Source of the DNA: Thiomicrorhabdus sp. Milos-T2
GTDB lineage: Bacteria; Pseudomonadota; Gammaproteobacteria; Thiomicrospirales; Thiomicrospiraceae
DNA length: 64,000 nt
Assembly: GCF_000702325.1 (NCBI RefSeq)
Contig: NZ_KL370891.1
Span: forward strand, 2,080,250-2,144,249
Direction of reading: 5' to 3'
The notes under the pieces were generated by a model that searched no databases, was not told the DNA's origin, and worked only from the letters and a program-made list of their open reading frames with translations. A program made the translations under genes and the position numbers. Below are positions 1 to 64,000 of the stretch, piece after piece. Within the stretch, counting starts at the first letter, position 1. Every line of letters starts with the position of its first letter.

Positions 1-194
1 AGGAGTCTTGTCCTGCCTAAGATACCGTTCAGTTTATAGTGTGTGGGGATAAAGGTCTTAATCTGATAACCTGGATCACTCTGGGTGTCATTGGCCTGGT
101 AGCAAGATCTCTTTATCCCTTTACTAAGCGTCCTTAATAAATTCTCCACTTCTGGAGAACACTTTCAACATATAAGGCCTGGTAGATTTATTAA
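1..194 (+). other. Window edge without a recognised gene
   Basis: No recognisable complete gene. Bases 21-137 form an open stretch of 38 codons ending in TAA, with a hydrophobic segment (ITLGVIGLVA) and a basic tail. An in-frame TAA at 18-20 precedes it, so it is either a tiny membrane peptide or the remnant 3' end of a gene lying mostly outside the window. No ribosome binding site was seen. I do not recognise it. Confidence 0.3.
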
Positions 195-353
195 GAGACC
201 TTTTCACGAGATAGGTGCGAAAGAAAAATGAGGTAAAATTTGCCTGATTGCGGCGGAAAACGCAGGGAATAGCTAGCTATTCGCAAGTTTTTCAACAAAA
301 ATCAGGTGAATTTTAACCATTTTTACTCGTACATACTCTCGTGCAAAGGTCTC
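195..353 (+). repeat. Family A MITE, basic 159-bp copy
   Basis: Ends are GAGACC...GGTCTC, extending to GAGACCTTTTCACGAG at the left and CTCGTGCAAAGGTCTC at the right. The centre is the perfect palindrome GAATAGCTAGCTATTC. The two halves pair almost throughout, so the element is one long imperfect hairpin. It is flanked by the 5-bp duplication ATTAA (190-194 and 354-358). It has no coding capacity. Six other full copies lie in the window. Confidence 0.9.
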
Positions 354-383
354 ATTAAGCCATTACTGACACTTAATAATTTT

Positions 384-670
384 GGGTATCCATATTTTGT
401 GATTGATTATCCAGTATTGTAAAAATTAACCACGAAGACACAGAGGCATGAAGATAAAAAAATAAATAAAAGCGATTAGAAAATCATAGCCTAACAATAT
501 TAACTCATGCCTATAAGCTCTGCATTTGTAAAGTTTAAAAGCGATTAATTTATTACGTTTAGTTTGGTTATTCGTTAAATTTAAGCTAGTATTAAATATT
601 AGAAATCTTCGTGCTTTCGTGTGTTCGTGGTTAAAAGATTTATTTAATCAATCATAAAATACATATACCC
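384..670 (+). repeat. Family B MITE, copy 1 (287 bp)
   Basis: Begins GGGTATCCATATTTTGTGAT and ends with ATACATATACCC, so GGGTAT is the terminal inverted repeat. Longer inner arms pair around AACCACGAAGACAC and GTGTGTTCGTGGTT. A perfect 8-bp target duplication ATAATTTT flanks it (376-383 and 671-678). There is no open reading frame of note. Homologous copies lie at 39177-39464 (opposite orientation) and 57542-57852. Confidence 0.92.
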
Positions 671-759
671 ATAATTTTATCCTTTATTGATATCTACTCC
701 ACAATCCTTGATCTTTATTCTAAAATAGGCTCTCAGCTTATTTTTAAAAGGACGTTTTT

Positions 760-1878
760 GTGAAGTATCAAGGAATTCAAAATTTTGCACATGGCTCAGA
801 GAGCGCCACAGGTGTTTTACTGACCAACCTTGGTACTCCAGATGCCCCAACTAAAGAGGCGTTAAAACCTTATTTAAAAGAGTTTTTAATGGACCCTCGA
901 GTGGTTGAGCCCCCTCCTGCACGTTGGTTATGGCGTTTAATTTTAAATGGCATTATTCTTAATACCAGGCCTGCTAAGTCTGCTGAGGCTTATGCCACGG
1001 TTTGGAATAGTGAGGGTGAAGGCGCACCGCTATTAAATATTGCGCAACGCCAAGTGGATGCCGTGTCCGAGAGAGTAAAACCTCATTTTACAGGTCGTGT
1101 CGAGTTTGCTTTAGGTATGCGTTACGGTAACCCTTCTATTGCAAGCGCATTAAAAGAGTTGCAAGATAAAGGTTGCCAACGCATTGTGGTTTTACCGTTA
1201 TACCCACAATATGCCGCTGCAACCACAGCATCAACATTTGATGCTGTCTCAGCTGAGCTTCAAACTTGGCGCTGGTTACCCGAATTACGATTTATTAATA
1301 AATACCACCGCCATCCTGGCTATATTAAAGCCTTAGCAAATAGCATAAGAGAACACCAAGCTATTCACGGTAAGCCACAGCTATTAGTGATGTCTTATCA
1401 TGGTGTGCCGCAACGTTATTTAGATAATGGCGACCCTTATCATTGCGAATGTCATGTTACCTCTCGTTTAGTCGCTGAAGAGCTAGGATTATCTAAAGAA
1501 GAATACAAGGTGACCTTTCAATCTCTGTTTGGTAAAGAAGAGTGGATTAAGCCTTATACCGATGCCACAATGAAAGCCTTGCCTGGTGATAGCATTAAAG
1601 ATATTCAGGTCATTTGCCCTGGTTTTTCAGCAGACTGTTTAGAAACCATTGAAGAAATTGGTGAAGAAAATCGTGAATATTTTGAAGAAGCTGGTGGCGA
1701 AAAGTTTAGCTACATTACCTGTTTAAATGACCGAGCTGACCATGCGAATGCATTAGCAAGCTTAGTTTTACAGCACACTCAAGGCTGGTATGAACGTGAT
1801 GAATTTAATGCTGAAGATGATCAAAACGAGCGTAAAACAGTAAAAGAAAATGCGAAAGCAATGGGCTGCCCTTTTTAA
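760..1878 (+). CDS. hemH: Ferrochelatase
   Basis: Inserts Fe2+ into protoporphyrin IX, the last step of heme b synthesis; cytoplasmic or membrane-associated. The 372-residue length is normal for bacterial HemH. Visible family motifs: LLTNLGTPDAP near residue 20, GMRYGNPSI near 119, SYHGVPQRY with the catalytic-type His214, and GFSADCLETIEE with Glu295. The start is GTG at 760, supported by an AAAAGGA ribosome binding site at 746-752. The C-terminal 30 residues are polar and probably a variable tail. It stands alone and converges on the folM-like gene. Four 10-11 nt tandem units follow the stop (1881-1923). Confidence 0.96.
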   Translation: MKYQGIQNFAHGSESATGVLLTNLGTPDAPTKEALKPYLKEFLMDPRVVEPPPARWLWRLILNGIILNTRPAKSAEAYATVWNSEGEGAPLLNIAQRQVDAVSERVKPHFTGRVEFALGMRYGNPSIASALKELQDKGCQRIVVLPLYPQYAAATTASTFDAVSAELQTWRWLPELRFINKYHRHPGYIKALANSIREHQAIHGKPQLLVMSYHGVPQRYLDNGDPYHCECHVTSRLVAEELGLSKEEYKVTFQSLFGKEEWIKPYTDATMKALPGDSIKDIQVICPGFSADCLETIEEIGEENREYFEEAGGEKFSYITCLNDRADHANALASLVLQHTQGWYERDEFNAEDDQNERKTVKENAKAMGCPF

Positions 1879-1880
1879 AT

Positions 1881-1923
1881 GACCCTATAAAGCCCCTATA
1901 AAGGCTCTTAAAGACTCTGTAAA
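1881..1923 (+). repeat. 10-11 nt tandem repeat after hemH stop
   Basis: Four degenerate units (GACCCTATAAA, GCCCCTATAAA, GGCTCTTAAA, GACTCTGTAAA) start two bases after the hemH stop codon. This is one of several stop-codon-proximal tandem duplications in the window. Confidence 0.75.
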
Positions 1924-1932
1924 TTAAGCTGT

Positions 1933-2658
1933 TTAGAGCAAATGCCTACCACCATTTAATTGCAGGCTAGTGCCCGTAGTGTATGGGCTATTCATTAAAT
2001 ACTGTACTGCTTGCCAAACCACTTCATAACCCGGTTCTATCGGCAAAGCAGCCTGCGCTAAACGCTTATGTTTATAGTCCTCGTCATCTCCTTGATTAAA
2101 TTTAATTAACGCCGGGGCAATATCATTAACTTTTATTTCTGGAGCAAACTTTTTAGCAAACCCCATACTTAAATTTTGTAAGGCCGCCTTACTCGATAAG
2201 TAAGCAATATGAGTCTCTTGCACCTTGTTTACGCTGTAATCTGATAAAGAAATAATATCTTTTAAAGGGCTGCTTGAAGCTTGTAAAAGAGGCTGTAAAA
2301 GTTGATTAAGATAGTTAGGCGTTTCTACATGCACTTTAAATAGTTCTGCATATTTTTCAGAAAGGGGTGGCGCCTGTTCATCATTAAGCCAGAGTGATGC
2401 ATTATGAATCATTAATCTTAAGCTTTTACAATGCGTCTTAACCTGTTCTACCAGGCCTGGTAACTCTGTTAAATCATTAAAGTCGGCTTGAATACCAATC
2501 GCACCCAATGCAATCAATTCATCCACTTCAGCACGGTGACTACGATAGGTAAAAACAATCGGAAAATCGGTATTGTGTATAAACTGACGAACTAAAAAAG
2601 CCCCTATTCTCTGCCCAGCTCCGGTAATGAATACGGCATCTTCATATTTATTGGTCAT
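1933..2658 (-). CDS. folM: FolM-like dihydromonapterin/dihydrofolate reductase (SDR)
   Basis: Short-chain dehydrogenase that in the FolM family reduces dihydromonapterin (weakly dihydrofolate) with NADPH. Counting from an upstream ATG at 2667, it shows the glycine-rich TGAGQRIG at residues 15-22, the HNAS variant of the NNAG motif at 88-91, and YLSSK (YxxxK) at 156-160. I prefer the ATG at 2658 because an AAGG ribosome binding site lies about 9 bases upstream of it but only 2 bases from the ATG at 2667. The folate gene folE2 lies 3 kb away on the other strand. The palindrome TACCAGGCCTGGTA is embedded at 2449-2462 and read as part of LPGLV. Assignment to FolM rather than a general SDR is by overall resemblance. 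Confidence 0.8.
   Translation of the reverse strand: MTNKYEDAVFITGAGQRIGAFLVRQFIHNTDFPIVFTYRSHRAEVDELIALGAIGIQADFNDLTELPGLVEQVKTHCKSLRLMIHNASLWLNDEQAPPLSEKYAELFKVHVETPNYLNQLLQPLLQASSSPLKDIISLSDYSVNKVQETHIAYLSSKAALQNLSMGFAKKFAPEIKVNDIAPALIKFNQGDDEDYKHKRLAQAALPIEPGYEVVWQAVQYLMNSPYTTGTSLQLNGGRHLL
2449..2462. repeat. CCAGGCCTGG palindrome (in folM)
   Basis: Perfect 14-bp TACCAGGCCTGGTA inside the coding region. It is one of 13 perfect 10-bp cores in the window. Confidence 0.95.
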
Positions 2659-2888
2659 TTTAAACATCCTTGAATTCGCATATTAAGTGCAGCTTCATTT
2701 TTGCAGTTATTTTTACATCTCATAACTTGTACAATTAAATACCCTATACCGTTTGTTATTCTTCTTAAGGGCACACTCACAACTTTTCCTTACCCTGCAT
2801 TAAAGCTTTTAATATTATATAATACTAAGTTATCAAAATATTTTTGCATATCAATGCATATCAAACTAAACCTAGAGAAACAGAATAA

Positions 2889-4241
2889 ATGAAAAATCGT
2901 ACATTCGATGTTGTGATTGTTGGCGGCGGAATTTCCGGAAGTGCCCTAACCTATATGCTTTCAAAGTATACCAATGTCGGTTCTGTTGCCATGTTAGAAA
3001 AATACGGTTCTTTAGCACCGTTAAATTCACATGCACGCTCTAATAGCCAAACCTTACACTGCGGTGATATTGAAACTAACTACACGCTTGAAAAGGCTAA
3101 ATTAGTTAAACAGCAAGCCAATATGATTGTGCACTATGCTGACCAAGTTGAAAAAAATGACTTCCTGTACAAGTTTCCCAAAATGATTCTAGCCGTCGGT
3201 GACGAAGAGTGTGAAAGACTTGAAAAACGTCATCATGAATTTGCCGAAGGCTTTCCCTATATGGAACTTTGGGATGCTGAACGTATTGTGGAAGTAGAAC
3301 CTGCGGTAGCTTTAATTGATGGTAAACCGCGTCCAGAAAAAATTATTGCTTCTGGCTGTACCGATGAATATTCAGCGGTAAATTACGGCAATCTATCAAA
3401 ATCTTTCATTAATAGCGCTCGTAACAGCAATACAGAAATTAATGTCTCTCTAAGTTGTGAAGTTGAAAAAATTGCAAAGTTTGATGACCACTATGAACTA
3501 ACCACTCCTCAAGGGACGTTTTTAGCTAAATTTGTAGTGGTTTCTGCAGGGGCTCACAGTTTATTACTGGCTAACCAACTTGGGCACGGTATGGATATGT
3601 CTATATTACCGATGGGCGGAAGTTTTTATTACGTCCCTAAAATGCTAAACGGTAAAGTTTACACTATGCAAAATGACAAACTCCCTTTTGCCGCTTTGCA
3701 TGGTGATCCTGACTTAATTGAACTTAACAAAACTCGCTTAGGGCCAACGGCTTTAGTTCTGCCTAAATTAGAGCGTTATACCGGTGGGACTTATTGGGAT
3801 TTCTGGAAGAGCTTAAAGCTAGATTTTAAAGTGATTAAAGTATTCTGGGACTTAATGAAAGACAGCACGATTCGTAACTATATCTTTAGAAATTTTATGT
3901 TTGAAGTTCCTAAACTACGTCAAAAACTGTTTGCTAAAGATGCCAGTAAAATTATTCCAAGCTTAAAGCCAGAAGATTTAGAGTACGCGCAAGGAATTGG
4001 TGGTTTACGCCCTCAAGTTATTGATAAAACTACCATGGAGCTTAAACTAGGTGAAGCGAGCATTGTGCCTGAAAATGAGAACCTAATCTTTAATATGACC
4101 CCTTCTCCAGGGGCAACGACTTGTTTAGGAAATGCTTATCGTGATGCACAAATTATTGCAGAAGGTTTAGGTATTGAGCTTGATAGAGATGCGGTTGTTA
4201 ACGACTTACTTGGCGGCACTGATATTCCACGTTCAGCTTAA
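2889..4241 (+). CDS. mqo: Malate:quinone oxidoreductase-like FAD enzyme
   Basis: Probably oxidises malate to oxaloacetate and passes electrons to quinone at the inner membrane face, replacing NAD-linked malate dehydrogenase in the TCA cycle. At 450 residues it matches the shorter epsilonproteobacterial-type Mqo. The FAD-binding VVIVGGGISGSAL lies at residues 8-20, and the family-like stretch NSQTLHCGDIETNYT is near 53. A C-terminal GGLRPQVID and TPSPGATTCLG complete the FAD-dependent fold. No close operon partner; the COG0523 gene follows after 54 bp. The stop codon lies inside a 14-nt tandem repeat (4231-4272). Alternative: another FAD-dependent 2-hydroxyacid oxidase of the same superfamily. 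Confidence 0.82.
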   Translation: MKNRTFDVVIVGGGISGSALTYMLSKYTNVGSVAMLEKYGSLAPLNSHARSNSQTLHCGDIETNYTLEKAKLVKQQANMIVHYADQVEKNDFLYKFPKMILAVGDEECERLEKRHHEFAEGFPYMELWDAERIVEVEPAVALIDGKPRPEKIIASGCTDEYSAVNYGNLSKSFINSARNSNTEINVSLSCEVEKIAKFDDHYELTTPQGTFLAKFVVVSAGAHSLLLANQLGHGMDMSILPMGGSFYYVPKMLNGKVYTMQNDKLPFAALHGDPDLIELNKTRLGPTALVLPKLERYTGGTYWDFWKSLKLDFKVIKVFWDLMKDSTIRNYIFRNFMFEVPKLRQKLFAKDASKIIPSLKPEDLEYAQGIGGLRPQVIDKTTMELKLGEASIVPENENLIFNMTPSPGATTCLGNAYRDAQIIAEGLGIELDRDAVVNDLLGGTDIPRSA

Positions 4242-4272
4242 ATAATTCAACTTAAATAGTTCAACTTAAATA
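4231..4272 (+). repeat. 14-nt tandem repeat spanning mqo stop
   Basis: Three units of RTTCARCTTAAATA at 4231-4244, 4245-4258 and 4259-4272. The first unit encodes the last codons of mqo and contains its TAA, so the repeat was copied outward from the stop codon. Confidence 0.85.
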
Positions 4273-4295
4273 ATTAACCCATTCGACTCGAAACC

Positions 4296-5408
4296 ATGAC
4301 AAAAAATCCACTTCCTGTTCACCTTGTGACTGGCCTGCTAGGAAGTGGTAAAACCACCTGTTTAAAACACCTCATTCAACAAAAACCATCTAGTGAAAAC
4401 TGGTTAATTCTCATCAATGAATTTGGGGAGGTTGACATTGATGCAAGCCAACTTTCCAGCCTAGTTGCAGACAACGCCACTCAGTCACAATCCCTTAATA
4501 TTCAAGCCGTATCGGGTGGTTGCATTTGCTGTACCGCTCAATTAGGTTTAGTAAACACCCTCAACCAGGTGCTAAGCCAAGCTCACCAAAGTATTAACCG
4601 AATTTGGATTGAACCAACAGGCTTAGGCCACCCTGCAAAAATTATAGATGCATTACAAAATAGCGCTTTTGTACAACCATTAGATTTACAAAAAATAAGC
4701 TGCATTATTACGCCACAACAATTAACGCCACAACGCTGGCAAAAATCGGCTGTTATGCGTGATTTAGTGCAGTTGGCCGACTGTATTATTTTAAATAAAA
4801 CCGATTTAAGTAGTGAGGATGAACAATCCCAAGCATTAAAGATATTAACAGAGTGCTACCCTCCAAAAAATGAAGTCATTAAAACCCAACACAGTGCTGT
4901 AGAAATTGATTGTTTATTACAATCTCGCAAACCAAAAGGCTTAACTCTTTTATCTCAAAGCACAACGAATACTCTTCATTTTGTACATGAGGAAGAATCT
5001 AGTCACACAATACAAACAGCCAATATACAAAAAAATTACACCTCTGCCATCCCAAACACCTTACAGTGCTTTCTAAGCACCAATAAAACATTAACCCCCC
5101 TTAATATGGGATGGATTTGGGCACCTAGCGTTCAATTTAAACGCACAGAGATTAAAACCTTTTTTGAAGCTATTGCGCCAAAACTCATACGCGCCAAAGG
5201 CATTTTAAAAACAGGCAATGAATGGCAGTTAATTAATTGGAGCGAAGGTCAATTGAGTTTTGAAGACATTGCTTGGCGAGAAGATAGTCGCTTAGAATGC
5301 TTGTTTGATGATCAATATGGGGAGGCTAGTTGTACCGCTAGTTTTACAGCTAGTTTTACGGCTAATCAACTCGAAAAACAGTTAATCAAAACCATACATA
5401 CTTATTGA
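4296..5408 (+). CDS. COG0523 (CobW/YjiA/ZigA-type) metal-chaperone GTPase
   Basis: P-loop GTPase thought to deliver metal, often Zn, to client proteins. The Walker A is GLLGSGKT (residues 13-20), NEFGEVDID follows at 41-49, the metal-binding CxCC is GGCICC (74-79), and NKTD is the guanine-specificity motif. A CobW C-terminal domain follows. It lies upstream of folE2, a pairing typical of zinc-limitation responses, but a 220-bp MITE separates the two and I saw no Zur box. Near the C-terminus a 12-nt in-frame repeat gives TASFTASFTAN. The stop TGA takes its last two bases from the MITE; without the insertion the frame would end one base later as TAA, with the same protein. No strong ribosome binding site. 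Confidence 0.88.
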   Translation: MTKNPLPVHLVTGLLGSGKTTCLKHLIQQKPSSENWLILINEFGEVDIDASQLSSLVADNATQSQSLNIQAVSGGCICCTAQLGLVNTLNQVLSQAHQSINRIWIEPTGLGHPAKIIDALQNSAFVQPLDLQKISCIITPQQLTPQRWQKSAVMRDLVQLADCIILNKTDLSSEDEQSQALKILTECYPPKNEVIKTQHSAVEIDCLLQSRKPKGLTLLSQSTTNTLHFVHEEESSHTIQTANIQKNYTSAIPNTLQCFLSTNKTLTPLNMGWIWAPSVQFKRTEIKTFFEAIAPKLIRAKGILKTGNEWQLINWSEGQLSFEDIAWREDSRLECLFDDQYGEASCTASFTASFTANQLEKQLIKTIHTY

Positions 5409-5626
5409 GACCTTTGCACGAGAGTATGCACGAGTAAAAATGGTTAAAATTTGTCTGATTTTTGTTGTACCCCAAGGGCACTTCCGTTGGGCGACAACTA
5501 GCGAATAGCTAGCTATTCCCTGCGTTTTCCGCCGCAAACGAAGAACTCGACGCCCGAAGGGGTAAGTCGAGAATCAGGCAAATTTTACCTCATTTTTCTT
5601 TCGCACCTATCTCGTGCAAAGGTCTC
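5407..5626 (-). repeat. Family A MITE with two inserted modules (220 bp)
   Basis: Same ends and central GAATAGCTAGCTATTC as the 159-bp copies, in the opposite orientation to copy 1. It is 61 bp longer through two modules: one containing GTACCCCAAGGGCAC (about 5468-5495) and one containing CTCGACGCCCGAAGGGG (about 5536-5571). A 5-bp duplication TTATT (5402-5406, 5627-5631) flanks it. The remaining gap to folE2 (5632-5855) is AT-rich and shows nothing else I can name. Confidence 0.9.
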
Positions 5627-5855
5627 TTATTAATCCATTTTGTTGACCCATCGATTAAGGTAAGTGACATTACTTAACCAGGTAATTTTACGACCTAAAA
5701 TTCTTAAATTATTTTCCGACAGTCACACTATTAACCAAGCATTTTAGTCAATTATTTGATAAAATTTCCAGTCACTTTTAATAATTTCAGTTAGTTACAG
5801 ATTTTTCGCTTAAATTAGCTTATCTCAAAACTCACTCAAAGACGAAGGAAATTGC

Positions 5856-6806
5856 ATGACAAAGCACATGCCCGATATCGCTTGCCAGCCTCATCACGGT
5901 CCACAAGGTAAACTCAACTGGGTAGGAATGAGCGGAATAGAGCTCCCAATTCTTATTCAACAAGGTTTAGACAAACAACAAATTGTTAGACTTTCTTCTA
6001 AAGCTCAAGCTTATGTAAACTTGAATGACCCTGAAAGCAAGGGTATTCACATGTCTCGTTTATATCTGCATTTAGATCAAATGGCCAGTAATGAAGTGCT
6101 TACCCCCAATCGCGTTAAAGCTATTTTAGAAGCATTTATAGAATCGCACCAAGGGTTAAGTACTCAAGCATTTGTTGAATTTAAGTTTGACTACTATGAG
6201 CGTCGCAACTCTTTATTAAGCGACAATAGTGGTTGGAAGCACTACCCTGCGACACTACGTGGTGAAATTCGTAACGGTCAGTTTAGTTGTGAATTATCTA
6301 TTGAAGTCCCTTACTCTTCAACCTGCCCATGCTCTGCGGCATTGTCACGCCAGTTAATTCAAGAAGCGTTTGAAAAGCAATTTGCCGGACAAAAAATGGA
6401 TTATCAAACGATTTTAGAATGGCTAGGTACTCCAGAAGGTATTTGCGCAACGCCGCATAGCCAGCGTTCTTATGCTCAGGTAAAAGTTAAAGTCTCTGAA
6501 GCCGATGAACTAGTCTATTCAAACATTATTAACCACATTGAAAACGCTCTAAAAACCCCTGTTCAAGCAGTGGTAAAACGTGAAGATGAACAAGAATTTG
6601 CACGTTTAAATGCAGCTAATTTAATGTTTTGTGAAGATGCGAGTCGTCGTTTACAACAAGCGTTTGAAAGTAATGCTGACTACCTAGATTTCTGGATTAG
6701 AATTAATCACCTAGAAAGCCTGCATCCGCATGATGCGGTTTCTGTTGTAACTAAAGGTATTGAGAATGGCTATATTGATGATCCAAACCTAATGGATCCA
6801 ATGTAA
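5856..6806 (+). CDS. folE2: GTP cyclohydrolase FolE2
   Basis: Converts GTP to 7,8-dihydroneopterin triphosphate, the first step of folate synthesis, without the strict Zn requirement of FolE1. The 316-residue length is normal for this family. Visible motifs: TCPCSAALS with the conserved Cys157 and Cys159, PHSQRSYAQV (His201), and ESLHPHDAVS near the C-terminus. An AAGGAA ribosome binding site lies just upstream of the ATG. No second GTP cyclohydrolase is seen in the window. The neighbouring COG0523 GTPase and the folM-like gene suggest a local pterin/metal theme. A rho-independent terminator follows at 6870. Confidence 0.95.
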   Translation: MTKHMPDIACQPHHGPQGKLNWVGMSGIELPILIQQGLDKQQIVRLSSKAQAYVNLNDPESKGIHMSRLYLHLDQMASNEVLTPNRVKAILEAFIESHQGLSTQAFVEFKFDYYERRNSLLSDNSGWKHYPATLRGEIRNGQFSCELSIEVPYSSTCPCSAALSRQLIQEAFEKQFAGQKMDYQTILEWLGTPEGICATPHSQRSYAQVKVKVSEADELVYSNIINHIENALKTPVQAVVKREDEQEFARLNAANLMFCEDASRRLQQAFESNADYLDFWIRINHLESLHPHDAVSVVTKGIENGYIDDPNLMDPM

Positions 6807-6869
6807 TCAACCAAATGCAGTCAACCTAAGTAATCCACTTAAGCCATTACAAAGGCCATAAATACAATA

Positions 6870-6907
6870 AAGCCGCTTTAAGCATAATTCTTAAAGCGGC
6901 TTTTTTA
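6870..6907 (+). terminator. Rho-independent terminator of folE2
   Basis: A perfect 13-bp stem AAGCCGCTTTAAG / CTTAAAGCGGCTT with a 7-nt loop, followed by a run of T. Confidence 0.92.
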
Positions 6908-6921
6908 TATTTAAACTAACC

Positions 6922-6935
6922 TACCAGGCCTGGTA
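6922..6935. repeat. CCAGGCCTGG palindrome (intergenic)
   Basis: Perfect TACCAGGCCTGGTA between the folE2 terminator and the convergent 7043 gene. Confidence 0.95.
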
Positions 6936-7042
6936 AGTCTTGTAGGCCTTTATTTTAAAGCTATTTCCAAGATAAATCGTTACTCAAAACAGGTTGTTTT
7001 TTACTAAGTCTCAAGAGCAAAGTAAGACAAATTAAGTTCAAA

Positions 7043-8137
7043 TTAGAAGTAACCGTTTTGGATTTCTTTATATATCTCTCTAGCATTATTCTTAGCCGCC
7101 TGTTCAAACACAGGGCGATCTTTGTACTTTGATTGATCAACGGCTTCAGCTTCTTCAACTGTTCCGCCATTTTCTACAATTTGTTTAATCTCTTTTTGTA
7201 AATAACGAAAGTAATCATAGGTTTGTTTTTTAACCGTTTGCATATCAGTTGGCGTTCCATGACCTGGAATCACTTTAGAATCTGCGGGGATAATTTTCAT
7301 CATTTTTTCAAATGAATTCATCCAGTCAAAGCTATTGGTGTAGTTGAACATAACCGGCATGCGTTCATTAAACGTTAAATCTCCTGATAAAAACAGTTTG
7401 CGGCTTGGCACATAAACACTGGTAGATGCTGGAGTATGACCAGGCCCAAAATCAATCAACTCAAAGGTCTCACCGCCACCTACATTGACGGTCATTTTAC
7501 CTTCAAAGGTAGTGAATTTATCGGTAACATTTCGTGCTGAATGGGTCAGAATTTTACCAACTCGCTCACCCCACTCTTGGTATTCTCTATCAAAAGCACG
7601 ATCAAAAACGTCGTTTGCTTCGGCGCTTGAATATAGATTTTTAACTCCAACATCTACCCAGTAGCTGGCACCTAGATAGGCATGCCCTTGGTTATTTTCT
7701 ACGGCTAACCATTTAACCGGCTTATTGGTGATGCGTTTAATTTGCTGATGTGCACTATAGGCAATTGCCGGGTTGGCGCCGGCGTTAAAAACAAATACGC
7801 CATCTTTAAAAATAATAAATGAGATATTATTATTTAGACCAAAGTTTGATGGATTATGCCAAATTTGGCTACCGACAATGGTATATACCCCGTCAGCCAC
7901 TTTTGTGGCTTTAGGCAACGGCAGCTCAGCGCCAATATAACCTTGTTTTTTAATAACGCCAGAGGCATCTTTTACATAGGCTTCCGTGGCATGAGCAGAA
8001 ATATCATCACCCATTTTTTTAAGTTCTTGAGCCCAAGCTTCAAATCCCTCAACATAAAAATCTGACTGAGCATTGTCTTGCGCAGATGCATTCATGGCTA
8101 AGGTTGATAAAATTGCCGTGATTAATATTTTTTTCAT
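7043..8137 (-). CDS. Exported metallo-beta-lactamase-fold protein with altered metal motif
   Basis: A signal peptide (MKKILITAILSTLAMNASA) predicts a periplasmic location. The fold is MBL: a GPGHTPASTSVY segment (His233), SGDLTF (Asp253) and PGHGTPTD (His293) are in the expected order. The first motif, normally HxHxDH, reads ENNQGH (147-152); only the last His is kept. The Zn1 site should therefore be lost or rebuilt, so the protein may be a one-metal enzyme, a different-metal enzyme or a binding protein. The start is supported by an AGAGGAC ribosome binding site. It is alone between folE2 and the AI-2E gene. The substrate is unknown. Confidence 0.8.
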   Translation of the reverse strand: MKKILITAILSTLAMNASAQDNAQSDFYVEGFEAWAQELKKMGDDISAHATEAYVKDASGVIKKQGYIGAELPLPKATKVADGVYTIVGSQIWHNPSNFGLNNNISFIIFKDGVFVFNAGANPAIAYSAHQQIKRITNKPVKWLAVENNQGHAYLGASYWVDVGVKNLYSSAEANDVFDRAFDREYQEWGERVGKILTHSARNVTDKFTTFEGKMTVNVGGGETFELIDFGPGHTPASTSVYVPSRKLFLSGDLTFNERMPVMFNYTNSFDWMNSFEKMMKIIPADSKVIPGHGTPTDMQTVKKQTYDYFRYLQKEIKQIVENGGTVEEAEAVDQSKYKDRPVFEQAAKNNAREIYKEIQNGYF

Positions 8138-8198
8138 GTCTTCTGTCCTCTTTGACTATTTTCTAATCATAACACCAAGATGACAAAAATCCTCATCA

Positions 8199-9323
8199 TT
8201 AACTTCTATCCAAATAGTGAGAATTTTTATGCTCATACACATCAAAGATAGTGATGGCCATAGCAGCGATTACCGGCCCAAAAAATAGACCAATAACACC
8301 AAAATGAATTAACCCTGCAAAAGTTGATAATACCGTTATTAGCGTGTGATTAGCCACTTTTAACCCCTCTCCAGCCACACCTAAACTTTGCGTAAGACGG
8401 TTAATCATTAAGGGACGCATAATATTGTCAATAACAAACCCCGTGATGACTATCCCCCAAAATGCAATCACGACAGCGGTCAGGTATTCGCCTTGAATAA
8501 GCGCGTATATCACAATGGGAATCCACACTAAGGCTGCGCCCACAACGGGAATAAAGGAGGTCACGGCAATTGCCATACCGATAAACATACCTGGAAGCCC
8601 TAATAGCCAAGAAACAAGAGCAAATGACACCCCTTGCATAAGCGCAATACCCAAGACGCTTAAGGTTAAAACGGTAGATAATGAGGAAAAGCGATTCATA
8701 ATCATTCGATCATAATAATTATCCAGTGGTGATAGCACTTTTAAATGATGAGCAATCGCATGACCATCACGATAAAAGAAAAATAGCGCAAAAACGGATA
8801 AACCAATAAAAGTAATAAATGATGAGGTCGTACCCAAAATACCTTCTAATAAAAAGACCGTTGCTTGCTGAACAAAACTTAGAATTTTTTGTGAGTTTTC
8901 CTTAAGTTGAACCAAGGCACTTTGTTGTGCACTTTCGCCAATAGGCAAGTAACTTAAAACACTTTGATTCAGCTTGGTTAAACTTTCTGCATCCTGGGCA
9001 TTTAACCAGGCCTGGGCATTGCTATAGAAGCCCCCTACCTGCAAACTGACTTCAACCAATAAATAGGTAACCGGAGCAATAACGCCTACAAACACGAGCA
9101 AACTCATTGCTGAAGCGGCTGCAGTAGGCGACTGTTTACAATGCGGCAATAACATTTGATAACCCTTGTAACTCGCCGTTGCTAAAATCATGGCAAAAAA
9201 CAACGCCTCTAAAAATGGCGAAAACAACCAAATGATTCCGACCAAAGCCAAAATCAATAAAATGATTAAAAAACCTTCCTCATAAGGACCATTGTCACGC
9301 ATAATAAACCCCATATAGCTCAC
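8199..9323 (-). CDS. AI-2E family (TqsA/PerM-like) membrane transporter
   Basis: A 374-residue protein with about eight hydrophobic segments and the AI-2E exporter pattern: two N-terminal helices, a polar periplasmic stretch (about 85-155), then a helix-rich C-terminal half with FFYRDG, GLPGMFIGMAIAVTSFIPVVG-type sequence and NIMRPLMI. Members move signalling molecules or ions outward; the substrate cannot be told from sequence. Translation probably starts at GTG 9323, since an AAGGA lies 8 bases upstream; an ATG at 9314 is the alternative. An altered CCAGGCCTGG flank occurs inside at 9006-9015. Confidence 0.85.
   Translation of the reverse strand: MSYMGFIMRDNGPYEEGFLIILLILALVGIIWLFSPFLEALFFAMILATASYKGYQMLLPHCKQSPTAAASAMSLLVFVGVIAPVTYLLVEVSLQVGGFYSNAQAWLNAQDAESLTKLNQSVLSYLPIGESAQQSALVQLKENSQKILSFVQQATVFLLEGILGTTSSFITFIGLSVFALFFFYRDGHAIAHHLKVLSPLDNYYDRMIMNRFSSLSTVLTLSVLGIALMQGVSFALVSWLLGLPGMFIGMAIAVTSFIPVVGAALVWIPIVIYALIQGEYLTAVVIAFWGIVITGFVIDNIMRPLMINRLTQSLGVAGEGLKVANHTLITVLSTFAGLIHFGVIGLFFGPVIAAMAITIFDVYEHKNSHYLDRS
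9006..9015. repeat. CCAGGCCTGG palindrome (in AI-2E gene)
   Basis: Perfect 10-bp core; flanks are AA and GC rather than TA and TA. Confidence 0.9.
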
Positions 9324-9391
9324 AAAAAACGTCCTTATAAACGTCGTTGATGAGCAAAACTAATAATAAAAATAATTGAGTGTACACTACC

Positions 9392-10762
9392 ATGAATACC
9401 GATATAGCTGAAGTCATTATTCGCCCAGAAGGCTCTCTACAAATTTTATCTTATCTAGAAGCTCAACAGCTTTGTGATGCCTCGGATGTAGGTCTTAATG
9501 ACATTTTAATGCGATGCGCTTTAGCGGTACTAAACACCGGTTCAGAAGCAGACAATGAATTAGCTTTGCTTGAGCGTTATCCTAACTTTTCAATTAACGT
9601 GACGGTTAAAGGTCGTGGTGTTCAACTCATTATCAAAAATGCACCACGCCATGCTTTTGTTGATAACCAATTAATTATCGCTTTAAAAGAACATCTATTT
9701 TCTGTCATACGCGACCTGGTTTATTCACGCAATGAAGTGTTATTAAGTAACCGCCTAGATTTAAATACTTCACACGGCATCACCAATGCGGTATTTCATA
9801 TAGCCCGTAATGCGCAATTAATGAAACCCAATGTGTTACCCAACATTGTGGTCTGCTGGGGTGGGCACTCTATTCCCGAAGCGGAATATAACTACAGTAA
9901 ACATTTAGGTTATGAACTTGGTTTGCGTAATCTAGATATTTGCACAGGTTGCGGCCCTGGCGTGATGAAAGGCCCAATGAAAGGCGCTATTTTAGGTCAC
10001 GGTAAACAACGTTATAAAAATGGTCGCTATATTGGAATGACCGAACCTGGCATTATTGCCGCTGAAGCACCTAATGCATTTGTCAGTGAACTATGCATCA
10101 TGCCCGACATAGAAAAACGCCTGGAAGCCTTTGTGCGTGTTGGTCATGGAATTATTATTATGCCGGGTGGCCCAGGCACAATGGAAGAACTCCTTTATCT
10201 ACTAAGCATATTGCTACACCCAGCTAATAAAGAACTAACCTTACCGGTTGTATTAACCGGTAATGAAAACAGTAAAAGCTATTTTGATGGCATTATGACG
10301 TTTTTGAATTCAACGCTAGGATCAGTCGCAACCAACAAACTGAAAGTATTCGTTAACCAAACTCGAGACGTAGCAAGCTACATGAAAACCCAGATGGAAG
10401 CTGTTAGACAAGACCGCAAGAAAAGCAGTGATGCCTACTATTACAACTGGCGCTTAACCTTAGAGTTAGAGCATCAAAAACCGTTTATACCATCGCATAA
10501 AAACATGGCTAAACTGAGTCTACATAAAGACCAGCCGGTACATATTCTAGCAAGTCAATTACGAAAAGCTTTTTCAGGTATTGTGGCCGGTAATGTAAAA
10601 GCAGAAGGCATACAAGAGATTCAACGCCACGGGCCGTTTGAATTGCATGGCGACAAAAAAATCATGCAAGCAATGGATACCCTGTTAGAAAGCTTTGTTG
10701 AACAAAAACGTATGAAACTAGACACCAGCGAATACCAACCTTGTTATAAAATACACAAATAA
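9392..10762 (+). CDS. ppnN: Pyrimidine/purine nucleotide 5'-monophosphate nucleosidase
   Basis: PpnN (YgdH) cleaves the N-glycosidic bond of nucleoside monophosphates, giving ribose 5-phosphate and a base; in E. coli it responds to (p)ppGpp. The 456-residue length fits. Visible motifs include VVCWGGHSI, CTGCGPGVMKGPMKGA and MPGGPGTMEELLYLLSI, the last being the LOG-type PGGxGTxEE catalytic signature. I chose the ATG at 9392; an in-frame GTG at 9380 would add four residues and neither has a strong ribosome binding site. It is divergent from the AI-2E gene and followed by the helicase 62 bp later. Confidence 0.93.
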   Translation: MNTDIAEVIIRPEGSLQILSYLEAQQLCDASDVGLNDILMRCALAVLNTGSEADNELALLERYPNFSINVTVKGRGVQLIIKNAPRHAFVDNQLIIALKEHLFSVIRDLVYSRNEVLLSNRLDLNTSHGITNAVFHIARNAQLMKPNVLPNIVVCWGGHSIPEAEYNYSKHLGYELGLRNLDICTGCGPGVMKGPMKGAILGHGKQRYKNGRYIGMTEPGIIAAEAPNAFVSELCIMPDIEKRLEAFVRVGHGIIIMPGGPGTMEELLYLLSILLHPANKELTLPVVLTGNENSKSYFDGIMTFLNSTLGSVATNKLKVFVNQTRDVASYMKTQMEAVRQDRKKSSDAYYYNWRLTLELEHQKPFIPSHKNMAKLSLHKDQPVHILASQLRKAFSGIVAGNVKAEGIQEIQRHGPFELHGDKKIMQAMDTLLESFVEQKRMKLDTSEYQPCYKIHK

Positions 10763-10780
10763 TTGGCTATTTACGCTACC

Positions 10781-10792
10781 ACCAGGCCTGGT
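10781..10792. repeat. CCAGGCCTGG palindrome (intergenic)
   Basis: ACCAGGCCTGGT between ppnN and the helicase gene. Confidence 0.93.
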
Positions 10793-10824
10793 AAGTTTCA
10801 TCAGGCAAACAGATTGAGACATGC

Positions 10825-12060
10825 ATGACATTTGAAGAATTGGATTTAGATCCCATATTGCTTTCAGCGATTGAACAGCAAAAATACCACAAACCAACAC
10901 CAGTTCAAGAGGCTGCGATTCCGATTTTATTGGAACGCCAAGATATTCTCGCTGGTGCCGCTACGGGAACAGGTAAAACCGCTGCTTTTGTTTTACCCGC
11001 ACTGCAATATCTTTTAGATGAACCACAACGCAGTAATCAGCCACGAGTATTAATTCTAGCCCCCACTCGCGAACTGGCATTTCAGATTCATAAGGTCGTC
11101 AAACAACTTGGAAGCTACTGTGAGTTCCCATCTGTTATCGTGACAGGTGGGTTTAAAATGAGCCAGCAAACCGATTTACTAGACCAACCTTGTGATATTT
11201 TAGTTGCCACCCCTGGGCGTTTAGCCAAAATAATGGAAGAAGATGCGGTTGATCTGTCGCATATAGAAATGCTTATTATTGATGAAGCGGACAGAATGCT
11301 CGATATGGGGCAAGGTCCAACCGTTCGTGCATTAATTGAAGCGATTCCTGGAGACTTTCAAGCAGGATTATTCTCCGCGACCTTAAGTGGTTCTGGAATT
11401 GAAAAGTTTGCATCTGAAATTTTGGATGAACCGGAAATAGTGCAAATTGATGCCCCTAATCAAAAATCAGAACAGGTTCAACAACTGGTTTATCTCGCTA
11501 ATGATAAAGCCCACAAACAAGCTTTACTGACTAGCATTTTAAAAGATGCCAGTTGCCATAGTGCCATTGTCTTCTGTAATAAAAAAGAGCGCGCTATTGA
11601 GGTTACTGATTATTTACAGTCAAAGAACCTCTCCGCTCAAGTGTTACATGGTGATTTTATTCAAGCCGTGCGCATGGAGAAAATGCAAAAATTCCAAAAT
11701 GGAAAAATCAAAATACTGGTAGCAACAGACGTTGCAGCTCGTGGTTTAGATATGCTTAACATTACACATGTAATTAACTACGACATCCCTTTTAGGGGAG
11801 ATATTTATATTCACCGTATAGGAAGAACCGGACGCGCCCAACAAGTTGGTGTTGCCATAAACTTGGTAGAACGTCATGATTTAGTTAACCTAGAGCGTAT
11901 TGAATATCACTTACAACAAAATCTACCCGTAGAAAAGATTGCTGGACTCGAGCCAAACTTCACATTAAAAGAAGCGCTTAAAAAAGCGACTACCAAGAAA
12001 AAACCGAAGAAAACCGCTAATAAAAGTGGCGCCAAAAAAGCGGCGAAAAAGAAACGTTAA
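10825..12060 (+). CDS. srmB: DEAD-box RNA helicase, SrmB-like
   Basis: ATP-dependent RNA helicase, probably acting in large-subunit ribosome assembly if it is the SrmB orthologue. Motifs in order: Q motif (F3 and PTPVQ), Walker A ATGTGKT (46-52), PTREL (80-84), TGG, TPGR, DEAD (153-156), SAT (184-186), ARGLD and HRIGRTGRA. The N-terminal 60 residues closely resemble SrmB. A lysine-rich tail (about 387-411) fits RNA binding. Converges on the EI24-type gene with a palindrome between them. Confidence 0.9.
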   Translation: MTFEELDLDPILLSAIEQQKYHKPTPVQEAAIPILLERQDILAGAATGTGKTAAFVLPALQYLLDEPQRSNQPRVLILAPTRELAFQIHKVVKQLGSYCEFPSVIVTGGFKMSQQTDLLDQPCDILVATPGRLAKIMEEDAVDLSHIEMLIIDEADRMLDMGQGPTVRALIEAIPGDFQAGLFSATLSGSGIEKFASEILDEPEIVQIDAPNQKSEQVQQLVYLANDKAHKQALLTSILKDASCHSAIVFCNKKERAIEVTDYLQSKNLSAQVLHGDFIQAVRMEKMQKFQNGKIKILVATDVAARGLDMLNITHVINYDIPFRGDIYIHRIGRTGRAQQVGVAINLVERHDLVNLERIEYHLQQNLPVEKIAGLEPNFTLKEALKKATTKKKPKKTANKSGAKKAAKKKR

Positions 12061-12068
12061 ACATAACC

Positions 12069-12082
12069 TACCAGGCCTGGTA
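12069..12082. repeat. CCAGGCCTGG palindrome (convergent gene gap)
   Basis: TACCAGGCCTGGTA lies 8 bases after the helicase stop, in a 46-bp gap between convergent genes, where it could act as a transcription-ending hairpin. Confidence 0.93.
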
Positions 12083-12106
12083 GGTATCTTATTTTACATA
12101 GCAGGC

Positions 12107-12874
12107 TTAGATCTCTTCTCTTACTGGCATCGTCGACAGATAATCAAAATAATAATGTGATAAGGCAATAACCGCTAATACCGGAATAAATAAGCCCACA
12201 ACAGGTAAAGTACTCATTAGAAACAGAGCTCCAACGGCTAAGGTTGGGCTCCAATTTGTCATGTGTTTTACTTCATTAAAAAGCTTCTCTGGCAAAATCA
12301 CTTGGCCAACATCTAACACCACAGAATATCTAAAAAACATAAAGCCTAATAACCAGAACCAGACAATGTTAATTAATGGAATAAAGAGCATTGGTATGGT
12401 CACAATAAAGAGCAACAGTAACAAAAAGCCATACACTAATAGTTTCCAAATCATTCCGAGCATAGTTCCGTGTCCAGAATAATCGGTATTAGGGTAATGT
12501 TTATCATGAACCGCTTTAACTAAGCTATCTGTCATAAACCCAGTAATAATCATGGCAAATATTAAAATTAAATAACTACCTAGCAACACCCCTAACACAC
12601 CAGCAATCACAGCCACAACCGTGCCTAAAATCCAAATAAGAATTCCACCAATAAATGGAATCGCACCAATGCTTTGCTGTGCTTCATCTGTCCAAACCCC
12701 CACATCATGTACTACAGGGTTTTGAGTTACAAAATCACTTACTAAAAACACGCCAAACAAGCCATATCCCATTAAAGACACTAAGATAATCGCCGCCACA
12801 AATGGGACAAATAAACGCCATAAAATAGCGGGTTCTTTTAAATCAGAAAGGGTTTTTAATAATAAATCAAACAT
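12107..12874 (-). CDS. EI24/CysZ-type integral membrane protein
   Basis: A 255-residue protein with about six hydrophobic segments and a general EI24 (PF07264)-like layout: an N-terminal DLLLKTLSDLKEP amphipathic region, paired long helices, and a C-terminal helix before LSHYYFDYL. Relatives include the sulfate permease CysZ, but no CysZ-specific feature is evident, so sulfate transport is only a possibility. Three 12-nt tandem units (CTTTAGCTTGTT, 12882-12917) sit just upstream of its ATG. Confidence 0.7.
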   Translation of the reverse strand: MFDLLLKTLSDLKEPAILWRLFVPFVAAIILVSLMGYGLFGVFLVSDFVTQNPVVHDVGVWTDEAQQSIGAIPFIGGILIWILGTVVAVIAGVLGVLLGSYLILIFAMIITGFMTDSLVKAVHDKHYPNTDYSGHGTMLGMIWKLLVYGFLLLLLFIVTIPMLFIPLINIVWFWLLGFMFFRYSVVLDVGQVILPEKLFNEVKHMTNWSPTLAVGALFLMSTLPVVGLFIPVLAVIALSHYYFDYLSTMPVREEI

Positions 12875-12881
12875 GTTTTGC

Positions 12882-12917
12882 CTTTAGCTTGTTCTTTAGC
12901 TTGTTCTTTAGCTCGTT
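12882..12917 (+). repeat. 12-nt tandem repeat upstream of EI24-type gene
   Basis: Units CTTTAGCTTGTT (12882-12893), an identical unit (12894-12905) and CTTTAGCTCGTT (12906-12917). They occupy the 5' untranslated region of the minus-strand gene. Confidence 0.88.
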
Positions 12918-12959
12918 ATTAAGACATTAGGACGCTTCTATTGAAAATAGCTTCTTTAT

Positions 12960-13235
12960 GAGACCTTTGCACCCAAGGGCATAAACACGAGATAGGTGCG
13001 AAAGAAAAATAGGCGTGAGTACCCCTTGAGGGTAAAAAATTTGCCTGATTCTCGACTTACCCCTTCGGGCGTCGAGTTCCTCGTTTGCGGCGGAAAACGC
13101 AAGGAATAGCTAGCTATTCGCAAGTTGTCGCCCAACGGAAGTGCCCTTGGGGTACAACAAAAATCAGGTGAATTTTTACCCTCAAGGGGCACCTAGAACC
13201 ATTTTTACTCGTACATACTCTCGTGCAAAGGTCTC
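12960..13235 (+). repeat. Family A MITE, longest copy (276 bp, five modules)
   Basis: Ends and centre are as in the 159-bp form. The extra 117 bp can be assigned to five inserts of about 16, 20, 36, 25 and 20 bp, each carrying a GC-rich CCC...GGG hairpin (for example TACCCCTTGAGGGTA and GTGCCCTTGGGGTAC). A 5-bp duplication TTTAT flanks it (12955-12959, 13236-13240). The right-hand duplication contains the stop codon of the aldehyde dehydrogenase gene. Confidence 0.9.
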
Positions 13236-13236
13236 T

Positions 13237-14607
13237 TTATTTAATCCAAATGGTTTTTATATTGGTAAACTCGCGAATACCCTGTGCAGATAATTCACGA
13301 CCGTAACCTGAATTTTTAACTCCACCAAAAGGTAATCTTGGGTCTGAAAAGCTGATGTGATTAATATAGGTTGCACCAGACTCCATCCCTCTGGCCATGG
13401 TTTCTGCTGTTGCCAAATCGTCTGTCCAAATAGAACCACCTAGACCAAACTCAACACTATTGGCTAGACCTAAAGCGTGAGCAGGTTCAGAGGCTTTAAT
13501 CACGATAGCCACTGGACCAAAAAACTCTTCGTTAAACGCGGGCATATTACTCGTTACATTAGTCAAAATCGTCGGTGCGTAATAACATCCAGGACGGTCT
13601 AACTGATAACCTCCTGTCACAATCTTTGCACCCAGTTCAACAGAGGCCATAACCTGCTCATGTAACTCATCAAGCAAATCCTGACGAGCCATAGGCGCTA
13701 GGGTTGTTTCAGCATCCATCGGGTCTCCCGCTACAAACTTCGCTTCTATAGCGTTTTTGAATTGCTCAATAAAATCATCGCCAATAAATTGATCAACAAT
13801 AAAACGTTTAGCCGCAATACAACTTTGCCCCATATTCTGAAAACGTCCCTGTATCGCTCCATCAATCGCTTCTTTGATATTAGCGCTTTCTAAAACAATA
13901 AAAGCATCAGATCCACCGAGTTCAAGCACGGTTTTTTTAAGTTCGGAGCCTGCGATACTTGCCACTTGACGACCTGCATGTTCACTTCCAGTTAATGCAA
14001 CCCCTCTTACAGCGGGATGTCGGATAACGTTTTCAACCAAATCAGAACCAATCATTAAGTTTGAAAAAATATGATCCGGAAAACCGGCTTTACGAAAAAC
14101 CTCTTCCATGGCTAAAGCGCATTGTGGAACGTTTGAGGCATGTTTTAATACAGCGACATTTCCGGCAATGAGCGTTGGCACCGCAAAACGAAAAACCTGC
14201 CAGAAAGGGTAGTTCCATGGCATAACCGCTAATATTACGCCCAATGGCAAATAGGCAACATAACTTTTAGAAGCATCGGTTTCAACAATTTCATCGGCCA
14301 AGAACTTTGATCCATTTTCAGCATAAAAATCACACAACACCGCACATTTTTCAATTTCGGCTTGTGCTTCTTTATAGGTTTTTCCCATTTCAATGGTGAT
14401 TAACTCTGCCAAAGGTTCAATATCATCTCTTAGCACCTCAGCAACACGCTTCATCATTAAACAGCGGTCTTCTAATGGCGTTAGTTTTGACCAGTCTTCA
14501 AACATATACCCTGCTTGGGTTAATGAATAGTCTAATGTCTCTTCATCCCAGGTATCAAATTCAACAAGCAACTCGCCTGTTGCAGGGTTAATAGACTGCA
14601 TGGTCAT
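13237..14607 (-). CDS. Aldehyde dehydrogenase, succinate-semialdehyde type
   Basis: NAD(P)-dependent oxidation of an aldehyde to the acid; overall resemblance is to the Sad/GabD group (succinate semialdehyde to succinate). The 456-residue length is typical. Visible: PWNYPFWQ (130-136), TGSEHAG near the cofactor site, LELGG with the general base Glu229, NMGQSCIAAKR with catalytic Cys263, and EEFFGPVA. An AGGAGA ribosome binding site lies 8 bases before the ATG. No GABA transaminase or other pathway gene is adjacent, so the true substrate is uncertain. The stop codon abuts the 276-bp MITE. Confidence 0.87.
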   Translation of the reverse strand: MTMQSINPATGELLVEFDTWDEETLDYSLTQAGYMFEDWSKLTPLEDRCLMMKRVAEVLRDDIEPLAELITIEMGKTYKEAQAEIEKCAVLCDFYAENGSKFLADEIVETDASKSYVAYLPLGVILAVMPWNYPFWQVFRFAVPTLIAGNVAVLKHASNVPQCALAMEEVFRKAGFPDHIFSNLMIGSDLVENVIRHPAVRGVALTGSEHAGRQVASIAGSELKKTVLELGGSDAFIVLESANIKEAIDGAIQGRFQNMGQSCIAAKRFIVDQFIGDDFIEQFKNAIEAKFVAGDPMDAETTLAPMARQDLLDELHEQVMASVELGAKIVTGGYQLDRPGCYYAPTILTNVTSNMPAFNEEFFGPVAIVIKASEPAHALGLANSVEFGLGGSIWTDDLATAETMARGMESGATYINHISFSDPRLPFGGVKNSGYGRELSAQGIREFTNIKTIWIK

Positions 14608-14682
14608 GGATAATTCTCCTATAAAAATATGTTCAATTTGGTATGTTTAACAATTAATTAGATGAAAAAAAAGATTAACGAT

Positions 14683-14711
14683 GAGACCTTTGTACGAGTA
14701 GAACTCGTACA
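14683..14711 (+). repeat. Family A end relic with hairpin
   Basis: GAGACCTTTGTACGAGT followed by AGAACTCGTAC; the GTACGAG / CTCGTAC arms form a small hairpin. It is a miniature derivative of the family A ends. Confidence 0.65.
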
Positions 14712-14728
14712 ACTTTCTATGACTTACT

Positions 14729-14756
14729 TAGCTTGTGATAACTAGCTTGTGATAAC
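14729..14756 (+). repeat. 14-nt tandem repeat spanning EAL-HDOD stop
   Basis: Two perfect TAGCTTGTGATAAC units (14729-14742, 14743-14756). The second contains the last codons and TAG stop of the minus-strand gene. Confidence 0.9.
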
Positions 14757-15941
14757 CTGTTGCGCCCACGCATTAGCGGCCATAAAGTTAGATCCAATTT
14801 GCCCAATTTCTAGTCCATCATAGTGCAGCATTTTTAAAGTTGTATTAGCTTGTTCAATGGCAATCAATACTTTTAAAGCATCTCCCATAGGCCCGACTTT
14901 ATTAATTAACGCTTCATTTAATTCTTCAGCCAAAGGCATTTCAGAGACAATTTCAGCAATCGGCATTCTAAAAAATGCGCCTAAAGTTGAAAATAACCCG
15001 ACTAAGAAGAAACTGTCTTTATCTCTCTCATGCTCTGAAGCAATGGCCAATAATTCACAAAACTTAGCTCTCATTAATGAAGTGGTTAACAGCTCTTGTG
15101 GTACTTCATCCATACTTGACAACATCAGCATATTGACCCAAAACTTTAAACGCTTTAAGCCCATATACTTTAATGCATCTGCCACACTTTCAACCCTAAT
15201 CGGAATCATTGCCGCTGGGTTATTAATCGCGACTAATAACTTATGACTTAAAGCCACGTCTTGACTAATAATCATAGACAACTCTTCAAAGTCAGTATTA
15301 GGGTCATTGACCTTAGCCAAGAGTTGCAACAAGGTTAACTTATTGCCACTTAATTTTTGACCATTGATAATAATCGGATTGGTAAAGAAATAGCCCTGAA
15401 AATAGTCAAACCCAAGTTTTTTAAGGTGCTCAAACATTTCCTCCGTTTCGACTTTTTCCGCTATAACCTTAATGCCTTTTTTATGCAGTGTTTCCAGCAT
15501 TGTTTTCATCGCAATTTCAGAAACAGATTCTGTGTCAATCTTTACATAATCACTAATCGTAGCCAATTTAATACTTGATTCATTATCAATAAAGTCATGC
15601 AGGGCAATTCCCGCACCTTCAGACTTTAACTCTTTTAAGTTACGTAAAACATTCACGTCTTTAGAAACATTGTTTGGAATCTCTAAAACTAATTGATTAT
15701 TGCTATCAAAAACCGGTAAGTTGTCTTTATTAATAAGCTCTTTAGGAAGATGAATGAGAGCATTATGGTTACCAACAATCGATTGAAAGCCAATCTCTTC
15801 TTCGGTTTTTTTAATGAGCTCAAGTGTAGACTGCAACGTCTGCTTATTTGGGTTTAAACCTTGGTGAAACTGAAGTTCATAGGCAAAAACCTGCATATCT
15901 CTATCTAAAATAGGTTGCCTTCCAATAAACACTTCTGACAT
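14742..15941 (-). CDS. EAL-HDOD signalling protein
   Basis: A YuxH/CdgJ-type protein: an EAL-like domain (about 1-200) followed by HDOD (about 201-390). It opens with the family hallmark FIGRQPILDRDMQVFAYEL. The EAL triad is degenerate (AYELQF), and the rest of the catalytic set is not evident, so enzymatic c-di-GMP hydrolysis is unlikely; such proteins usually act through binding. HDOD has PAAMIPIRVESVADALKYMGL. No membrane segment, so cytoplasmic. Upstream is dihydroorotase, same strand, about 120 bp away and probably independent. A tandem repeat overlaps the stop codon. Confidence 0.88.
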   Translation of the reverse strand: MSEVFIGRQPILDRDMQVFAYELQFHQGLNPNKQTLQSTLELIKKTEEEIGFQSIVGNHNALIHLPKELINKDNLPVFDSNNQLVLEIPNNVSKDVNVLRNLKELKSEGAGIALHDFIDNESSIKLATISDYVKIDTESVSEIAMKTMLETLHKKGIKVIAEKVETEEMFEHLKKLGFDYFQGYFFTNPIIINGQKLSGNKLTLLQLLAKVNDPNTDFEELSMIISQDVALSHKLLVAINNPAAMIPIRVESVADALKYMGLKRLKFWVNMLMLSSMDEVPQELLTTSLMRAKFCELLAIASEHERDKDSFFLVGLFSTLGAFFRMPIAEIVSEMPLAEELNEALINKVGPMGDALKVLIAIEQANTTLKMLHYDGLEIGQIGSNFMAANAWAQQVITS

Positions 15942-15969
15942 TTTTTATCCCGCTTATTTATATAGTTAA

Positions 15970-15982
15970 GAGACCTTTGTAT
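15970..15982 (+). repeat. Family A end fragment
   Basis: GAGACCTTTGTAT, a single unpaired family A-like end in the gap upstream of the EAL-HDOD gene. Confidence 0.5.
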
Positions 15983-16059
15983 CATACGGTCACAGTTAAG
16001 TTTGAGCGTTTTCGCCTTTTAATTCTACGATATTACACTAACCAAACCAAATTATGCTG

Positions 16060-17409
16060 TTAACGACGGTTAAATAGCAAACGGTGGCCAGGAGTAAACT
16101 CGGCAAATTCACCTTGGTGATACTTAAGTTCACCCGAAACTAGTGTGCTAATCACAGACGATTTAAATGTGTGGCCCTCCCAAGGAGACCACTGACACTT
16201 ATAGAGATTATGCGCTTTATCATCAGTATGCGGTTTGTTCATATCAACCAAGACTAAATCAGCCCAATATCCTTCACGGATATAGCCACGGTCTTCTATC
16301 TGGTAGCGTATTGCCACGTTATGGGCCGTTTTTTGAACGACCGTTTCAATATCAAACACCCCTTCATGAACCATGTCTAAAAGTGCCGTCAGAGATTGCT
16401 GAACTTGAGGTAATCCCGCAGGTGCCATGAAATAACTGTTTTGTTTTTCTTCATCGGTATGCGGAGCATGGTCAGTCGCAATAATATCAATACGCCCTTC
16501 TTTTACCGCCTGTCGAATGGCATCTCGGTCAGACTGTTTTTTAATAGCAGGGTTACATTTTATATAGGTACCACGCGTTGCATAATCCTCTTCAGTAAAC
16601 CATAAATGATGCACACATGCTTCGGCGGTAATCTTTTTACCTTCGACCGGGCCGGGTTCAAACAACGCCATTTCCTCTGCCGTCGTTAAATGCAATACAT
16701 GCAAATCAGCTCCAGTCTCTTTCGCCAATTCAATCGCAAAAGATGAAGATTTATAACATGCTTCTCGGCAGCGAATTTCTGGATGAGCTGACATTGGAAT
16801 GTCTTCACCGTACTCTTCTCTATATTTATCCTCTTGCGCTTTAATCATCGGCGTATCTTCACAATGAGTGGTAATCAAAGTTGGGCTGTAGGTAAAAATA
16901 TCACGCAAAGCTTGCTCTCTATCCACTAACATATTACCAGTAGACGCCCCCATAAAAACCTTTACGCCGCAGACTGTATTTGGATTCACTTGCTTAAGTT
17001 CTTCTAAATTGTCATTGGTTGCACCAAAATAAAAAGAGAAGTTAGTCCAGGCTTTTTCAGACCCTATTTGGTATTTAGCTTCTAAGTTTTCAATTGTTGT
17101 GGTGGTTGGTTTTACATTTGGCATATCCATAAAGGTGGTGGTTCCACCTGCGACTGCAGCTTTAGACTCAGTGGCAATATCCCCTTTAGACGTTAACCCT
17201 GGATCACGAAAGTGCACTTGGTCATCAATCATTCCAGGAAGTAACGTTAAACCTTTAGCATCAATGACCTGATCAGCTTGCTCATCAATCTTAGCTGCAA
17301 CTTTAATAATGCGTCCGTCCGCGATTAACACATCTCCTACCGACTTGGACCCTTCGTTAACCATTGTAGCTTGAGAAATTAATATTCGTTTGAGCTTAGC
17401 CTGAGACAT
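16060..17409 (-). CDS. pyrC: Dihydroorotase
   Basis: Cyclises N-carbamoyl-aspartate to dihydroorotate in pyrimidine synthesis. It belongs to the long (about 450-residue) amidohydrolase type. Visible: DDQVHFRDPG (62-71), GVKVFMGAST (probable carboxylated Lys region), THCED, HVLHLTTAEE and ATDHAPHT. The first metal His of the usual HxH is Gln64; His66 is kept. An AAAGGA ribosome binding site precedes the ATG. The partner pyrimidine gene pyrE lies 12 kb away, so the pathway is not clustered. Confidence 0.88.
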   Translation of the reverse strand: MSQAKLKRILISQATMVNEGSKSVGDVLIADGRIIKVAAKIDEQADQVIDAKGLTLLPGMIDDQVHFRDPGLTSKGDIATESKAAVAGGTTTFMDMPNVKPTTTTIENLEAKYQIGSEKAWTNFSFYFGATNDNLEELKQVNPNTVCGVKVFMGASTGNMLVDREQALRDIFTYSPTLITTHCEDTPMIKAQEDKYREEYGEDIPMSAHPEIRCREACYKSSSFAIELAKETGADLHVLHLTTAEEMALFEPGPVEGKKITAEACVHHLWFTEEDYATRGTYIKCNPAIKKQSDRDAIRQAVKEGRIDIIATDHAPHTDEEKQNSYFMAPAGLPQVQQSLTALLDMVHEGVFDIETVVQKTAHNVAIRYQIEDRGYIREGYWADLVLVDMNKPHTDDKAHNLYKCQWSPWEGHTFKSSVISTLVSGELKYHQGEFAEFTPGHRLLFNRR

Positions 17410-17596
17410 AGATAAATTCCTTTAACAGTGCATTTTGTTGATAGAGAGCATTAATTTGCTATTTTAGCTTGAATCAAGCCAATATTTTGAGATGTTTTCA
17501 ACTCATAAAACATTTATACCAAAAAGATTAACACTCTCATTTCAAAATCTTTAAAATCATTAAATTAGATATTTAAATGAGCTTATTTTATATACA

Positions 17597-18652
17597 ATGA
17601 CCGTTATGCCATACACTTTTCATAAATTAGCCTCCAGAGCTAGCAACTACTATCGTTATTGTCTAATAATATCGCTATCATTCGGCTTAAGTTTTTCCGC
17701 TTACGGGGCACAGCCTATAGAGTTTAAGGGCAACAAAAGCCTTCCTGTTTGCGTCTATATTGCTAGTTACGCACCAGGTTATAGTTGGCAAGATGGCATT
17801 CAACAAGGCTTAACCAATACCCTCAAAAGCCATTGTAAAATTAAAACCTTTTTTATGAATAGTAAGAAAGTAACGAATAAGGTTGACTTAAAAAATATAG
17901 GCTTAGAGGCCAAAAAATTTATTGAAACACAATCTCCCAAGGTGGTTATTGTTTCAGATGATAATGCGGTTAGATATGTATTAGAACCTTACTATAAAGA
18001 TAGCGCTATTCCTTTTGTTTTTTGTGGTGTAAATCATTCTGGAGCTCATTATGGGCTACCTTATAAAAACACCACTGGAATGGTTGAAAAAAACCCTACC
18101 GAAAGTCTTTTTAAACTGTTATTCAGCATTCAACCCTCCAAAACGCATATCGCATTTTTAACAACACAGGGAACTTCCGCCGCAAAAGACATTGCTAACT
18201 TTAACCAATTTAAACAAAAATGGTCTATTGAAGGCTCAACCTTTGCCATCAAAACAGAGCAAGAGTGGCGCCGTGTATACAAACAACTTCAAGAAGACCC
18301 TAATGTGGATATTATCCTTTTTTCAAATCGAGCAGCACTCAAAACTTGGGACCATAATAAGAATTTAGAATGGATTAAAACACATAACCATAAAATCTCA
18401 GTGACCACGCAAGACTTTATGATGCCGTATGTCGCCTTAGGAATGAACAAAATCGCAAGTGAACAGGGAACCTGGTCTGGAGAAGCCGCTATCGCTATTT
18501 TAAATGGCGTTGCTCCTGGTAAAATATCCGTCGTTCCAAATCAAAACTTCCAGTTATGGATTAATCCGGAGATTGCTAAACCATTTAAAAAGCTATTACC
18601 AGAGAATACTTTCTCGCACGCTCTTATCTATGATTCATTGGGCAATAAATGA
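17597..18652 (+). CDS. Periplasmic ABC-type substrate-binding protein coupled to a c-di-GMP receptor
   Basis: 351 residues. An N-terminal hydrophobic stretch around 20-36 ending SAYGA suggests export. The body resembles the ABC_sub_bind (PF04392-type) fold, with VVIVSDDNAVRYVL, IPFVFCGVNHSG and SIQPSKTHIAFLTT segments. No ABC permease or ATPase is nearby. Instead its stop overlaps the start of the next gene (ATGA, 18649-18652), a membrane CHASE-PAS-GGDEF-EAL protein. I infer that it binds a small periplasmic ligand and reports it to that receptor. The ligand is unknown. Start ATG 17597; 17606 is an alternative. Confidence 0.75.
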   Translation: MTVMPYTFHKLASRASNYYRYCLIISLSFGLSFSAYGAQPIEFKGNKSLPVCVYIASYAPGYSWQDGIQQGLTNTLKSHCKIKTFFMNSKKVTNKVDLKNIGLEAKKFIETQSPKVVIVSDDNAVRYVLEPYYKDSAIPFVFCGVNHSGAHYGLPYKNTTGMVEKNPTESLFKLLFSIQPSKTHIAFLTTQGTSAAKDIANFNQFKQKWSIEGSTFAIKTEQEWRRVYKQLQEDPNVDIILFSNRAALKTWDHNKNLEWIKTHNHKISVTTQDFMMPYVALGMNKIASEQGTWSGEAAIAILNGVAPGKISVVPNQNFQLWINPEIAKPFKKLLPENTFSHALIYDSLGNK

Positions 18653-21447
18653 ACGCTATATCAAGACCTGCCTCTCCCAAAATTAAAAAAAGCCAAACAC
18701 TGGCAATGGTAGCTATAGGATTAATTTGGCTTATTGCGCTGGGTGTTTTCAATATTTCTTCGCAATTTAACAGCGAAAAAAACATTATTCAAAACAAAGC
18801 CCAAGCGATTACCCAAAACTTACAAATTGAACAAAAACGCACCGAAACATTGCTAAGTGGGCTTTCGGAATTTTATACATCCCAAACCGTTAAATCGTTT
18901 CCCGCCTTTAGAGAATTTGCATTAGGTATACAAAAAAACGGTGAGAGTCAGAGTCACCATATTATTGGATTAGCGGAGCTTATTTCACGAAAACGCCAAA
19001 CTGAGATTGAGAAAGAACAATACAACATGGGCTATGAATCTTTTAAGATTTCAAACTCTCACCTTTTTTCTGAAGAAACTAAAAATGAGAAGTATGGTTT
19101 TTTAGCCGTCACATCGATTATTCCGCTTACACCAGCAAACTCAGTTTATTTATCAGAGGATTTATTCAGTATTCCTCAAATCATAAACAGTTTTACTGAA
19201 GCTGTAAAAAGTAATAAACCTAAAAGCCTGCTCTTAAACCGAATAAGTGATAAAAAACTTTATAAAATGAGCTTTGTTCCAATTTATTTAAATTCTCCAG
19301 CCCAGCTGACGCATGTCCAACGACTTAAACAAACTCGCGGTATCGTTTTTATTTTACAGCCCGCGTTAACCAACCTAAAAGAAGAAATTAATCATTTTTT
19401 CAACTTTGATAACTTAAGTTATTCAATGGTTGAAACCCAACAGAACAGTTTTAACATTTTGTTAAACAATCAGCACCATAAAACCCCTATTGACGATTTG
19501 CTTAACTTAAAAACCCAATTTAGATTACCCATTTTACCCGGTGTTTCAACACCCAATATTAATGTAATTCAGAGCTGGTATATCAGCCAAATCAATTTAT
19601 CTGAATTGATTAAAACGCTAACCATAGGGTTAATGGCTTATATATTAGTAACCCTAATTATTCTGTTTTTTATTACCTATACACAAAATTTAAGACAACT
19701 TAAAACTCGTCTATTTCAGCTATTAGAAACTTCGCAAGATGCGGTCATCATTACCGATGAAAATGGTTATATTCTTGACTGGAACCCTGAAGCCGAAAAA
19801 CTATTTGGTTACACCAAAGAGGAAGCTTTAAATCAATGCATAGTAATATTAATCTTTGACTTAGACACGTATCTTCCAGAAGGTAAGAAGTTGAGGGACC
19901 AAGAACCTTTAGTTGAGATATTTTACGCAGCATTAGAACTTGCACAGGCTGAAGACAAACCTAATCGAACTGAAATCAATCTATTAAATAGGGATCACTC
20001 AAAAATAACATCCGAGTTAACCGTCTCAAAAATGGAAGTCAATCATAAAATTGAAATTAGCTTATTTATTAAAGACATCTCCTATCAGCGCCAAGCAGAA
20101 GAAGCCATTGCCAAAATGGCCTATTATGATGCGTTAACCGAACTTGAAAACCGCACTTTCTTTAAACAAGCGGTAGAAAAACATATTATAGATAAACCTG
20201 ATGAAACGATTGCTCTGTTATTCATGGATTTAGATGGGTTTAAAGAAGTCAATGACTCTTTAGGCCACAGCGTTGGAGATGAGCTGTTAAAAGTTATTGC
20301 AAAACGAATTCAAAGCACCTTACGCAGCCATCAAACCATACTGCATATTTGCCGATTTGGTGGTGATGAGTTTGTGGTTATGCTTAGCCAAGTTGACGAA
20401 AACGCTGCCTCGCAAATTTCTTTAAGATTACTTAACCAAATTGAACGTACGATTAAAATTGATAATGATGAGCTCCGCGTATCAGCAAGTATCGGTCTTG
20501 CTTTTTATCCTGATCATGGAAATGATATAGACACCCTATTACGGCATGCTGATACCGCCATGTACCATTCCAAAAACGTTGGAAAAAACACCTACTCCAT
20601 TTACCACCAATCAATGGAAAAAGATTTAGCTGAACGCATTTCAATTGAAAAGCACTTAAGAACAGCAATTCAAAACAATGAATTTACACTGGTATATCAA
20701 CCACAAGTCAACTTACAATCTGGCGAAGTTATTGGTGTAGAAGCCTTAATCCGTTGGAACAATGCTACCTTAGGCTTTGTTCCGCCAGATAAATTCATTC
20801 CCATTGCTGAAGAAAGCAATTTAATTTTATCAATAGGTGAATGGGTTGCGCAGCAGAGTATAGAACAGCTTAATCTTTGGAAAGACACAAAGTTTAATCA
20901 ATTACATATTGCAATTAACGTTAGTAGCGTACAGTTTGAAAACCCACAATTCTTAGTCTTTATTAATGAGCTTATGCAAGAGTCTAAACTTCATAACCAC
21001 TTATTAGAAATTGAGTTGACAGAACGTACCGTTATGAGTAACGCTACCGAAAATATAGACCGATTTAACGATATTCGTGCAAATGGCTTTGGGTTATCCG
21101 TGGATGATTTTGGTACAGGCTATTCCTCGTTAAGCTACCTTAAAAAATTTCCGTTGAGTGTTCTTAAAATAGATAAAAGCTTTGTTGATGGCATACCCCA
21201 AGAAGAGGAAGATATTAGTATTGCTACAGCGATACTCAATCTAGCACATAGTTTAAATATGCGAGTGGTTGCGGAAGGGGTTGAAACCTTAGAACAACTC
21301 ACCTTTTTAAAAGATTTAAATTGTGATTATGCTCAAGGCTATTACATTAACCGACCTCTAGCGATTGCAGATTTAGAAACCTGGCTACAAGACAATGACT
21401 GCCAGTTCCAATATGAAGTTTTTACAGATTCTAACAATGTTCAATAA
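18649..21447 (+). CDS. CHASE-PAS-GGDEF-EAL membrane receptor
   Basis: 932 residues. Order: TM1 (about 19-36), a periplasmic CHASE-like domain (about 55-300), TM2 (about 322-343), PAS (about 352-475, with [20 protein letters not shown]), GGDEF (480-640) and EAL (655-915). GGDEF is intact at 571-575 in RFGGDEF. EAL is intact at 698-700, with [13 protein letters not shown] later, so both cyclase and phosphodiesterase activities are possible. It is translationally coupled to the binding protein upstream, which suggests a two-part ligand sensor. The yidD start overlaps its 3' end by 11 bases. Confidence 0.92.
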
Positions 21448-21748
21448 TTTTCCAAACCCTTTTGCCTGGATTCTGATTGCTCTAGTGCGGTTTTATCAAC
21501 TGTTTATTAGCCCGGTTATTGGACCACGTTGCCGTTTTTACCCAACCTGTTCTAGCTACACCATTGAGGCGATAAAAACCCATGGCGTGATATGCGGAAG
21601 CTGGCTAGCTATAAAACGTATTGGACGTTGCCACCCTGCAAACCCCGGAGGCGTTGACCCTGTACCCACTTGTGGTTGCAAAAAGCAATGTGAAAAAAAC
21701 CAACCCGATTCCACACCACCTGATTCCAGTTCTTCGATTAACGATTAA
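21437..21748 (+). CDS. yidD: Membrane protein insertion efficiency factor YidD
   Basis: Helps insertion of inner-membrane proteins with YidC. 103 residues from the ATG at 21437; an upstream in-frame start at 21395 would lie wholly inside the preceding gene. Diagnostic motifs: [29 protein letters not shown], and [13 protein letters not shown]. An amphipathic N-terminal helix ([14 protein letters not shown]) is visible. The usual neighbours rnpA and yidC are absent; here it overlaps a c-di-GMP receptor gene, so the location is unusual. Confidence 0.93.
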
Positions 21749-21784
21749 AACTTTTTATGTAGATGAACACTCATTATTAAACCG

Positions 21785-21796
21785 ACCAGGCCTGGT
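21785..21796. repeat. CCAGGCCTGG palindrome (intergenic)
   Basis: ACCAGGCCTGGT downstream of yidD, in the 240-bp gap before ppk. The rest of the gap is AT-rich with short near-repeats such as GGTCTTATAG / GGTCTTAGTT. Confidence 0.92.
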
Positions 21797-21988
21797 AATC
21801 CCAAAATGTCATAATAAATTCTTTTTTCTAACCCACATTTTTACTCTAAACAAGCTAAAATAAAAAGCTGTATTTGTACGATGAAAGTCTTACAAGGTAG
21901 GTCTTATAGAATATAGGTCTTAGTTACCTTATTATATTTACCTATTATATTCAGCTTATTCTATTGTTTTAAATTTTTAGAGATACCC

Positions 21989-24136
21989 ATGCCAGAAACT
22001 CAAAATTCCCAAACTCCTAAAAACGCTGAAATCAGCTCTGAGCTCCCCAAATACATTAATCGTGAGCGTAGCTTGCTAGAATTTAACCGTAGAGTGTTAG
22101 CACAAGCGACCAAAGCAGAAATTCCATTACTGGAACGCGTTAAATATCTATGTATTTCCAGTAGTAATATGGACGAATTTTTTGAGGTTCGCTTAGCCGG
22201 ATTAATGGAGCTAGCAAAAGACTCTAATGCCTTAACTCAGCCAGACCAACAGCCCGCTCAACAAGTTGTAGACTGTCTATTAAAGGCCTCACATGAGATT
22301 GTTGAAGAACAATATCACACCTTAAACAACATTCTTATTCCAGCACTTGAAAAAGAAAATATTCGTTTTGTCCGCCGTAACCACTGGACGGAACAACACA
22401 GAGAGTGGATCAGTAAGTTTTTTATTGACCAACTTCAACCAGTACTTAGCCCAGTGGGATTAGATCCTTCACACCCTTTTCCAAAAGTACTCAACAAAAC
22501 TTTAAACTTTATTGTTTCCTTAGAAGGTAAAGACGCCTTTGGTCGTTCAAATGGTTTAGCGATAGTTCCCGTTCCACGCTCATTACCGCGTTTAGTCAAG
22601 CTTCCTGGTGACGCGACTGATGGGGAAAACGACTTTATATTCCTATCATCCATATTACACGCGAATGTCTCTCGACTTTTCCCTGGCATGACTGTAACGG
22701 GTTGTTATCAATTTAGAGTTACTCGCAACACAAATCTATTTATTGATGAAGAAGAAGTGGATGACCTCTTAAGCGCCTTACGAGGAGAACTCTCAGGTCG
22801 TCAGTATGGTGGTGCCATTCGTTTAGAAGTTGCCGACAATTGCCCACAACACCTCATTGATTATTTACTTGACCGTTTTAATTTACATAAAGAGTCGCTT
22901 TATAAAGTTAATGGCCCAGTGAATTTACACCGTTTAGATGCAGTACCTGGCATGGCGAATCGCCCAGACTTATTGTTTAAACCTTACTCTCAAAAACCAT
23001 TAACCACTAAAAAACGTCCGTCTAAAAACGCCTTTAAAATTTTTACGCGCCATAAAGAATCCGAAAAATTATTTGATAAAATCAAACAAAAAGACATCTT
23101 ATTGCACCACCCATATGATTCTTTCGCCCCTGTTATAGATTTTTTAAAACAAGCTTCCGTTGACCCTGATGTATTGGCCATTCGCATGACCTTATATCGT
23201 ACGGGTGAAGATTCAGAGATTATTAAAGCACTCGAGAAAGCCGCTCAAAATGGTAAAGAAGTTACTGCGGTGGTTGAACTGAGAGCGCGATTTGATGAAG
23301 ACAATAATATTTTACAAGCTACTCGCTTACAAGATGCGGGTGTGCATGTTGTATACGGTGTAGTTGGTTATAAAACGCACGCTAAAATGATATTAGTGTT
23401 GCGCCGTGAAGACGACCGTATTCGTTATTACACCCATATGGGAACAGGTAACTACCATCATATTACAACGCGATTCTATTCAGACTTTGGCTTATTTACC
23501 GCCAACCCAATCATTGGTCGAGATGCGTCTAAAATTTTTCAGCAGCTCACCAGTTTAGGCGATACTAAAGATTTAGAATTGCTTCTACAATCCCCCTTTA
23601 CTTTAAAGAGTGGCATGATTTCAAAAATTGAGCGCGAAGCCAATAATGCCAAACAAGGAAAGCCTGCACGAATTATTGCCAAAATGAATGGTTTAGAAGA
23701 GAAAGGCATGATTGACGCCCTGTACAAAGCTTCTCAAGCCGGTGTAAAAATTGACCTTATTGTGCGTGGAATTTGTAGTTTACGACCTGGTATACCAGGC
23801 CTGTCAGAAAACATCACCGTTACCTCAATTATTGGTCGTTTCTTAGAACATCACCGAATTTATTATTTTGAAAACAACGGTAGTAAACCAGAACTATTCT
23901 GCTCAAGTGCTGATTGGATGCGACGCAACTTATTATCTAGAGTAGAAACTTGTTTTCCAATATTAGATGATACCTGCTTTCAGCAAGTTTATACCGAAGG
24001 TTTAGCCATGTATTTACAAGACAACACCGGTGCTTGGATTCTCCAGCCCGATGGAAGTTACCAGGCTAAAACAGCAGACCATGATGCGCCTTATAATGCT
24101 CAATCGTTATTAATTGAAAAATACAGTGCCCAATAA
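21989..24136 (+). CDS. ppk: Polyphosphate kinase
   Basis: Reversibly polymerises ATP gamma-phosphate into polyphosphate. 715 residues, normal for PPK1. It opens with the N-terminal domain signature YINRERSLLEFNRRVL and SSNMDEFFEVRLAGL. His464 in GYKTHAKM matches the autophosphorylated histidine, and THMGTGNYHH, LRPGIPGLSENI and SSADWMRRN follow in family order. ppx comes 178 bp downstream on the same strand, a classic ppk-ppx arrangement, although a small hairpin relic of family A sits between them. Confidence 0.96.
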   Translation: MPETQNSQTPKNAEISSELPKYINRERSLLEFNRRVLAQATKAEIPLLERVKYLCISSSNMDEFFEVRLAGLMELAKDSNALTQPDQQPAQQVVDCLLKASHEIVEEQYHTLNNILIPALEKENIRFVRRNHWTEQHREWISKFFIDQLQPVLSPVGLDPSHPFPKVLNKTLNFIVSLEGKDAFGRSNGLAIVPVPRSLPRLVKLPGDATDGENDFIFLSSILHANVSRLFPGMTVTGCYQFRVTRNTNLFIDEEEVDDLLSALRGELSGRQYGGAIRLEVADNCPQHLIDYLLDRFNLHKESLYKVNGPVNLHRLDAVPGMANRPDLLFKPYSQKPLTTKKRPSKNAFKIFTRHKESEKLFDKIKQKDILLHHPYDSFAPVIDFLKQASVDPDVLAIRMTLYRTGEDSEIIKALEKAAQNGKEVTAVVELRARFDEDNNILQATRLQDAGVHVVYGVVGYKTHAKMILVLRREDDRIRYYTHMGTGNYHHITTRFYSDFGLFTANPIIGRDASKIFQQLTSLGDTKDLELLLQSPFTLKSGMISKIEREANNAKQGKPARIIAKMNGLEEKGMIDALYKASQAGVKIDLIVRGICSLRPGIPGLSENITVTSIIGRFLEHHRIYYFENNGSKPELFCSSADWMRRNLLSRVETCFPILDDTCFQQVYTEGLAMYLQDNTGAWILQPDGSYQAKTADHDAPYNAQSLLIEKYSAQ

Positions 24137-24156
24137 CCAACAATACAAACTTTTTA

Positions 24157-24204
24157 AGACCTTTGCTCCCACGGGCATAAACACATAGTAGGAGCAAAGG
24201 TATC
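24157..24204 (+). repeat. Family A-like mini hairpin between ppk and ppx
   Basis: AGACCTTTGCTCC at 24157-24169 pairs with GGAGCAAAGGTATC at 24191-24204. The loop holds ACGGGCATAAACACA, nearly the same as the 16-bp module near the left end of the 276-bp MITE. Transcribed, it could weaken ppk-ppx read-through. Confidence 0.6.
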
Positions 24205-24314
24205 ATAAAGAATATTGATTGAGGGTTATAAAGACAACCCTGAGCAAAAACGGTACACTACTCCAAAATCAAAAAAGTCTACAAACATAGCCAAATAAGA
24301 TACTGAATATCCCT

Positions 24315-25847
24315 ATGACACAACCCTTCACAACCTCTAATCAACCAAACCACTCAAGCTCTGATTTATTTGCCGCCATTGATTTAGGCTCCAATAGTTT
24401 TCATATGATTATTGCTCGTGAAGCCCATGGACAAATGCAAGTCGTTGATAAACATAAAGAGATGGTACGTTTACGTGCAGGTTTAGATAAAAATGGCAAA
24501 CTATCCAATAAAGCGTTTCAGGAAGGTATTGAGTGTTTAGAACGTTTTGGACAACGTATTAAAGACATTCCTACCTGTAATGTAAGAGCAGTAGGCACAA
24601 ATACACTGCGCAATGCAACCAATAGTCGTGAATTTCTAAAACAAGCAAAACAAGCTTTAGGCAACAGTATTCAAATTATTGCTGGGCAAGAAGAGGCGCG
24701 TTTAATTTATCTTGGTGTTGCTCACGGATTACCACCAAGTAATGAACAACGCTTAGTGATGGATATTGGTGGTGGCAGTACTGAATATATCATTGGTAAA
24801 GAGTTTGAAAACAGCCATTTAACCAGTACCGAAATGGGCTGTGTTAGCATCTCTCAAAACTATTTTCCTAAAGGAAAAATTACCGAAGAATATTTTAATA
24901 ACGCCGTTTCTAAATGTCGCCAGATATTACGCCCTCACCGCAGCACATTGCGTAAAAAAGGCTGGGATATCGCCATTGGCGCTTCAGGCACAATTAAATC
25001 TATTGGCGTTATTTTAGAAATCAATAGCTGGACAGAATCTGGAATTACCCTGCAAGGTATGATTGAGTTAAGTAAAGAACTGATTAAAGCTGGGTCAGCA
25101 GAAAACAGTAAGTTAGCAGGCATAAAAGATGAACGCCGTCCGGTACTAATAGGTGGCTTAGCCATCCTAATCGCAACCTTTATGGAGCTTAATATCGAAC
25201 GAATGCAAGTCTCTTCTAATGCTCTGCGCGAAGGGTTGATTTTTGATACTTTAGGGCGTCTAAAAGCAGAAGATGTACGCGAAATAAGCGTTATAGCCAT
25301 GCAAAAATGGATGAAAGTAGACATTGAGCAAGCTAATGCCGTGGCTAAAACGGTCAAATCCTTATATAGACAAAGTCATAACACTTGGAAATTACATTCT
25401 GATGATTATGATTTAAAACGCATATTAAAATGGGCTTGTCGTCTTCATGAAATTGGGGTTTCTATCAGTTTTAAACGGTCACGCCACCATAGTGCATACC
25501 TAATTGCGCAAGCGGATATGGCTGGCTTTAACCAGCAAGAAAAACAGATATTAAGCGCTTTGGTCGTTAACCAACGTGGAAAATATAGCGAAGAATATTT
25601 TGAAGAAATAGATGACAGCATTAAACCATTAATGCCTTACCTTACGGTTTTATTAAGACTTTCAGTACGAATTCATCGTGGCCGTGATTTAGAGCAAGTA
25701 GAACCCATATTACGTATTATCGATGATAAAGAGTTACACATAGAATTTAACCAAAATTGGTTAGCTGAACACCCCCTAACCCGTTTAGATTTAGAGTCGG
25801 AAGCCAAACACCTCTCTAAATTTGGATTTACCCTCTTTTTAGAATAA
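24315..25847 (+). CDS. ppx: Exopolyphosphatase (Ppx/GppA family)
   Basis: Removes terminal phosphate from polyphosphate; some relatives hydrolyse pppGpp. 510 residues, the long Ppx form with a C-terminal HD-type helical region. ASKHA-fold motifs: FAAIDLGSNSFHMIIAR near residue 20 and MDIGGGSTEYIIG near 150, with GASGTIKSIG later. It follows ppk on the same strand. A palindromic 22-bp CCAGGCCTGG-centred hairpin lies between its stop and the convergent flavoprotein gene. Confidence 0.94.
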   Translation: MTQPFTTSNQPNHSSSDLFAAIDLGSNSFHMIIAREAHGQMQVVDKHKEMVRLRAGLDKNGKLSNKAFQEGIECLERFGQRIKDIPTCNVRAVGTNTLRNATNSREFLKQAKQALGNSIQIIAGQEEARLIYLGVAHGLPPSNEQRLVMDIGGGSTEYIIGKEFENSHLTSTEMGCVSISQNYFPKGKITEEYFNNAVSKCRQILRPHRSTLRKKGWDIAIGASGTIKSIGVILEINSWTESGITLQGMIELSKELIKAGSAENSKLAGIKDERRPVLIGGLAILIATFMELNIERMQVSSNALREGLIFDTLGRLKAEDVREISVIAMQKWMKVDIEQANAVAKTVKSLYRQSHNTWKLHSDDYDLKRILKWACRLHEIGVSISFKRSRHHSAYLIAQADMAGFNQQEKQILSALVVNQRGKYSEEYFEEIDDSIKPLMPYLTVLLRLSVRIHRGRDLEQVEPILRIIDDKELHIEFNQNWLAEHPLTRLDLESEAKHLSKFGFTLFLE

Positions 25848-25887
25848 AAACAAGGTAATTCAACCGACCATTCAAGACGCTAAAAAT

Positions 25888-25909
25888 AAGCTACCAGGCC
25901 TGGTAGCTT
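25888..25909. terminator. CCAGGCCTGG palindrome acting as a likely bidirectional terminator
   Basis: A perfect 22-bp palindrome, AAGCTACCAGG paired with CCTGGTAGCTT, followed by TTCTT. It lies in a 72-bp gap between convergent genes. The other copies vary in flanks, so a terminator role is inferred for this site only. Confidence 0.65.
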
Positions 25910-25919
25910 TTCTTAAAGC

Positions 25920-27014
25920 TTAATAAACATCTAGTTGCAAACGTTTAGTTTGCTTAAGTGTTTTCCAGAAAGCATTTGCCTCTTCCTCATCCATATTTCC
26001 CTGCTGTTGAAAGATTTGTATAAACACTTCTTTAACCGATACCGCTAGCGTGGTTTGGCTACCGCATATATAAATTTCAGCTTGGTTATGAATTAACGTC
26101 CAAAGCTTTTCTGACTGCTCCAATAAACGTTGGGTCACATACTCTTTTTTAGCTTGATCACGAGAAAAGGCATAAAAAGCTTCTACTAAGCCTTGATTTT
26201 GCCATTCTTGAATTTCCTCACAAAAAAGACAATTTGTCTTTTGATGAGTCTCTCCAAAAAACAGCAGTGCTTCACCTATTGTTTGGCCGTTTGATTTTTG
26301 CAAATTTCTGTATTGCATAAAACTTATAAAGGGTGCCAACCCCGTACCCGCACCAATCATTACAATGGGAATATTAGCTTCTTGAGGAAGTTTAAATGTA
26401 GGGTTAGATTTTAACTCACCAGAAACAACCAGGCCTGGTTGTGCCTCCTGTAAAAAATAACTAGCGACTCCAAATCGTTGACGCCCTAAGTTTAAATACT
26501 CCACCGCTTTATATAAAATTGACACTTCATTTTTACCCGCATCGGCAGAAGCAATCGAGTAATAACGTGGTGCTAATGGCGATAAATAGTTTAAGAACTC
26601 TACGCCCTTTTCGGCTAACTGAGGATAAAGTTCTAACAAATCCAAGATATCTCGCCCATAGGCATAATCCATCATAGCCTGCCTATCAGACCAATCACCC
26701 AAACCTAATTGACGTTGAAGTTTATTTAAAATAGCCGGATTTAATTGAGTTAACTCTAGATGACTTTGTAAAGCTTGTTTAACCGTTACCAGGCCTGCAC
26801 GTCTTAATTCAAGGAGTTCATCACCCTGTAAATTAAGTGCGGCTAATAAGGCTTGAACCATTAATGAGGTATTTTGTGGTTGAACGGTTAACCAATCACC
26901 AGGCTGGTAATTAAAGCCTTCACTATCATCTAATGCTGAGAACGTTAGATAAAAGATAGATTTTTCTTTGGAATGAGGCGTTATACAGGTGTTTTGTTTA
27001 ACAATGAGGTTCAT
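25920..27014 (-). CDS. CysJ-like FAD/NADPH reductase lacking a flavodoxin domain
   Basis: 364 residues matching the FAD-binding plus NADPH-binding half of the sulfite reductase flavoprotein. Visible: GDWLTVQPQN, the FAD motif RYYSIAS, the NADPH motif GAGTGLAPFISFMQYR, FFGETHQKTNCLF, YICGSQ and a C-terminal LDVY aromatic end. The N-terminal FMN (flavodoxin) domain is missing, so electrons must go to a separate carrier or directly to an acceptor. No hemoprotein cysI is adjacent. Role unassigned: assimilatory sulfite reduction or ferredoxin/flavodoxin reduction are both possible. Contains a perfect palindrome at 26427-26440. Confidence 0.83.
   Translation of the reverse strand: MNLIVKQNTCITPHSKEKSIFYLTFSALDDSEGFNYQPGDWLTVQPQNTSLMVQALLAALNLQGDELLELRRAGLVTVKQALQSHLELTQLNPAILNKLQRQLGLGDWSDRQAMMDYAYGRDILDLLELYPQLAEKGVEFLNYLSPLAPRYYSIASADAGKNEVSILYKAVEYLNLGRQRFGVASYFLQEAQPGLVVSGELKSNPTFKLPQEANIPIVMIGAGTGLAPFISFMQYRNLQKSNGQTIGEALLFFGETHQKTNCLFCEEIQEWQNQGLVEAFYAFSRDQAKKEYVTQRLLEQSEKLWTLIHNQAEIYICGSQTTLAVSVKEVFIQIFQQQGNMDEEEANAFWKTLKQTKRLQLDVY
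26427..26440. repeat. CCAGGCCTGG palindrome (in CysJ-like gene)
   Basis: AACCAGGCCTGGTT, perfect over 14 bp. A 9-bp partial copy (CCAGGCCTG) lies in the same gene at 26789-26797. Confidence 0.93.
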
Positions 27015-27180
27015 AAAATTAGGTTCGTAAAGTCCGTTCTAAACTTCTTAAATTACAGTTAATTGAAAGATTTTAACTGTATTAAATTGAATTTAATCAG
27101 GCTGCACAACAGTCCTTTACTAACCTAATTTAATAACAAATCACTATGAGGCTTGAGTTATTTCGCATTTTTTAGGTGTT

Positions 27181-27435
27181 TAATATTGAAGCTTGGGCAA
27201 ACGCCTTAAGTCCCCTTGTAATAAATGGTGCAAGGTTCTTAGCGTAGTGAACGGTAAAAAAACGCTGCTGTTTGAGCGTAGCGAGTTCAGCGTTTTCAGT
27301 TCACAAGCTTAGAACTTGCCCATTTATGGAGTGGGGTTTGTTTTTTGGTTACTTTTTTGCCAAATTGCAAAAAGTAACGGGAAGCCTGAGTGACAAAATT
27401 AAAGGCAAAGGTTCAATATTTAAAAGGCTTCTCAA
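27181..27435 (+). repeat. Family C repeat, copy 1 (255 bp)
   Basis: Closely matches the reverse complement of 54334-54641. It holds AAACGCTGCTGTTTGAG, CTTGCCCATTTATGGAG and a hairpin GTTACTTTTTTGC / GCAAAAAGTAAC (27349-27378). No target duplication was identified with confidence. Short open frames here are not genes. The rest of the 27015-27533 gap is AT-rich with nothing I can name. Confidence 0.85.
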
Positions 27436-27533
27436 CTTCCGTACTGTCAGATTATATCTAAACTTTGATATTTTAACTAATGTTATGCACCTAGAATAAT
27501 AAAGGTTTAAATCAACACCGTTATGAGAAAATT

Positions 27534-28031
27534 TTAACGAATACTTTCCACAAAAACGGTTAGCCAAGGTGCCGTTGCTAAAATGGTAATGGCAGACATC
27601 AAACCAGCAATTAAACCAATTCCTATTTGCGGAAGTAAATTATTCTGTTTCATTTCAACAGCGGCCATTTGGCGTTCTACAGACACAAAAACCTCTACTT
27701 GACGCTTAAGTAAACTATTTAATGTCTTAATTTGTTTAAACAGTAACTGCTGTTCTTTTTCGATGGTAAAACGTGATTTTTTCGCTTGCTCATCCATATC
27801 ACGCATTTGACCCGCTAGTTGGCCTATTGAAGCATCCATCTGTTTGACTAAAGCTTCAATTGCGGTCTTGTCTTCTTTTAACCATTCAAAATCAGGCGTA
27901 ATCATATCGGACATATCCATGTCTTCATAACGATCATCAGAACCATTATTTGCACGACTACGGCGCATTGCTTGTTCTAATAATACACTCTTTGAACCCA
28001 GTGGCTCCACCTGTCTTAAATCAATTGCCAT
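27534..28031 (-). CDS. Unrecognised coiled-coil protein with one C-terminal membrane helix
   Basis: 165 residues. I do not recognise the family. Residues 1-45 are polar with an acidic DDRYEDMDMSD stretch. Residues 50-130 are strongly heptad-like (KTAIEALVKQMDASIGQLAG onward), predicting a coiled coil. A single hydrophobic helix (about 137-158, IGIGLIAGLMSAITILATAP) ends the protein, so it is likely tail-anchored. Single gene, divergent from nfo; a family A-like fragment (GAGACC...GTCTC, 28083-28108) lies upstream. Confidence 0.65.
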   Translation of the reverse strand: MAIDLRQVEPLGSKSVLLEQAMRRSRANNGSDDRYEDMDMSDMITPDFEWLKEDKTAIEALVKQMDASIGQLAGQMRDMDEQAKKSRFTIEKEQQLLFKQIKTLNSLLKRQVEVFVSVERQMAAVEMKQNNLLPQIGIGLIAGLMSAITILATAPWLTVFVESIR

Positions 28032-28268
28032 GGTTTTAATCCTTGTGTGCTTTTACTACAACTCTTTTTTATGTATATATTTGAGACCATATTTACTTGC
28101 ACAGTCTCATAGAGTTGTCAGTTTTTTGTCGTTATTTTTATTATTCTATTTGTAAAACCTTGTATGCAGAAAATATGCCAACTTAGAATTTATCACTATA
28201 ATTTTGTTAGAATCTCCTTGAAACCTCATTAAAGCCTCATTAAACCCGACTCCCAACTTAGGATAATT

Positions 28269-29111
28269 ATGAAATATATTGGTGCTCATGTCTCCGCAGC
28301 AGGAGGAGTTGAAAATGCTCCTATTAGAGCTCATGAAATTGGTGCAACGGCCTTTGCCTTATTTACTAAAAATCAAAGACAGTGGGTCGCTAAACCACTT
28401 ACTCAAAAAAGCATAAACTCCTTTAAAAACAACTGTGAAAAATTTGGTTACGGGGTAAATCAAATACTTCCCCATGACAGCTATCTAATAAACTTAGGTC
28501 ATCCCGATTTAGATAAACGCCAAAAATCACTCAATGCATTTATAGATGAGTTACAACGCTGTGAACAGTTAGGCATTAATCGCTTAAATTTTCACCCTGG
28601 CAGCCATCTTCGAGAAATATCTGAAGAACAATGCATGGACTTTATTACCGAATCGATTAACTTTGCTTTAGACCAAACACAAGGCGTTATTGCTGTTTTA
28701 GAGAATACGGCAGGACAAGGCTCTAACTTAGGCTACAAACATGAACAACTGGCTTATATTATTGACAAGGTTGAAGACAAATCTCGTATTGGAGTGTGCA
28801 TTGATACTTGCCATGCTTATACGGCGGGTTACGATTTAAAAAATGATTACCAAGGTGTAATGGCAGACTTTGAAAAAGTGGTAGGGTTTGAATATTTAAA
28901 AGGTATGCACATTAATGACTCTAAATCCAAACTCGGTCAAAAATTAGACCGGCACCACAGCTTAGGTCAAGGTGAAATAGGCTGGGACATGTTTAAACAG
29001 CTAATGCAGGATAAACGTATTGATAATATCCCCATGACATTAGAAACCATTGACCCATCCATTTGGGCAGATGAAATACAGCAACTTAAAGATTGGGCTA
29101 AGATGAATTAG
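28269..29111 (+). CDS. nfo: Endonuclease IV (AP endonuclease)
   Basis: Cuts DNA 5' of abasic sites in base excision repair, using a trinuclear Zn site. 280 residues, normal length. Visible signatures in order: [77 protein letters not shown] and [12 protein letters not shown]. The ATG is preceded by TAGGATAATT. It stands alone; another base excision gene, mutM, is 33 kb away. Confidence 0.96.
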
Positions 29112-29117
29112 AGAACT

Positions 29118-29170
29118 GGCTAAAACCTTTGCAGGCGTCAGGGATGTAAGAAAAAAGTATGACTGATTCC
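29118..29170 (+). repeat. Shared relic with 34690 region
   Basis: ACCTTTGCAGGCGTC followed by GATGTAAGAAAAAAGT (29143-29158). The same 16-mer follows a family A end at 34711-34726. This suggests a further minor repeat type using the same end sequence. Confidence 0.5.
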
Positions 29171-29221
29171 TTTTGCGTAGAGATACTACTTGCGACATAG
29201 AAAATGAATGGAGTAAGATAA

Positions 29222-29896
<675 letters not shown>

Positions 29897-29938
29897 TGCT
29901 TAACCGCTTTAAGAAAAGACTCTTTTCAGGTGAAGATA

Positions 29939-30451
29939 ATGGCAAGTAAACTTCGTGAATTAATGCTTTTAAGACACGCTAAATCAGACTGGAAACAAGA
30001 AGATTTAGCCGATATCGACCGCCCTCTATCTGATAAAGGCAAAAAGCATGCCGCTAAACTGGGGAAATGGCTTAATCAAAATAATTTAATGCCAGATTTA
30101 ATTTTAGTTTCACCAGCCCTAAGAGCCCAACAAACCTTACGACGAATTTGCAATGAATGCGCAGCAACCGCCATTACGGTTGAATCACTTTATCTGGCCG
30201 ATATAAACCAGCTTAAACAAGTTCTAGCTGAAGCTCCCTTTGCGGAACGCATTATGCTCATTGGCCATAACCCAGGATTAGAATCACTTTTTAACTATTT
30301 AGTTGCTCAACCAGATGCATCACATGTTCAACTATTCCCCACTTGTGGGCTAGCTCACTTAATCATGCCAAATGATTGGACTTCCTTAGAGCCAATGGAT
30401 GGAAAGTTACAACAATTCATTACACCTAAAAAGATTAAAAACAGCTTATAA
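29939..30451 (+). CDS. sixA: SixA-type phosphohistidine phosphatase
   Basis: Histidine phosphatase superfamily, SixA branch, which removes phosphate from His-phosphorylated phosphotransfer proteins. 170 residues from ATG 29939. The start is set by the AGGTGA ribosome binding site (29928-29933); an in-frame GTG at 29930 overlaps that site. Visible: LLRHAKSDW (RHG motif as RHA), DRPLSDKGKKHA, ERIMLIGHNPGLE with the second catalytic His, and VSPALRAQQT. Downstream of pyrE. Clients are unknown. Confidence 0.87.
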   Translation: MASKLRELMLLRHAKSDWKQEDLADIDRPLSDKGKKHAAKLGKWLNQNNLMPDLILVSPALRAQQTLRRICNECAATAITVESLYLADINQLKQVLAEAPFAERIMLIGHNPGLESLFNYLVAQPDASHVQLFPTCGLAHLIMPNDWTSLEPMDGKLQQFITPKKIKNSL

Positions 30452-30635
30452 AAACTAGCAAAGACCAGTTTTGTGGTCAATCAACCCTTTTTTTACTCGC
30501 TTCAACCCGTATATTAAATACAACAAGACCAAATTTGATATTGTTAAAGCACATATAACTATATTTTGGCAAAATTACATGTTATATTTAGAAAAAGTAA
30601 AAATTTTTAATTTATATATATAAAAGGATACAAAA

Positions 30636-31280
30636 ATGAAGACTAAATTGCTTCCTCTTGTTGCTGTTATTTCTCTAGCCGCTGCTGGATCTGTTCAAGC
30701 TCACTCTTCTGTTGAAGCAAAAGGTGACATCATGGCAGACGGAACTTCTGCCTATGTTGTTGACTCGTGGGGTCGTATCGTTCGTGACAACGAAAACCGT
30801 TGTGTACGTTCAATTCACTGGAGCAAAGACACTGCCATCGCTAAATGTGAAGGTTGGGCTGAGCCTAAGCCAGCACCAGTAGTTGTGCCAGCTCCTGCTC
30901 CAGCACCAGCACCCGTAGTTGAAGCACCAGCTCCTGCTCCAGCGCCTATGGCTCCAGCTAAATTCATTGGTCACTTCGACTTTGACAAAGCAGATGTTCA
31001 AGAAGTACCTGAATTAGATACTTTTGCAGCTTACATGAACGAAGTTGCTGACAGCAAAATCGCAATTACTGGTCATACTGATAGCACTGGTCCTGAAGCT
31101 TATAACCAAACACTTTCTGTTAAGCGTGCACAAGATGTTGCTGACTACCTTGCTGGTAAAGGTATTTCTGCAGACCGCATGATGGTTAAAGGCATGGGTG
31201 AGTCTTCACCAGTTGCAGACAACGCAACCAAAGCTGGTCGCGCTGAAAACCGTCGTGTTGAGGTTGAAATTGTTAAATAA
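30636..31280 (+). CDS. OmpA-family outer-membrane/peptidoglycan-binding protein
   Basis: 214 residues. A clear signal peptide (MKTKLLPLVAVISLAAAGSVQA) is followed by a small domain with two Cys in RCVRSIHWSKDTAIAKCEGW, a Pro-Ala-Val-rich linker (about 77-108), and the OmpA C-terminal domain (FDFDKADV, TGHTDSTG, NQTLSVKRAQDVADYL, GRAENRRVEVEI). There is no eight-strand barrel domain, so it is a periplasmic or lipid-independent peptidoglycan anchor rather than a full OmpA. Strong AAAGG ribosome binding site and a strong terminator suggest high expression. Codon use looks more optimised than in neighbours. Confidence 0.92.
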   Translation: MKTKLLPLVAVISLAAAGSVQAHSSVEAKGDIMADGTSAYVVDSWGRIVRDNENRCVRSIHWSKDTAIAKCEGWAEPKPAPVVVPAPAPAPAPVVEAPAPAPAPMAPAKFIGHFDFDKADVQEVPELDTFAAYMNEVADSKIAITGHTDSTGPEAYNQTLSVKRAQDVADYLAGKGISADRMMVKGMGESSPVADNATKAGRAENRRVEVEIVK

Positions 31281-31310
31281 TTTAACATTTCAAAACCTGG
31301 CATAGGTTGA

Positions 31311-31342
31311 AAAAAATACCCGCTTTAAGCGGGTATTTTTTT
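31311..31342 (+). terminator. Rho-independent terminator of the OmpA-like gene
   Basis: AAAAAATACCCGCTT pairs with the GCGGGTATTTTTT arm across a TAA loop, with T runs on either strand. It can also serve the convergent TSUP gene. Confidence 0.93.
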
Positions 31343-31366
31343 ATCTAAATATTACTGATTTACTTA

Positions 31367-31402
31367 ATAACTTAAACCATAACTTAACTCACAACTTAAC
31401 TT
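31367..31402 (+). repeat. 12-nt tandem repeat spanning TSUP stop
   Basis: Units ATAACTTAAACC, ATAACTTAACTC and ACAACTTAACTT. The third contains the TAA stop (31396-31398) of the minus-strand gene. Confidence 0.82.
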
Positions 31403-32160
31403 ATTGCCTTAAGCATTAGCGAAATTCCAACTAAAATCGTAATCACTTCAAAGCTACGTTTAACTAATTGATTGCCTTTTACTATGGCAAAATGCGCCCC
31501 TAGATAACCACCAATTAACGAACCTAAAATGAGTGCTGGCAACCAGCTCCACTCGATATTACCTAAAAATCCTAAAGTAATTGCCCCAGAACCATTCCAA
31601 AAAATCCCTACTAATATTAATGTGTAGGCCACTGCAGCTTTATAGTCCAAACCAAACCAACGTACTAGCCATAAGGTCACGAACAATCCGGTACCAGAGG
31701 TTAATGAACCATTTAACCCTCCAATTAAAAACAGAACTAAACCACCAACTACCAGGCCTGGTAAGTCTCTATTTTTTGTATCTAATGTTTGTCCTAAACT
31801 TGGTTTAAACCAAGAGTACAAACCTAAACCTAAAGTTAATACGCCCAATAGACCTTGAGAAATTCTGTCATCTACTTGCAGAATAATACTTGCGCCAACC
31901 ACTACTCCAGGCAAACCCGTTGCTAAAATGTAAACCGAAAACTTCCAATCAAATTCTGATGATTTAAGATGCCGTGCTGTTGCTCCTAACCCTAAAAAGA
32001 CACTCGCGACTTTATGAGTTGCTAAGGCAGTACCAAAAGGCAAGCCTAAAAATAGAAGCGCAGGCAATTGAAGTAAACCTGCTCCACCACCTGCTAATGC
32101 TGAGAATAAATTCGCTACTAGCGAAATAATAAATAAGATTAGTTGTTCAAATATGTCCAT
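31396..32160 (-). CDS. TSUP (TauE/SafE) family anion exporter
   Basis: 254 residues with about seven or eight hydrophobic segments. The TauE/SafE layout is recognisable: GGGAGLLQLPALLFLGLPFG at residues 24-43, LPGVVVGASIIL, and GGLNGSLTSGTGLFVTLWLV in the second half. Relatives export sulfite, sulfoacetate or similar sulfur-containing anions, which would fit a sulfur oxidiser; the substrate is not shown by the sequence. A perfect palindrome TACCAGGCCTGGTA lies inside at 31750-31763, read as the LPGLVV stretch. Stop codon sits in a tandem repeat. Confidence 0.87.
   Translation of the reverse strand: MDIFEQLILFIISLVANLFSALAGGGAGLLQLPALLFLGLPFGTALATHKVASVFLGLGATARHLKSSEFDWKFSVYILATGLPGVVVGASIILQVDDRISQGLLGVLTLGLGLYSWFKPSLGQTLDTKNRDLPGLVVGGLVLFLIGGLNGSLTSGTGLFVTLWLVRWFGLDYKAAVAYTLILVGIFWNGSGAITLGFLGNIEWSWLPALILGSLIGGYLGAHFAIVKGNQLVKRSFEVITILVGISLMLKAIS
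31750..31763. repeat. CCAGGCCTGG palindrome (in TSUP gene)
   Basis: Perfect TACCAGGCCTGGTA within the coding region, encoding part of DLPGLVV. Confidence 0.94.
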
Positions 32161-32206
32161 GTGCTTATTGTATTCGACATCTACATTAGAGATTGAATTT
32201 CAGACA

Positions 32207-32235
32207 TAAAAAAAGCCACTCAAATTGAGTGGCTT
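32207..32235 (-). terminator. Rho-independent terminator of mscS
   Basis: AAGCCACTCAA and TTGAGTGGCTT arms; read on the minus strand the hairpin is followed by a run of seven T. It lies 32 bp after the mscS stop. Confidence 0.88.
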
Positions 32236-32266
32236 CTTTAGTCAATAACACTTTTTTAAGTGGACG

Positions 32267-33079
32267 TTAATCTTCTGACTTTTGAAGGTGTACATCCATC
32301 TGAGGGTAAGGAATTGAAATTCCAGCCGCATCAAACTCGGTTTTAACTTTTTCATTCATATCCCAAAGTACATTCCAATAATCACCTGAATTGACCCATG
32401 GACGAACAATAAAGTTAACACTACTATCACCTAGCTCAGAAAGTGCGACTACTGGAGCAGGATCTTTTAAGATACGCTCATCTTCTGCAACTAACTTCTC
32501 TAAAATTGATTTTGCTTGACGAATGTCATCGTCATATCCAATACCAAAAACCATATCTACACGACGAGTATCTCGTGCTGAGAAGTTGGTAATTGCTCCA
32601 CCATAAATACCACCGTTTGGAACAATCACTTCTTTGTTATCACCCGTACGCATCGTTGTGCTGAAAATCTGTACGTTTTCAACCACACCCATTACACCAC
32701 CGGCATCAATAAAATCACCGCTTTTAAATGGTTTGAACACTAAAATCATCACACCTGCGGCAAAGTTTTGCATTGAACCTTGTAACGCTAAACCAATCGC
32801 TAAACCTGCAGCACCGATTAATGCGACTAGTGAGGTTGTATCCACACCTAACTGGTCTAATGAAGCGATAATAACAAATAAGATTAGCACTGCATTAATA
32901 ATAGAACCGATGAAGTTAACTAACATTTCGTCCATTGTTTCTGAACGATTTAAGAGTTTCTTCACTAGATTTACAATAACTTTAACAACCCATCTACCAA
33001 TCACAAAAATTGCAATGGCAATCACTGCCTTAATGACCCATGGCATGGCATAATCATTCAATAAAATATCTAAGTCCAT
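32267..33079 (-). CDS. mscS: Small-conductance mechanosensitive channel
   Basis: Releases osmolytes on hypo-osmotic shock. 270 residues, the short MscS form. Three N-terminal membrane segments; the pore helix TM3 is visible as VALIGAAGLAIGLALQGSMQNFAAGVMIL (about 84-112), followed by the beta domain (FKSGDFIDAGGVMGVVENVQIFST) and the alpha/beta C-terminal domain. Single gene with its own terminator; argB ends upstream 44 bp away on the same strand. BCCT and AGCS solute importers elsewhere in the window fit osmotic control. Confidence 0.93.
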   Translation of the reverse strand: MDLDILLNDYAMPWVIKAVIAIAIFVIGRWVVKVIVNLVKKLLNRSETMDEMLVNFIGSIINAVLILFVIIASLDQLGVDTTSLVALIGAAGLAIGLALQGSMQNFAAGVMILVFKPFKSGDFIDAGGVMGVVENVQIFSTTMRTGDNKEVIVPNGGIYGGAITNFSARDTRRVDMVFGIGYDDDIRQAKSILEKLVAEDERILKDPAPVVALSELGDSSVNFIVRPWVNSGDYWNVLWDMNEKVKTEFDAAGISIPYPQMDVHLQKSED

Positions 33080-33123
33080 CGTACCTTTCCTTTCCTTTAT
33101 TTTTTATAAATCGTAATTTTACT

Positions 33124-34121
<998 letters not shown>

Positions 34122-34132
34122 CTAGCTTAGAT

Positions 34133-34618
34133 TTAATCTCTAAAGTTATTGAACTGTAGTGGCAAGTCTAAATCTTCCATTGCTTTTAACATTTGCATCA
34201 CCTGCTGCAAATCATCACGCTTTTTACCGGTAACACGAATACTGTCACCTTGGTTAGACGATTGAACTTTGATTTTAGAATCTTTAATCGCTTTAATAAT
34301 TTTTTTAGCTAAAGGCGCATCTAAGCCCTCTTTCATTTCTATTTCTTGTTTAGCGGTTTTAAGTTGAATATCCGCATCTTTACGATCCATACACTTAACA
34401 TCAATACCACGACGATTCGCTTTTTGAACCAAAATATCAAACATTTGGTCTAACTGAAAGTCTGACTGCGTTTTCATGGTGACATTCGTCCCTTTCAGTT
34501 CAAACTCAGAATCGGTTCCCTTAAAGTCATAACGTGTTGTCACTTCTTTATTTGCTTGATCTAAAGCATTTAGTAGTTCGTGTTTATCAAGTTCTGAAAC
34601 AATATCAAAAGAAGGCAT
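34133..34618 (-). CDS. YajQ family nucleotide-binding protein
   Basis: 161 residues, the full length of the YajQ (DUF520) family. Opens MPSFDIVSELDKHELLNALDQ and contains TRYDFKGTDSEFELKG, KANRRGIDVKCMD, and the C-terminal DSKIKVQSSNQGDSIRVTGK-type segment. Members bind RNA or nucleotides and some bind c-di-GMP, which would fit the many c-di-GMP genes here; that link is inference. Upstream lies a CCAGGCCTGG palindrome 19 bp before its start. Confidence 0.93.
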   Translation of the reverse strand: MPSFDIVSELDKHELLNALDQANKEVTTRYDFKGTDSEFELKGTNVTMKTQSDFQLDQMFDILVQKANRRGIDVKCMDRKDADIQLKTAKQEIEMKEGLDAPLAKKIIKAIKDSKIKVQSSNQGDSIRVTGKKRDDLQQVMQMLKAMEDLDLPLQFNNFRD

Positions 34619-34635
34619 ATTCTCTCCAAAATAAC

Positions 34636-34653
34636 CCTACCAGGCCTGGTAGG
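34636..34653. repeat. CCAGGCCTGG palindrome upstream of yajQ
   Basis: An 18-bp perfect palindrome CCTACCAGGCCTGGTAGG in the leader of the minus-strand gene, where it may affect transcription or translation. Confidence 0.93.
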
Positions 34654-34689
34654 TTTTAAATTTAAAATAATTCTATTATTTTACCACTT

Positions 34690-34800
34690 GAGACCTTTGT
34701 GCGAGTCGAGGATGTAAGAAAAAAGTGAAAGAATTCTTTCAGAGAGCTTTACAAGAAATTGGTTCGAGATATGTTCGAGATAGGTGAGAAATATCTCAAA
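34690..34800 (+). repeat. Divergent family A-end element
   Basis: Starts GAGACCTTTGTGCGAGTCGAG and then GATGTAAGAAAAAAGT, also seen at 29143. It has the paired stretch GAAAGAATTCTTTC and a GAGATAGGTGAGAA segment. No clear right end. It is immediately upstream of a full family A copy. These two elements fill most of the 455-bp gap between yajQ and the aminotransferase. Confidence 0.5.
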
Positions 34801-34824
34801 ATGAGATAAATCATTATTCACTAA

Positions 34825-35039
34825 GAGACCTTTGCATGAGATAGGTGCGAAAGAAAAATAGGCGTAAGTACCCCTTGAGGGTAAAAAATTTACCTAATTC
34901 TAGACTTACCCCTTCGGGCGTCGAGTTCTTCGTTTGCGGCGGAAAACGCAGGGAATAGCTAGCTATTCACAAGTTTTTCAACAAAAATAAGGTGAATTTT
35001 AACCATTTTTACTCGTGCATACTCTCGTGCAAAGGTCTC
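34825..35039 (+). repeat. Family A MITE with two modules (215 bp)
   Basis: Standard ends and central GCTAGCTATTC core. It is 56 bp longer than the basic form, matching a 20-bp module (GTACCCCTTGAGGGTA) plus a 36-bp module (CTTACCCCTTCGGGCGTCGAG). Flanks are ACTAA and AATAA, a target duplication with one mismatch, so an older insertion. Confidence 0.88.
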
Positions 35040-35088
35040 AATAAGCTTTATAATTCAGTTCTATCACTCAATTTTGTACCAAAAAACC

Positions 35089-36294
35089 ATGCCTAATAAA
35101 ACTGAATTTCACCCAAACGTATCTCAAGTCGCTTCAGCCATTCAACCTTTTCACGTTATGAAAATATTAGCGGAAGCCAAAGCACTAGAAGCCAAGGGTG
35201 TGGAGGTCATTCATATGGAAATTGGCGAACCAGACTTCCCTTCTTTAAATTGTATACATCAAGCTGCAGACCAAGCTATGCAACAAGGCTTAACTCATTA
35301 CACACCCACTATGGGTTTGCCTGCTTTAAGAGAAAAATTAGCGAATTTTTATGCTGATTTTTATCACGCTAAAGTTAATTCACAAAATATTATGATAACG
35401 CCAGGGTCATCAACCGCATTGCAATTAGTCTTAACAGCGCTATTAAATCCCAAAGATAAAGTCTTACTAGCAGACCCTGCTTATCCTTGTAATCGTCAAT
35501 TTGTAAACTTACTGCACGGCGAACTACTTGCCATTCCGGTTTCACATGAAACACAATATCAGCTTAATTTAGAGTTACTTAAAGCCAACTGGCAACCTGG
35601 AATTAAAGTGGTTATGGTCGCTTCCCCAGCAAATCCAACGGGAACGGTGATAGAACAGTCTGAACTGATTGCCATGGCTAATTTTTTAGCTGAAAAAAAT
35701 GTTTATTTTATTGTAGACGAAATTTACCAAGGCCTGGTTTATGAGCGCCCTGCTGAAAGCATTTTAGCCAATCAGCACCTCCCCCAAAACGTCATTGTTA
35801 TTAACTCTTTTTCTAAATTTTTTGGTATGACCGGCTGGCGTTTAGGCTGGACAGTCGCTCCAGACCCTTTAATGCCTATTTTAGATAGACTTGGACAGAA
35901 TCTATTTTTAGCCGCCCCTACCCCCTCTCAATATGGTGCTTTAAGAGTACTCGACAAAGATGCCCTGCAAGCTTTAGAAGCTCGCCGCTCGGTTTTTGAA
36001 CAGCGTCGAAATGTGTTAATTAACGCTATGCAACAAGCAGGCTTCACCCCCAAACTGATTCCTGATGGGGCTTTTTACCTTTATTGGGATATTTCAGAAT
36101 TTAGTGATAATAGTGCACAGTTTTGTGCTGAGCTTTTACAGCAGACGGGCGTGGCTATTACACCAGGCAAAGACTTTGGATACTTTCAAGCCAATCAACA
36201 TGTTCGCCTAGCGTACACTTGTGATGAACCTCTATTAAAAGCGGCCGTTAAAAAAATTAGCGAATTTTGTAAATCGATTAATCAAAGTATTTAA
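35089..36294 (+). CDS. Class I/II PLP-dependent aminotransferase
   Basis: 401 residues from ATG 35089; an in-frame TTG at 35074 is less likely. Fold-type I motifs: GEPDFPS, THYTPTMGLPALREKLA, the ASPANPTGTV motif, VDEIYQGLVYE, and the PLP lysine in SFSKFFGMTGWRLGW (Lys243 from this ATG). C-terminal RLAYTC holds the carboxylate-binding Arg. Resembles the broad aspartate/alanine aminotransferase group; the amino acid is not determined. Stands alone between two family A elements. Confidence 0.88.
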   Translation: MPNKTEFHPNVSQVASAIQPFHVMKILAEAKALEAKGVEVIHMEIGEPDFPSLNCIHQAADQAMQQGLTHYTPTMGLPALREKLANFYADFYHAKVNSQNIMITPGSSTALQLVLTALLNPKDKVLLADPAYPCNRQFVNLLHGELLAIPVSHETQYQLNLELLKANWQPGIKVVMVASPANPTGTVIEQSELIAMANFLAEKNVYFIVDEIYQGLVYERPAESILANQHLPQNVIVINSFSKFFGMTGWRLGWTVAPDPLMPILDRLGQNLFLAAPTPSQYGALRVLDKDALQALEARRSVFEQRRNVLINAMQQAGFTPKLIPDGAFYLYWDISEFSDNSAQFCAELLQQTGVAITPGKDFGYFQANQHVRLAYTCDEPLLKAAVKKISEFCKSINQSI

Positions 36295-36419
36295 CCCACT
36301 AACAATAAATGCTTCTGAGTTATTCAGGTTTAACTATTTAGGAATTGCTTTTTTAAGGTAATCCTATCCCTTTTGCTCCTAAGTTGATAAGATGGAAACC
36401 TCTTTATTTTTAACTATAA

Positions 36420-36578
36420 GAGACCTTTGCACGAGATAGGTGCGAAAGAAAAATGAGGGAAAATTTGCCTGATTGCGGCGGAAAACGCAGGGAATAGCTA
36501 GCTATTCGCAAGTTTTTCAACAAAAATCAGGTGAATTTTAACCATTTTTATTCGTGCATACTCTCGTGCAAAGGTCTC
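36420..36578 (+). repeat. Family A MITE, basic 159-bp copy
   Basis: Exactly 159 bp with perfect GAGACCTTTGCACGAG / CTCGTGCAAAGGTCTC ends and a 5-bp duplication TATAA (36415-36419, 36579-36583). It ends 30 bp upstream of the next gene, so it forms most of that gene's upstream region. Confidence 0.93.
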
Positions 36579-36608
36579 TATAAAAGAGTACGAAAGTAAT
36601 TTACTTTT

Positions 36609-38621
36609 GTGGACATGGATGATGACTCAAATAGAATTTCTAGAATGAAAAAGAATACTATCCTAACCCCACTGTTAATCATCACGATATTGGCACCTCT
36701 ATTTGCTTACTATCAATACTCTCTACAACAAATACCTGAAAAAGTTGTACAGTCTCAAAAAAACATTATTAATGTTGATACGTTAGACTTAAACTTTAAG
36801 ATGAGTTTACTTGCCCAAAAAAGCCTAACTACCTATATTGCAGCCTTAAAAAACCAGCAAGAAGACCAACTAAATAGTGCCATTGACTATTTAGATAACG
36901 CATTAGCTTTTACAGAAATAGACTATCTCAAAAATACTCAATTTAGTGTTCAAGCTAAACAACAGTTATTACAAGCATCAACCATTATTCGCACACAAAA
37001 ACTGACTCCAACTGAAGAAGACATTATTAAATTTACCGATTTAATAAACCAAACATCCGACTTAGCCAAAAAATTTGAACACGAAACATCAAAAGATATT
37101 CAACAAAACTATATCGAGTTGAAAACCAATGGCTATAAAGAAATTAAACTATACCAAATTCTTACACTTTCTTTTATTGGTCTGTTATTCATTAGTCTCT
37201 GGTTTAGTTTTAAACAACGCCAACTTATAAACCTAAAAGACTCTAATCTAAACAAACTTCAGCGTTTAGCTTATATCGATCCATTAACTAAGATTGCCAA
37301 CCGTAAAAATATTGAAAATGCGATTGAAAATAAAATTAAGCTTTGTCGAAGAACTAAAGACTCTTTTTACATTGCCCTAATCGACTTAGACAACTTTAAA
37401 AATGTTAACGATTTATTGGGGCACTCTGCGGGAGATGAACTCCTCAAAAAATGCGTAAATGATTTTAAAAGAATTATTCGTCAGGAAGATTTAATTGGAC
37501 GGTTAGGAGGAGATGAGTTTCTTATTCTATTTAACGAGCATACTGATGAACACGCCTTAATAGCGGTAATGTCACGCATCCACGCCTGCTTTGCCCAGCC
37601 AACTCAAATAAACGACACCATGTTTAACGTGACCACCAGTATTGGAATAGCCAATTACCCTAAAGATATTGGGCTAGCGCATGATAAAGATAATAAAGAT
37701 AATAAAGATAATAAAGATGATAACGATATTATGCAGAACTTAATTAAGTCTGCGGATATTGCTATGTATCAAGCCAAAAATCTAGGTAAAAATCAGTTTG
37801 CCTTCTTTGATGAAGAATTAGAATCTCAAATTAAGTTAGAGCATACAATGGATAAAGAGATTCAAACCGCCATTGAAAATGATGAATTTGAACTTTATTA
37901 CCAACCTCAAATAGACTCAATTAGCCGACGCATTATAGGCGCTGAAGCCCTTGTAAGATGGAATCATCCAGAAAAAGGCTTAGTCATGCCCGTCGATTTT
38001 ATTGGTTTTATAGAAAAAGGTTATCACACCGTAGAATTTGGTGAATGGGTCGTAAAAACCGCGGCAATGCAGCAAAAAGAATGGGAAAAACTGGATATAC
38101 CGATCACGATTTCGGCAAACCTTTCCGTAAAACATATTCTATCCGCCAACTTCTATCTGAGAATGACCCATATTATTGAAGAGTTAAACATAGATTTAAA
38201 CGGCTTTATCTTTGAAATTACTGAATATGAATTAATTAAGTCTAAAACAGTTGCCATTAAGGATTTAAATAAACTGCAGGAAGCAGGCTTTAGATTCTAC
38301 TTAGACGATTTTGGAACGGGCTATTCATCGATTAGTTATTTGAGTCAACTGCCTATTGAAGGCATAAAAATCGACAAAAGCTTTATTGATTATGTTCAAC
38401 CTAATCAAGAAAAGAAAAAACTGGTTGATTCCATCATTCAGCTTGGCACCACCCTCAACAAAAAAGTGATAGCCGAAGGCGTTGAAAATAAATACCAAGC
38501 TTATTTTTTAAATGAATCGGGCTGCCAAGCATTTCAAGGTTACTTATTTTCTGAATCGCTTCCCGCAACAGAGTTTGAAAAGTTCTATGCTATACATCAA
38601 CGTGAAAACACGCTTCTTTAG
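36609..38621 (+). CDS. Membrane GGDEF-EAL protein
   Basis: 670 residues: TM1 (about 18-36), a helical periplasmic region (about 40-175), TM2 (about 183-201), GGDEF (210-395), EAL (about 415-660). GGDEF is intact at 300-304 and EAL at 446-448 (GAEALVRW), with DDFGTGYSS later, so both activities are possible. Residues 359-373 are a low-complexity DKDNKDNKDNKDDND insert encoded by a 9-nt tandem repeat. The first codon may be GTG 36609, ATG 36615 or ATG 36645. Its promoter region is largely a MITE. Confidence 0.9.
   Translation: MDMDDDSNRISRMKKNTILTPLLIITILAPLFAYYQYSLQQIPEKVVQSQKNIINVDTLDLNFKMSLLAQKSLTTYIAALKNQQEDQLNSAIDYLDNALAFTEIDYLKNTQFSVQAKQQLLQASTIIRTQKLTPTEEDIIKFTDLINQTSDLAKKFEHETSKDIQQNYIELKTNGYKEIKLYQILTLSFIGLLFISLWFSFKQRQLINLKDSNLNKLQRLAYIDPLTKIANRKNIENAIENKIKLCRRTKDSFYIALIDLDNFKNVNDLLGHSAGDELLKKCVNDFKRIIRQEDLIGRLGGDEFLILFNEHTDEHALIAVMSRIHACFAQPTQINDTMFNVTTSIGIANYPKDIGLAHDKDNKDNKDNKDDNDIMQNLIKSADIAMYQAKNLGKNQFAFFDEELESQIKLEHTMDKEIQTAIENDEFELYYQPQIDSISRRIIGAEALVRWNHPEKGLVMPVDFIGFIEKGYHTVEFGEWVVKTAAMQQKEWEKLDIPITISANLSVKHILSANFYLRMTHIIEELNIDLNGFIFEITEYELIKSKTVAIKDLNKLQEAGFRFYLDDFGTGYSSISYLSQLPIEGIKIDKSFIDYVQPNQEKKKLVDSIIQLGTTLNKKVIAEGVENKYQAYFLNESGCQAFQGYLFSESLPATEFEKFYAIHQRENTLL
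37683..37727 (+). repeat. 9-nt in-frame tandem repeat in the GGDEF domain
   Basis: Repeats of GATAATAAA, beginning GATAAAGATAATAAA and ending GATGATAACGAT. Changes in copy number keep the frame and would only alter loop length. Confidence 0.93.
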
Positions 38622-38684
38622 ACATCTTTGACCGCTCTAAATAATTAAGAACGTAGTATGAAAGAAGTTTGTGTAACACTCTCT

Positions 38685-39146
38685 CTACTTGGTCCCTGTT
38701 GAGCCAAACCCACCCTCACCTCTTTCAGTAGCGTCACCAAACTCTTCCACTTGGGTAAACACCGGTTGTAAAACAGGCACGATTACCATCTGTGCAATTC
38801 GTTCGCCCACTTCTACTTTATAAGATTTATCACTACGGTTCCAAACAGAAACCATTAAAGGGCCCTGGTAGTCTGAATCAATCAGACCAACTAAGTTACC
38901 TAAAACAATTCCGTGCTTATGCCCTAATCCAGAACGAGGTAATAGCATCGCGGCTAAACCGGCATCATCTAAATGAATTGCCATTCCCGTTGGAATCAAT
39001 ACCGTTTGACCAGGTTCAATAATCATCTCCTCATCAATACAAGCTCGCAAGTCTAAGCCGGCAGAACCTTTGGTACCGTAATGAGGCATTTCAATTTCAT
39101 TACCTAAACGTTTATCTAAAATTTTATATTCAACTTGAATGGTCAT
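38685..39146 (-). CDS. dut: Deoxyuridine 5'-triphosphate nucleotidohydrolase
   Basis: Hydrolyses dUTP to dUMP, keeping uracil out of DNA and feeding dTMP synthesis. 153 residues, a trimeric dUTPase. Motifs: AGLDLRA (motif 1), [10 protein letters not shown] (2), [13 protein letters not shown] (3), GERIAQMV (4) and GEGGFGSTG (5). The coaBC gene, often adjacent to dut in gammaproteobacteria, is 9 kb away here. Confidence 0.97.
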
Positions 39147-39176
39147 TATTGTCTCCTTGAGACATTTATTTATATT

Positions 39177-39464
39177 GGGTATATGTATTTTATGATTGTT
39201 TAAATAAATCTTTTAACCACGAAGACACGAAAGCACGAAGATTTCTAATATTTAATACCAGCTTAAATTTAACGAATAACCAAACTAAACGTAATAAATT
39301 AATCGCTTTTAAACTTTACAAATGCAGAGCTTATAGGCATGACTTAAGATTGTTAGGCTATGATTTTCGAATCGCTTTTATTTATTTTTTTATCTTCGTG
39401 CCTCTGTGTCTTCGTGGTTAATTTTTTACAATACTGGATAATCAATCACAAAATATGGATACCC
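39177..39464 (-). repeat. Family B MITE, copy 2 (288 bp)
   Basis: Reverse orientation of copy 1: begins GGGTATATGTATTTTATGAT and ends AAATATGGATACCC. A perfect 8-bp target duplication TTTATATT flanks it (39169-39176, 39465-39472). It fills most of the gap between dut and the hemolysin-III gene; the remaining 180 bp showed nothing else. Confidence 0.93.
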
Positions 39465-39656
39465 TTTATATTTAATGAAGTGTGCAATATCCTATATTTT
39501 ACATGACACAATCCCTGCAATGCGACGCTTTTTAGGAAGCCTAATTGGATAATTTTATGTAATCCTATACACTGGCTTTGACTATGATTATCATTACTGT
39601 AAATTGAATTACAATCAATAGATGCATAGACCGCACTTAATTGTTAAGGAAACGTT

Positions 39657-40352
39657 TTGTTTAAAATTCACACACCTGAAAACGCTCTAAATAGACTGCA
39701 AACCTATGGTGAAGAATTGGCTAATAGCTTAAGTCATGGCCTAGGATTATTAGCCATAATACTGGGCACACCCTTTTTAATTCTTCACGCTGTAGATAGC
39801 GAACAAACGGGCTACATTGTCGGGGTCTGTATTTTTGCCGCTAGCATGATACTGCTCTATTTAGGCTCGACTCTCTATCATTCCGTCCCTAATGGACGTT
39901 TAAAAAACGCCTTTCAGATTGTTGATCATTCAATGATTTTTATTTTAATTGCCGGAACTTACACCCCGTTTACTCTTGGCGTTTTACCTGGTGGCTGGGG
40001 TTGGTCTCTCTTTGGTATTACCTGGGGATTAGCCGCATTGGGGATTAGCTTAAAAGTTTTTGGCGGAGCAATGAGCCGACCTATTTTTGACAACATTCTT
40101 TATTTAGTCATGGGCTGGATAATTGTTATTGCCATTGAACCACTCATTAACAACCTGTCAAGCATCGGTATGTTTTGGCTTGTGACCGGTGGTATCTCAT
40201 ATAGCTTGGGCATGGTTTTTTACCTTACCGACACTAGGCTGGCTTATGGTCACTTCTTATGGCATTTATTTGTATTAGGCGGCAGCATTAGCCATTTCTT
40301 TGCGGTGTGGTATGCTAACCCAACTTATGTAACACCAACCGTACTAGGGTAA
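39657..40352 (+). CDS. Hemolysin III/PAQR-type membrane protein (YqfA-like)
   Basis: 231 residues with seven hydrophobic segments. Family landmarks: EELANSLSHGLGLLAIILGTP with the first His, GSTLYHSVP, DHSMIFILIAGTYTPFTLG and a C-terminal FLWHLFVLGGSISHFFAVW. These His residues and the Asp are the putative metal site of PAQR proteins. Bacterial function is uncertain; despite the name, haemolysis is not implied. The start is TTG at 39657, supported by TAAGGA six bases upstream. Confidence 0.88.
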   Translation: MFKIHTPENALNRLQTYGEELANSLSHGLGLLAIILGTPFLILHAVDSEQTGYIVGVCIFAASMILLYLGSTLYHSVPNGRLKNAFQIVDHSMIFILIAGTYTPFTLGVLPGGWGWSLFGITWGLAALGISLKVFGGAMSRPIFDNILYLVMGWIIVIAIEPLINNLSSIGMFWLVTGGISYSLGMVFYLTDTRLAYGHFLWHLFVLGGSISHFFAVWYANPTYVTPTVLG

Positions 40353-40458
40353 AAAGTAATAGGGTCATGGCGTAAATTCATTTCCTATTAAGACCTTTGA
40401 AAAGTTCTCCCTACTTAAACTTATCAACGACGATAAAGATTCTGGTGTTTTGTAAAAA

Positions 40459-40637
40459 GAGACCTTTGCACGAGAGTATGCACGAATAAAAATGGTTCTA
40501 GGTGCCCCTTGAGGGTAAAAATTCACCCGATTTTTGTTGAAAAACTTGCGAATAGCTAGCTATTCCCTGCGTTTTCCGCCGCAATCAGGCAAATTTTCTC
40601 TCATTTTTCTTTCGCACCTATCTCGTGAAAAGGTCTC
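40459..40637 (-). repeat. Family A MITE with one module (179 bp)
   Basis: Opposite orientation to copy 1. It is 20 bp longer than the basic form through one module (GTGCCCCTTGAGGGTA). Flanks AAAAA and AAATA form an imperfect duplication. An isolated family A-like fragment AAGACCTTTGAAAAG lies at about 40390. Reading frames across it are not genes. Confidence 0.88.
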
Positions 40638-40695
40638 AAATAGACACCAAAGCAAACTACAAAAAATCAACAAACCCAAAAGATTTAGGATTTTT

Positions 40696-42030
40696 ATGGA
40701 AAACATTAGCAGCATTCTTTCTACCGCGAGCAGTTTGGCCTGGGGGCCTGCCATGCTCGTATTGTTATTAGGTACAGGCATATATCTAACGATTCGTCTT
40801 AAGTTCTTGCCACTTCGTCATCTTTTTTATGCTTTTAGCTTACTTTGGAAAAGCCGAAAATCAAAAGAAGAAGGTGACATTACTCCATTCAGCGCCTTAA
40901 TGACCGCCATGGCCGCCACGGTAGGTACCGGTAATATTGCCGGTGTTGCTGCGGCTTTATTTATTGGTGGGCCTGGCGCAATTTTTTGGATGTGGATGAC
41001 CGCTTTAGTTGGTATGGCTACTAAATACAGTGAAGCAGTGTTGGCCGTCAAATATCGTGAAGTGGATGACGAAGGTTGCCATGTTGGTGGCCCCATGTAT
41101 TACATTAAAAACGGGATGGGTGAAAAGTGGAAACCTCTCGGTTTTGCATTTGCCTTATTTGGAACCATCGCCGCATTTGGTATTGGTAATATGGTTCAAG
41201 CCAATGCTGTCGCTGGAGCCATGCAAAGTGCCTTTGATATAAATAATCAACTAACAGGCCTGGTATTAATGGTATTGGTTGGATTAGTGTTGTTTGGTGG
41301 TATTAAACGTATTGCTCATACAGCCACCGCATTAGTGCCGATTATGGCAGTACTTTATATCGGTTTTTCACTTTATATCTTAATTATGCATGCCGATGCT
41401 CTTCCTGGTGCTTTTAATACCATTATTAAAAGTGCCTTTACAGGCAGTGCTGCGGCTGGTGGTTTTGCAGGAGCAAGCATTATCCTAGCCATTCAATTTG
41501 GTGTGGCACGAGGTGTATTTTCCAATGAAGCCGGTTTAGGAACGGCGCCAATTGCTCACGCGGCAGCCAAAACGAATAATCCGGTAGAGCAAGGTCATAT
41601 TGCTATGCTTGGAACATTTATTGACACCATTATTCTTTGTACCATGACTGCATTAGTCATTATGGTAACGGGGGTTTGGACTAGTGGCGAAACGGGTTCG
41701 CCGTTAACCGCTCTAGCCTTTACTACCGGATTAGGTTCTGATCTTGGTGCAGTCGTTGTTGCCGTTGGTTTAGCGATCTTTGCTTTTACGACCTTAGTGG
41801 GCTGGAGTTATTACGGTGAAAAATGTGCCGAATATATTGCAGGAACAAAAGTCATTACTGGCTATCGCGTGTTATGGGTTATTGCTGTTTTTGCGGGTGC
41901 CGCGCTGTCTGATTACTTTAATACGGTATTAATATTAGCGGACGTTTTAAATGCGCTTATGGCCATTCCAAACCTAATTGCCTTATTGGTACTTGCCCCC
42001 GTAATCGTTAAATTAACCCGAGATAATTAA
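40696..42030 (+). CDS. Alanine/glycine:cation symporter (AGCS family)
   Basis: Sodium-coupled amino acid importer of the inner membrane. 444 residues from ATG 40696, with a TAGGA upstream; a longer frame from 40534 runs through the MITE and is not plausible. About 10-11 hydrophobic segments. Family signatures: TPFSALMTAMAATVGTGNIAGVAAA, GPGAIFWMWMTALVGMATKYSEA and GVFSNEAGLGTAPIAHAAAKT. Single gene followed by a hairpin. Could supply alanine or glycine; sdaA (serine breakdown) lies 2 kb downstream but is not linked by transcription. Confidence 0.94.
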   Translation: MENISSILSTASSLAWGPAMLVLLLGTGIYLTIRLKFLPLRHLFYAFSLLWKSRKSKEEGDITPFSALMTAMAATVGTGNIAGVAAALFIGGPGAIFWMWMTALVGMATKYSEAVLAVKYREVDDEGCHVGGPMYYIKNGMGEKWKPLGFAFALFGTIAAFGIGNMVQANAVAGAMQSAFDINNQLTGLVLMVLVGLVLFGGIKRIAHTATALVPIMAVLYIGFSLYILIMHADALPGAFNTIIKSAFTGSAAAGGFAGASIILAIQFGVARGVFSNEAGLGTAPIAHAAAKTNNPVEQGHIAMLGTFIDTIILCTMTALVIMVTGVWTSGETGSPLTALAFTTGLGSDLGAVVVAVGLAIFAFTTLVGWSYYGEKCAEYIAGTKVITGYRVLWVIAVFAGAALSDYFNTVLILADVLNALMAIPNLIALLVLAPVIVKLTRDN

Positions 42031-42047
42031 TAACAACCTAATAATAA

Positions 42048-42072
42048 GAGACCTTTGCATGAGATAGGTCTC
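42048..42072 (+). repeat. 25-bp miniature family A element
   Basis: GAGACCTTTGCATGAG followed at once by ATAGGTCTC, so only the two ends remain. Confidence 0.7.
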
Positions 42073-42089
42073 AAGAAATCACTTCTAAA

Positions 42090-42113
42090 TAACGGGCTTA
42101 TGCAAGCCCGTTA
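42090..42113 (+). terminator. Probable terminator of the AGCS gene
   Basis: TAACGGGCTT and AAGCCCGTTA arms with a 4-nt loop; the following T-run is weak (CATTTCT). Confidence 0.6.
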
Positions 42114-42214
42114 CATTTCTACTCCTATTCTTATTTAATTCACTATCGTTCTATATATTCTGATAAGATTGCAATTTAAAATTCTTCTAAGATTTTCTTT
42201 TTAAGGCTCATTGA

Positions 42215-43768
42215 ATGTCGCTGTGTCAATCCAAAAAAAAATGGTATTTTCCATTAGGGTTAACCTTACTTGCCATTATGCTTGGCACTCAAAATTTCTT
42301 TAAGCAAGTCGAACTGATTAAATCAAAAAACCAGATTACGGTAGATAACCGTGCTGACCTGTTACGTCAATATATGAGTTTTATGAGTGTTTCAAGCGAT
42401 TCACTAAAACTCGGTATTGAAAGCCTACTAAATTCTAAGAATCAGCTTTCTCTACAAACATCAATAGCCAAAAAACTGCGCTTCTATCCAGAATATAATC
42501 TTTATAGTTTAGATATAAATAACGCGAGTCGTTCAACTGGAACCCTGCACGTTTTGAAGGATATTGACCTAAAAAATCCTGAAATTTTGTCAGAAATTGC
42601 GGCAAGTTTGTCCATGGATCCAATTCTCAAGCCGCTTACCTATAATTTAAAATTGACCGCTTGGGCTTATTACATTTCTAAAAACCATTTTCTATACATC
42701 TCACCCAAGCACAGTCTAAAAGACTTTCAATTTAATGCCGAGCAATACACAAAACCGTTTTGGGTGCAGGCAATACCAGAAAACAATCCAAAACACCGTA
42801 TGATTATTAGTGATGTATATAAAGATGGCGCTGGCAAAGGTATGATGATCACTCTTTCCAATCCCATTTTTCACAATGACGAATTCAAAGGCATCGCGGC
42901 TATTGATATTAGCACCCAACAGATGGATGCATTACTCGCCGTTGATTCAACTATCAAGAGCTCTATACTGGTTGATGAAAACAACATCATCACTGCCAGC
43001 ATAAAAGCAAGCGAGATAGGCTCCTCTCTGGGTTGCAATAAAACCCAGGATAAAAGCGCATGGTTTTCCTATAATAGCCAACTAATTTATATGACCTCAG
43101 TCATTAATAATGAGCTCTATATTGTCCACCAAATAACCAAATCACAACTCTGGCTAGAAGCTTTAAAAAAATCCCTTTTTCAATTCAGTTTAATTATGCT
43201 TGGATTAGTTCTCAGTTTTCTATCCATAGAACTATATTGTGTTTCAATTCGTAATAGAAACCTTATGCTGATTGACTCCTTAACCAAACTATACAATCGA
43301 CGCGGATTTGCTAAACTTGCTGAAAAGCCTATTGCACATTTAAGACGAGATAAAAAAGGTTATGCCGTCCTTCTTTTAGACCTAGACTTTTTTAAAACCA
43401 TTAATGATCAGTTCGGCCACGCAACCGGAGATCAAGTACTAAAAACACTGGCCCAAATATTATTATCAAATAACCGAGAAGAGAGCATTATTAGTCGCTG
43501 GGGTGGTGAAGAATTCCTTATTCTTTTACCCAAAGCCAATCTCCAGTCAGCATTGGATGTCGCCAATCGTATTCACGAAAAAATACATCAAGCAGAAGTT
43601 ATCTCAAAGCAAGATGGCAATACAGTCATTAAATTTACCACCAGTATTGGTGTTGCCTTACAACAGCCAAATGATGGCTTAGAAGATGTCATTAACCATG
43701 CAGACAAAGCCTTATATCAAGCTAAAGACAAAGGAAGAGACACCACTTATATATACCAACCGGGATAA
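42215..43768 (+). CDS. Membrane diguanylate cyclase with periplasmic CACHE-like sensor
   Basis: 517 residues: TM1 (about 11-28), a periplasmic region of about 290 residues with CACHE/PDC character (KPFWVQAIPENNPKHRMIIS, then GIAAIDIS), TM2 (about 319-341) and a C-terminal GGDEF domain. The active-site motif is GGEEF in RWGGEEFLIL, functional in known cyclases. There is no EAL domain. Single gene. Directly at the stop codon a 12-nt tandem repeat begins. Probably senses a small periplasmic molecule; ligand unknown. Confidence 0.9.
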   Translation: MSLCQSKKKWYFPLGLTLLAIMLGTQNFFKQVELIKSKNQITVDNRADLLRQYMSFMSVSSDSLKLGIESLLNSKNQLSLQTSIAKKLRFYPEYNLYSLDINNASRSTGTLHVLKDIDLKNPEILSEIAASLSMDPILKPLTYNLKLTAWAYYISKNHFLYISPKHSLKDFQFNAEQYTKPFWVQAIPENNPKHRMIISDVYKDGAGKGMMITLSNPIFHNDEFKGIAAIDISTQQMDALLAVDSTIKSSILVDENNIITASIKASEIGSSLGCNKTQDKSAWFSYNSQLIYMTSVINNELYIVHQITKSQLWLEALKKSLFQFSLIMLGLVLSFLSIELYCVSIRNRNLMLIDSLTKLYNRRGFAKLAEKPIAHLRRDKKGYAVLLLDLDFFKTINDQFGHATGDQVLKTLAQILLSNNREESIISRWGGEEFLILLPKANLQSALDVANRIHEKIHQAEVISKQDGNTVIKFTTSIGVALQQPNDGLEDVINHADKALYQAKDKGRDTTYIYQPG

Positions 43769-43826
43769 TGACTTTACTAATGACTTTACTAATGACTTTA
43801 CTAAAGACTTTGCTAAAGACATTATT
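43767..43826 (+). repeat. 12-nt tandem repeat at cyclase stop codon
   Basis: Three perfect AATGACTTTACT units (43767-43802), then AAAGACTTTGCT and AAAGACATTATT. The first unit starts within the TAA stop codon (43766-43768). In another frame it reads NDFT repeats, but no gene is implied. Confidence 0.9.
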
Positions 43827-43978
43827 ACTAAGAAGATTCCTATTGCTATTCATACCCCTATACCAATTCTATAAAATTTAGCAATCACTTATAACCTGCA
43901 TAACGTTTTGTTTCTTTTCATCGTTTTACTGCCCATGTATGATAAATCGTAACTTCCTACTTTTAGATTGGTTTTTTT

Positions 43979-45364
43979 ATGTTTATTAGTGCCTTAGATA
44001 TTTTTAAAATTGGTATAGGACCATCCAGCTCACACACAATGGGGCCAATGGTGGCTGCAAAAGCCTTTTTAAACACCGTACAAGACGAAATAAACCATTC
44101 CGCATTAAATACTGCAAATTCACTGCAAATTAAGTGTACCTTAAAAGGCTCTTTAGCCTTTACTGGCCATGGCCACGCCACGGATCGAGCGGTGGCATTA
44201 GGTATGCATGGCTACCTGCCTGAAAACTTAGCGCAAACTAATGTACAAAACTTAATTTCTGAACTTTGGGAAACCCAATCCATTACCCTAAACAATCGAA
44301 TCAGCATTGGTTTTTACCCACCTAAAGACATTATTTTTGATTACAAAGCCCCCTTACCGCAGCACCCAAACGGTATGATTTTTGAATGTTTTAATAAAGA
44401 TAATCAGCTAGTTTTAAGTGAAACGTATTTTTCAATTGGTGGTGGTTTTATCTCTACTTTAGCCGAGATTGATAAGGTAGAAGCCCCTATTAAAGGCCAA
44501 CCTGCAAGTCAATTTAAGTACCCTTTTAACTCGGCCGCTTCCATGCTAGAAATGGCTGAAGAACATAACATGAGTATTGCAGAGATGAAACAAGCCAATG
44601 AGGTTTGTGAAACGTCTTTAAATGAACTTAACAACCAGTTAAACCAAATTTGGCAAGCCATGAATAACTGTGTTGAAAATGGGTTAAAAACAGAAGGGAT
44701 TTTACCCGGTGGATTACACGTAAAACGTCGTGCCAAAAATCTATACCAGCACCTTTTAGATGATGATAACCCAGTCAGTTCTAACGATTGGTTATGTGCC
44801 TATGCAATGGCTGTCAATGAAGAAAATGCCGCTGGCCATATGGTCGTAACCGCCCCAACCAATGGAGCGGCCGGAGTGATTCCCGCAGTTTTATACTATT
44901 TTGTAAATCATGAGAATGGCTCGCCAGAAGATATTAAAAACTTTTTACTTACCGCAGCCGCCATAGGCGGATTAATTAAACATAAAAGTTCAATATCTGG
45001 CGCTGAAGTTGGCTGTCAGGGAGAAGTCGGTTCTGCCTCTGCGATGGCGGCGGCAGGTTTATGTGCGGTACGCGGCGGCACGGTTATGCAAATTGAACAG
45101 GCCGCTGAAATGGCATTAGAACATCATTTAGGCATGACCTGCGATCCCGTAAAAGGCCTGGTACAAGTTCCTTGCATTGAACGTAATGGTTTTGGTGCCA
45201 TTAAAGCTTTTACTGCCGCCAGCATTGCTTTACGTGAAGATGGTGAACATATTATGCCACTAGATAAATGCATTGCCGCCATGAAAAAAACCGGCGATGA
45301 AATGTCTCACAAATACAAAGAAACCTCTTTAGGAGGATTAGCCGTTACCTGGGTGGAGTGTTGA
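43979..45364 (+). CDS. sdaA: L-serine dehydratase, single-chain [4Fe-4S] type
   Basis: Deaminates serine to pyruvate and ammonia. 461 residues, containing both beta and alpha domains. Visible: [20 protein letters not shown] at the N-terminus, [15 protein letters not shown], SFxxGGGF-type [24 protein letters not shown], and the cluster ligand region [20 protein letters not shown] with a further [17 protein letters not shown]. Catabolic rather than biosynthetic, of interest in a presumed autotroph. Alone on its strand. Confidence 0.95.
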
Positions 45365-45532
45365 TTAACTCAGCCCAATCATTTTACCAATCTTGACCAA
45401 ATCACTAGATATCATCAAAAGAATCTAACCTAAAAAACTCAAGCCAATAGATTATTATGACTTGAGGTTTTATCAACACTGATTTAACTCGCTAATACAA
45501 TGAGTTCTTGAACATAAATTCTCGCAAGCAAG

Positions 45533-47515
45533 CTATCGTAATACATGCAAGAAGTGCATGTGCTTATGATAGTGGTCAATAATGTCATTGATAATAGCGG
45601 TTTTTGACCACCCCATTACGTCGTAATCCTGCCCACCTTCACGTAAATGAATTTCAGCACGATAATAATGTGCACTCTCATCCATTTCATCTGATGGTAT
45701 CTCTTCTTGAGTAAATTCAGGACGTAAATGTGAACGACTGCGTACCTCATAGATAAAATCAATCTCTTCACCATGGCGAACAATCAAGCGTATTCTATCA
45801 AGGTCTTTTTCATTTTCGACTTCCACAATTAGATCTTGCTCTTTTAATTCTTTCGCCACGTCATTAAAGGCCGAACTAACAACTGTTTGAATATAACGCC
45901 CTACTGCAGAGCGACTTGGATAATCTACAATATTATGTAAACGATCTTTCCAACTACTATCACCATTTTCACTTGGAACAGGGTAGACATTTGAGAGTAA
46001 ACTATCTCGCTTAGCAATATCTACACGTAGAGCCTTAATCAATCCGTAAGTGGTCATTAATAATACAATCGAAAACGGCATAGCACTGGCAATAGTCATG
46101 GTTTGCAAGGCACCTAAACCACCCACAATCAATAAAATCACTGCAATCAATCCAATAGCAACGACCCAATACATACGCTGCCACATTGGTGTGTCATCAC
46201 GACCATTTGAACACAGCATATTGGTGACCAATGCACCCGAGTCTGCCGAGGTGACGAAGAAGATTATCACCATAACAATGGCAATGCCCGACAGCACGGA
46301 ACCAAATGGAAATTGATTTAAAAATACAAATAACGCTAGGGAAACATCACTAGACACTTGGTCACCAAGACTGCTTAAACCTTGATTAAGAATCATATCA
46401 ATAGCGGAATTACCAAAAACGGTAAACCAGATCATACTAAAGCCTACTGGTACAAATAATACGCCAATAACAAACTGACGAATGCTACGGCCGCGAGAAA
46501 CGCGTGCAATAAATAACCCAACAAAAGGAGCCCACGCTAACCACCAAGCCCAGTAAAAAATAGTCCAACCACCTATCCAATCCGTCTTTTTATAGGCGTA
46601 AAGATTAAAAGTCGCACTAATAATATCTGATAAATAAGCACCTGCATTTTGTATCATCGCTTGCAGTAAAAAGACTGTAGATCCTAAAACTAGCACCAAT
46701 AACATCAACAGAACCGCCAAACTCATATTCAATTCAGAAAGACGGCGAATTCCCTTATCCAACCCCGTTGCAACCGACACTGCAGCCAATGACATGACGG
46801 CCAAAATTAACAATGACTGCGAAAGCGTATCCACAGGGATACCAAATAAATAGTTTAAACCCGTGTTCATTTGCAGAACGCCGTAACCCAAAGAGGTTGC
46901 AATACCAAATACGGTTCCTATTACCGCAAACACATCAACCGCATGCCCAATTGGACCATATATCTTTTCACCTATAAGCGGATACAAGGCCGAACGTAGA
47001 GTTAGCGGTAAACCGTGACGGTAACTAAAAAAGGCTAAAATCAATGCAACAATAGCGTAAATAGCCCAAGCATGAAGTCCCCAGTGAAAAAATGTGATTC
47101 GCATAGCCTCTCGAGCCGCTTCTACAGTGCCGGCATCACCGACTGGAGGAGCCAAAAAATGCATAACGGGTTCAGCCACACCAAAAAACATTAAACCAAT
47201 TCCCATTCCCGCAGAAAACAGCATTGAAAACCAGGTAATATCCGTGTAGTCAGGAGTGGAATGATCAGGCCCCAGTTTAATTTCACCGTAACGAGACAAG
47301 CCTAAAAATACAACGGTAATAAAAAGTATGGCAACAGTCAGAATATAAAACCAACCCCCGTTATCAACCAGCAAACTTTGTAAAGTTTTAAAAAACGAAC
47401 CTGCTTGTTCAGGCATAAAAGAGGTATAAATTAATAATAAAACGATGATACCAGAGGCACTAAAAAACACCGCTGGATTTAACTTTGCGGCTTCAACTTT
47501 TTCGACTTCACTCAT
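45533..47515 (-). CDS. BCCT family betaine/choline-type transporter
   Basis: 660 residues with twelve hydrophobic segments (about 12-505) and a C-terminal cytoplasmic tail of about 150 residues, as in BetT. Signature region FYWAWWLAWAPFVGLFIARV near 328 is the conserved BCCT tryptophan-rich motif; GMGIGLMFFGVAEP and TSADSGALVTNML are also typical. Imports choline, betaine or related osmolytes with H+ or Na+. The long tail may sense osmolarity. No bet genes are adjacent, so it may simply import compatible solutes. Confidence 0.93.
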   Translation of the reverse strand: MSEVEKVEAAKLNPAVFFSASGIIVLLLIYTSFMPEQAGSFFKTLQSLLVDNGGWFYILTVAILFITVVFLGLSRYGEIKLGPDHSTPDYTDITWFSMLFSAGMGIGLMFFGVAEPVMHFLAPPVGDAGTVEAAREAMRITFFHWGLHAWAIYAIVALILAFFSYRHGLPLTLRSALYPLIGEKIYGPIGHAVDVFAVIGTVFGIATSLGYGVLQMNTGLNYLFGIPVDTLSQSLLILAVMSLAAVSVATGLDKGIRRLSELNMSLAVLLMLLVLVLGSTVFLLQAMIQNAGAYLSDIISATFNLYAYKKTDWIGGWTIFYWAWWLAWAPFVGLFIARVSRGRSIRQFVIGVLFVPVGFSMIWFTVFGNSAIDMILNQGLSSLGDQVSSDVSLALFVFLNQFPFGSVLSGIAIVMVIIFFVTSADSGALVTNMLCSNGRDDTPMWQRMYWVVAIGLIAVILLIVGGLGALQTMTIASAMPFSIVLLMTTYGLIKALRVDIAKRDSLLSNVYPVPSENGDSSWKDRLHNIVDYPSRSAVGRYIQTVVSSAFNDVAKELKEQDLIVEVENEKDLDRIRLIVRHGEEIDFIYEVRSRSHLRPEFTQEEIPSDEMDESAHYYRAEIHLREGGQDYDVMGWSKTAIINDIIDHYHKHMHFLHVLR

Positions 47516-47570
47516 TGGATTTACCTTTGTGCTTGCTTTGTTGCTATTGGGCGTTCTCCGCCCTTGTAAA

Positions 47571-47924
47571 TTAAAACCAATTAATACTGGTTTTATAAAA
47601 TAAAATTTCTAAAAAATATGACGTTAAAAACAAAAAGTATGTATTAGTAATGCCAATCCATAGAAAGATAAAGAGCACCAAACTCATATATTTGTCACTT
47701 ACCACATCGCCATAACGATTTTGAATTAAGTATTCAGCATAAATCCAACCAGGACCATCATAGGGGGCAATCATATTATTGATATTACCTTTGGTGCTTG
47801 AATCTGCCCAAGTGGCGTCTAAGTAATACCTCCAGTTTCCAGAAGTGCGGCCCACTTCAAACGAATAACGGGTAGTTTTCTGTTTACTGGCAATGCCATC
47901 AACATTTGTACCATAACAAATCAA
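47571..47924 (-). pseudogene. N-terminally truncated membrane protein fragment
   Basis: The open frame can be read from a TTG at 47924 for 117 residues. The protein-like sequence continues upstream in the same frame (FKFSTFEYEVLICYGTN) until a TAG, with no usable start. The central part is beta-rich (TTRYSFEVGRTSGNWRYYLD); the C-terminus has a hydrophobic stretch (about 82-112). The arrangement recalls DUF3592-type proteins that normally also have an N-terminal helix, but that assignment is weak. I infer a decayed or truncated gene. Confidence 0.45.
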
Positions 47925-48037
47925 AACCTCGTATTCAAACGTACTAAACTTAAAGTTTTGTGCCGAAAACCCTAAAAACAGATATTAGACAGCGTGTCCG
48001 TAGGGTCTATAGAGAGAGGAGAGAGGGGAATATAATC

Positions 48038-49249
48038 TTAATTATTTTCAGAAATAGAGTTTAACAAAGCGATTGCTTGTTGATACTTAGATGAACTTGG
48101 AAATGTTTGTTGCTGAGAATCGGTAATAACAGTCAGTGAATTATCGTCACATTCAAAACCTTGATTTTCACCCACCTGGTTAGCACAAATCATGTCTAAA
48201 TTTTTACGCTTTAATTTGTTTTTGGCGTACTCAATGACGTTTTGAGTTTCTGCGGCAAACCCTACTACAAATGGTTTGTCTGCTTGTTGAGCCACCCACG
48301 CAACTATGTCAGGATTTTTAATCAATTCAAGCGTCATATTTTCATTATCAGCCTGCTTTTTGATTTTTTGCTCAGCAATCTCTGCCACTCTAAAATCTGC
48401 AACCGCTGCCGCACTAATAAAACAGCTGTTTTGAGCATACTCTTTCTTAACAGCCTCAAACATATCTAATGCAGAACGCACATTAATACGCTTTACTTTA
48501 TCAAGTGTTGCTAATTGAACTGGCCCAGCAATTAAGGTGACATTAGCTCCCGCTCTAGCCGCTATTTCAGCAATGGCAAAACCCATTTTTCCTGAACTTC
48601 TATTGCCAATATAACGCACTGGATCAATATTCTCGTAGGTTGGCCCTGCGGTAATGAGTAGAGATTTACCATTCCAAAATTGTTTTAAATTTAACCAGGC
48701 CTGGTAGTTTTGTTTTTGTTGTTGATCAACATTCATTACCGCATCAAATATCTCTTGCGGTTCTGGCATTCTGCCCTCACCTATCTCACCACAAGCTTGC
48801 TCTCCTGAACCCGGTTGCAACAAAGTCCAACCACGCTGTTTTAAGATAGAAACATTCTCTTGGGTAGCTGCATTGCTCCACATTAAACGGTTCATAGCGG
48901 GAGCTAACACAATAGGTTTTTCGGTTGCTAAAATCAAAGTCGTTAACAAATCGTCTGCGCGTCCCATTCTAAACTTGGCCAAGGTTTCTGCCGAAGCTGG
49001 CGCCACCACAATCACATCTGCCCAACGAGCTAATTCAATATGCCCCATCCCTGCTTCTTGATTGGCATCAAACAAACTGTCTCTTACTGGGTTGCCAGAT
49101 AAAGCTTGAAACGATAAAGGCTGAATAAACTCCTTAGCACCCGTCGTCATCACCACCTGAACCTCATGCCCTGCCTTAATAAACAGACGAGTCAGTTCTA
49201 AAGATTTATAGGCTGCAATGCCGCCGGTAACACCTATAAGTATTTTCAT
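48038..49249 (-). CDS. coaBC: Bifunctional phosphopantothenoylcysteine decarboxylase/synthetase
   Basis: Two coenzyme A steps: ligation of cysteine to phosphopantothenate (CoaB) and decarboxylation (CoaC). 403 residues from the ATG at 49249 (MKILIGVTGGIAAYKSLEL); a longer frame from 49294 adds an unlikely leader. The CoaC flavodomain covers about 1-180, with APAMNRLMW; CoaB covers about 200-400, with LLITAGPTYENIDPVRYIGNRSSGKMG and the KxKK region. A CCAGGCCTGG palindrome lies at the domain junction and is read as YQAWLN. Confidence 0.96.
   Translation of the reverse strand: MKILIGVTGGIAAYKSLELTRLFIKAGHEVQVVMTTGAKEFIQPLSFQALSGNPVRDSLFDANQEAGMGHIELARWADVIVVAPASAETLAKFRMGRADDLLTTLILATEKPIVLAPAMNRLMWSNAATQENVSILKQRGWTLLQPGSGEQACGEIGEGRMPEPQEIFDAVMNVDQQQKQNYQAWLNLKQFWNGKSLLITAGPTYENIDPVRYIGNRSSGKMGFAIAEIAARAGANVTLIAGPVQLATLDKVKRINVRSALDMFEAVKKEYAQNSCFISAAAVADFRVAEIAEQKIKKQADNENMTLELIKNPDIVAWVAQQADKPFVVGFAAETQNVIEYAKNKLKRKNLDMICANQVGENQGFECDDNSLTVITDSQQQTFPSSSKYQQAIALLNSISENN
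48696..48705. repeat. CCAGGCCTGG palindrome (in coaBC)
   Basis: Perfect core with flanks AA and TA, located in the linker between the two enzyme domains. Confidence 0.93.
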
Positions 49250-49442
49250 AATTTTTTTAAGACTCGTTTCAGGTTTAAAAGGTAGAATGAACAATTAACG
49301 GCTCTTGATGAATTTAGGTAACGCCAAATTCTGTGTTTCACTAAGTTAATTGAGATGCCCAACAGTTTTTATGATACTCAGTTTTAAATAAAAAGACTGA
49401 TTTTCTGTCAACAATATTTAAAATAAGACCATTAACTTATGA

Positions 49443-49940
49443 ATGCAACCCGGTTTAGTATATTGGTATTTATCGCCATGTTTCTCATCTCTTTTATTGA
49501 TTTTTTTTATTGATTTTTTTGAGGAGGGTGGCTTAAATTTTTGCATTACTTTGGAATTGATAATGGGCTTAATGTCCTTATCTGCATTCGCGATATTAAT
49601 CTTTACATCCTGGAAACAAAAAAGGGCAATTCAAGAGTTAGATTCTAACCTTTCAGAAACAAAAGAAGCCCTTAATAATGCTCAACATCAAACCAAAAAG
49701 TTGATGGGGGAATTTTCTAAAATTATTCAAGTTCAGTTCGCAGAGTGGAATTTTACGCAAACTGAAAAAGAGGTAGCACTACTGTTATTAAAAGGGCTCT
49801 CTTTGGATGAAATTGCAACCGTAAGAGAGACCAAAGAGAAAACGGTTCGCCAGCAAGCGTCAAACCTTTATAAAAAAGCCAAAATAGCTGGACGACATGA
49901 ACTAGTTGCGTACTTTTTTGAAGATTTGTTGATTGTGTAG
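49443..49940 (+). CDS. Membrane-anchored LuxR-type HTH regulator with frame-unstable N-terminus
   Basis: The C-terminal half (about 95-165, FTQTEKEVALLLLKGLSLDE, then KEKTVRQQASNLYKKAK) is a LuxR/GerE DNA-binding domain; a short coiled coil (60-85) and a hydrophobic hairpin precede it. Two ATGs overlap: 49439 and 49443. The 49439 frame reads MNATRFSILVFIAMFLISF and stops at TGA 49511. A 13-nt tandem duplication (ATTGATTTTTTTT, from 49496) puts the 49443 frame (MQPGLVYWYL...) in register with the HTH. Removing one unit, or one T of the T8 run, restores the 49439 frame, which looks more like natural homologues. Targets are unknown. Confidence 0.75.
   Translation: MQPGLVYWYLSPCFSSLLLIFFIDFFEEGGLNFCITLELIMGLMSLSAFAILIFTSWKQKRAIQELDSNLSETKEALNNAQHQTKKLMGEFSKIIQVQFAEWNFTQTEKEVALLLLKGLSLDEIATVRETKEKTVRQQASNLYKKAKIAGRHELVAYFFEDLLIV
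49496..49520 (+). repeat. 13-nt tandem duplication with T8 run in the LuxR-type gene
   Basis: ATTGATTTTTTTT (49496-49508) followed by ATTGATTTTTTT (49509-49520). The period of 13 shifts the reading frame by one. Confidence 0.93.
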
Positions 49941-49962
49941 CACCTTTTAAAAGATATTTACA

Positions 49963-50167
49963 GAGACCTTTTCACGAATTAAAAAACTCGGCTGTAGAGA
50001 CGAGAAACTTCAGAGTTTTTAACCTTTAACAACACTAAGAACCCTGCACCATTCATTCCAATAGGAATCAAGTCGTTTGTCCAAGGCTCAATGTTTACTA
50101 ACACAAAAAAACAAAACAATTGGAATCTCATAATTGAGACCATTGCACGAGTAAGTGCGAAGGTCTC
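49963..50167 (+). repeat. Composite decayed repeat (family A ends around family C remnant)
   Basis: Starts GAGACCTTTTCACGAA and ends with a 32-bp mini element GAGACC...GGTCTC (50136-50167). Between them, ACTAAGAACCCTGCACCATT and GTTTGTCCAAGGCTCAATGTT are decayed family C sequence (compare 54571-54640). It fills the gap between the LuxR-type gene and the sulfide dehydrogenase. Confidence 0.7.
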
Positions 50168-50186
50168 TTAAGATAAAAACCCCAAA

Positions 50187-50214
50187 TTAGATAAATTAGG
50201 TTAGATAAATTAGG
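50187..50214 (+). repeat. 14-nt tandem repeat spanning fccB stop
   Basis: Two perfect TTAGATAAATTAGG units (50187-50200, 50201-50214). The second contains the TAA stop of the minus-strand gene (50210-50212). Confidence 0.92.
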
Positions 50215-51478
50215 CAAAAGTATCTTGAAACAGATTCCCAGACCAGTTAAACATATTGCTGTAATTGCCTGTTGTTGCACCTTCTGAGGCAGGATAACTT
50301 GCTCCAGGCACTAACTCCATCTGCTTGGTACCACTGTTGTATTGATAAACTGCTGTTAACCAAGACGCGGTATTAGATGAAATCGGGCTGTAACAGGCCG
50401 AATTGGTTTTGGGTGCAGGGTCAGGTGCTATGTTTTTCAAGCTACGCAATACTGCATCGGCACATACTTTGGCTTCTGAATTACCAATATGACCCGCTTT
50501 AGGTTGCCCTGTAGCTTGAGAATCACCAATAATGTGAATATTGCTGGCTAAAGTGGATTCATAGTTTAATGGGTTCACGGGAGCCCACTTTCCGTTATTT
50601 AACTGCGTATCAAAAATGATCTGCCCTGCTCTTTGATTGGGTATGACATTTAAGGTTGTTGCAGAAAGGCTTAGCGCTGCTCCACCATTTACACTATAAG
50701 TAACCGTTTTATTATTAGAATCGACAGATTGCACAACCGCATTAGGAATATAAGTTACCCCATAATTTGTAAAGGCGTTGCCAAAAGTTGTGGCTTCAAC
50801 AGTAATGGCTGGATTGGCATCTAAAACCGTTACGCTACAATTGCTCAAACCTTTGGTATTTTGTAAATAATCTGCCACCACACAAGCACGTTCATAAGGG
50901 CCGGGAGGGCAACGATAAGGTGCGGATGGGATAGTCATAACAAAGTTATCCCCATCAACCATAGCATCAATTTGTGTCTTTAATAGATTCGTTTGTGCAC
51001 CCGCTTTCCAAGCATGTGGAACCTTGTTAAAGTCATGGCCTTGAACTGCATCAAATTCAATTCCAGGGGCTAAAATCAAACGGTCATAAGCTAAATTTTG
51101 CGCGTTTGATAGACTTACGGTTTGGTTAACTTTATCAATAGAATCTACCGTGGCATGGATGATATTGACCCCATATTTTTGATTATGACTAGCATAGCCA
51201 AAACTTAACCCTGAGGTCGTTTTTTGACCGTTTAACACCAGGTTGCTTAAAATCGGAGATACATAAGTAGGGTTGGCTTCAATCAGCGTAACCTGAACGC
51301 CTAAACCACCCCACATTTTTAAATATTTAGCCGCCGTTGCACCAGCAAATCCACCGCCCACAACAATAACATGAGGGATATTAGCCGTTACAGCATGCGC
51401 CAAACCTGGCATTGAACCTGTAACCACCCCTAAACCCAGTGCTTTTAACAAACTTCTACGTGATAATCGTGTAATCAT
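50210..51478 (-). CDS. fccB: Flavocytochrome c sulfide dehydrogenase, flavoprotein subunit
   Basis: Oxidises sulfide in the periplasm and passes electrons to its cytochrome partner. 422 residues. Twin-arginine signal (RLSRRSLLKALGLG) ending LAHA. FAD site VIVVGGGFAGATAAKYLK; redox cysteines in PYRCPPGPYER (Cys190) and ACYSPI (Cys362) are conserved; the family tail FNWSGNLFQDTFA is present. The residue that covalently holds FAD in the Chromatium enzyme (Cys in TCYLSN) is Pro75 here (SPILSN), so FAD is probably not covalently bound at that position. It is 15 bp downstream of the cytochrome gene, with an AGAGG ribosome binding site. Confidence 0.9.
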   Translation of the reverse strand: MITRLSRRSLLKALGLGVVTGSMPGLAHAVTANIPHVIVVGGGFAGATAAKYLKMWGGLGVQVTLIEANPTYVSPILSNLVLNGQKTTSGLSFGYASHNQKYGVNIIHATVDSIDKVNQTVSLSNAQNLAYDRLILAPGIEFDAVQGHDFNKVPHAWKAGAQTNLLKTQIDAMVDGDNFVMTIPSAPYRCPPGPYERACVVADYLQNTKGLSNCSVTVLDANPAITVEATTFGNAFTNYGVTYIPNAVVQSVDSNNKTVTYSVNGGAALSLSATTLNVIPNQRAGQIIFDTQLNNGKWAPVNPLNYESTLASNIHIIGDSQATGQPKAGHIGNSEAKVCADAVLRSLKNIAPDPAPKTNSACYSPISSNTASWLTAVYQYNSGTKQMELVPGASYPASEGATTGNYSNMFNWSGNLFQDTFA

Positions 51479-51493
51479 TACTGCAATCCTCTA

Positions 51494-52519
51494 TTAGTTA
51501 TCTTGGTCATTAGAAGCATTAGGCTGTGAGCCTAACCATGCTGCCATCGCTTGAATTTCAGTTGATGAATAACCATGTGCTTGAGCGAGCATAATTCCGC
51601 CCTGATCAAACATTTCGCTTGCCAATTCATTAGCTTCGCCAGTAATACTGTCCCAGCTAGTCACAGATTGACCATTAGTGCCATGACACTGCGCACATTG
51701 CGATACCAATAAACGCCCAGTTGTGGCGGTGTAATTTTGTACAGGAGTTGGAACAGTGCTGGTGGAGGCGTTGGTATCTTGACTATCGTCATGATCGACT
51801 TCTTCTGAATCTTTTATGCCGTCATTATCATCATCATTATCGCGATCATCGGTTAAACCGTCGTTATCATTATCGCGATCATAAAGGTCATTAATTCCGT
51901 CGCCATCACGGTCATCCCTTTTGCGACTGCTTAGGTAATCATTATCATAATGATTACTAACGCCGTCCTTGTCATCATCTTCATAGACATTTGGAATCCC
52001 ATCACCATCGGTATCTAACGGGTCATAGGTCACTTGTTTTGTGGTAACGGAAGCTGAGCTAATGCTGACCTTTAAAGGTGTATCCTCTACTCCATCGTGG
52101 TTTAAATCGACGTTAGGTGCATTCAGCGCAAGAGGTACATGGCCTAAATCGATATCGCCAGATAAGTTTATCAGGCCACTAATCGTGCCATTGTTATCTA
52201 AATTAATGGGTGTTACCACACGTTTAACGGGATCATTTTCGTTGGTTGTCATCACCAATCTACAATCTACATTACTGGGTAAAGAGATTGAAAATGGGTG
52301 CTTAGTGGTACCATTATTTGTAGAATTTTCCGAGTAAAAGGTTCCATCAGCACAAAATGCTTCAATCAGAGTACCTGGCACGGTACCCGTTACAACACTT
52401 GCTGAGGTAGATGTAGATGTCGATGTCGTAGTTGAATCACTACCACCGCCGCCACATGATGCTAACATTACAGCCATGGTTAGGCTGGATAAAATAAATG
52501 GGGCTTTATAAAGTTTCAT
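51494..52519 (-). CDS. fccA: Lipoprotein c-type cytochrome with calcium-binding Asp-rich repeats
   Basis: 341 residues. Lipoprotein signal with lipobox LASC (Cys22), a Gly/Ser/Thr-rich spacer, a domain of unknown fold (about 50-165), thrombospondin type 3-like repeats (about 168-245: DTDGDGIPNVYEDDDKDG, DRDGDGIND, DNDNDGLTDD, DDNDGIKD), then a single class I heme c domain (CAQCH, 275-279). Adjacent to and upstream of fccB, so it is probably the electron acceptor subunit; usual FccA subunits are short and lack the Ca-binding part. It is likely anchored to a membrane. The gene symbol is by position only. Confidence 0.75.
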   Translation of the reverse strand: MKLYKAPFILSSLTMAVMLASCGGGGSDSTTTSTSTSTSASVVTGTVPGTLIEAFCADGTFYSENSTNNGTTKHPFSISLPSNVDCRLVMTTNENDPVKRVVTPINLDNNGTISGLINLSGDIDLGHVPLALNAPNVDLNHDGVEDTPLKVSISSASVTTKQVTYDPLDTDGDGIPNVYEDDDKDGVSNHYDNDYLSSRKRDDRDGDGINDLYDRDNDNDGLTDDRDNDDDNDGIKDSEEVDHDDSQDTNASTSTVPTPVQNYTATTGRLLVSQCAQCHGTNGQSVTSWDSITGEANELASEMFDQGGIMLAQAHGYSSTEIQAMAAWLGSQPNASNDQDN

Positions 52520-53088
52520 AACCGTTCCTTAATTTCAACCCGAATGTTTCTTGAATTTTTTCTGCTGTTGTGACTGGCATTATTTTCACAAGAATATTTC
52601 CGAAGGCGTTTCGTATCGACGATTACCACCAACTGAGTAAATAGTTCTTGTCTAATGCAGTAACAAACAAGGTCAGTTAAAATTTGTTAACTATTCGGAT
52701 TAAGATTTTCATGTTCACTTTTTTAAAAAGTTGACTCAATCTTAGAAGATTAAAACCCCAAAGAATAGTGGGCAAATGTCTTACAGGACAAATGTACCAA
52801 GAGCCCCTAATGTATGTATCTATTTACCCAAAATTAGGGCGCAGTTCCGTCATTCTAAAAATACGAATAAACCGCTATCATTGTAAAATCAGTCCTAAAT
52901 AAAAGAGGGTTGGTGAGATGGTTTGAATTTTATTGCTATTTACACTTTGCATATTACATGGGGCAAGAGTGCACAAAGCAAGAGAGAATTCTTTAGATTG
53001 TTTAGCCTCAAGATAGAGGATTATAGCTGTTATTTATGTGTTGATTGTTTTTCGGCTAATGCCGAGTTAGTAGTATCGTGCAAAGGTA
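52520..53088. promoter_or_regulatory. Long upstream region of the sulfide dehydrogenase pair
   Basis: No convincing gene. The minus-strand promoter of the cytochrome/flavoprotein pair should lie here. The stretch 52760-52860 is richer in short near-repeats (CAAATGTCTTACAGGACAAATGTACC; TACCAAGAG; TTTACCCAAAATTAGGG) than the rest, so it may hold operators. The segment 52920-53080 has an open frame without a ribosome binding site or recognisable protein. A family A relic GTGCAAAGGTATC ends the region at 53079. Confidence 0.3.
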
Positions 53089-53475
53089 TCACAATGATAT
53101 ATTGTCTAAGGCTTCAAAAGCGGTTGGTCGACCACGCTCATTTAACGCCACCCCTAAAGTGCGCGCTTGCAACATGAGTTTATCATCTGCACTACGGTAA
53201 ACCTTTTGTATAAAGGCATACTTAGCTCGTGACTCTTTTTCCATTTCAACGGTAATATAAAAAACATCACCAGGTTTAAGCGATTGCTTGTAGTCTAACT
53301 CGGCACGCACTACAACTAAATGAATCCCAGCATTGGCTAACTGCACAAAATCGACATTATTAGCGAGCAAATAATCATGACGACTGTGTTCTAAATAATT
53401 TTGATAAACGGCATTATTTACCACACCTTGAATATCACATTCGTAGTCACGAACTATCATCTCTATTTTAAACAT
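53089..53475 (-). CDS. YbgC-like acyl-CoA thioesterase (hotdog fold)
   Basis: 128 residues, single hotdog domain of the 4-hydroxybenzoyl-CoA thioesterase/YbgC type. Visible: VRDYECDIQGVVNNAVYQNYLEHSR, where the Asp in the D-x-x-G-V-V-x-N segment is the usual catalytic position, and LDYKQSLKPGDVFYITVEM. Hydrolyses short acyl-CoAs; the exact substrate is unknown. The tol-pal cluster often next to ybgC is absent. Divergent from radC, with a palindrome in the shared promoter region. Confidence 0.86.
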   Translation of the reverse strand: MFKIEMIVRDYECDIQGVVNNAVYQNYLEHSRHDYLLANNVDFVQLANAGIHLVVVRAELDYKQSLKPGDVFYITVEMEKESRAKYAFIQKVYRSADDKLMLQARTLGVALNERGRPTAFEALDNISL

Positions 53476-53543
53476 TGCTTAAATACGCTCTTTTACCTAA
53501 CATTGATTTGGGTTATATTTAGTCGACTATGAATAACGACGAC

Positions 53544-53559
53544 TTACCAGGCCTGGTAA
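53544..53559. repeat. CCAGGCCTGG palindrome between divergent genes
   Basis: TTACCAGGCCTGGTAA, a perfect 16-bp palindrome in the 140-bp region between the divergent thioesterase and radC genes. A terminator role is impossible to exclude but the site suits a binding protein better. Confidence 0.93.
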
Positions 53560-53615
53560 AGTTTGGAAAACCGGCCTACATATTACCAAAATCCGTTTTA
53601 ATGTGGAATTAACAG

Positions 53616-54296
53616 ATGGCAATTACCGATTGGCACGAAAATGACCGACCAAGAGAAAAGCTGATTAAGTTTGGAGAACAACATCTTTCAGATGCAGAAT
53701 TATTAGCCATCTTTTTAAGAGTCGGCGTCAAAGGAAAAAGTGCCGTAGATTTAGCTCAAGACCTACTAAATGAATTTGGCAGCTTGCATAACCTGCTTAA
53801 TGCCAATGAAACTGAGTTTTGTAAAGCTAAAGGGCTTGGTCAAGCCAAGTATGTTCAAATGCGCGCTGTGTTAGAAATGTCACGCCGTCACTTTGAATCA
53901 GGATTACAAAAAAGTGATGCATTTACCAGTCCAGAGCTCGTCGCAAATTATTTATCACACGAACTCTCTCACCAAACAAGAGAACGTTTTGCCATATTAC
54001 TATTAGACCAACAACATCAGTTGATTGAACTGAAAATACTCTTTGAAGGCACTCTAAATCAAGCTGAAGTGCATGCAAGAGAGGTCGTAAAAGCGGTTTT
54101 AAGTGCCAATTCAGCAGCCGTTATTTTGGCACATAACCACCCTTCCGGCGATCCAACCCCAAGCCAGGCTGACATTCTACTTACCCAATCTTTAAGCTCG
54201 GCACTTGAACTGATTGAAGTAAGAACCTTAGACCATATTATTATTGGCGATAAAGGCCGCTGGCATTCACTAGCACAGCATAATCAAATGCCCTAA
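53616..54296 (+). CDS. radC: RadC family JAMM/MPN-domain protein
   Basis: 226 residues. N-terminal helix-hairpin-helix region ([20 protein letters not shown]), then the MPN+ domain with the JAMM motif [14 protein letters not shown] and an upstream Glu in [15 protein letters not shown]. Long described as a DNA repair protein, but the true role is uncertain. The usual neighbours rpmB and coaBC are 3 kb and 4 kb away, which suggests that an ancestral coaBC-radC-rpmB block has been broken up here by insertions. Confidence 0.93.
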
Positions 54297-54333
54297 TATG
54301 TAAAAGCTTAGATTTAATCCGACAGAACAGCGA

Positions 54334-54641
54334 TTGAGAAGCCTTTTTAAATATAAATCTTTGCCTTAAATATTGTCACATAGACTTCCCGTTACTTTTT
54401 GCAATTTGGCAAAAAGTAACCAAACGAAGAACTTGGCTGCAGAGACAAGAAAAAACAAACCCCACTCCATAAATGGACAAGTTCTAAGCTTGTGAACTGA
54501 AAACGCTGAACTCGCTGGTGCCCCGTAGGAAATGCCCTTGGGGTACTCAAACAGCAGCGTTTTTTTACCGTTCACTACGCTAAGAACCTTGTACCATTTA
54601 TTACAAGGGGACTTAAGGCGTTTGCCCAAGCTTCAATATTA
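54334..54641 (-). repeat. Family C repeat, copy 2 (308 bp) with an inserted module
   Basis: Reverse complement of 27181-27435 with two extra pieces: CGAAGAACTTGGCTGCAGAGA (about 54424-54450) and GGTGCCCC...GCCCTTGGGGTA (about 54517-54545). The second closely matches the 25-bp module of family A elements. The hairpin GTTACTTTTTGC / GCAAAAAGTAAC is present (54389-54420). The remaining 54642-54783 sequence shows nothing clear. Confidence 0.87.
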
Positions 54642-54783
54642 AGCATCACAAAAGTAGAAAATAACTCAAATCTGATAATGAATTTTTCATCAAGCTAGGT
54701 TAGTAATTAGCTGGTGTCTTGTCAGATTAAGTTGAAACTTTTACACCTAAGATTTCACGCCTTACACTCAGGCAAGGCTTTCA

Positions 54784-56718
54784 CTAAGCAATTTGATAAC
54801 CTTTTTTATGAGAAATCGCAATTACAGTGGAACGTGCAACACCCCCATATGGAAAGGTTGAATTTCCTTTGTCACCAGGGTGCTGGATACCGACAAAAAT
54901 GGTTTTACCATCTTCACTATAACTAAACCCGGTAACCTCGCACTCCTGAGGCCCAACCATAAACCGTTTAATTTCACCCGTTTCTGGATTCGCCAGTAAC
55001 ATCTGATTATTACCCATACCGGCGAACTCATCTTTATTAGAAGTTTTACCATCGGTTTGAATCCATAACTTACCTTGGCTGTCAAAGTGAATACCGTCTG
55101 GTGAATTGAACATATTATCACTGTTCACGTTTTTGGAACCCGCATAAAGTCCCTCTTTATGTACCGTTGGATTGCCCGCCAGCACAAATAAGTTCCAACT
55201 GAAACTGTCTGCTATATGGTCATTATTTTTGGGTACCCAACGAACGACTTGACCATAGTGATTTTCTTGACGAGGATTAACCCCACCTACTGGCTGAGCA
55301 TCGCCCCCAGCGTTAGGTTTAATGCCTCGATTTTTGTTATTGGTTAAAGCACAAAAGACTTCTGCTTTATGGGGATTTGCAGCAATCCACTCTGGTCGAT
55401 CCATTGTGGTTGCCCCCACCTTAGAGGCCGCCTGACGTGTATGAATGCATATCTCTGCCATATCCATTCCCGTTGCCTCTTTAGTTAACGCAATCCAACT
55501 TCCAGAGCCATTCTCATTAAACTTAGCAACGTAGAGAGTACCGTTTTCCATCAAATCATCGATGTCAGCATTTTTGTGATAACGATTTTTAGAAACATAA
55601 CGGTATAGATACTCACCACGTTCATCATCCCCTAAATAAACCACCACTTGGCCATTATCAGCAATCACCATCTCAGCATTTTCATGTTTAAAACGCCCTA
55701 AAGCTGTACGTTTTTTTGGTGTGCTGTTTGGATTAGCTGGATCGATTTCCACCACAAAACCTGAACGATTAGGTTCATTTGGTGTCTTCTCTAAATCAAA
55801 ACGCTCATCCGCTAAATGCCAATCGTAACCATAGTTTTTTGCAAACAATCCGTATCGCTTTAATTCATCACTCACCTTAACCAAATCATTTTTACTGCCG
55901 TAATAGCCATTAAAATTCTCTTCACACGTTAAATAGGTTCCCCAAGGCGTTTTACCGCTACCACAGTTAGCCCAGGTTCCAAAAGATTGAATACCTTGAG
56001 GGTCATGCTGAGTTTTCATTAAATTGTGACCACGTGCCGGCCCAGTGATTTGCATTGGGGTTAACGCAGTAATTCGGCGATTAAATTCAGAATCCTTAAC
56101 AACCTGCCAGCCATCTTTACCTTCTTTCACTTCAACAATCGACACCCCAACAGCTTGCTGGGTTTTTACAATATCATCCTTTGTTTGAGGCGATTTGCTT
56201 TCATGATGATGAAAAAACGAGGCCATATTCACATACTCATGATTAATTGCCAGCACTTCTCGGCCATCAATCGTAAAGTGTTTCATGCCGTCATTATTAT
56301 CACCAAAAGCCCACTCTTGATTTTCTGCTACAAAATCTTCAGTATTAGTAAACTGACTTGCTTTGGACCACAATGGGTCACCCCAACTAACAAGTGGTTT
56401 CCATTGATAATCCTTAGGTAAAGTAATGGTATCTTTACTATTCGCAGGTACATTTTCAAAAGCATAGATATCAAACTCTGATTTCTGATTTTTTGACATG
56501 GCGGCTACTAAGGTGGATTTTGCAAATAAGCCGGTTCCCACTAACAAAGCTCCACCCTTAAAAAAGTCACGTCGTGACATTGCTTTTTCAACGACCTCAT
56601 CAAAATCGGTTTTCTCAGGTGCTGGACGAACGATTTCATCGATCTCATCTGCCGAAAGAGATAGAGTGTTTTGTGTATGATTTTGCGACTGATTCTTTTT
56701 AAACATTGCCATTACCAT
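54784..56718 (-). CDS. phoX: PhoX-family (DUF839) alkaline phosphatase
   Basis: 644 residues. Tat signal with MSRRDFFKGGALLVGTGLF at 47-65 after a polar 45-residue leader, so it is exported folded. Family landmarks: GPARGHNLMKTQ, NCGSGKTPWGTYLTCEENFNG, YGWHLA-like YDWHLADERFD, and the ATGMDMAEICIHTR and FNSPDGIHFDSQGKLWIQTD blocks. Known PhoX enzymes use Ca and Fe and release phosphate from organic phosphates. With ppk and ppx in the same segment this fits phosphate storage and scavenging. I saw no clear Pho box; an inverted repeat lies about 90 bp upstream. Confidence 0.9.
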   Translation of the reverse strand: MVMAMFKKNQSQNHTQNTLSLSADEIDEIVRPAPEKTDFDEVVEKAMSRRDFFKGGALLVGTGLFAKSTLVAAMSKNQKSEFDIYAFENVPANSKDTITLPKDYQWKPLVSWGDPLWSKASQFTNTEDFVAENQEWAFGDNNDGMKHFTIDGREVLAINHEYVNMASFFHHHESKSPQTKDDIVKTQQAVGVSIVEVKEGKDGWQVVKDSEFNRRITALTPMQITGPARGHNLMKTQHDPQGIQSFGTWANCGSGKTPWGTYLTCEENFNGYYGSKNDLVKVSDELKRYGLFAKNYGYDWHLADERFDLEKTPNEPNRSGFVVEIDPANPNSTPKKRTALGRFKHENAEMVIADNGQVVVYLGDDERGEYLYRYVSKNRYHKNADIDDLMENGTLYVAKFNENGSGSWIALTKEATGMDMAEICIHTRQAASKVGATTMDRPEWIAANPHKAEVFCALTNNKNRGIKPNAGGDAQPVGGVNPRQENHYGQVVRWVPKNNDHIADSFSWNLFVLAGNPTVHKEGLYAGSKNVNSDNMFNSPDGIHFDSQGKLWIQTDGKTSNKDEFAGMGNNQMLLANPETGEIKRFMVGPQECEVTGFSYSEDGKTIFVGIQHPGDKGNSTFPYGGVARSTVIAISHKKGYQIA

Positions 56719-56807
56719 TAATTAAATTGGATACATTAAGAATATTGCACGATAAGTAGAGCGTACAAATCCTTGATTAAATATTTGAATATTATCTACT
56801 GATTTCA

Positions 56808-56834
56808 TTCACTAAATTATTACTATTTAGTGAA
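56808..56834. promoter_or_regulatory. Perfect inverted repeat in the phoX-rpmB divergent region
   Basis: TTCACTAAAT and ATTTAGTGAA separated by 7 bases, 90-116 bp upstream of the phoX start. A symmetric operator is likely; no T-run marks it as a terminator. The rest of the 56719-57061 gap is AT-rich and must also hold the rpmB promoter. Confidence 0.5.
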
Positions 56835-57061
56835 AAAGTAAGCTTTTCATCATTCTTTCTATTAAAAACCCTCCATCAAAACCTCTTAATTCATAAACAG
56901 TTGAAATATAAACTTGCAATCGATGCTTAATTTGTGGATAATTCCGCTTCTTATTTTTAACGTTACCCACATAACGTAATGAAATATAGAAATATTCGAA
57001 TATTTTTATTTATTTAAAACCTATTTAAAGGTTTTAAACTGTTTTTAAGAAGGATTGTGAA

Positions 57062-57298
57062 ATGTCTAAAGTATGCCAAGTTACAGGGAAACGTCCTGTC
57101 GTAGGTAACAATGTTTCTCACTCTCACCGTAAAACACGTCGTCGTTTCTTACCAAACTTGCACACGCATCGTTTTTGGTCTGAAGCTGAAAGTCGTTTTG
57201 TTAAGTTACGCGTTACTGCTGCAGGCATGCGTATCATTGATAAAAACGGAATTGACGCTGTGATCGCAGATATGCGTTCACGTGGTGAGAAGGTCTAA
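57062..57298 (+). CDS. rpmB: 50S ribosomal protein L28
   Basis: 78 residues, normal. Opens [20 protein letters not shown] and contains [16 protein letters not shown] and [18 protein letters not shown], the standard gammaproteobacterial L28 without a second zinc Cys pair. AAGAAGGA ribosome binding site upstream. Followed by rpmG after 11 bp; the two form an operon with a terminator. Confidence 0.98.
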
Positions 57299-57309
57299 GG
57301 AGACTAACC

Positions 57310-57462
57310 ATGCGCGATAAAATCAAATTACAGTCAACTGAATCTGCTTATTTTTATACAACTGATAAAAATAAAAGAAACATGGCTGGAAAATTCGAGA
57401 TCAAGAAATACGATCCAGTAGTTCGTAAACACGTCTTGTTCAAAGAAGCAAAAATCAAATAA
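57310..57462 (+). CDS. rpmG: 50S ribosomal protein L33
   Basis: 50 residues: [20 protein letters not shown] at the N-terminus and [19 protein letters not shown] at the C-terminus, the Cys-less (C-minus) L33 form. AAGGAG ribosome binding site overlaps the end of the rpmB gene region. It is 11 bp downstream of rpmB and precedes a strong terminator. Confidence 0.98.
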
Positions 57463-57488
57463 GTCTTACCCAGATAGATTTGAGACCA

Positions 57489-57515
57489 ACCCGGTTCAAA
57501 AGACCGGGTTTTTTT
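57489..57515 (+). terminator. Rho-independent terminator of rpmB-rpmG
   Basis: AACCCGGT and ACCGGGTT arms, 6-nt loop, followed by a T run. Confidence 0.93.
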
Positions 57516-57541
57516 ATGCCTAAAAAATACCTAAAACTTAT

Positions 57542-57852
57542 GGGTATCCGTATTTTGTGATTGATTATCCAGTATTGTAAAAATTAACCACGAAGACACA
57601 GAGGCACGAAGATAAAAAATAAATAAAAGTGATTCGAAAATCATAGCCTAACGATCTTAAGTCATGCCTATAAGCTCTGAAGCTCTGCATTTGTAAAGTG
57701 TAAAAGCGATTAATTTATTATGTTTAGTTTGGTTATACGTTTAGTTTGGTTATTGGCTAAATTTAAGTTGGTATTAGATATTAGAAATCTTCGTGCTTTC
57801 GTGTCTTCGTGGTTAAAAGATTTGTTTAATCAATCATAAAATACATATACCC
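57542..57852 (+). repeat. Family B MITE, copy 3 (311 bp)
   Basis: Same orientation as copy 1. Perfect 8-bp target duplication AAACTTAT (57534-57541, 57853-57860). The extra 24 bp relative to copy 1 come from two internal tandem duplications (AGCTCTGA, and GTTTAGTTTGGTTAT repeated near 57721-57752). It fills the gap between rpmG and the sensor cyclase. Confidence 0.93.
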
Positions 57853-57887
57853 AAACTTATAAACCTAGGCCTTTATTAAATACCTGG

Positions 57888-60602
57888 CTATACCTTAGCG
57901 GGTGTGTTTTTATACATTTCTACTCTGTTGCGACCCTTTTCTTTTGCCCGATAGAGCATGTCATCAACACGTTTAAGAATAGCTTCGAAATCCATCTCTT
58001 TATCAGCTTGAGTATAAAGACCACCCACTGAGATTGTCACCACTTTTAATGGGGCTTGTTCATTTTTGATATTAAGCGCCTGAATCTGTTCTCTAAATGC
58101 TTCTAAATAGGCATTAAATTGCGTCTCTTCTTTAAATGCGCTAATAATAAGAAACTCCTCGCCCCCCATTCTAAAAACAAAATCACTCGCTCGATGAAAA
58201 TGTAATTTTAATTCTTTAGATATTTGTTTAAGCACCTCATCACCGAACTGGTGGCCATAGGTATCGTTTACTTTTTTAAATAAATCAATGTCCAACATAG
58301 CCACGCTCATTGCTCTTTGGTCTCGCTGGGCACGCTTAATTTCTGATTGAATCACTTCATTAAAGTAACGACGGTTATAGAGTCCTGTGAGTTCATCCGT
58401 AACCGATAATTGCTCCAAACGTTTTTTATCTGTAATGTTTACTCGTGTTGCCAAAACAGTTTTGACTTGACCAAATACATTCTTTTTAGGCGTGAGGGTT
58501 AATTCAACCCAATATGAAGTGCCTTTTTTGGTTTTTGCATGCATTTCTCCAGACCATGAAAAACCACTTATCAGTTTTGTATAGATATATTTAATTTCTT
58601 TATCCTCTAACCCTTTCCAAGAAAGGTTGAGATAAGGCATACCGACTAACTCGTCTGGAGAATAACCTGATAACTCCGCAAAAGATTGGCTACTCCAAAT
58701 AATTTTTAGCGTCGCTACATCAATTACAGTGGCATAAGAAAGTTCATGAATCTCTCCAATATAAGAATTTTGCTTACTCTTTTGAAAGGCATAAATACCC
58801 ACTAAAGCAAGAAGACTCAAGATAACCAGAACAACAGGAACAAAAATCTGCCATAGCTGTTTTTTGTTTAATTCATTAACCACCTCAAGCTGAACCCAGC
58901 GGTTAAAAATGGTTTTGCGCTCCTCTGGGGTAATTGAATTAAGCGTTTTTTGAATAATACTAAATAAAATGGGATCTGATTTCTGCACCCCCATCGCTAG
59001 TTCAAAACGCTCAGGAAACTGCCCAACAATTTTCACCCCATCTAAACCATATTTTTCAGCGCTATAGTTAATACTCGCCAAATTTCCTAAATAACCATCG
59101 GCACGGCCATCCACCAATGCATTAAGGCCATCAACAATATTATCAACCACTAACAATTTTACCTTGGGATAATCATTCGCCAATATTTCGTGAGACCAAT
59201 ACCCCTTAACAACAGCGATGGTATGACCTTCTAGCTGTGAATATTGATCCACAAATTGAATCGCATCAACACTTGCTAAGGCCATTGGAAACGACAGATA
59301 AGGCTGAGTAAAATTCATGTACTCTTTACGCTCTGGCGAAGGTACCGCACAGGAATACATTGCTAACTCACCATTTTTAGCCATCTTAACCACAGAAGCC
59401 CATGAATCAGAAAATACAGCCTTAAACTTTACCCCGAGTTTCTTCTCAAAAATCTTAAAATAATCTGCGGACAGCCCAGTATAGCCATGCTGAGTATCAT
59501 AAAACTCAAAAGGAGCCCAATCACGGTCACTGCCTAGCTTAATAATAGGATGGTTTTTTAAGTAATCGATTTCTTGTTTTGAATAAGGGCTCTGATTGTC
59601 ATTAAAAATAAAGTCTTTCGGTTTTAATGCGTCCAGTTCGGCCTGAGTCATAAAGCCCAATTCTTGAAAAGTAGCAGCATCTGCCTGTAATTTTATAGGT
59701 GACACATTGCCTATAGACACACTACCTGATTGCACATAGCCAGTCGTCATTTTGGCTTCTGCCAATAAGGCATCACGAGATTTAACGACGGGGTAATTTT
59801 TTATTATAAAATCAACAATCTCTTCTTGATGGGCAATAGCGTATTGCCAGCCTTTGATAGTGGCATCTTTAAAATCTTTTACCCTATTGGGGTATAACAT
59901 GGCCATTTTTTGTGATGTCACCACATAATCACCATAAGTTTGCACACCATAGGTTTTTGGGTCCAACACATAAAATGGCACACCTAACTGTTTTAATCGA
60001 TAAGGCTCATTAGTGGCATAGGCGGTATAATAATCGACTTTATGATCAATAAAATCCTGTATATTTCCAGAACTTTTAATCTTTTTGATGACTTTATTTA
60101 ATTTTGGTTTGGCTGTATGAAGTAAACCAGCAATCTGTATACCTCCATCATACATAACGGATTTACCAGAAAGCTGAGCTAAATCAGAGGTAGGTTCATG
60201 CGCCAACAAAACCAAAGGCGAATACTGAAAAGAGGCCATAACCAAAGAAAGCGGCTTGCCCTTTGCATAGTCGGTAATAACGTTACCCTTAGCCACAGCA
60301 AAATCAGCTCGTCCAGAAATGACCTCATCGGTCATCACTAATCCTGGCTTCCAGCTAATCATATTTACATCCATGCCTGCTTGCTGATAGTAGCCTTGTT
60401 GAATAGCGGCATAAAAACCTGCAAACTGAAATTGATGATTCCAATTTATTTGAAGTTTTATAGGGGTTAACGTTTTACTGTTTTTTAAAGCGGTTGTGGT
60501 TTGAACATCAGAGGAATTGGCAATCGAAGAAAAAGCAAATAGAAACCATGCCATAAAAAAAATAGAGAAGAATTTCTCTGGCAACCAATTGCTAGGTTTC
60601 AT
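57888..60602 (-). CDS. Sensor diguanylate cyclase with two fused solute-binding domains
   Basis: About 904 residues. Signal/anchor (about 12-33), an NMT1/THI5-type binding domain (about 50-330; LQINWNHQFQFAGFYAAIQQ, YDGGIQIAGL), a second, SBP_bac_3-type domain (about 350-600; IKLGSDRDWAPFEFYD, LNALVDGRADGYLGN), a TM helix (about 605-627), PAS (about 645-755) and GGDEF with GGEEF in FRMGGEEFLI. Probably senses periplasmic ligands such as amino acids or a pyrimidine-like compound and makes c-di-GMP. Start ATG 60602 preferred; GTG at 60611 adds three residues. No transporter genes adjoin. Confidence 0.92.
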   Translation of the reverse strand: MKPSNWLPEKFFSIFFMAWFLFAFSSIANSSDVQTTTALKNSKTLTPIKLQINWNHQFQFAGFYAAIQQGYYQQAGMDVNMISWKPGLVMTDEVISGRADFAVAKGNVITDYAKGKPLSLVMASFQYSPLVLLAHEPTSDLAQLSGKSVMYDGGIQIAGLLHTAKPKLNKVIKKIKSSGNIQDFIDHKVDYYTAYATNEPYRLKQLGVPFYVLDPKTYGVQTYGDYVVTSQKMAMLYPNRVKDFKDATIKGWQYAIAHQEEIVDFIIKNYPVVKSRDALLAEAKMTTGYVQSGSVSIGNVSPIKLQADAATFQELGFMTQAELDALKPKDFIFNDNQSPYSKQEIDYLKNHPIIKLGSDRDWAPFEFYDTQHGYTGLSADYFKIFEKKLGVKFKAVFSDSWASVVKMAKNGELAMYSCAVPSPERKEYMNFTQPYLSFPMALASVDAIQFVDQYSQLEGHTIAVVKGYWSHEILANDYPKVKLLVVDNIVDGLNALVDGRADGYLGNLASINYSAEKYGLDGVKIVGQFPERFELAMGVQKSDPILFSIIQKTLNSITPEERKTIFNRWVQLEVVNELNKKQLWQIFVPVVLVILSLLALVGIYAFQKSKQNSYIGEIHELSYATVIDVATLKIIWSSQSFAELSGYSPDELVGMPYLNLSWKGLEDKEIKYIYTKLISGFSWSGEMHAKTKKGTSYWVELTLTPKKNVFGQVKTVLATRVNITDKKRLEQLSVTDELTGLYNRRYFNEVIQSEIKRAQRDQRAMSVAMLDIDLFKKVNDTYGHQFGDEVLKQISKELKLHFHRASDFVFRMGGEEFLIISAFKEETQFNAYLEAFREQIQALNIKNEQAPLKVVTISVGGLYTQADKEMDFEAILKRVDDMLYRAKEKGRNRVEMYKNTPAKV

Positions 60603-60745
60603 TAAACACACTCGTATGAGTTAATTAAACTCCAAGTATAAAAAAATTTAACCTGAATTCATAGTTTTAAAAATTAAAAAGCTTTGTATAGAAATACTGA
60701 TTATTTTGAATGATACGTAAGATTTCTAATCATACCCAAGCTGTC

Positions 60746-60964
60746 TTAGGCTAATTGAGCGTTTAGTTGTGAGTAATATAGTGCTTTGGCGACTTTCATT
60801 GCGGGAGGCGTTCTATCTTGTTGTTGAATCACCGGCCGCTCTTCAAAGCTTCGTTTTGCACTATAAGCCTCATCTGAGTTTGCAAAGGCGGCAACTACAT
60901 TGGTACCAAAAAGCACAATATAGTCACTGCCATCAAACTCTACATAATAGTTAGAGGTATTCAT
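60746..60964 (-). CDS. Unrecognised small protein
   Basis: 72 residues, MNTSNYYVEFDGSDYIVLFG at the start, an alternating beta-like N-terminal half and a helical tail ending YYSQLNAQLA. A good ACGGAG ribosome binding site precedes the ATG, and it sits alone with short flanks, which supports a real gene. No cysteine, signal peptide or membrane segment. Function unknown. Confidence 0.65.
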   Translation of the reverse strand: MNTSNYYVEFDGSDYIVLFGTNVVAAFANSDEAYSAKRSFEERPVIQQQDRTPPAMKVAKALYYSQLNAQLA

Positions 60965-60987
60965 TTTATCTCCGTTATCAGCTTAAT

Positions 60988-61021
60988 TAGAGACCTTTCC
61001 CACAAATGGCGTTCAGAGGTC
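60988..61021 (+). repeat. 34-bp miniature family A element
   Basis: GAGACCTTTCCC ... AGAGGTCTC, only the ends remaining; 30 bp upstream of the small gene at 60746-60964. Confidence 0.65.
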
Positions 61022-61106
61022 TCAATGAGTCAATCTCTATTTAATTTAACGGCAGGAAAGCACAAATATTGATAAAGCACCTTTAAAAACCGTTATTAAT
61101 CATTAA

Positions 61107-61265
61107 GAGACCTTTGCACGAGAGTATGCGCGAGTAAAAATGGTTAAAATTCCCCCGATTTTTGTTGAAAAACTTGCGAATAGCTAGCTATTCCCTGCGT
61201 TTTCCGCCGCAATCAGGAAAATTTTCCCTCATTTTTCTTTCGCACCTATCTCGTGCAAAGGTCTC
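61107..61265 (-). repeat. Family A MITE, basic 159-bp copy
   Basis: Opposite orientation to copy 1. Exactly 159 bp with perfect ends and 5-bp duplication ATTAA (61102-61106, 61266-61270). The gap between 60964 and mutM is otherwise AT-rich without a gene. Confidence 0.93.
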
Positions 61266-61378
61266 ATTAAACAAATTTTATGCCTAAAACCACAACCAAA
61301 CTTTGACAGATTTCTAACGCTTTTTTCACGCTTTGATTACAATATGAGTTTCTTATATAAATTCAATCACTCAAAACT

Positions 61379-62224
61379 ATGCCTGAATTACCCGAAGTAG
61401 AAACCACTCGTAAAGGAATAACCCCCAAAGCGAACAAACAAACGATTACTGATTTTATTGTTCGTAATCCACAATTACGCTGGCCAATCGATTTAAGCCT
61501 CTCAAACAAGTTACCAGGCCTGGTAATTCAGTCCATTGATCGAAGAGGAAAATACCTTCTGCTAAAGACTAAAGCAGGAACTTTACTGATACATTTAGGA
61601 ATGTCTGGCAATTTAAGAATACTGCCTAAAGAAACGGCTTTACTTAAACATGACCATGTTGATATTGGATTAGCGAATGGCTTTGTGGTTCGCTTAAATG
61701 ATCCACGGCGTTTTGGCGCAGTTTTATGGCATGATGCTAAAGAGGGTGACATTAGCAACCATAAACTAATCGGTAAACTCGGGCCAGAACCCTTATCGGA
61801 TGACTTTAATGGTGAATACCTTTATCAAAAATCTCGTCATCGAAAAGTTGCCATTAAAAGCTTTGTAATGAATAGCCATATTGTGGTTGGAGCCGGCAAT
61901 ATTTACGCCAATGAATCGTTGTTTATGAGCAAAATCCATCCACAAAAACCAGCCAGTAAACTGACAAAAAAGCAATGCACGCTTTTAGCTGAAAACATTA
62001 AAAAGGTTTTAGCCGCAGCCATTGAACAAGGCGGAACCACCTTGAAAGACTTTTTATCACCCGACGGTAAGCCAGGCTATTTTGTACAGAAATTAAATGT
62101 CTATGACCAAGCAGGCAAGCCCTGCACTGTTTGTGGTACAACAATAGAACGTATGATTCTGAATCAACGTGCTAGCTATTTTTGCCCAAACTGTCAGAAA
62201 AAGAAACGTACCCAATCCTCATGA
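61379..62224 (+). CDS. mutM: Formamidopyrimidine-DNA glycosylase
   Basis: Removes oxidised purines such as 8-oxoguanine and nicks the abasic site. 281 residues. Catalytic Pro2-Glu3 in MPELPEVETTRKGI, the LIHLGMSGNLR loop, VGAGNIYANESLF, and the C-terminal zinc finger CTVCGTTIERMILNQRASYF with CPNC. The perfect 16-bp palindrome TTACCAGGCCTGGTAA lies inside, read as LPGLV. Together with nfo and dut the window holds three base excision functions at scattered sites. Confidence 0.97.
   Translation: MPELPEVETTRKGITPKANKQTITDFIVRNPQLRWPIDLSLSNKLPGLVIQSIDRRGKYLLLKTKAGTLLIHLGMSGNLRILPKETALLKHDHVDIGLANGFVVRLNDPRRFGAVLWHDAKEGDISNHKLIGKLGPEPLSDDFNGEYLYQKSRHRKVAIKSFVMNSHIVVGAGNIYANESLFMSKIHPQKPASKLTKKQCTLLAENIKKVLAAAIEQGGTTLKDFLSPDGKPGYFVQKLNVYDQAGKPCTVCGTTIERMILNQRASYFCPNCQKKKRTQSS
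61511..61526. repeat. CCAGGCCTGG palindrome (in mutM)
   Basis: TTACCAGGCCTGGTAA encodes KLPGLVI residues of MutM. Confidence 0.95.
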
Positions 62225-62334
62225 CTTTTTAATGAAATCCAATGTCACCCCATTGACGAGCATTCACCTGTGATTAACAATGCAAGCAACAAGCTGGTTT
62301 TTTAACACTGGCAACAATCACAAGGGTGAAAAAG

Positions 62335-64000
62335 ATGGATTGGTTCAAACAAGACCCACAGCAGGTCATGACAACGCTCAAAAGCGACCTTCAAACCGGC
62401 TTAAATGAAACAGACATTGCGGATGCTCAAGCCCAATTTGGTTTAAATCAAATTGTGGCTCAAAAGTCGGTGTCAGGGGTTTGGATGTTGATAAGCCAAT
62501 TTAAAAACCCCTTGCTGATTATTTTGATGTTTGGTGCGGTGCTGTCGTTTATCACCGCTCACATGGTCGACGCCATTGCCATCACCGTGATTATTCTAAT
62601 CAACGCACTCATCAGTTTTATCCAAGAATACCGCGCACAAAAATCCATCGATGCACTCAAACAGATGGCCGCACCGCAATGCATTGTATTGCGAAATCAA
62701 CAGTGGCAAACCCTGGCGGCTTCCGAACTGGTTCCAGGAGACATCGTTAGACTGGATGCCGGTAGCATTGTTCCCGCCGACTTAAGACTGCTGGATACCC
62801 AACAACTAAAAATTGACGAAGCCGCTTTAACCGGCGAATCCGAACCCGTTGGCAAACATTGCAATTCCATTCAACAAGCCGACCTACCGATTGCCGACCA
62901 ATCAAATATGGCGTTTATGAGCACTGCGGTGACAGAAGGCCAAGGTTTGGGTGTGGTGGTGAACACCGGCATGCACACCGAAGTTGGAAAAATCGCCGAT
63001 TTAATGCAAACTGCCAGCACTCATCTCACCCCCTTACAAGCCCGAGTTCACCGTCTCTCTAAAGTCTTAATCATGGCTGCGTTAATCGTGGTCATGGTGG
63101 TCATCAGCATCGGTTTAATGCATGGCATGAGTTGGTCAGTTTTAATGACGACGGGAATCTCCTTGGCGGTGGCCGCGACACCAGAAGGCTTAATGACGAT
63201 TTTAACGATTGTCTTGACCTTAGGGGCGACCCGAATGATGCGCAACAATGGCCTCGTTCGACAACTGGCTTCAGTTGAAACCTTAGGCTCAACCTCCATT
63301 ATCTGCTCGGATAAAACCGGCACCCTGACCCAAAATAAAATGCAGGTCACCCAACTTTGGACAGCTGGAAACTACTATCACCTCGAAGGAAAAGGCTACC
63401 AACCCGTCGGCCAGTTTTTAGACCATAACCACACGCCGATTGCCCATAAAGAGATTCATAATCTCGAATATATGATGACACTAGCTGTGCTCTGCAATGA
63501 AGCCCAACATGTCGAAAACGACGGCAAACACAGCATCATTGGCTCACCAACCGAAGGCTCTATTTTAGTCGCCGCCGCCAAAATGGGCATGACCAAAGAC
63601 ATCGCCAAAAACGCCTACACAGTGGTGCAAACCTTCCCTTTTGATTCCAAACGAAAAATGATGAGTGTCATCGTCAAAGATCACCAGCAGCAGCACTGGT
63701 TAATTGTCAAAGGTGCGCCGGATGTGATGATACAAAACAGCATTGCGGTACAACTGAAAGACGGTTTGGGCGATATGCTCAGCGATCAGTGCCAAATTCA
63801 TGGAGTGGTTGAGAACTTTGCCAATCAAGCCCTGCGCACACTGGCGATTGGCTACCGTAAATTAGAGCTTAGCGACCTAGAACTCAGTTATGAAGAGTTA
63901 GAAAGCAATCTGCTTTTAGCTGGTATTTTTGGCATTATCGACCCGCCTCGACCGGAAGCCATTGAAGCGGTTTCTGCTTGCCACTCTGCTGGGATTCGAG
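62335..64000 (+). CDS. P-type cation-transporting ATPase, partial at window end
   Basis: The first 555 residues are visible and the frame is open to the edge. N-terminal cation ATPase domain, TM1-TM2 (about 48-90), actuator domain with TGES (166-169), TM3-TM4 with the ion-binding PEGL (283-286), phosphorylation motif SDKTGTLTQNK with Asp326, and the nucleotide-binding KGAP. The P2A-like pattern suggests Ca2+ or another divalent cation, but TM5-TM6 are off the window. AAGGG ribosome binding site 8 bases before the ATG. G+C is about 52% in two sampled 60-base lines against about 33% in a mutM line, and codon use prefers C/G endings, so recent transfer is likely. Confidence 0.92.
   Translation, partial: MDWFKQDPQQVMTTLKSDLQTGLNETDIADAQAQFGLNQIVAQKSVSGVWMLISQFKNPLLIILMFGAVLSFITAHMVDAIAITVIILINALISFIQEYRAQKSIDALKQMAAPQCIVLRNQQWQTLAASELVPGDIVRLDAGSIVPADLRLLDTQQLKIDEAALTGESEPVGKHCNSIQQADLPIADQSNMAFMSTAVTEGQGLGVVVNTGMHTEVGKIADLMQTASTHLTPLQARVHRLSKVLIMAALIVVMVVISIGLMHGMSWSVLMTTGISLAVAATPEGLMTILTIVLTLGATRMMRNNGLVRQLASVETLGSTSIICSDKTGTLTQNKMQVTQLWTAGNYYHLEGKGYQPVGQFLDHNHTPIAHKEIHNLEYMMTLAVLCNEAQHVENDGKHSIIGSPTEGSILVAAAKMGMTKDIAKNAYTVVQTFPFDSKRKMMSVIVKDHQQQHWLIVKGAPDVMIQNSIAVQLKDGLGDMLSDQCQIHGVVENFANQALRTLAIGYRKLELSDLELSYEELESNLLLAGIFGIIDPPRPEAIEAVSACHSAGIR

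What the first reader, a model, noticed from the sequence alone, without database searches (positions are those of the whole stretch)
2449..61526. CCAGGCCTGG palindrome is extremely over-represented
Seen: 13 perfect cores, at about 2451, 6924, 9006, 10782, 12071, 21786, 25894, 26429, 31752, 34640, 48696, 53547 and 61514, usually extended to TACCAGGCCTGGTA, plus several near copies (for example 23795, 26789, 33352, 41254). With about 38% G+C I estimate 0.01 expected by chance. Six lie inside genes, often read as LPGLV; seven are intergenic, in convergent, divergent and co-directional gaps. This is unlike a simple terminator. It resembles HIP1-type genome-wide palindromes or a nucleoid/segregation-protein site. 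It contains AGGCCT, so a methyltransferase or restriction link is also possible.
Basis: partly seen in the sequence, partly recalled or inferred. Interest (0 to 1): 0.82.

Follow-up and report, generated by a model that had tools for sequence, protein, structure and literature searches.

The report
Palindromic DNA tag in sulfur bacteria
A short mirror-image DNA word is written hundreds of times through the genomes of about half the sampled species in one family of sulfur-oxidising bacteria, is kept in place even where it changes proteins, and may be a "self" tag, perhaps for DNA uptake, whose reader is not yet known.

Summary
All 13 CCAGGCCTGG cores are present; the genome has 612, and none of the reversed control word. 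The core is CAGGCCTG. In 62 genomes of the family (probably Thiomicrospiraceae) its counts fall into two groups: 32 with 236-1173 and 30 with 0-74. In 365 Gammaproteobacteria outside the family a similar pattern never exceeds 22. Species differ at the base next to the core, and one with no CCAGGCCTGG has ACCGGCCGGT instead. At 72-76% DNA identity 34 of 43 aligned sites are kept, against 62 of 1562 matched 10-mers. Coding sites arose without gaps and override protein sequence. Spacing is random, and gap sites often look terminator-like. Three methyltransferase families do not track the word, against the published HIP1 model. An IS4-type element sits exactly in the palindrome in 3 of 3 copies of it in this genome's sample. 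Best reading: a palindromic self-DNA tag read by a two-fold protein, most likely an uptake signal for natural transformation. HIP1-like chromosome organisation is the main rival.

The parts
2451..2460 (.). palindrome core, in TACCAGGCCTGGTA; inside ORF 1933-2667 (-), reads PGLV
   Evidence: kept in G006 and G008
6924..6933 (.). palindrome core, full 14-mer, convergent gap
   Evidence: not aligned in relatives
9006..9015 (.). palindrome core inside ORF 8199-9323 (-), reads AQAW
   Evidence: kept in G006 and G012, one change in G008
10782..10791 (.). palindrome core, co-directional gap
   Evidence: the word is also near this place in G008 and G012, not in G006
12071..12080 (.). palindrome core, full 14-mer, convergent gap
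   Evidence: kept in G006 and G012, absent in G008
21786..21795 (.). palindrome core, co-directional gap upstream of ppk
   Evidence: not aligned in relatives
25894..25903 (.). palindrome core, within a perfect 22-bp palindrome, convergent gap
   Evidence: kept in G006 and G012
26429..26438 (.). palindrome core inside ORF 25920-27014 (-), reads PGLV
   Evidence: absent in G006, G008 and G012
31752..31761 (.). palindrome core inside ORF 31396-32160 (-); PGLV where five low-count relatives have xGYL
   Evidence: kept in G006, G008 and G012, one change in G029
34640..34649 (.). palindrome core, full 14-mer, divergent gap
   Evidence: kept in G006 and G008
48695..48704 (.). palindrome core inside ORF 48038-49294 (-), reads YQAW
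   Evidence: kept in G006, G008 and G012
53547..53556 (.). palindrome core, full 14-mer, divergent gap
   Evidence: kept in G008 and G012, absent in G006
61514..61523 (.). palindrome core inside ORF 61379-62224 (+), reads PGLV
   Evidence: kept in G008 and G012
965..974 (.). near copy, one outer mismatch
23795..23804 (.). near copy, one outer mismatch, inside ppk
26789..26798 (.). near copy, one outer mismatch, inside ORF 25920-27014
33351..33360 (.). near copy, one outer mismatch, coding
35728..35737 (.). near copy, one mismatch, coding
41254..41263 (.). near copy, one outer mismatch, coding

Best explanation
The palindrome is a lineage-wide self-DNA tag of the sulfur-oxidiser family. A protein (probably a homodimer, or two copies acting with two-fold symmetry) reads about 20 bp, roughly WNYNANCAGGCCTGNTNRNW. 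The most likely setting is natural transformation: tagged fragments are taken up or recombined preferentially, so alleles carrying the tag keep replacing untagged ones. Shown here: abundance, core and flanks, dialects, inheritance with losses, gap-free origin of coding sites, maintenance in place, random spacing.
For: Two count groups, 32 and 30 of 62 family genomes (my dividing line is 200). The labels are clustered on a ppk tree of 30 genus members: 5 changes against 10.2 in shuffles, 0 of 500 as low. Dialects at the base next to the core: C in most sets, mainly A in G004 and G026, mixed A and C in G027, mainly G in G021 (12-21 sites each), the kind of pattern described for Neisseriaceae DUS dialects and the two Pasteurellaceae USS types (PMC3630211, PMC1626085). 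Flank preferences outside the core recur in most of the 15 sets profiled, with G+C from 38 to 56%. One-off copies of ACCAGGCCTGGT fall mostly at the outer two positions of each half: 35 of 41, beside 95 perfect. Of G000 sites 34 of 43 are kept in five relatives (19 distinct sites, 17 kept in at least one), against 62 of 1562 10-mers with the same G+C count. In 27 alignments of 7 coding sites to low-count relatives 0 have a gap in the site, and identity is 0.38 inside against 0.59 around it. In the G000 sample density is lowest in ORFs and highest in convergent gaps. Spacing of 100 sites fits an exponential scaled to its own mean (KS p 0.98) and 10-kb bins have dispersion 0.98. Intergenic sites have longer palindromes and more T runs: 70 of 126, against 47 of 151 coding sites and 22% of random intergenic places; inverted DUS pairs are linked to terminators too (PMC3630211, section 11). 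That section also reports 1294 DUS in overlapping dyad-symmetric pairs in Simonsiella muelleri and suggests dimer-based recognition. ComEC is found in 31 of 32 high-count genomes.
Against: My searches listed no competence or uptake experiment in these bacteria. ComEC does not discriminate: 25 of 30 low-count genomes have it too (Fisher p 0.099). No receptor was identified. DUS and USS are not palindromes as a rule (PMC1939737, passages). For DUS, one-off copies outnumber perfect ones (PMC3630211, section 11); here they are fewer (41 against 95). Strong in-place maintenance would also follow from selection on a chromosome-binding site. G007's word lacks the CTG that all DUS dialects share. The flanks of G004 (A or G at -2) and of G013 (6 sites) depart from the common profile.
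Confidence: 0.42

Rival explanations
1. A chromosome-organising or regulatory homodimer binds the palindrome at hundreds of places, and selection at each site keeps it, as has been suggested for HIP1 (recalled, not from a call).
For: Perfect dyad symmetry, a symmetric footprint of about 20 bp, strong in-place maintenance, and amino-acid changes accepted for it.
Against: Spacing is random, with a gap of 36 kb among the first 100 sites. Density shows no obvious trend across the sign change of GC skew in 20 sampled stretches (1-9 per 20 kb; no test made). Thirty of 62 family members lack the word. A change of dialect would need many sites to move together. G000, G006, G008 and G029 have a single ParB match each.
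Confidence: 0.25
2. A HIP1-type ratchet: a DNA modification plus biased mismatch repair creates and protects the palindrome, with no function for the word itself (model of PMC4390886).
For: The same genome-wide palindrome pattern and alternative words in relatives; deviations mostly at the outer positions, as for HIP1 (PMC4390886, section 2.6).
Against: C5, N6/N4 and D12 methyltransferase families do not track the word, and six high-count genomes of the genus have none above cut-off. The flank preference reaches about 6 bp beyond the 8-bp core on each side, more than I would expect of a methyltransferase.
Confidence: 0.13
3. Dispersed terminators or a REP or MITE-like repeat family.
For: Enriched in convergent gaps of the G000 sample; 70 of 126 intergenic sites have a T run.
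Against: 59 of 110 sites in the G000 sample are in ORFs; nothing beyond about 12 bp from the dyad is clearly shared; coding sites show little pairing beyond the core above expectation; coding sites arise without gaps.
Confidence: 0.06
4. The palindrome is abundant because it is the landing site of a transposable element.
For: 3 of 3 copies of an IS4-type element in the G000 sample sit in it with a 10-bp duplication.
Against: An insertion adds at most one copy and cannot make hundreds of sites held in place between species. Similar ends (up to 3 mismatches) in G031, G055 and G059, the last two high-count, do not border the palindrome. Of 779 pairs of cores scanned for inward inverted ends 6 passed: the three copies and three that seem to share only the word's own flanks.
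Confidence: 0.04

Closest known systems
HIP1 and alternate HIPs of cyanobacteria (PMC4390886; abstract, sections 2.4 and 2.6 and part 1 of 3.4 read)
   Same: Short G+C-rich palindrome, genome-wide, patchy between relatives with alternative words, deviations at the outer positions, palindromic extensions in some genomes.
   Different: Different word, different phylum; no tracking methyltransferase among three families tested; symmetric preferences reach about 6 bp beyond the core and recur between genera (HIP1 extensions listed there are only one to three bases a side); dialects around a constant core.
DNA uptake sequence (DUS) of Neisseriaceae (PMC3630211; sections 6 and 11 and passages read)
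   Same: Family-wide word with dialects around an invariant core, absence in some members, permissive intergenic places, terminator-associated pairs; dyad-symmetric overlapping pairs reported in Simonsiella and Kingella.
   Different: DUS is read by the minor pilin ComP and uptake bias is measured; neither is known here. The DUS unit is directional; here the full palindrome is the rule. Copies: 943-5,918 per genome there, 236-1,173 cores here. One-off copies outnumber perfect ones there, not here.
Uptake signal sequence (USS) of Pasteurellaceae (PMC1626085; part of the abstract and passages read)
   Same: Origin by substitution, two types in one family, conserved flanking segments about a helical turn away.
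   Different: USS core is not a palindrome and its flanking segments lie on the 3' side; uptake was shown experimentally.
Noc and KorB type operators (recalled, no call)
   Same: A G+C-rich palindrome flanked by T-rich and A-rich arms resembles ParB-family sites.
   Different: No extra ParB paralogue tracks the word.

Membership tests
HIP (highly iterated palindrome) | short palindrome far above expectation, in genes and between them | tested here: met
   110 against 0.08 in 464 kb; 59 coding, 51 intergenic
HIP (highly iterated palindrome) | word GCGATCGC or an alternate within Cyanobacteria | tested here: not met
   word is CAGGCCTG; named hosts with many copies are Gammaproteobacteria
HIP (highly iterated palindrome) | a methyltransferase specific for the word in genomes that have it | tested here: not met
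   PF00145, PF01555 and PF02086 do not track; other families not tested
Uptake sequence (DUS/USS) | abundant family-wide word with dialects consistent with phylogeny | tested here: met
   presence was mapped on a tree, dialects only by sample
Uptake sequence (DUS/USS) | arises by substitution, not insertion | tested here: met
   0 of 27 alignments gapped in the site, 7 of 56 coding sites alignable; intergenic sites not tested
Uptake sequence (DUS/USS) | DNA-uptake channel present in genomes that have the word | tested here: inconclusive
   ComEC in 31 of 32 high and 25 of 30 low; the one high genome without it is 82% complete
Uptake sequence (DUS/USS) | preferential uptake of tagged DNA | not testable with these tools
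   needs a transformation assay
Uptake sequence (DUS/USS) | cognate receptor (ComP or equivalent) | tested here: inconclusive
   a crude prepilin pattern scan of held stretches of nine genomes found one ORF, in low-count G007
Uptake sequence (DUS/USS) | directional, non-palindromic unit | tested here: not met
   ACCAGG 410 against 116 expected on both strands, at least 190 of them in the 95 perfect palindromes
Noc/KorB-like ParB operator | a second ParB-family protein in genomes with the word | tested here: not met
   TIGR00180: one match in G000, G006, G008 and G029
REP/MITE repeat | repeat unit longer than the binding word, mostly intergenic | tested here: not met
   no clear conservation beyond about 12 bp from the dyad; 59 of 110 in ORFs

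The most novel reading that the evidence does not exclude
A third, independent and palindromic class of self-DNA tag: a homodimeric reader, unrelated to methylation, drives a 20-bp two-fold symmetric word through whole genomes of a gammaproteobacterial family, splits into dialects that mark lineages, and is in turn used by a transposable element as an abundant landing site.
Probability: 0.35. Interest if true: 0.88.

Novelty: new variant of a known kind. Interest (0 to 1): 0.75.

Why it matters
Why HIP1 fills cyanobacterial genomes is, to my knowledge, still unsettled. Here is a similar phenomenon in a different class, with cultured members, dozens of sequenced species, close high/low relatives and several dialects, and without the methyltransferase correlation on which the published HIP model rests. 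If it is an uptake tag, it adds a palindromic kind to DUS and USS and implies natural transformation in sulfur-oxidising chemoautotrophs. If it is a nucleoid site, dialects and losses make its function testable by comparison.

Tried and rejected
Methyltransferase link: three families searched, none tracks. ParB paralogue as reader: rejected. ComEC presence as explanation of the two count groups: not significant. Regular spacing: rejected for the first 100 sites. Virus link: 36 viral stretches hold one TACCAGGCCTGGTA each; I take them for chance, their hosts were not examined. The insertion junction of the IS was in no viral contig. Rfam: no match in the window. Prepilin scan for a receptor: one ORF, uninformative. 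First ppk tree lost minus-strand loci and was replaced; there the G001 row is a fragment on a very long branch, so its place means nothing, and G015 and G019 are not in the tree. The kept-site control allowed sites, but not controls, a shift of 6 columns; rerun with equal rules it gives the same 34 of 43. Literature: CCAGGCCTGG in full text gave 49 papers; of the 20 listed none is by its title about a bacterial genome word. Searches for Thiomicrospira with palindrom and genome; Thiomicrospira with DNA uptake sequence (0 papers); Thiomicrorhabdus/Hydrogenovibrio/methylome/palindrome/natural competence/uptake signal; overrepresented palindrom/bacterial genomes/HIP1; and the three genera with natural transformation/overrepresented motif/repetitive extragenic showed no title or abstract start that reports this word; for these only the capped listings were seen.
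Full report
WHAT IS THERE. The window lies in a genome of 2,655,367 bases in two contigs; CCAGGCCTGG occurs 612 times there and the word read backwards not once. In 464 kb of this genome (window plus 20 sampled stretches) there are 110 copies against 0.08 from base composition, and the word ranks first among 10-mer palindromes. A maximal-order Markov model gives 106.8 because the 9-mers inside are enriched to the same degree; an order-2 model gives 0.14 for ACCAGGCCTGG against 205 on both strands. The genome has no name in these tools. I take the family as Thiomicrospiraceae and the genus probably as Thiomicrorhabdus (inference).

WHO HAS IT. The shared core is CAGGCCTG. In the 62 genomes held for the family (the order gives the same 62) the counts fall into 32 with 236-1173 and 30 with 0-74 copies. 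Some low genomes are still a few-fold above their control word (for example G003 74 against 20, G048 62 against 12). ACCAGGCCTGGT alone ranges from 0 to 718. In 369 genomes drawn from the class, ANCAGGCCTGNT reaches 608 (own) and 522 (G053, same family); the 365 genomes outside the family have at most 22. Within the genus the high/low label is inherited in blocks: on a ppk tree of 30 rows it needs 5 changes, shuffles need 10.2 on average and none of 500 as few. Two low genomes (G003, G016) sit inside a supported clade whose other four members are high, which points to loss.

ANATOMY. Around the core similar preferences recur in most of the 15 sets profiled: A or T at -6, pyrimidine at -4, A at -2, then a dialect base at -1, on both sides. 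G004 has A or G at -2, and G013 (6 sites) and T. arctica (2 sites) are too few to say. The dialect base is C in the window's genome and most sets, mainly A in G004 (56%) and G026 (46%), mixed A and C in G027, mainly G (69%) in G021 (12-21 sites each). H. halophilus and Thiomicrospira sp. WB1 show the C dialect in named loci with the bait sites left out (28 and 26 sites). G013 has 466 cores but only 15 CCAGGCCTGG. G007, with no CCAGGCCTGG at all, has ACCGGCCGGT instead: 74 in 200 kb against 0.06 expected, with T runs and A runs further out on both sides. CCGGCCGG is absent from the G000 sample and found 1-4 times in four other samples. No comparable palindrome was seen in the 200-kb samples of low-count G010, G011 and G031. 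The half-site ACCAGG occurs 410 times against 116 expected on both strands, and at least 190 of these are in the 95 perfect palindromes, so two-fold recognition is the natural reading. Deviations from ACCAGGCCTGGT in 464 kb: 95 perfect, 35 one-offs at the outer two positions of each half, 6 at the inner four.

HOW SITES COME AND STAY. In five relatives at 72-76% nucleotide identity 34 of 43 aligned G000 sites are still sites in register (G006 11/15, G008 7/10, G012 10/11, G029 2/3, G001 4/4; 19 distinct sites, 17 kept in at least one relative), against 62 of 1562 10-mers of the same G+C count; 34 of 42 are kept in the other direction, and all 10-mers in 5-9% of cases. Of 56 coding sites queried, 7 could be aligned to the sampled low-count stretches (27 alignments, five of them, for one site, at only 28-37% identity and perhaps to paralogues): none has a gap in the site, and identity is 0.38 within the site against 0.59 around it. 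At 31752 five low-count relatives at 75-84% identity have xGYL where this genome has PGLV. The word therefore arises in genes by substitution and is imposed on proteins. An exception is 9006, where low-count proteins have AQAW or AQSW already. How intergenic sites arise was not tested.

WHERE SITES LIE. With a simple ORF caller (85% of the G000 sample called coding) the density per kb is 0.15 in ORFs, 0.64 in co-directional, 0.68 in divergent and 1.36 in convergent gaps. G001, G012 and G029 also have more in convergent gaps than in ORFs; but G001 has none in 3.7 kb of divergent gaps and G006 none in 0.4 kb of convergent gaps. The first 100 sites of the large contig are spaced like random points (mean 4.8 kb, CV 1.11, KS p 0.98 after scaling to their own mean, largest gap 36 kb). 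Pooled over six genomes, 126 intergenic sites have longer palindromes than expected from their own base frequencies, and 70 have a T run on one strand, against 47 of 151 coding sites and 22% of random intergenic places of G000; coding sites show little extension. Part of the T excess is the word's own flank preference. Some gap sites thus probably double as terminators, as inverted DUS pairs are thought to (PMC3630211, section 11).

WHAT IT IS NOT TIED TO. C5, N6/N4 and D12 methyltransferases do not track the word (tallies). The own genome has a sub-threshold C5 match, no N6/N4 match, and one D12 match just above cut-off that covers 51 of 253 positions. G000, G006, G008 and G029 have one ParB match each. 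ComEC is nearly universal: 31 of 32 high and 25 of 30 low, Fisher p 0.099. Five of the six genomes without it are low; the sixth is 82% complete.

A TRANSPOSON USES IT. Three of three copies of an element of about 1.3 kb in the sampled stretches of G000 (L034, L048, L049) lie exactly inside the palindrome, flanked on both sides by CCAGGCCTGG as a 10-bp target duplication. Similar ends, with up to 3 mismatches, were found once each in G031, G055 and G059, not beside the palindrome. The transposase of 384 aa matches DDE_Tnp_1 and DUF4372, which I file under IS4 from general knowledge. Three more pairs in the list have the same 1308-bp spacing and are probably further copies (not read). Each insertion adds one copy of the word, presumably a small part of the 612.

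READING. The description HIP-like is safe. For mechanism I prefer a self-DNA tag kept by drive, most likely uptake bias in natural transformation: dialects around a constant core, absence in some lineages, origin by substitution, permissive places and terminator doubling are reported for DUS or USS (PMC3630211 sections 6 and 11, PMC1626085 passages). A dyad arrangement with suggested dimer recognition is on record for Simonsiella and Kingella DUS (PMC3630211 section 11). From memory, not from a call, the Kingella half-site shares GCCTG with the present word; this is a lead only. Against it: DUS and USS are otherwise not palindromes (PMC1939737 passages), one-off copies are scarcer here than for DUS, and uptake, receptor and competence are not shown. 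The main rival is a chromosome-binding dimer under site-by-site selection; the data here cannot exclude it. The modification-plus-repair model of Elhai (PMC4390886) is weakened but not excluded, as only three methyltransferase families were searched.

Noticed in passing
L034:12965-14282, L048:10142-11459, L049:12443-13760: IS4-type element (transposase 384 aa, ends CACTAGTGTCCGGAATAA) inserted exactly in the palindrome with a 10-bp CCAGGCCTGG target duplication, 3 of 3 copies in the G000 sample.
   Followed up: yes
window 267, 5503, 13104, 34953, 36492, 40550, 61178 (centres); ends at 339, 5407, 5612, 13221, 35025, 36420, 36564, 40459, 61107, 61251: A dispersed repeat, probably MITE-like: ends GAGACCTTTGCACGA in inverted orientation around a GAATAGCTAGCTATTC centre; 7 centres in the window and 36 TAGCTAGCTA in 464 kb of the genome.
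   Followed up: partly
G000:C1:37740, 37947, 38042 (L031:17740-18051); G001:C1:158491, 158698, 158793: Three palindromes in one HI0933-like flavoprotein gene with spacings 207 and 95; the same two spacings recur in G001, presumably the same gene (not checked).
   Followed up: partly
G007 (L051-L060, L256-L258): Alternative palindrome ACCGGCCGGT, 74 in 200 kb, with symmetric T and A tracts; the species has no CCAGGCCTGG.
   Followed up: partly
G001 sample (L091-L097): A C-rich word around CCCCCCGCGGG occurs 37 times with fixed flanks in 140 kb, probably a repeat array.
   Followed up: no
G031 sample (L081-L090): AGGCAGCTAAG and neighbouring words occur about 96 times in 200 kb, probably a repeat array or a repetitive gene.
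   Followed up: no
G001:C1:2052686-2054759: Polyphosphate kinase matches in three pieces in this species, so the gene looks broken.
   Followed up: no
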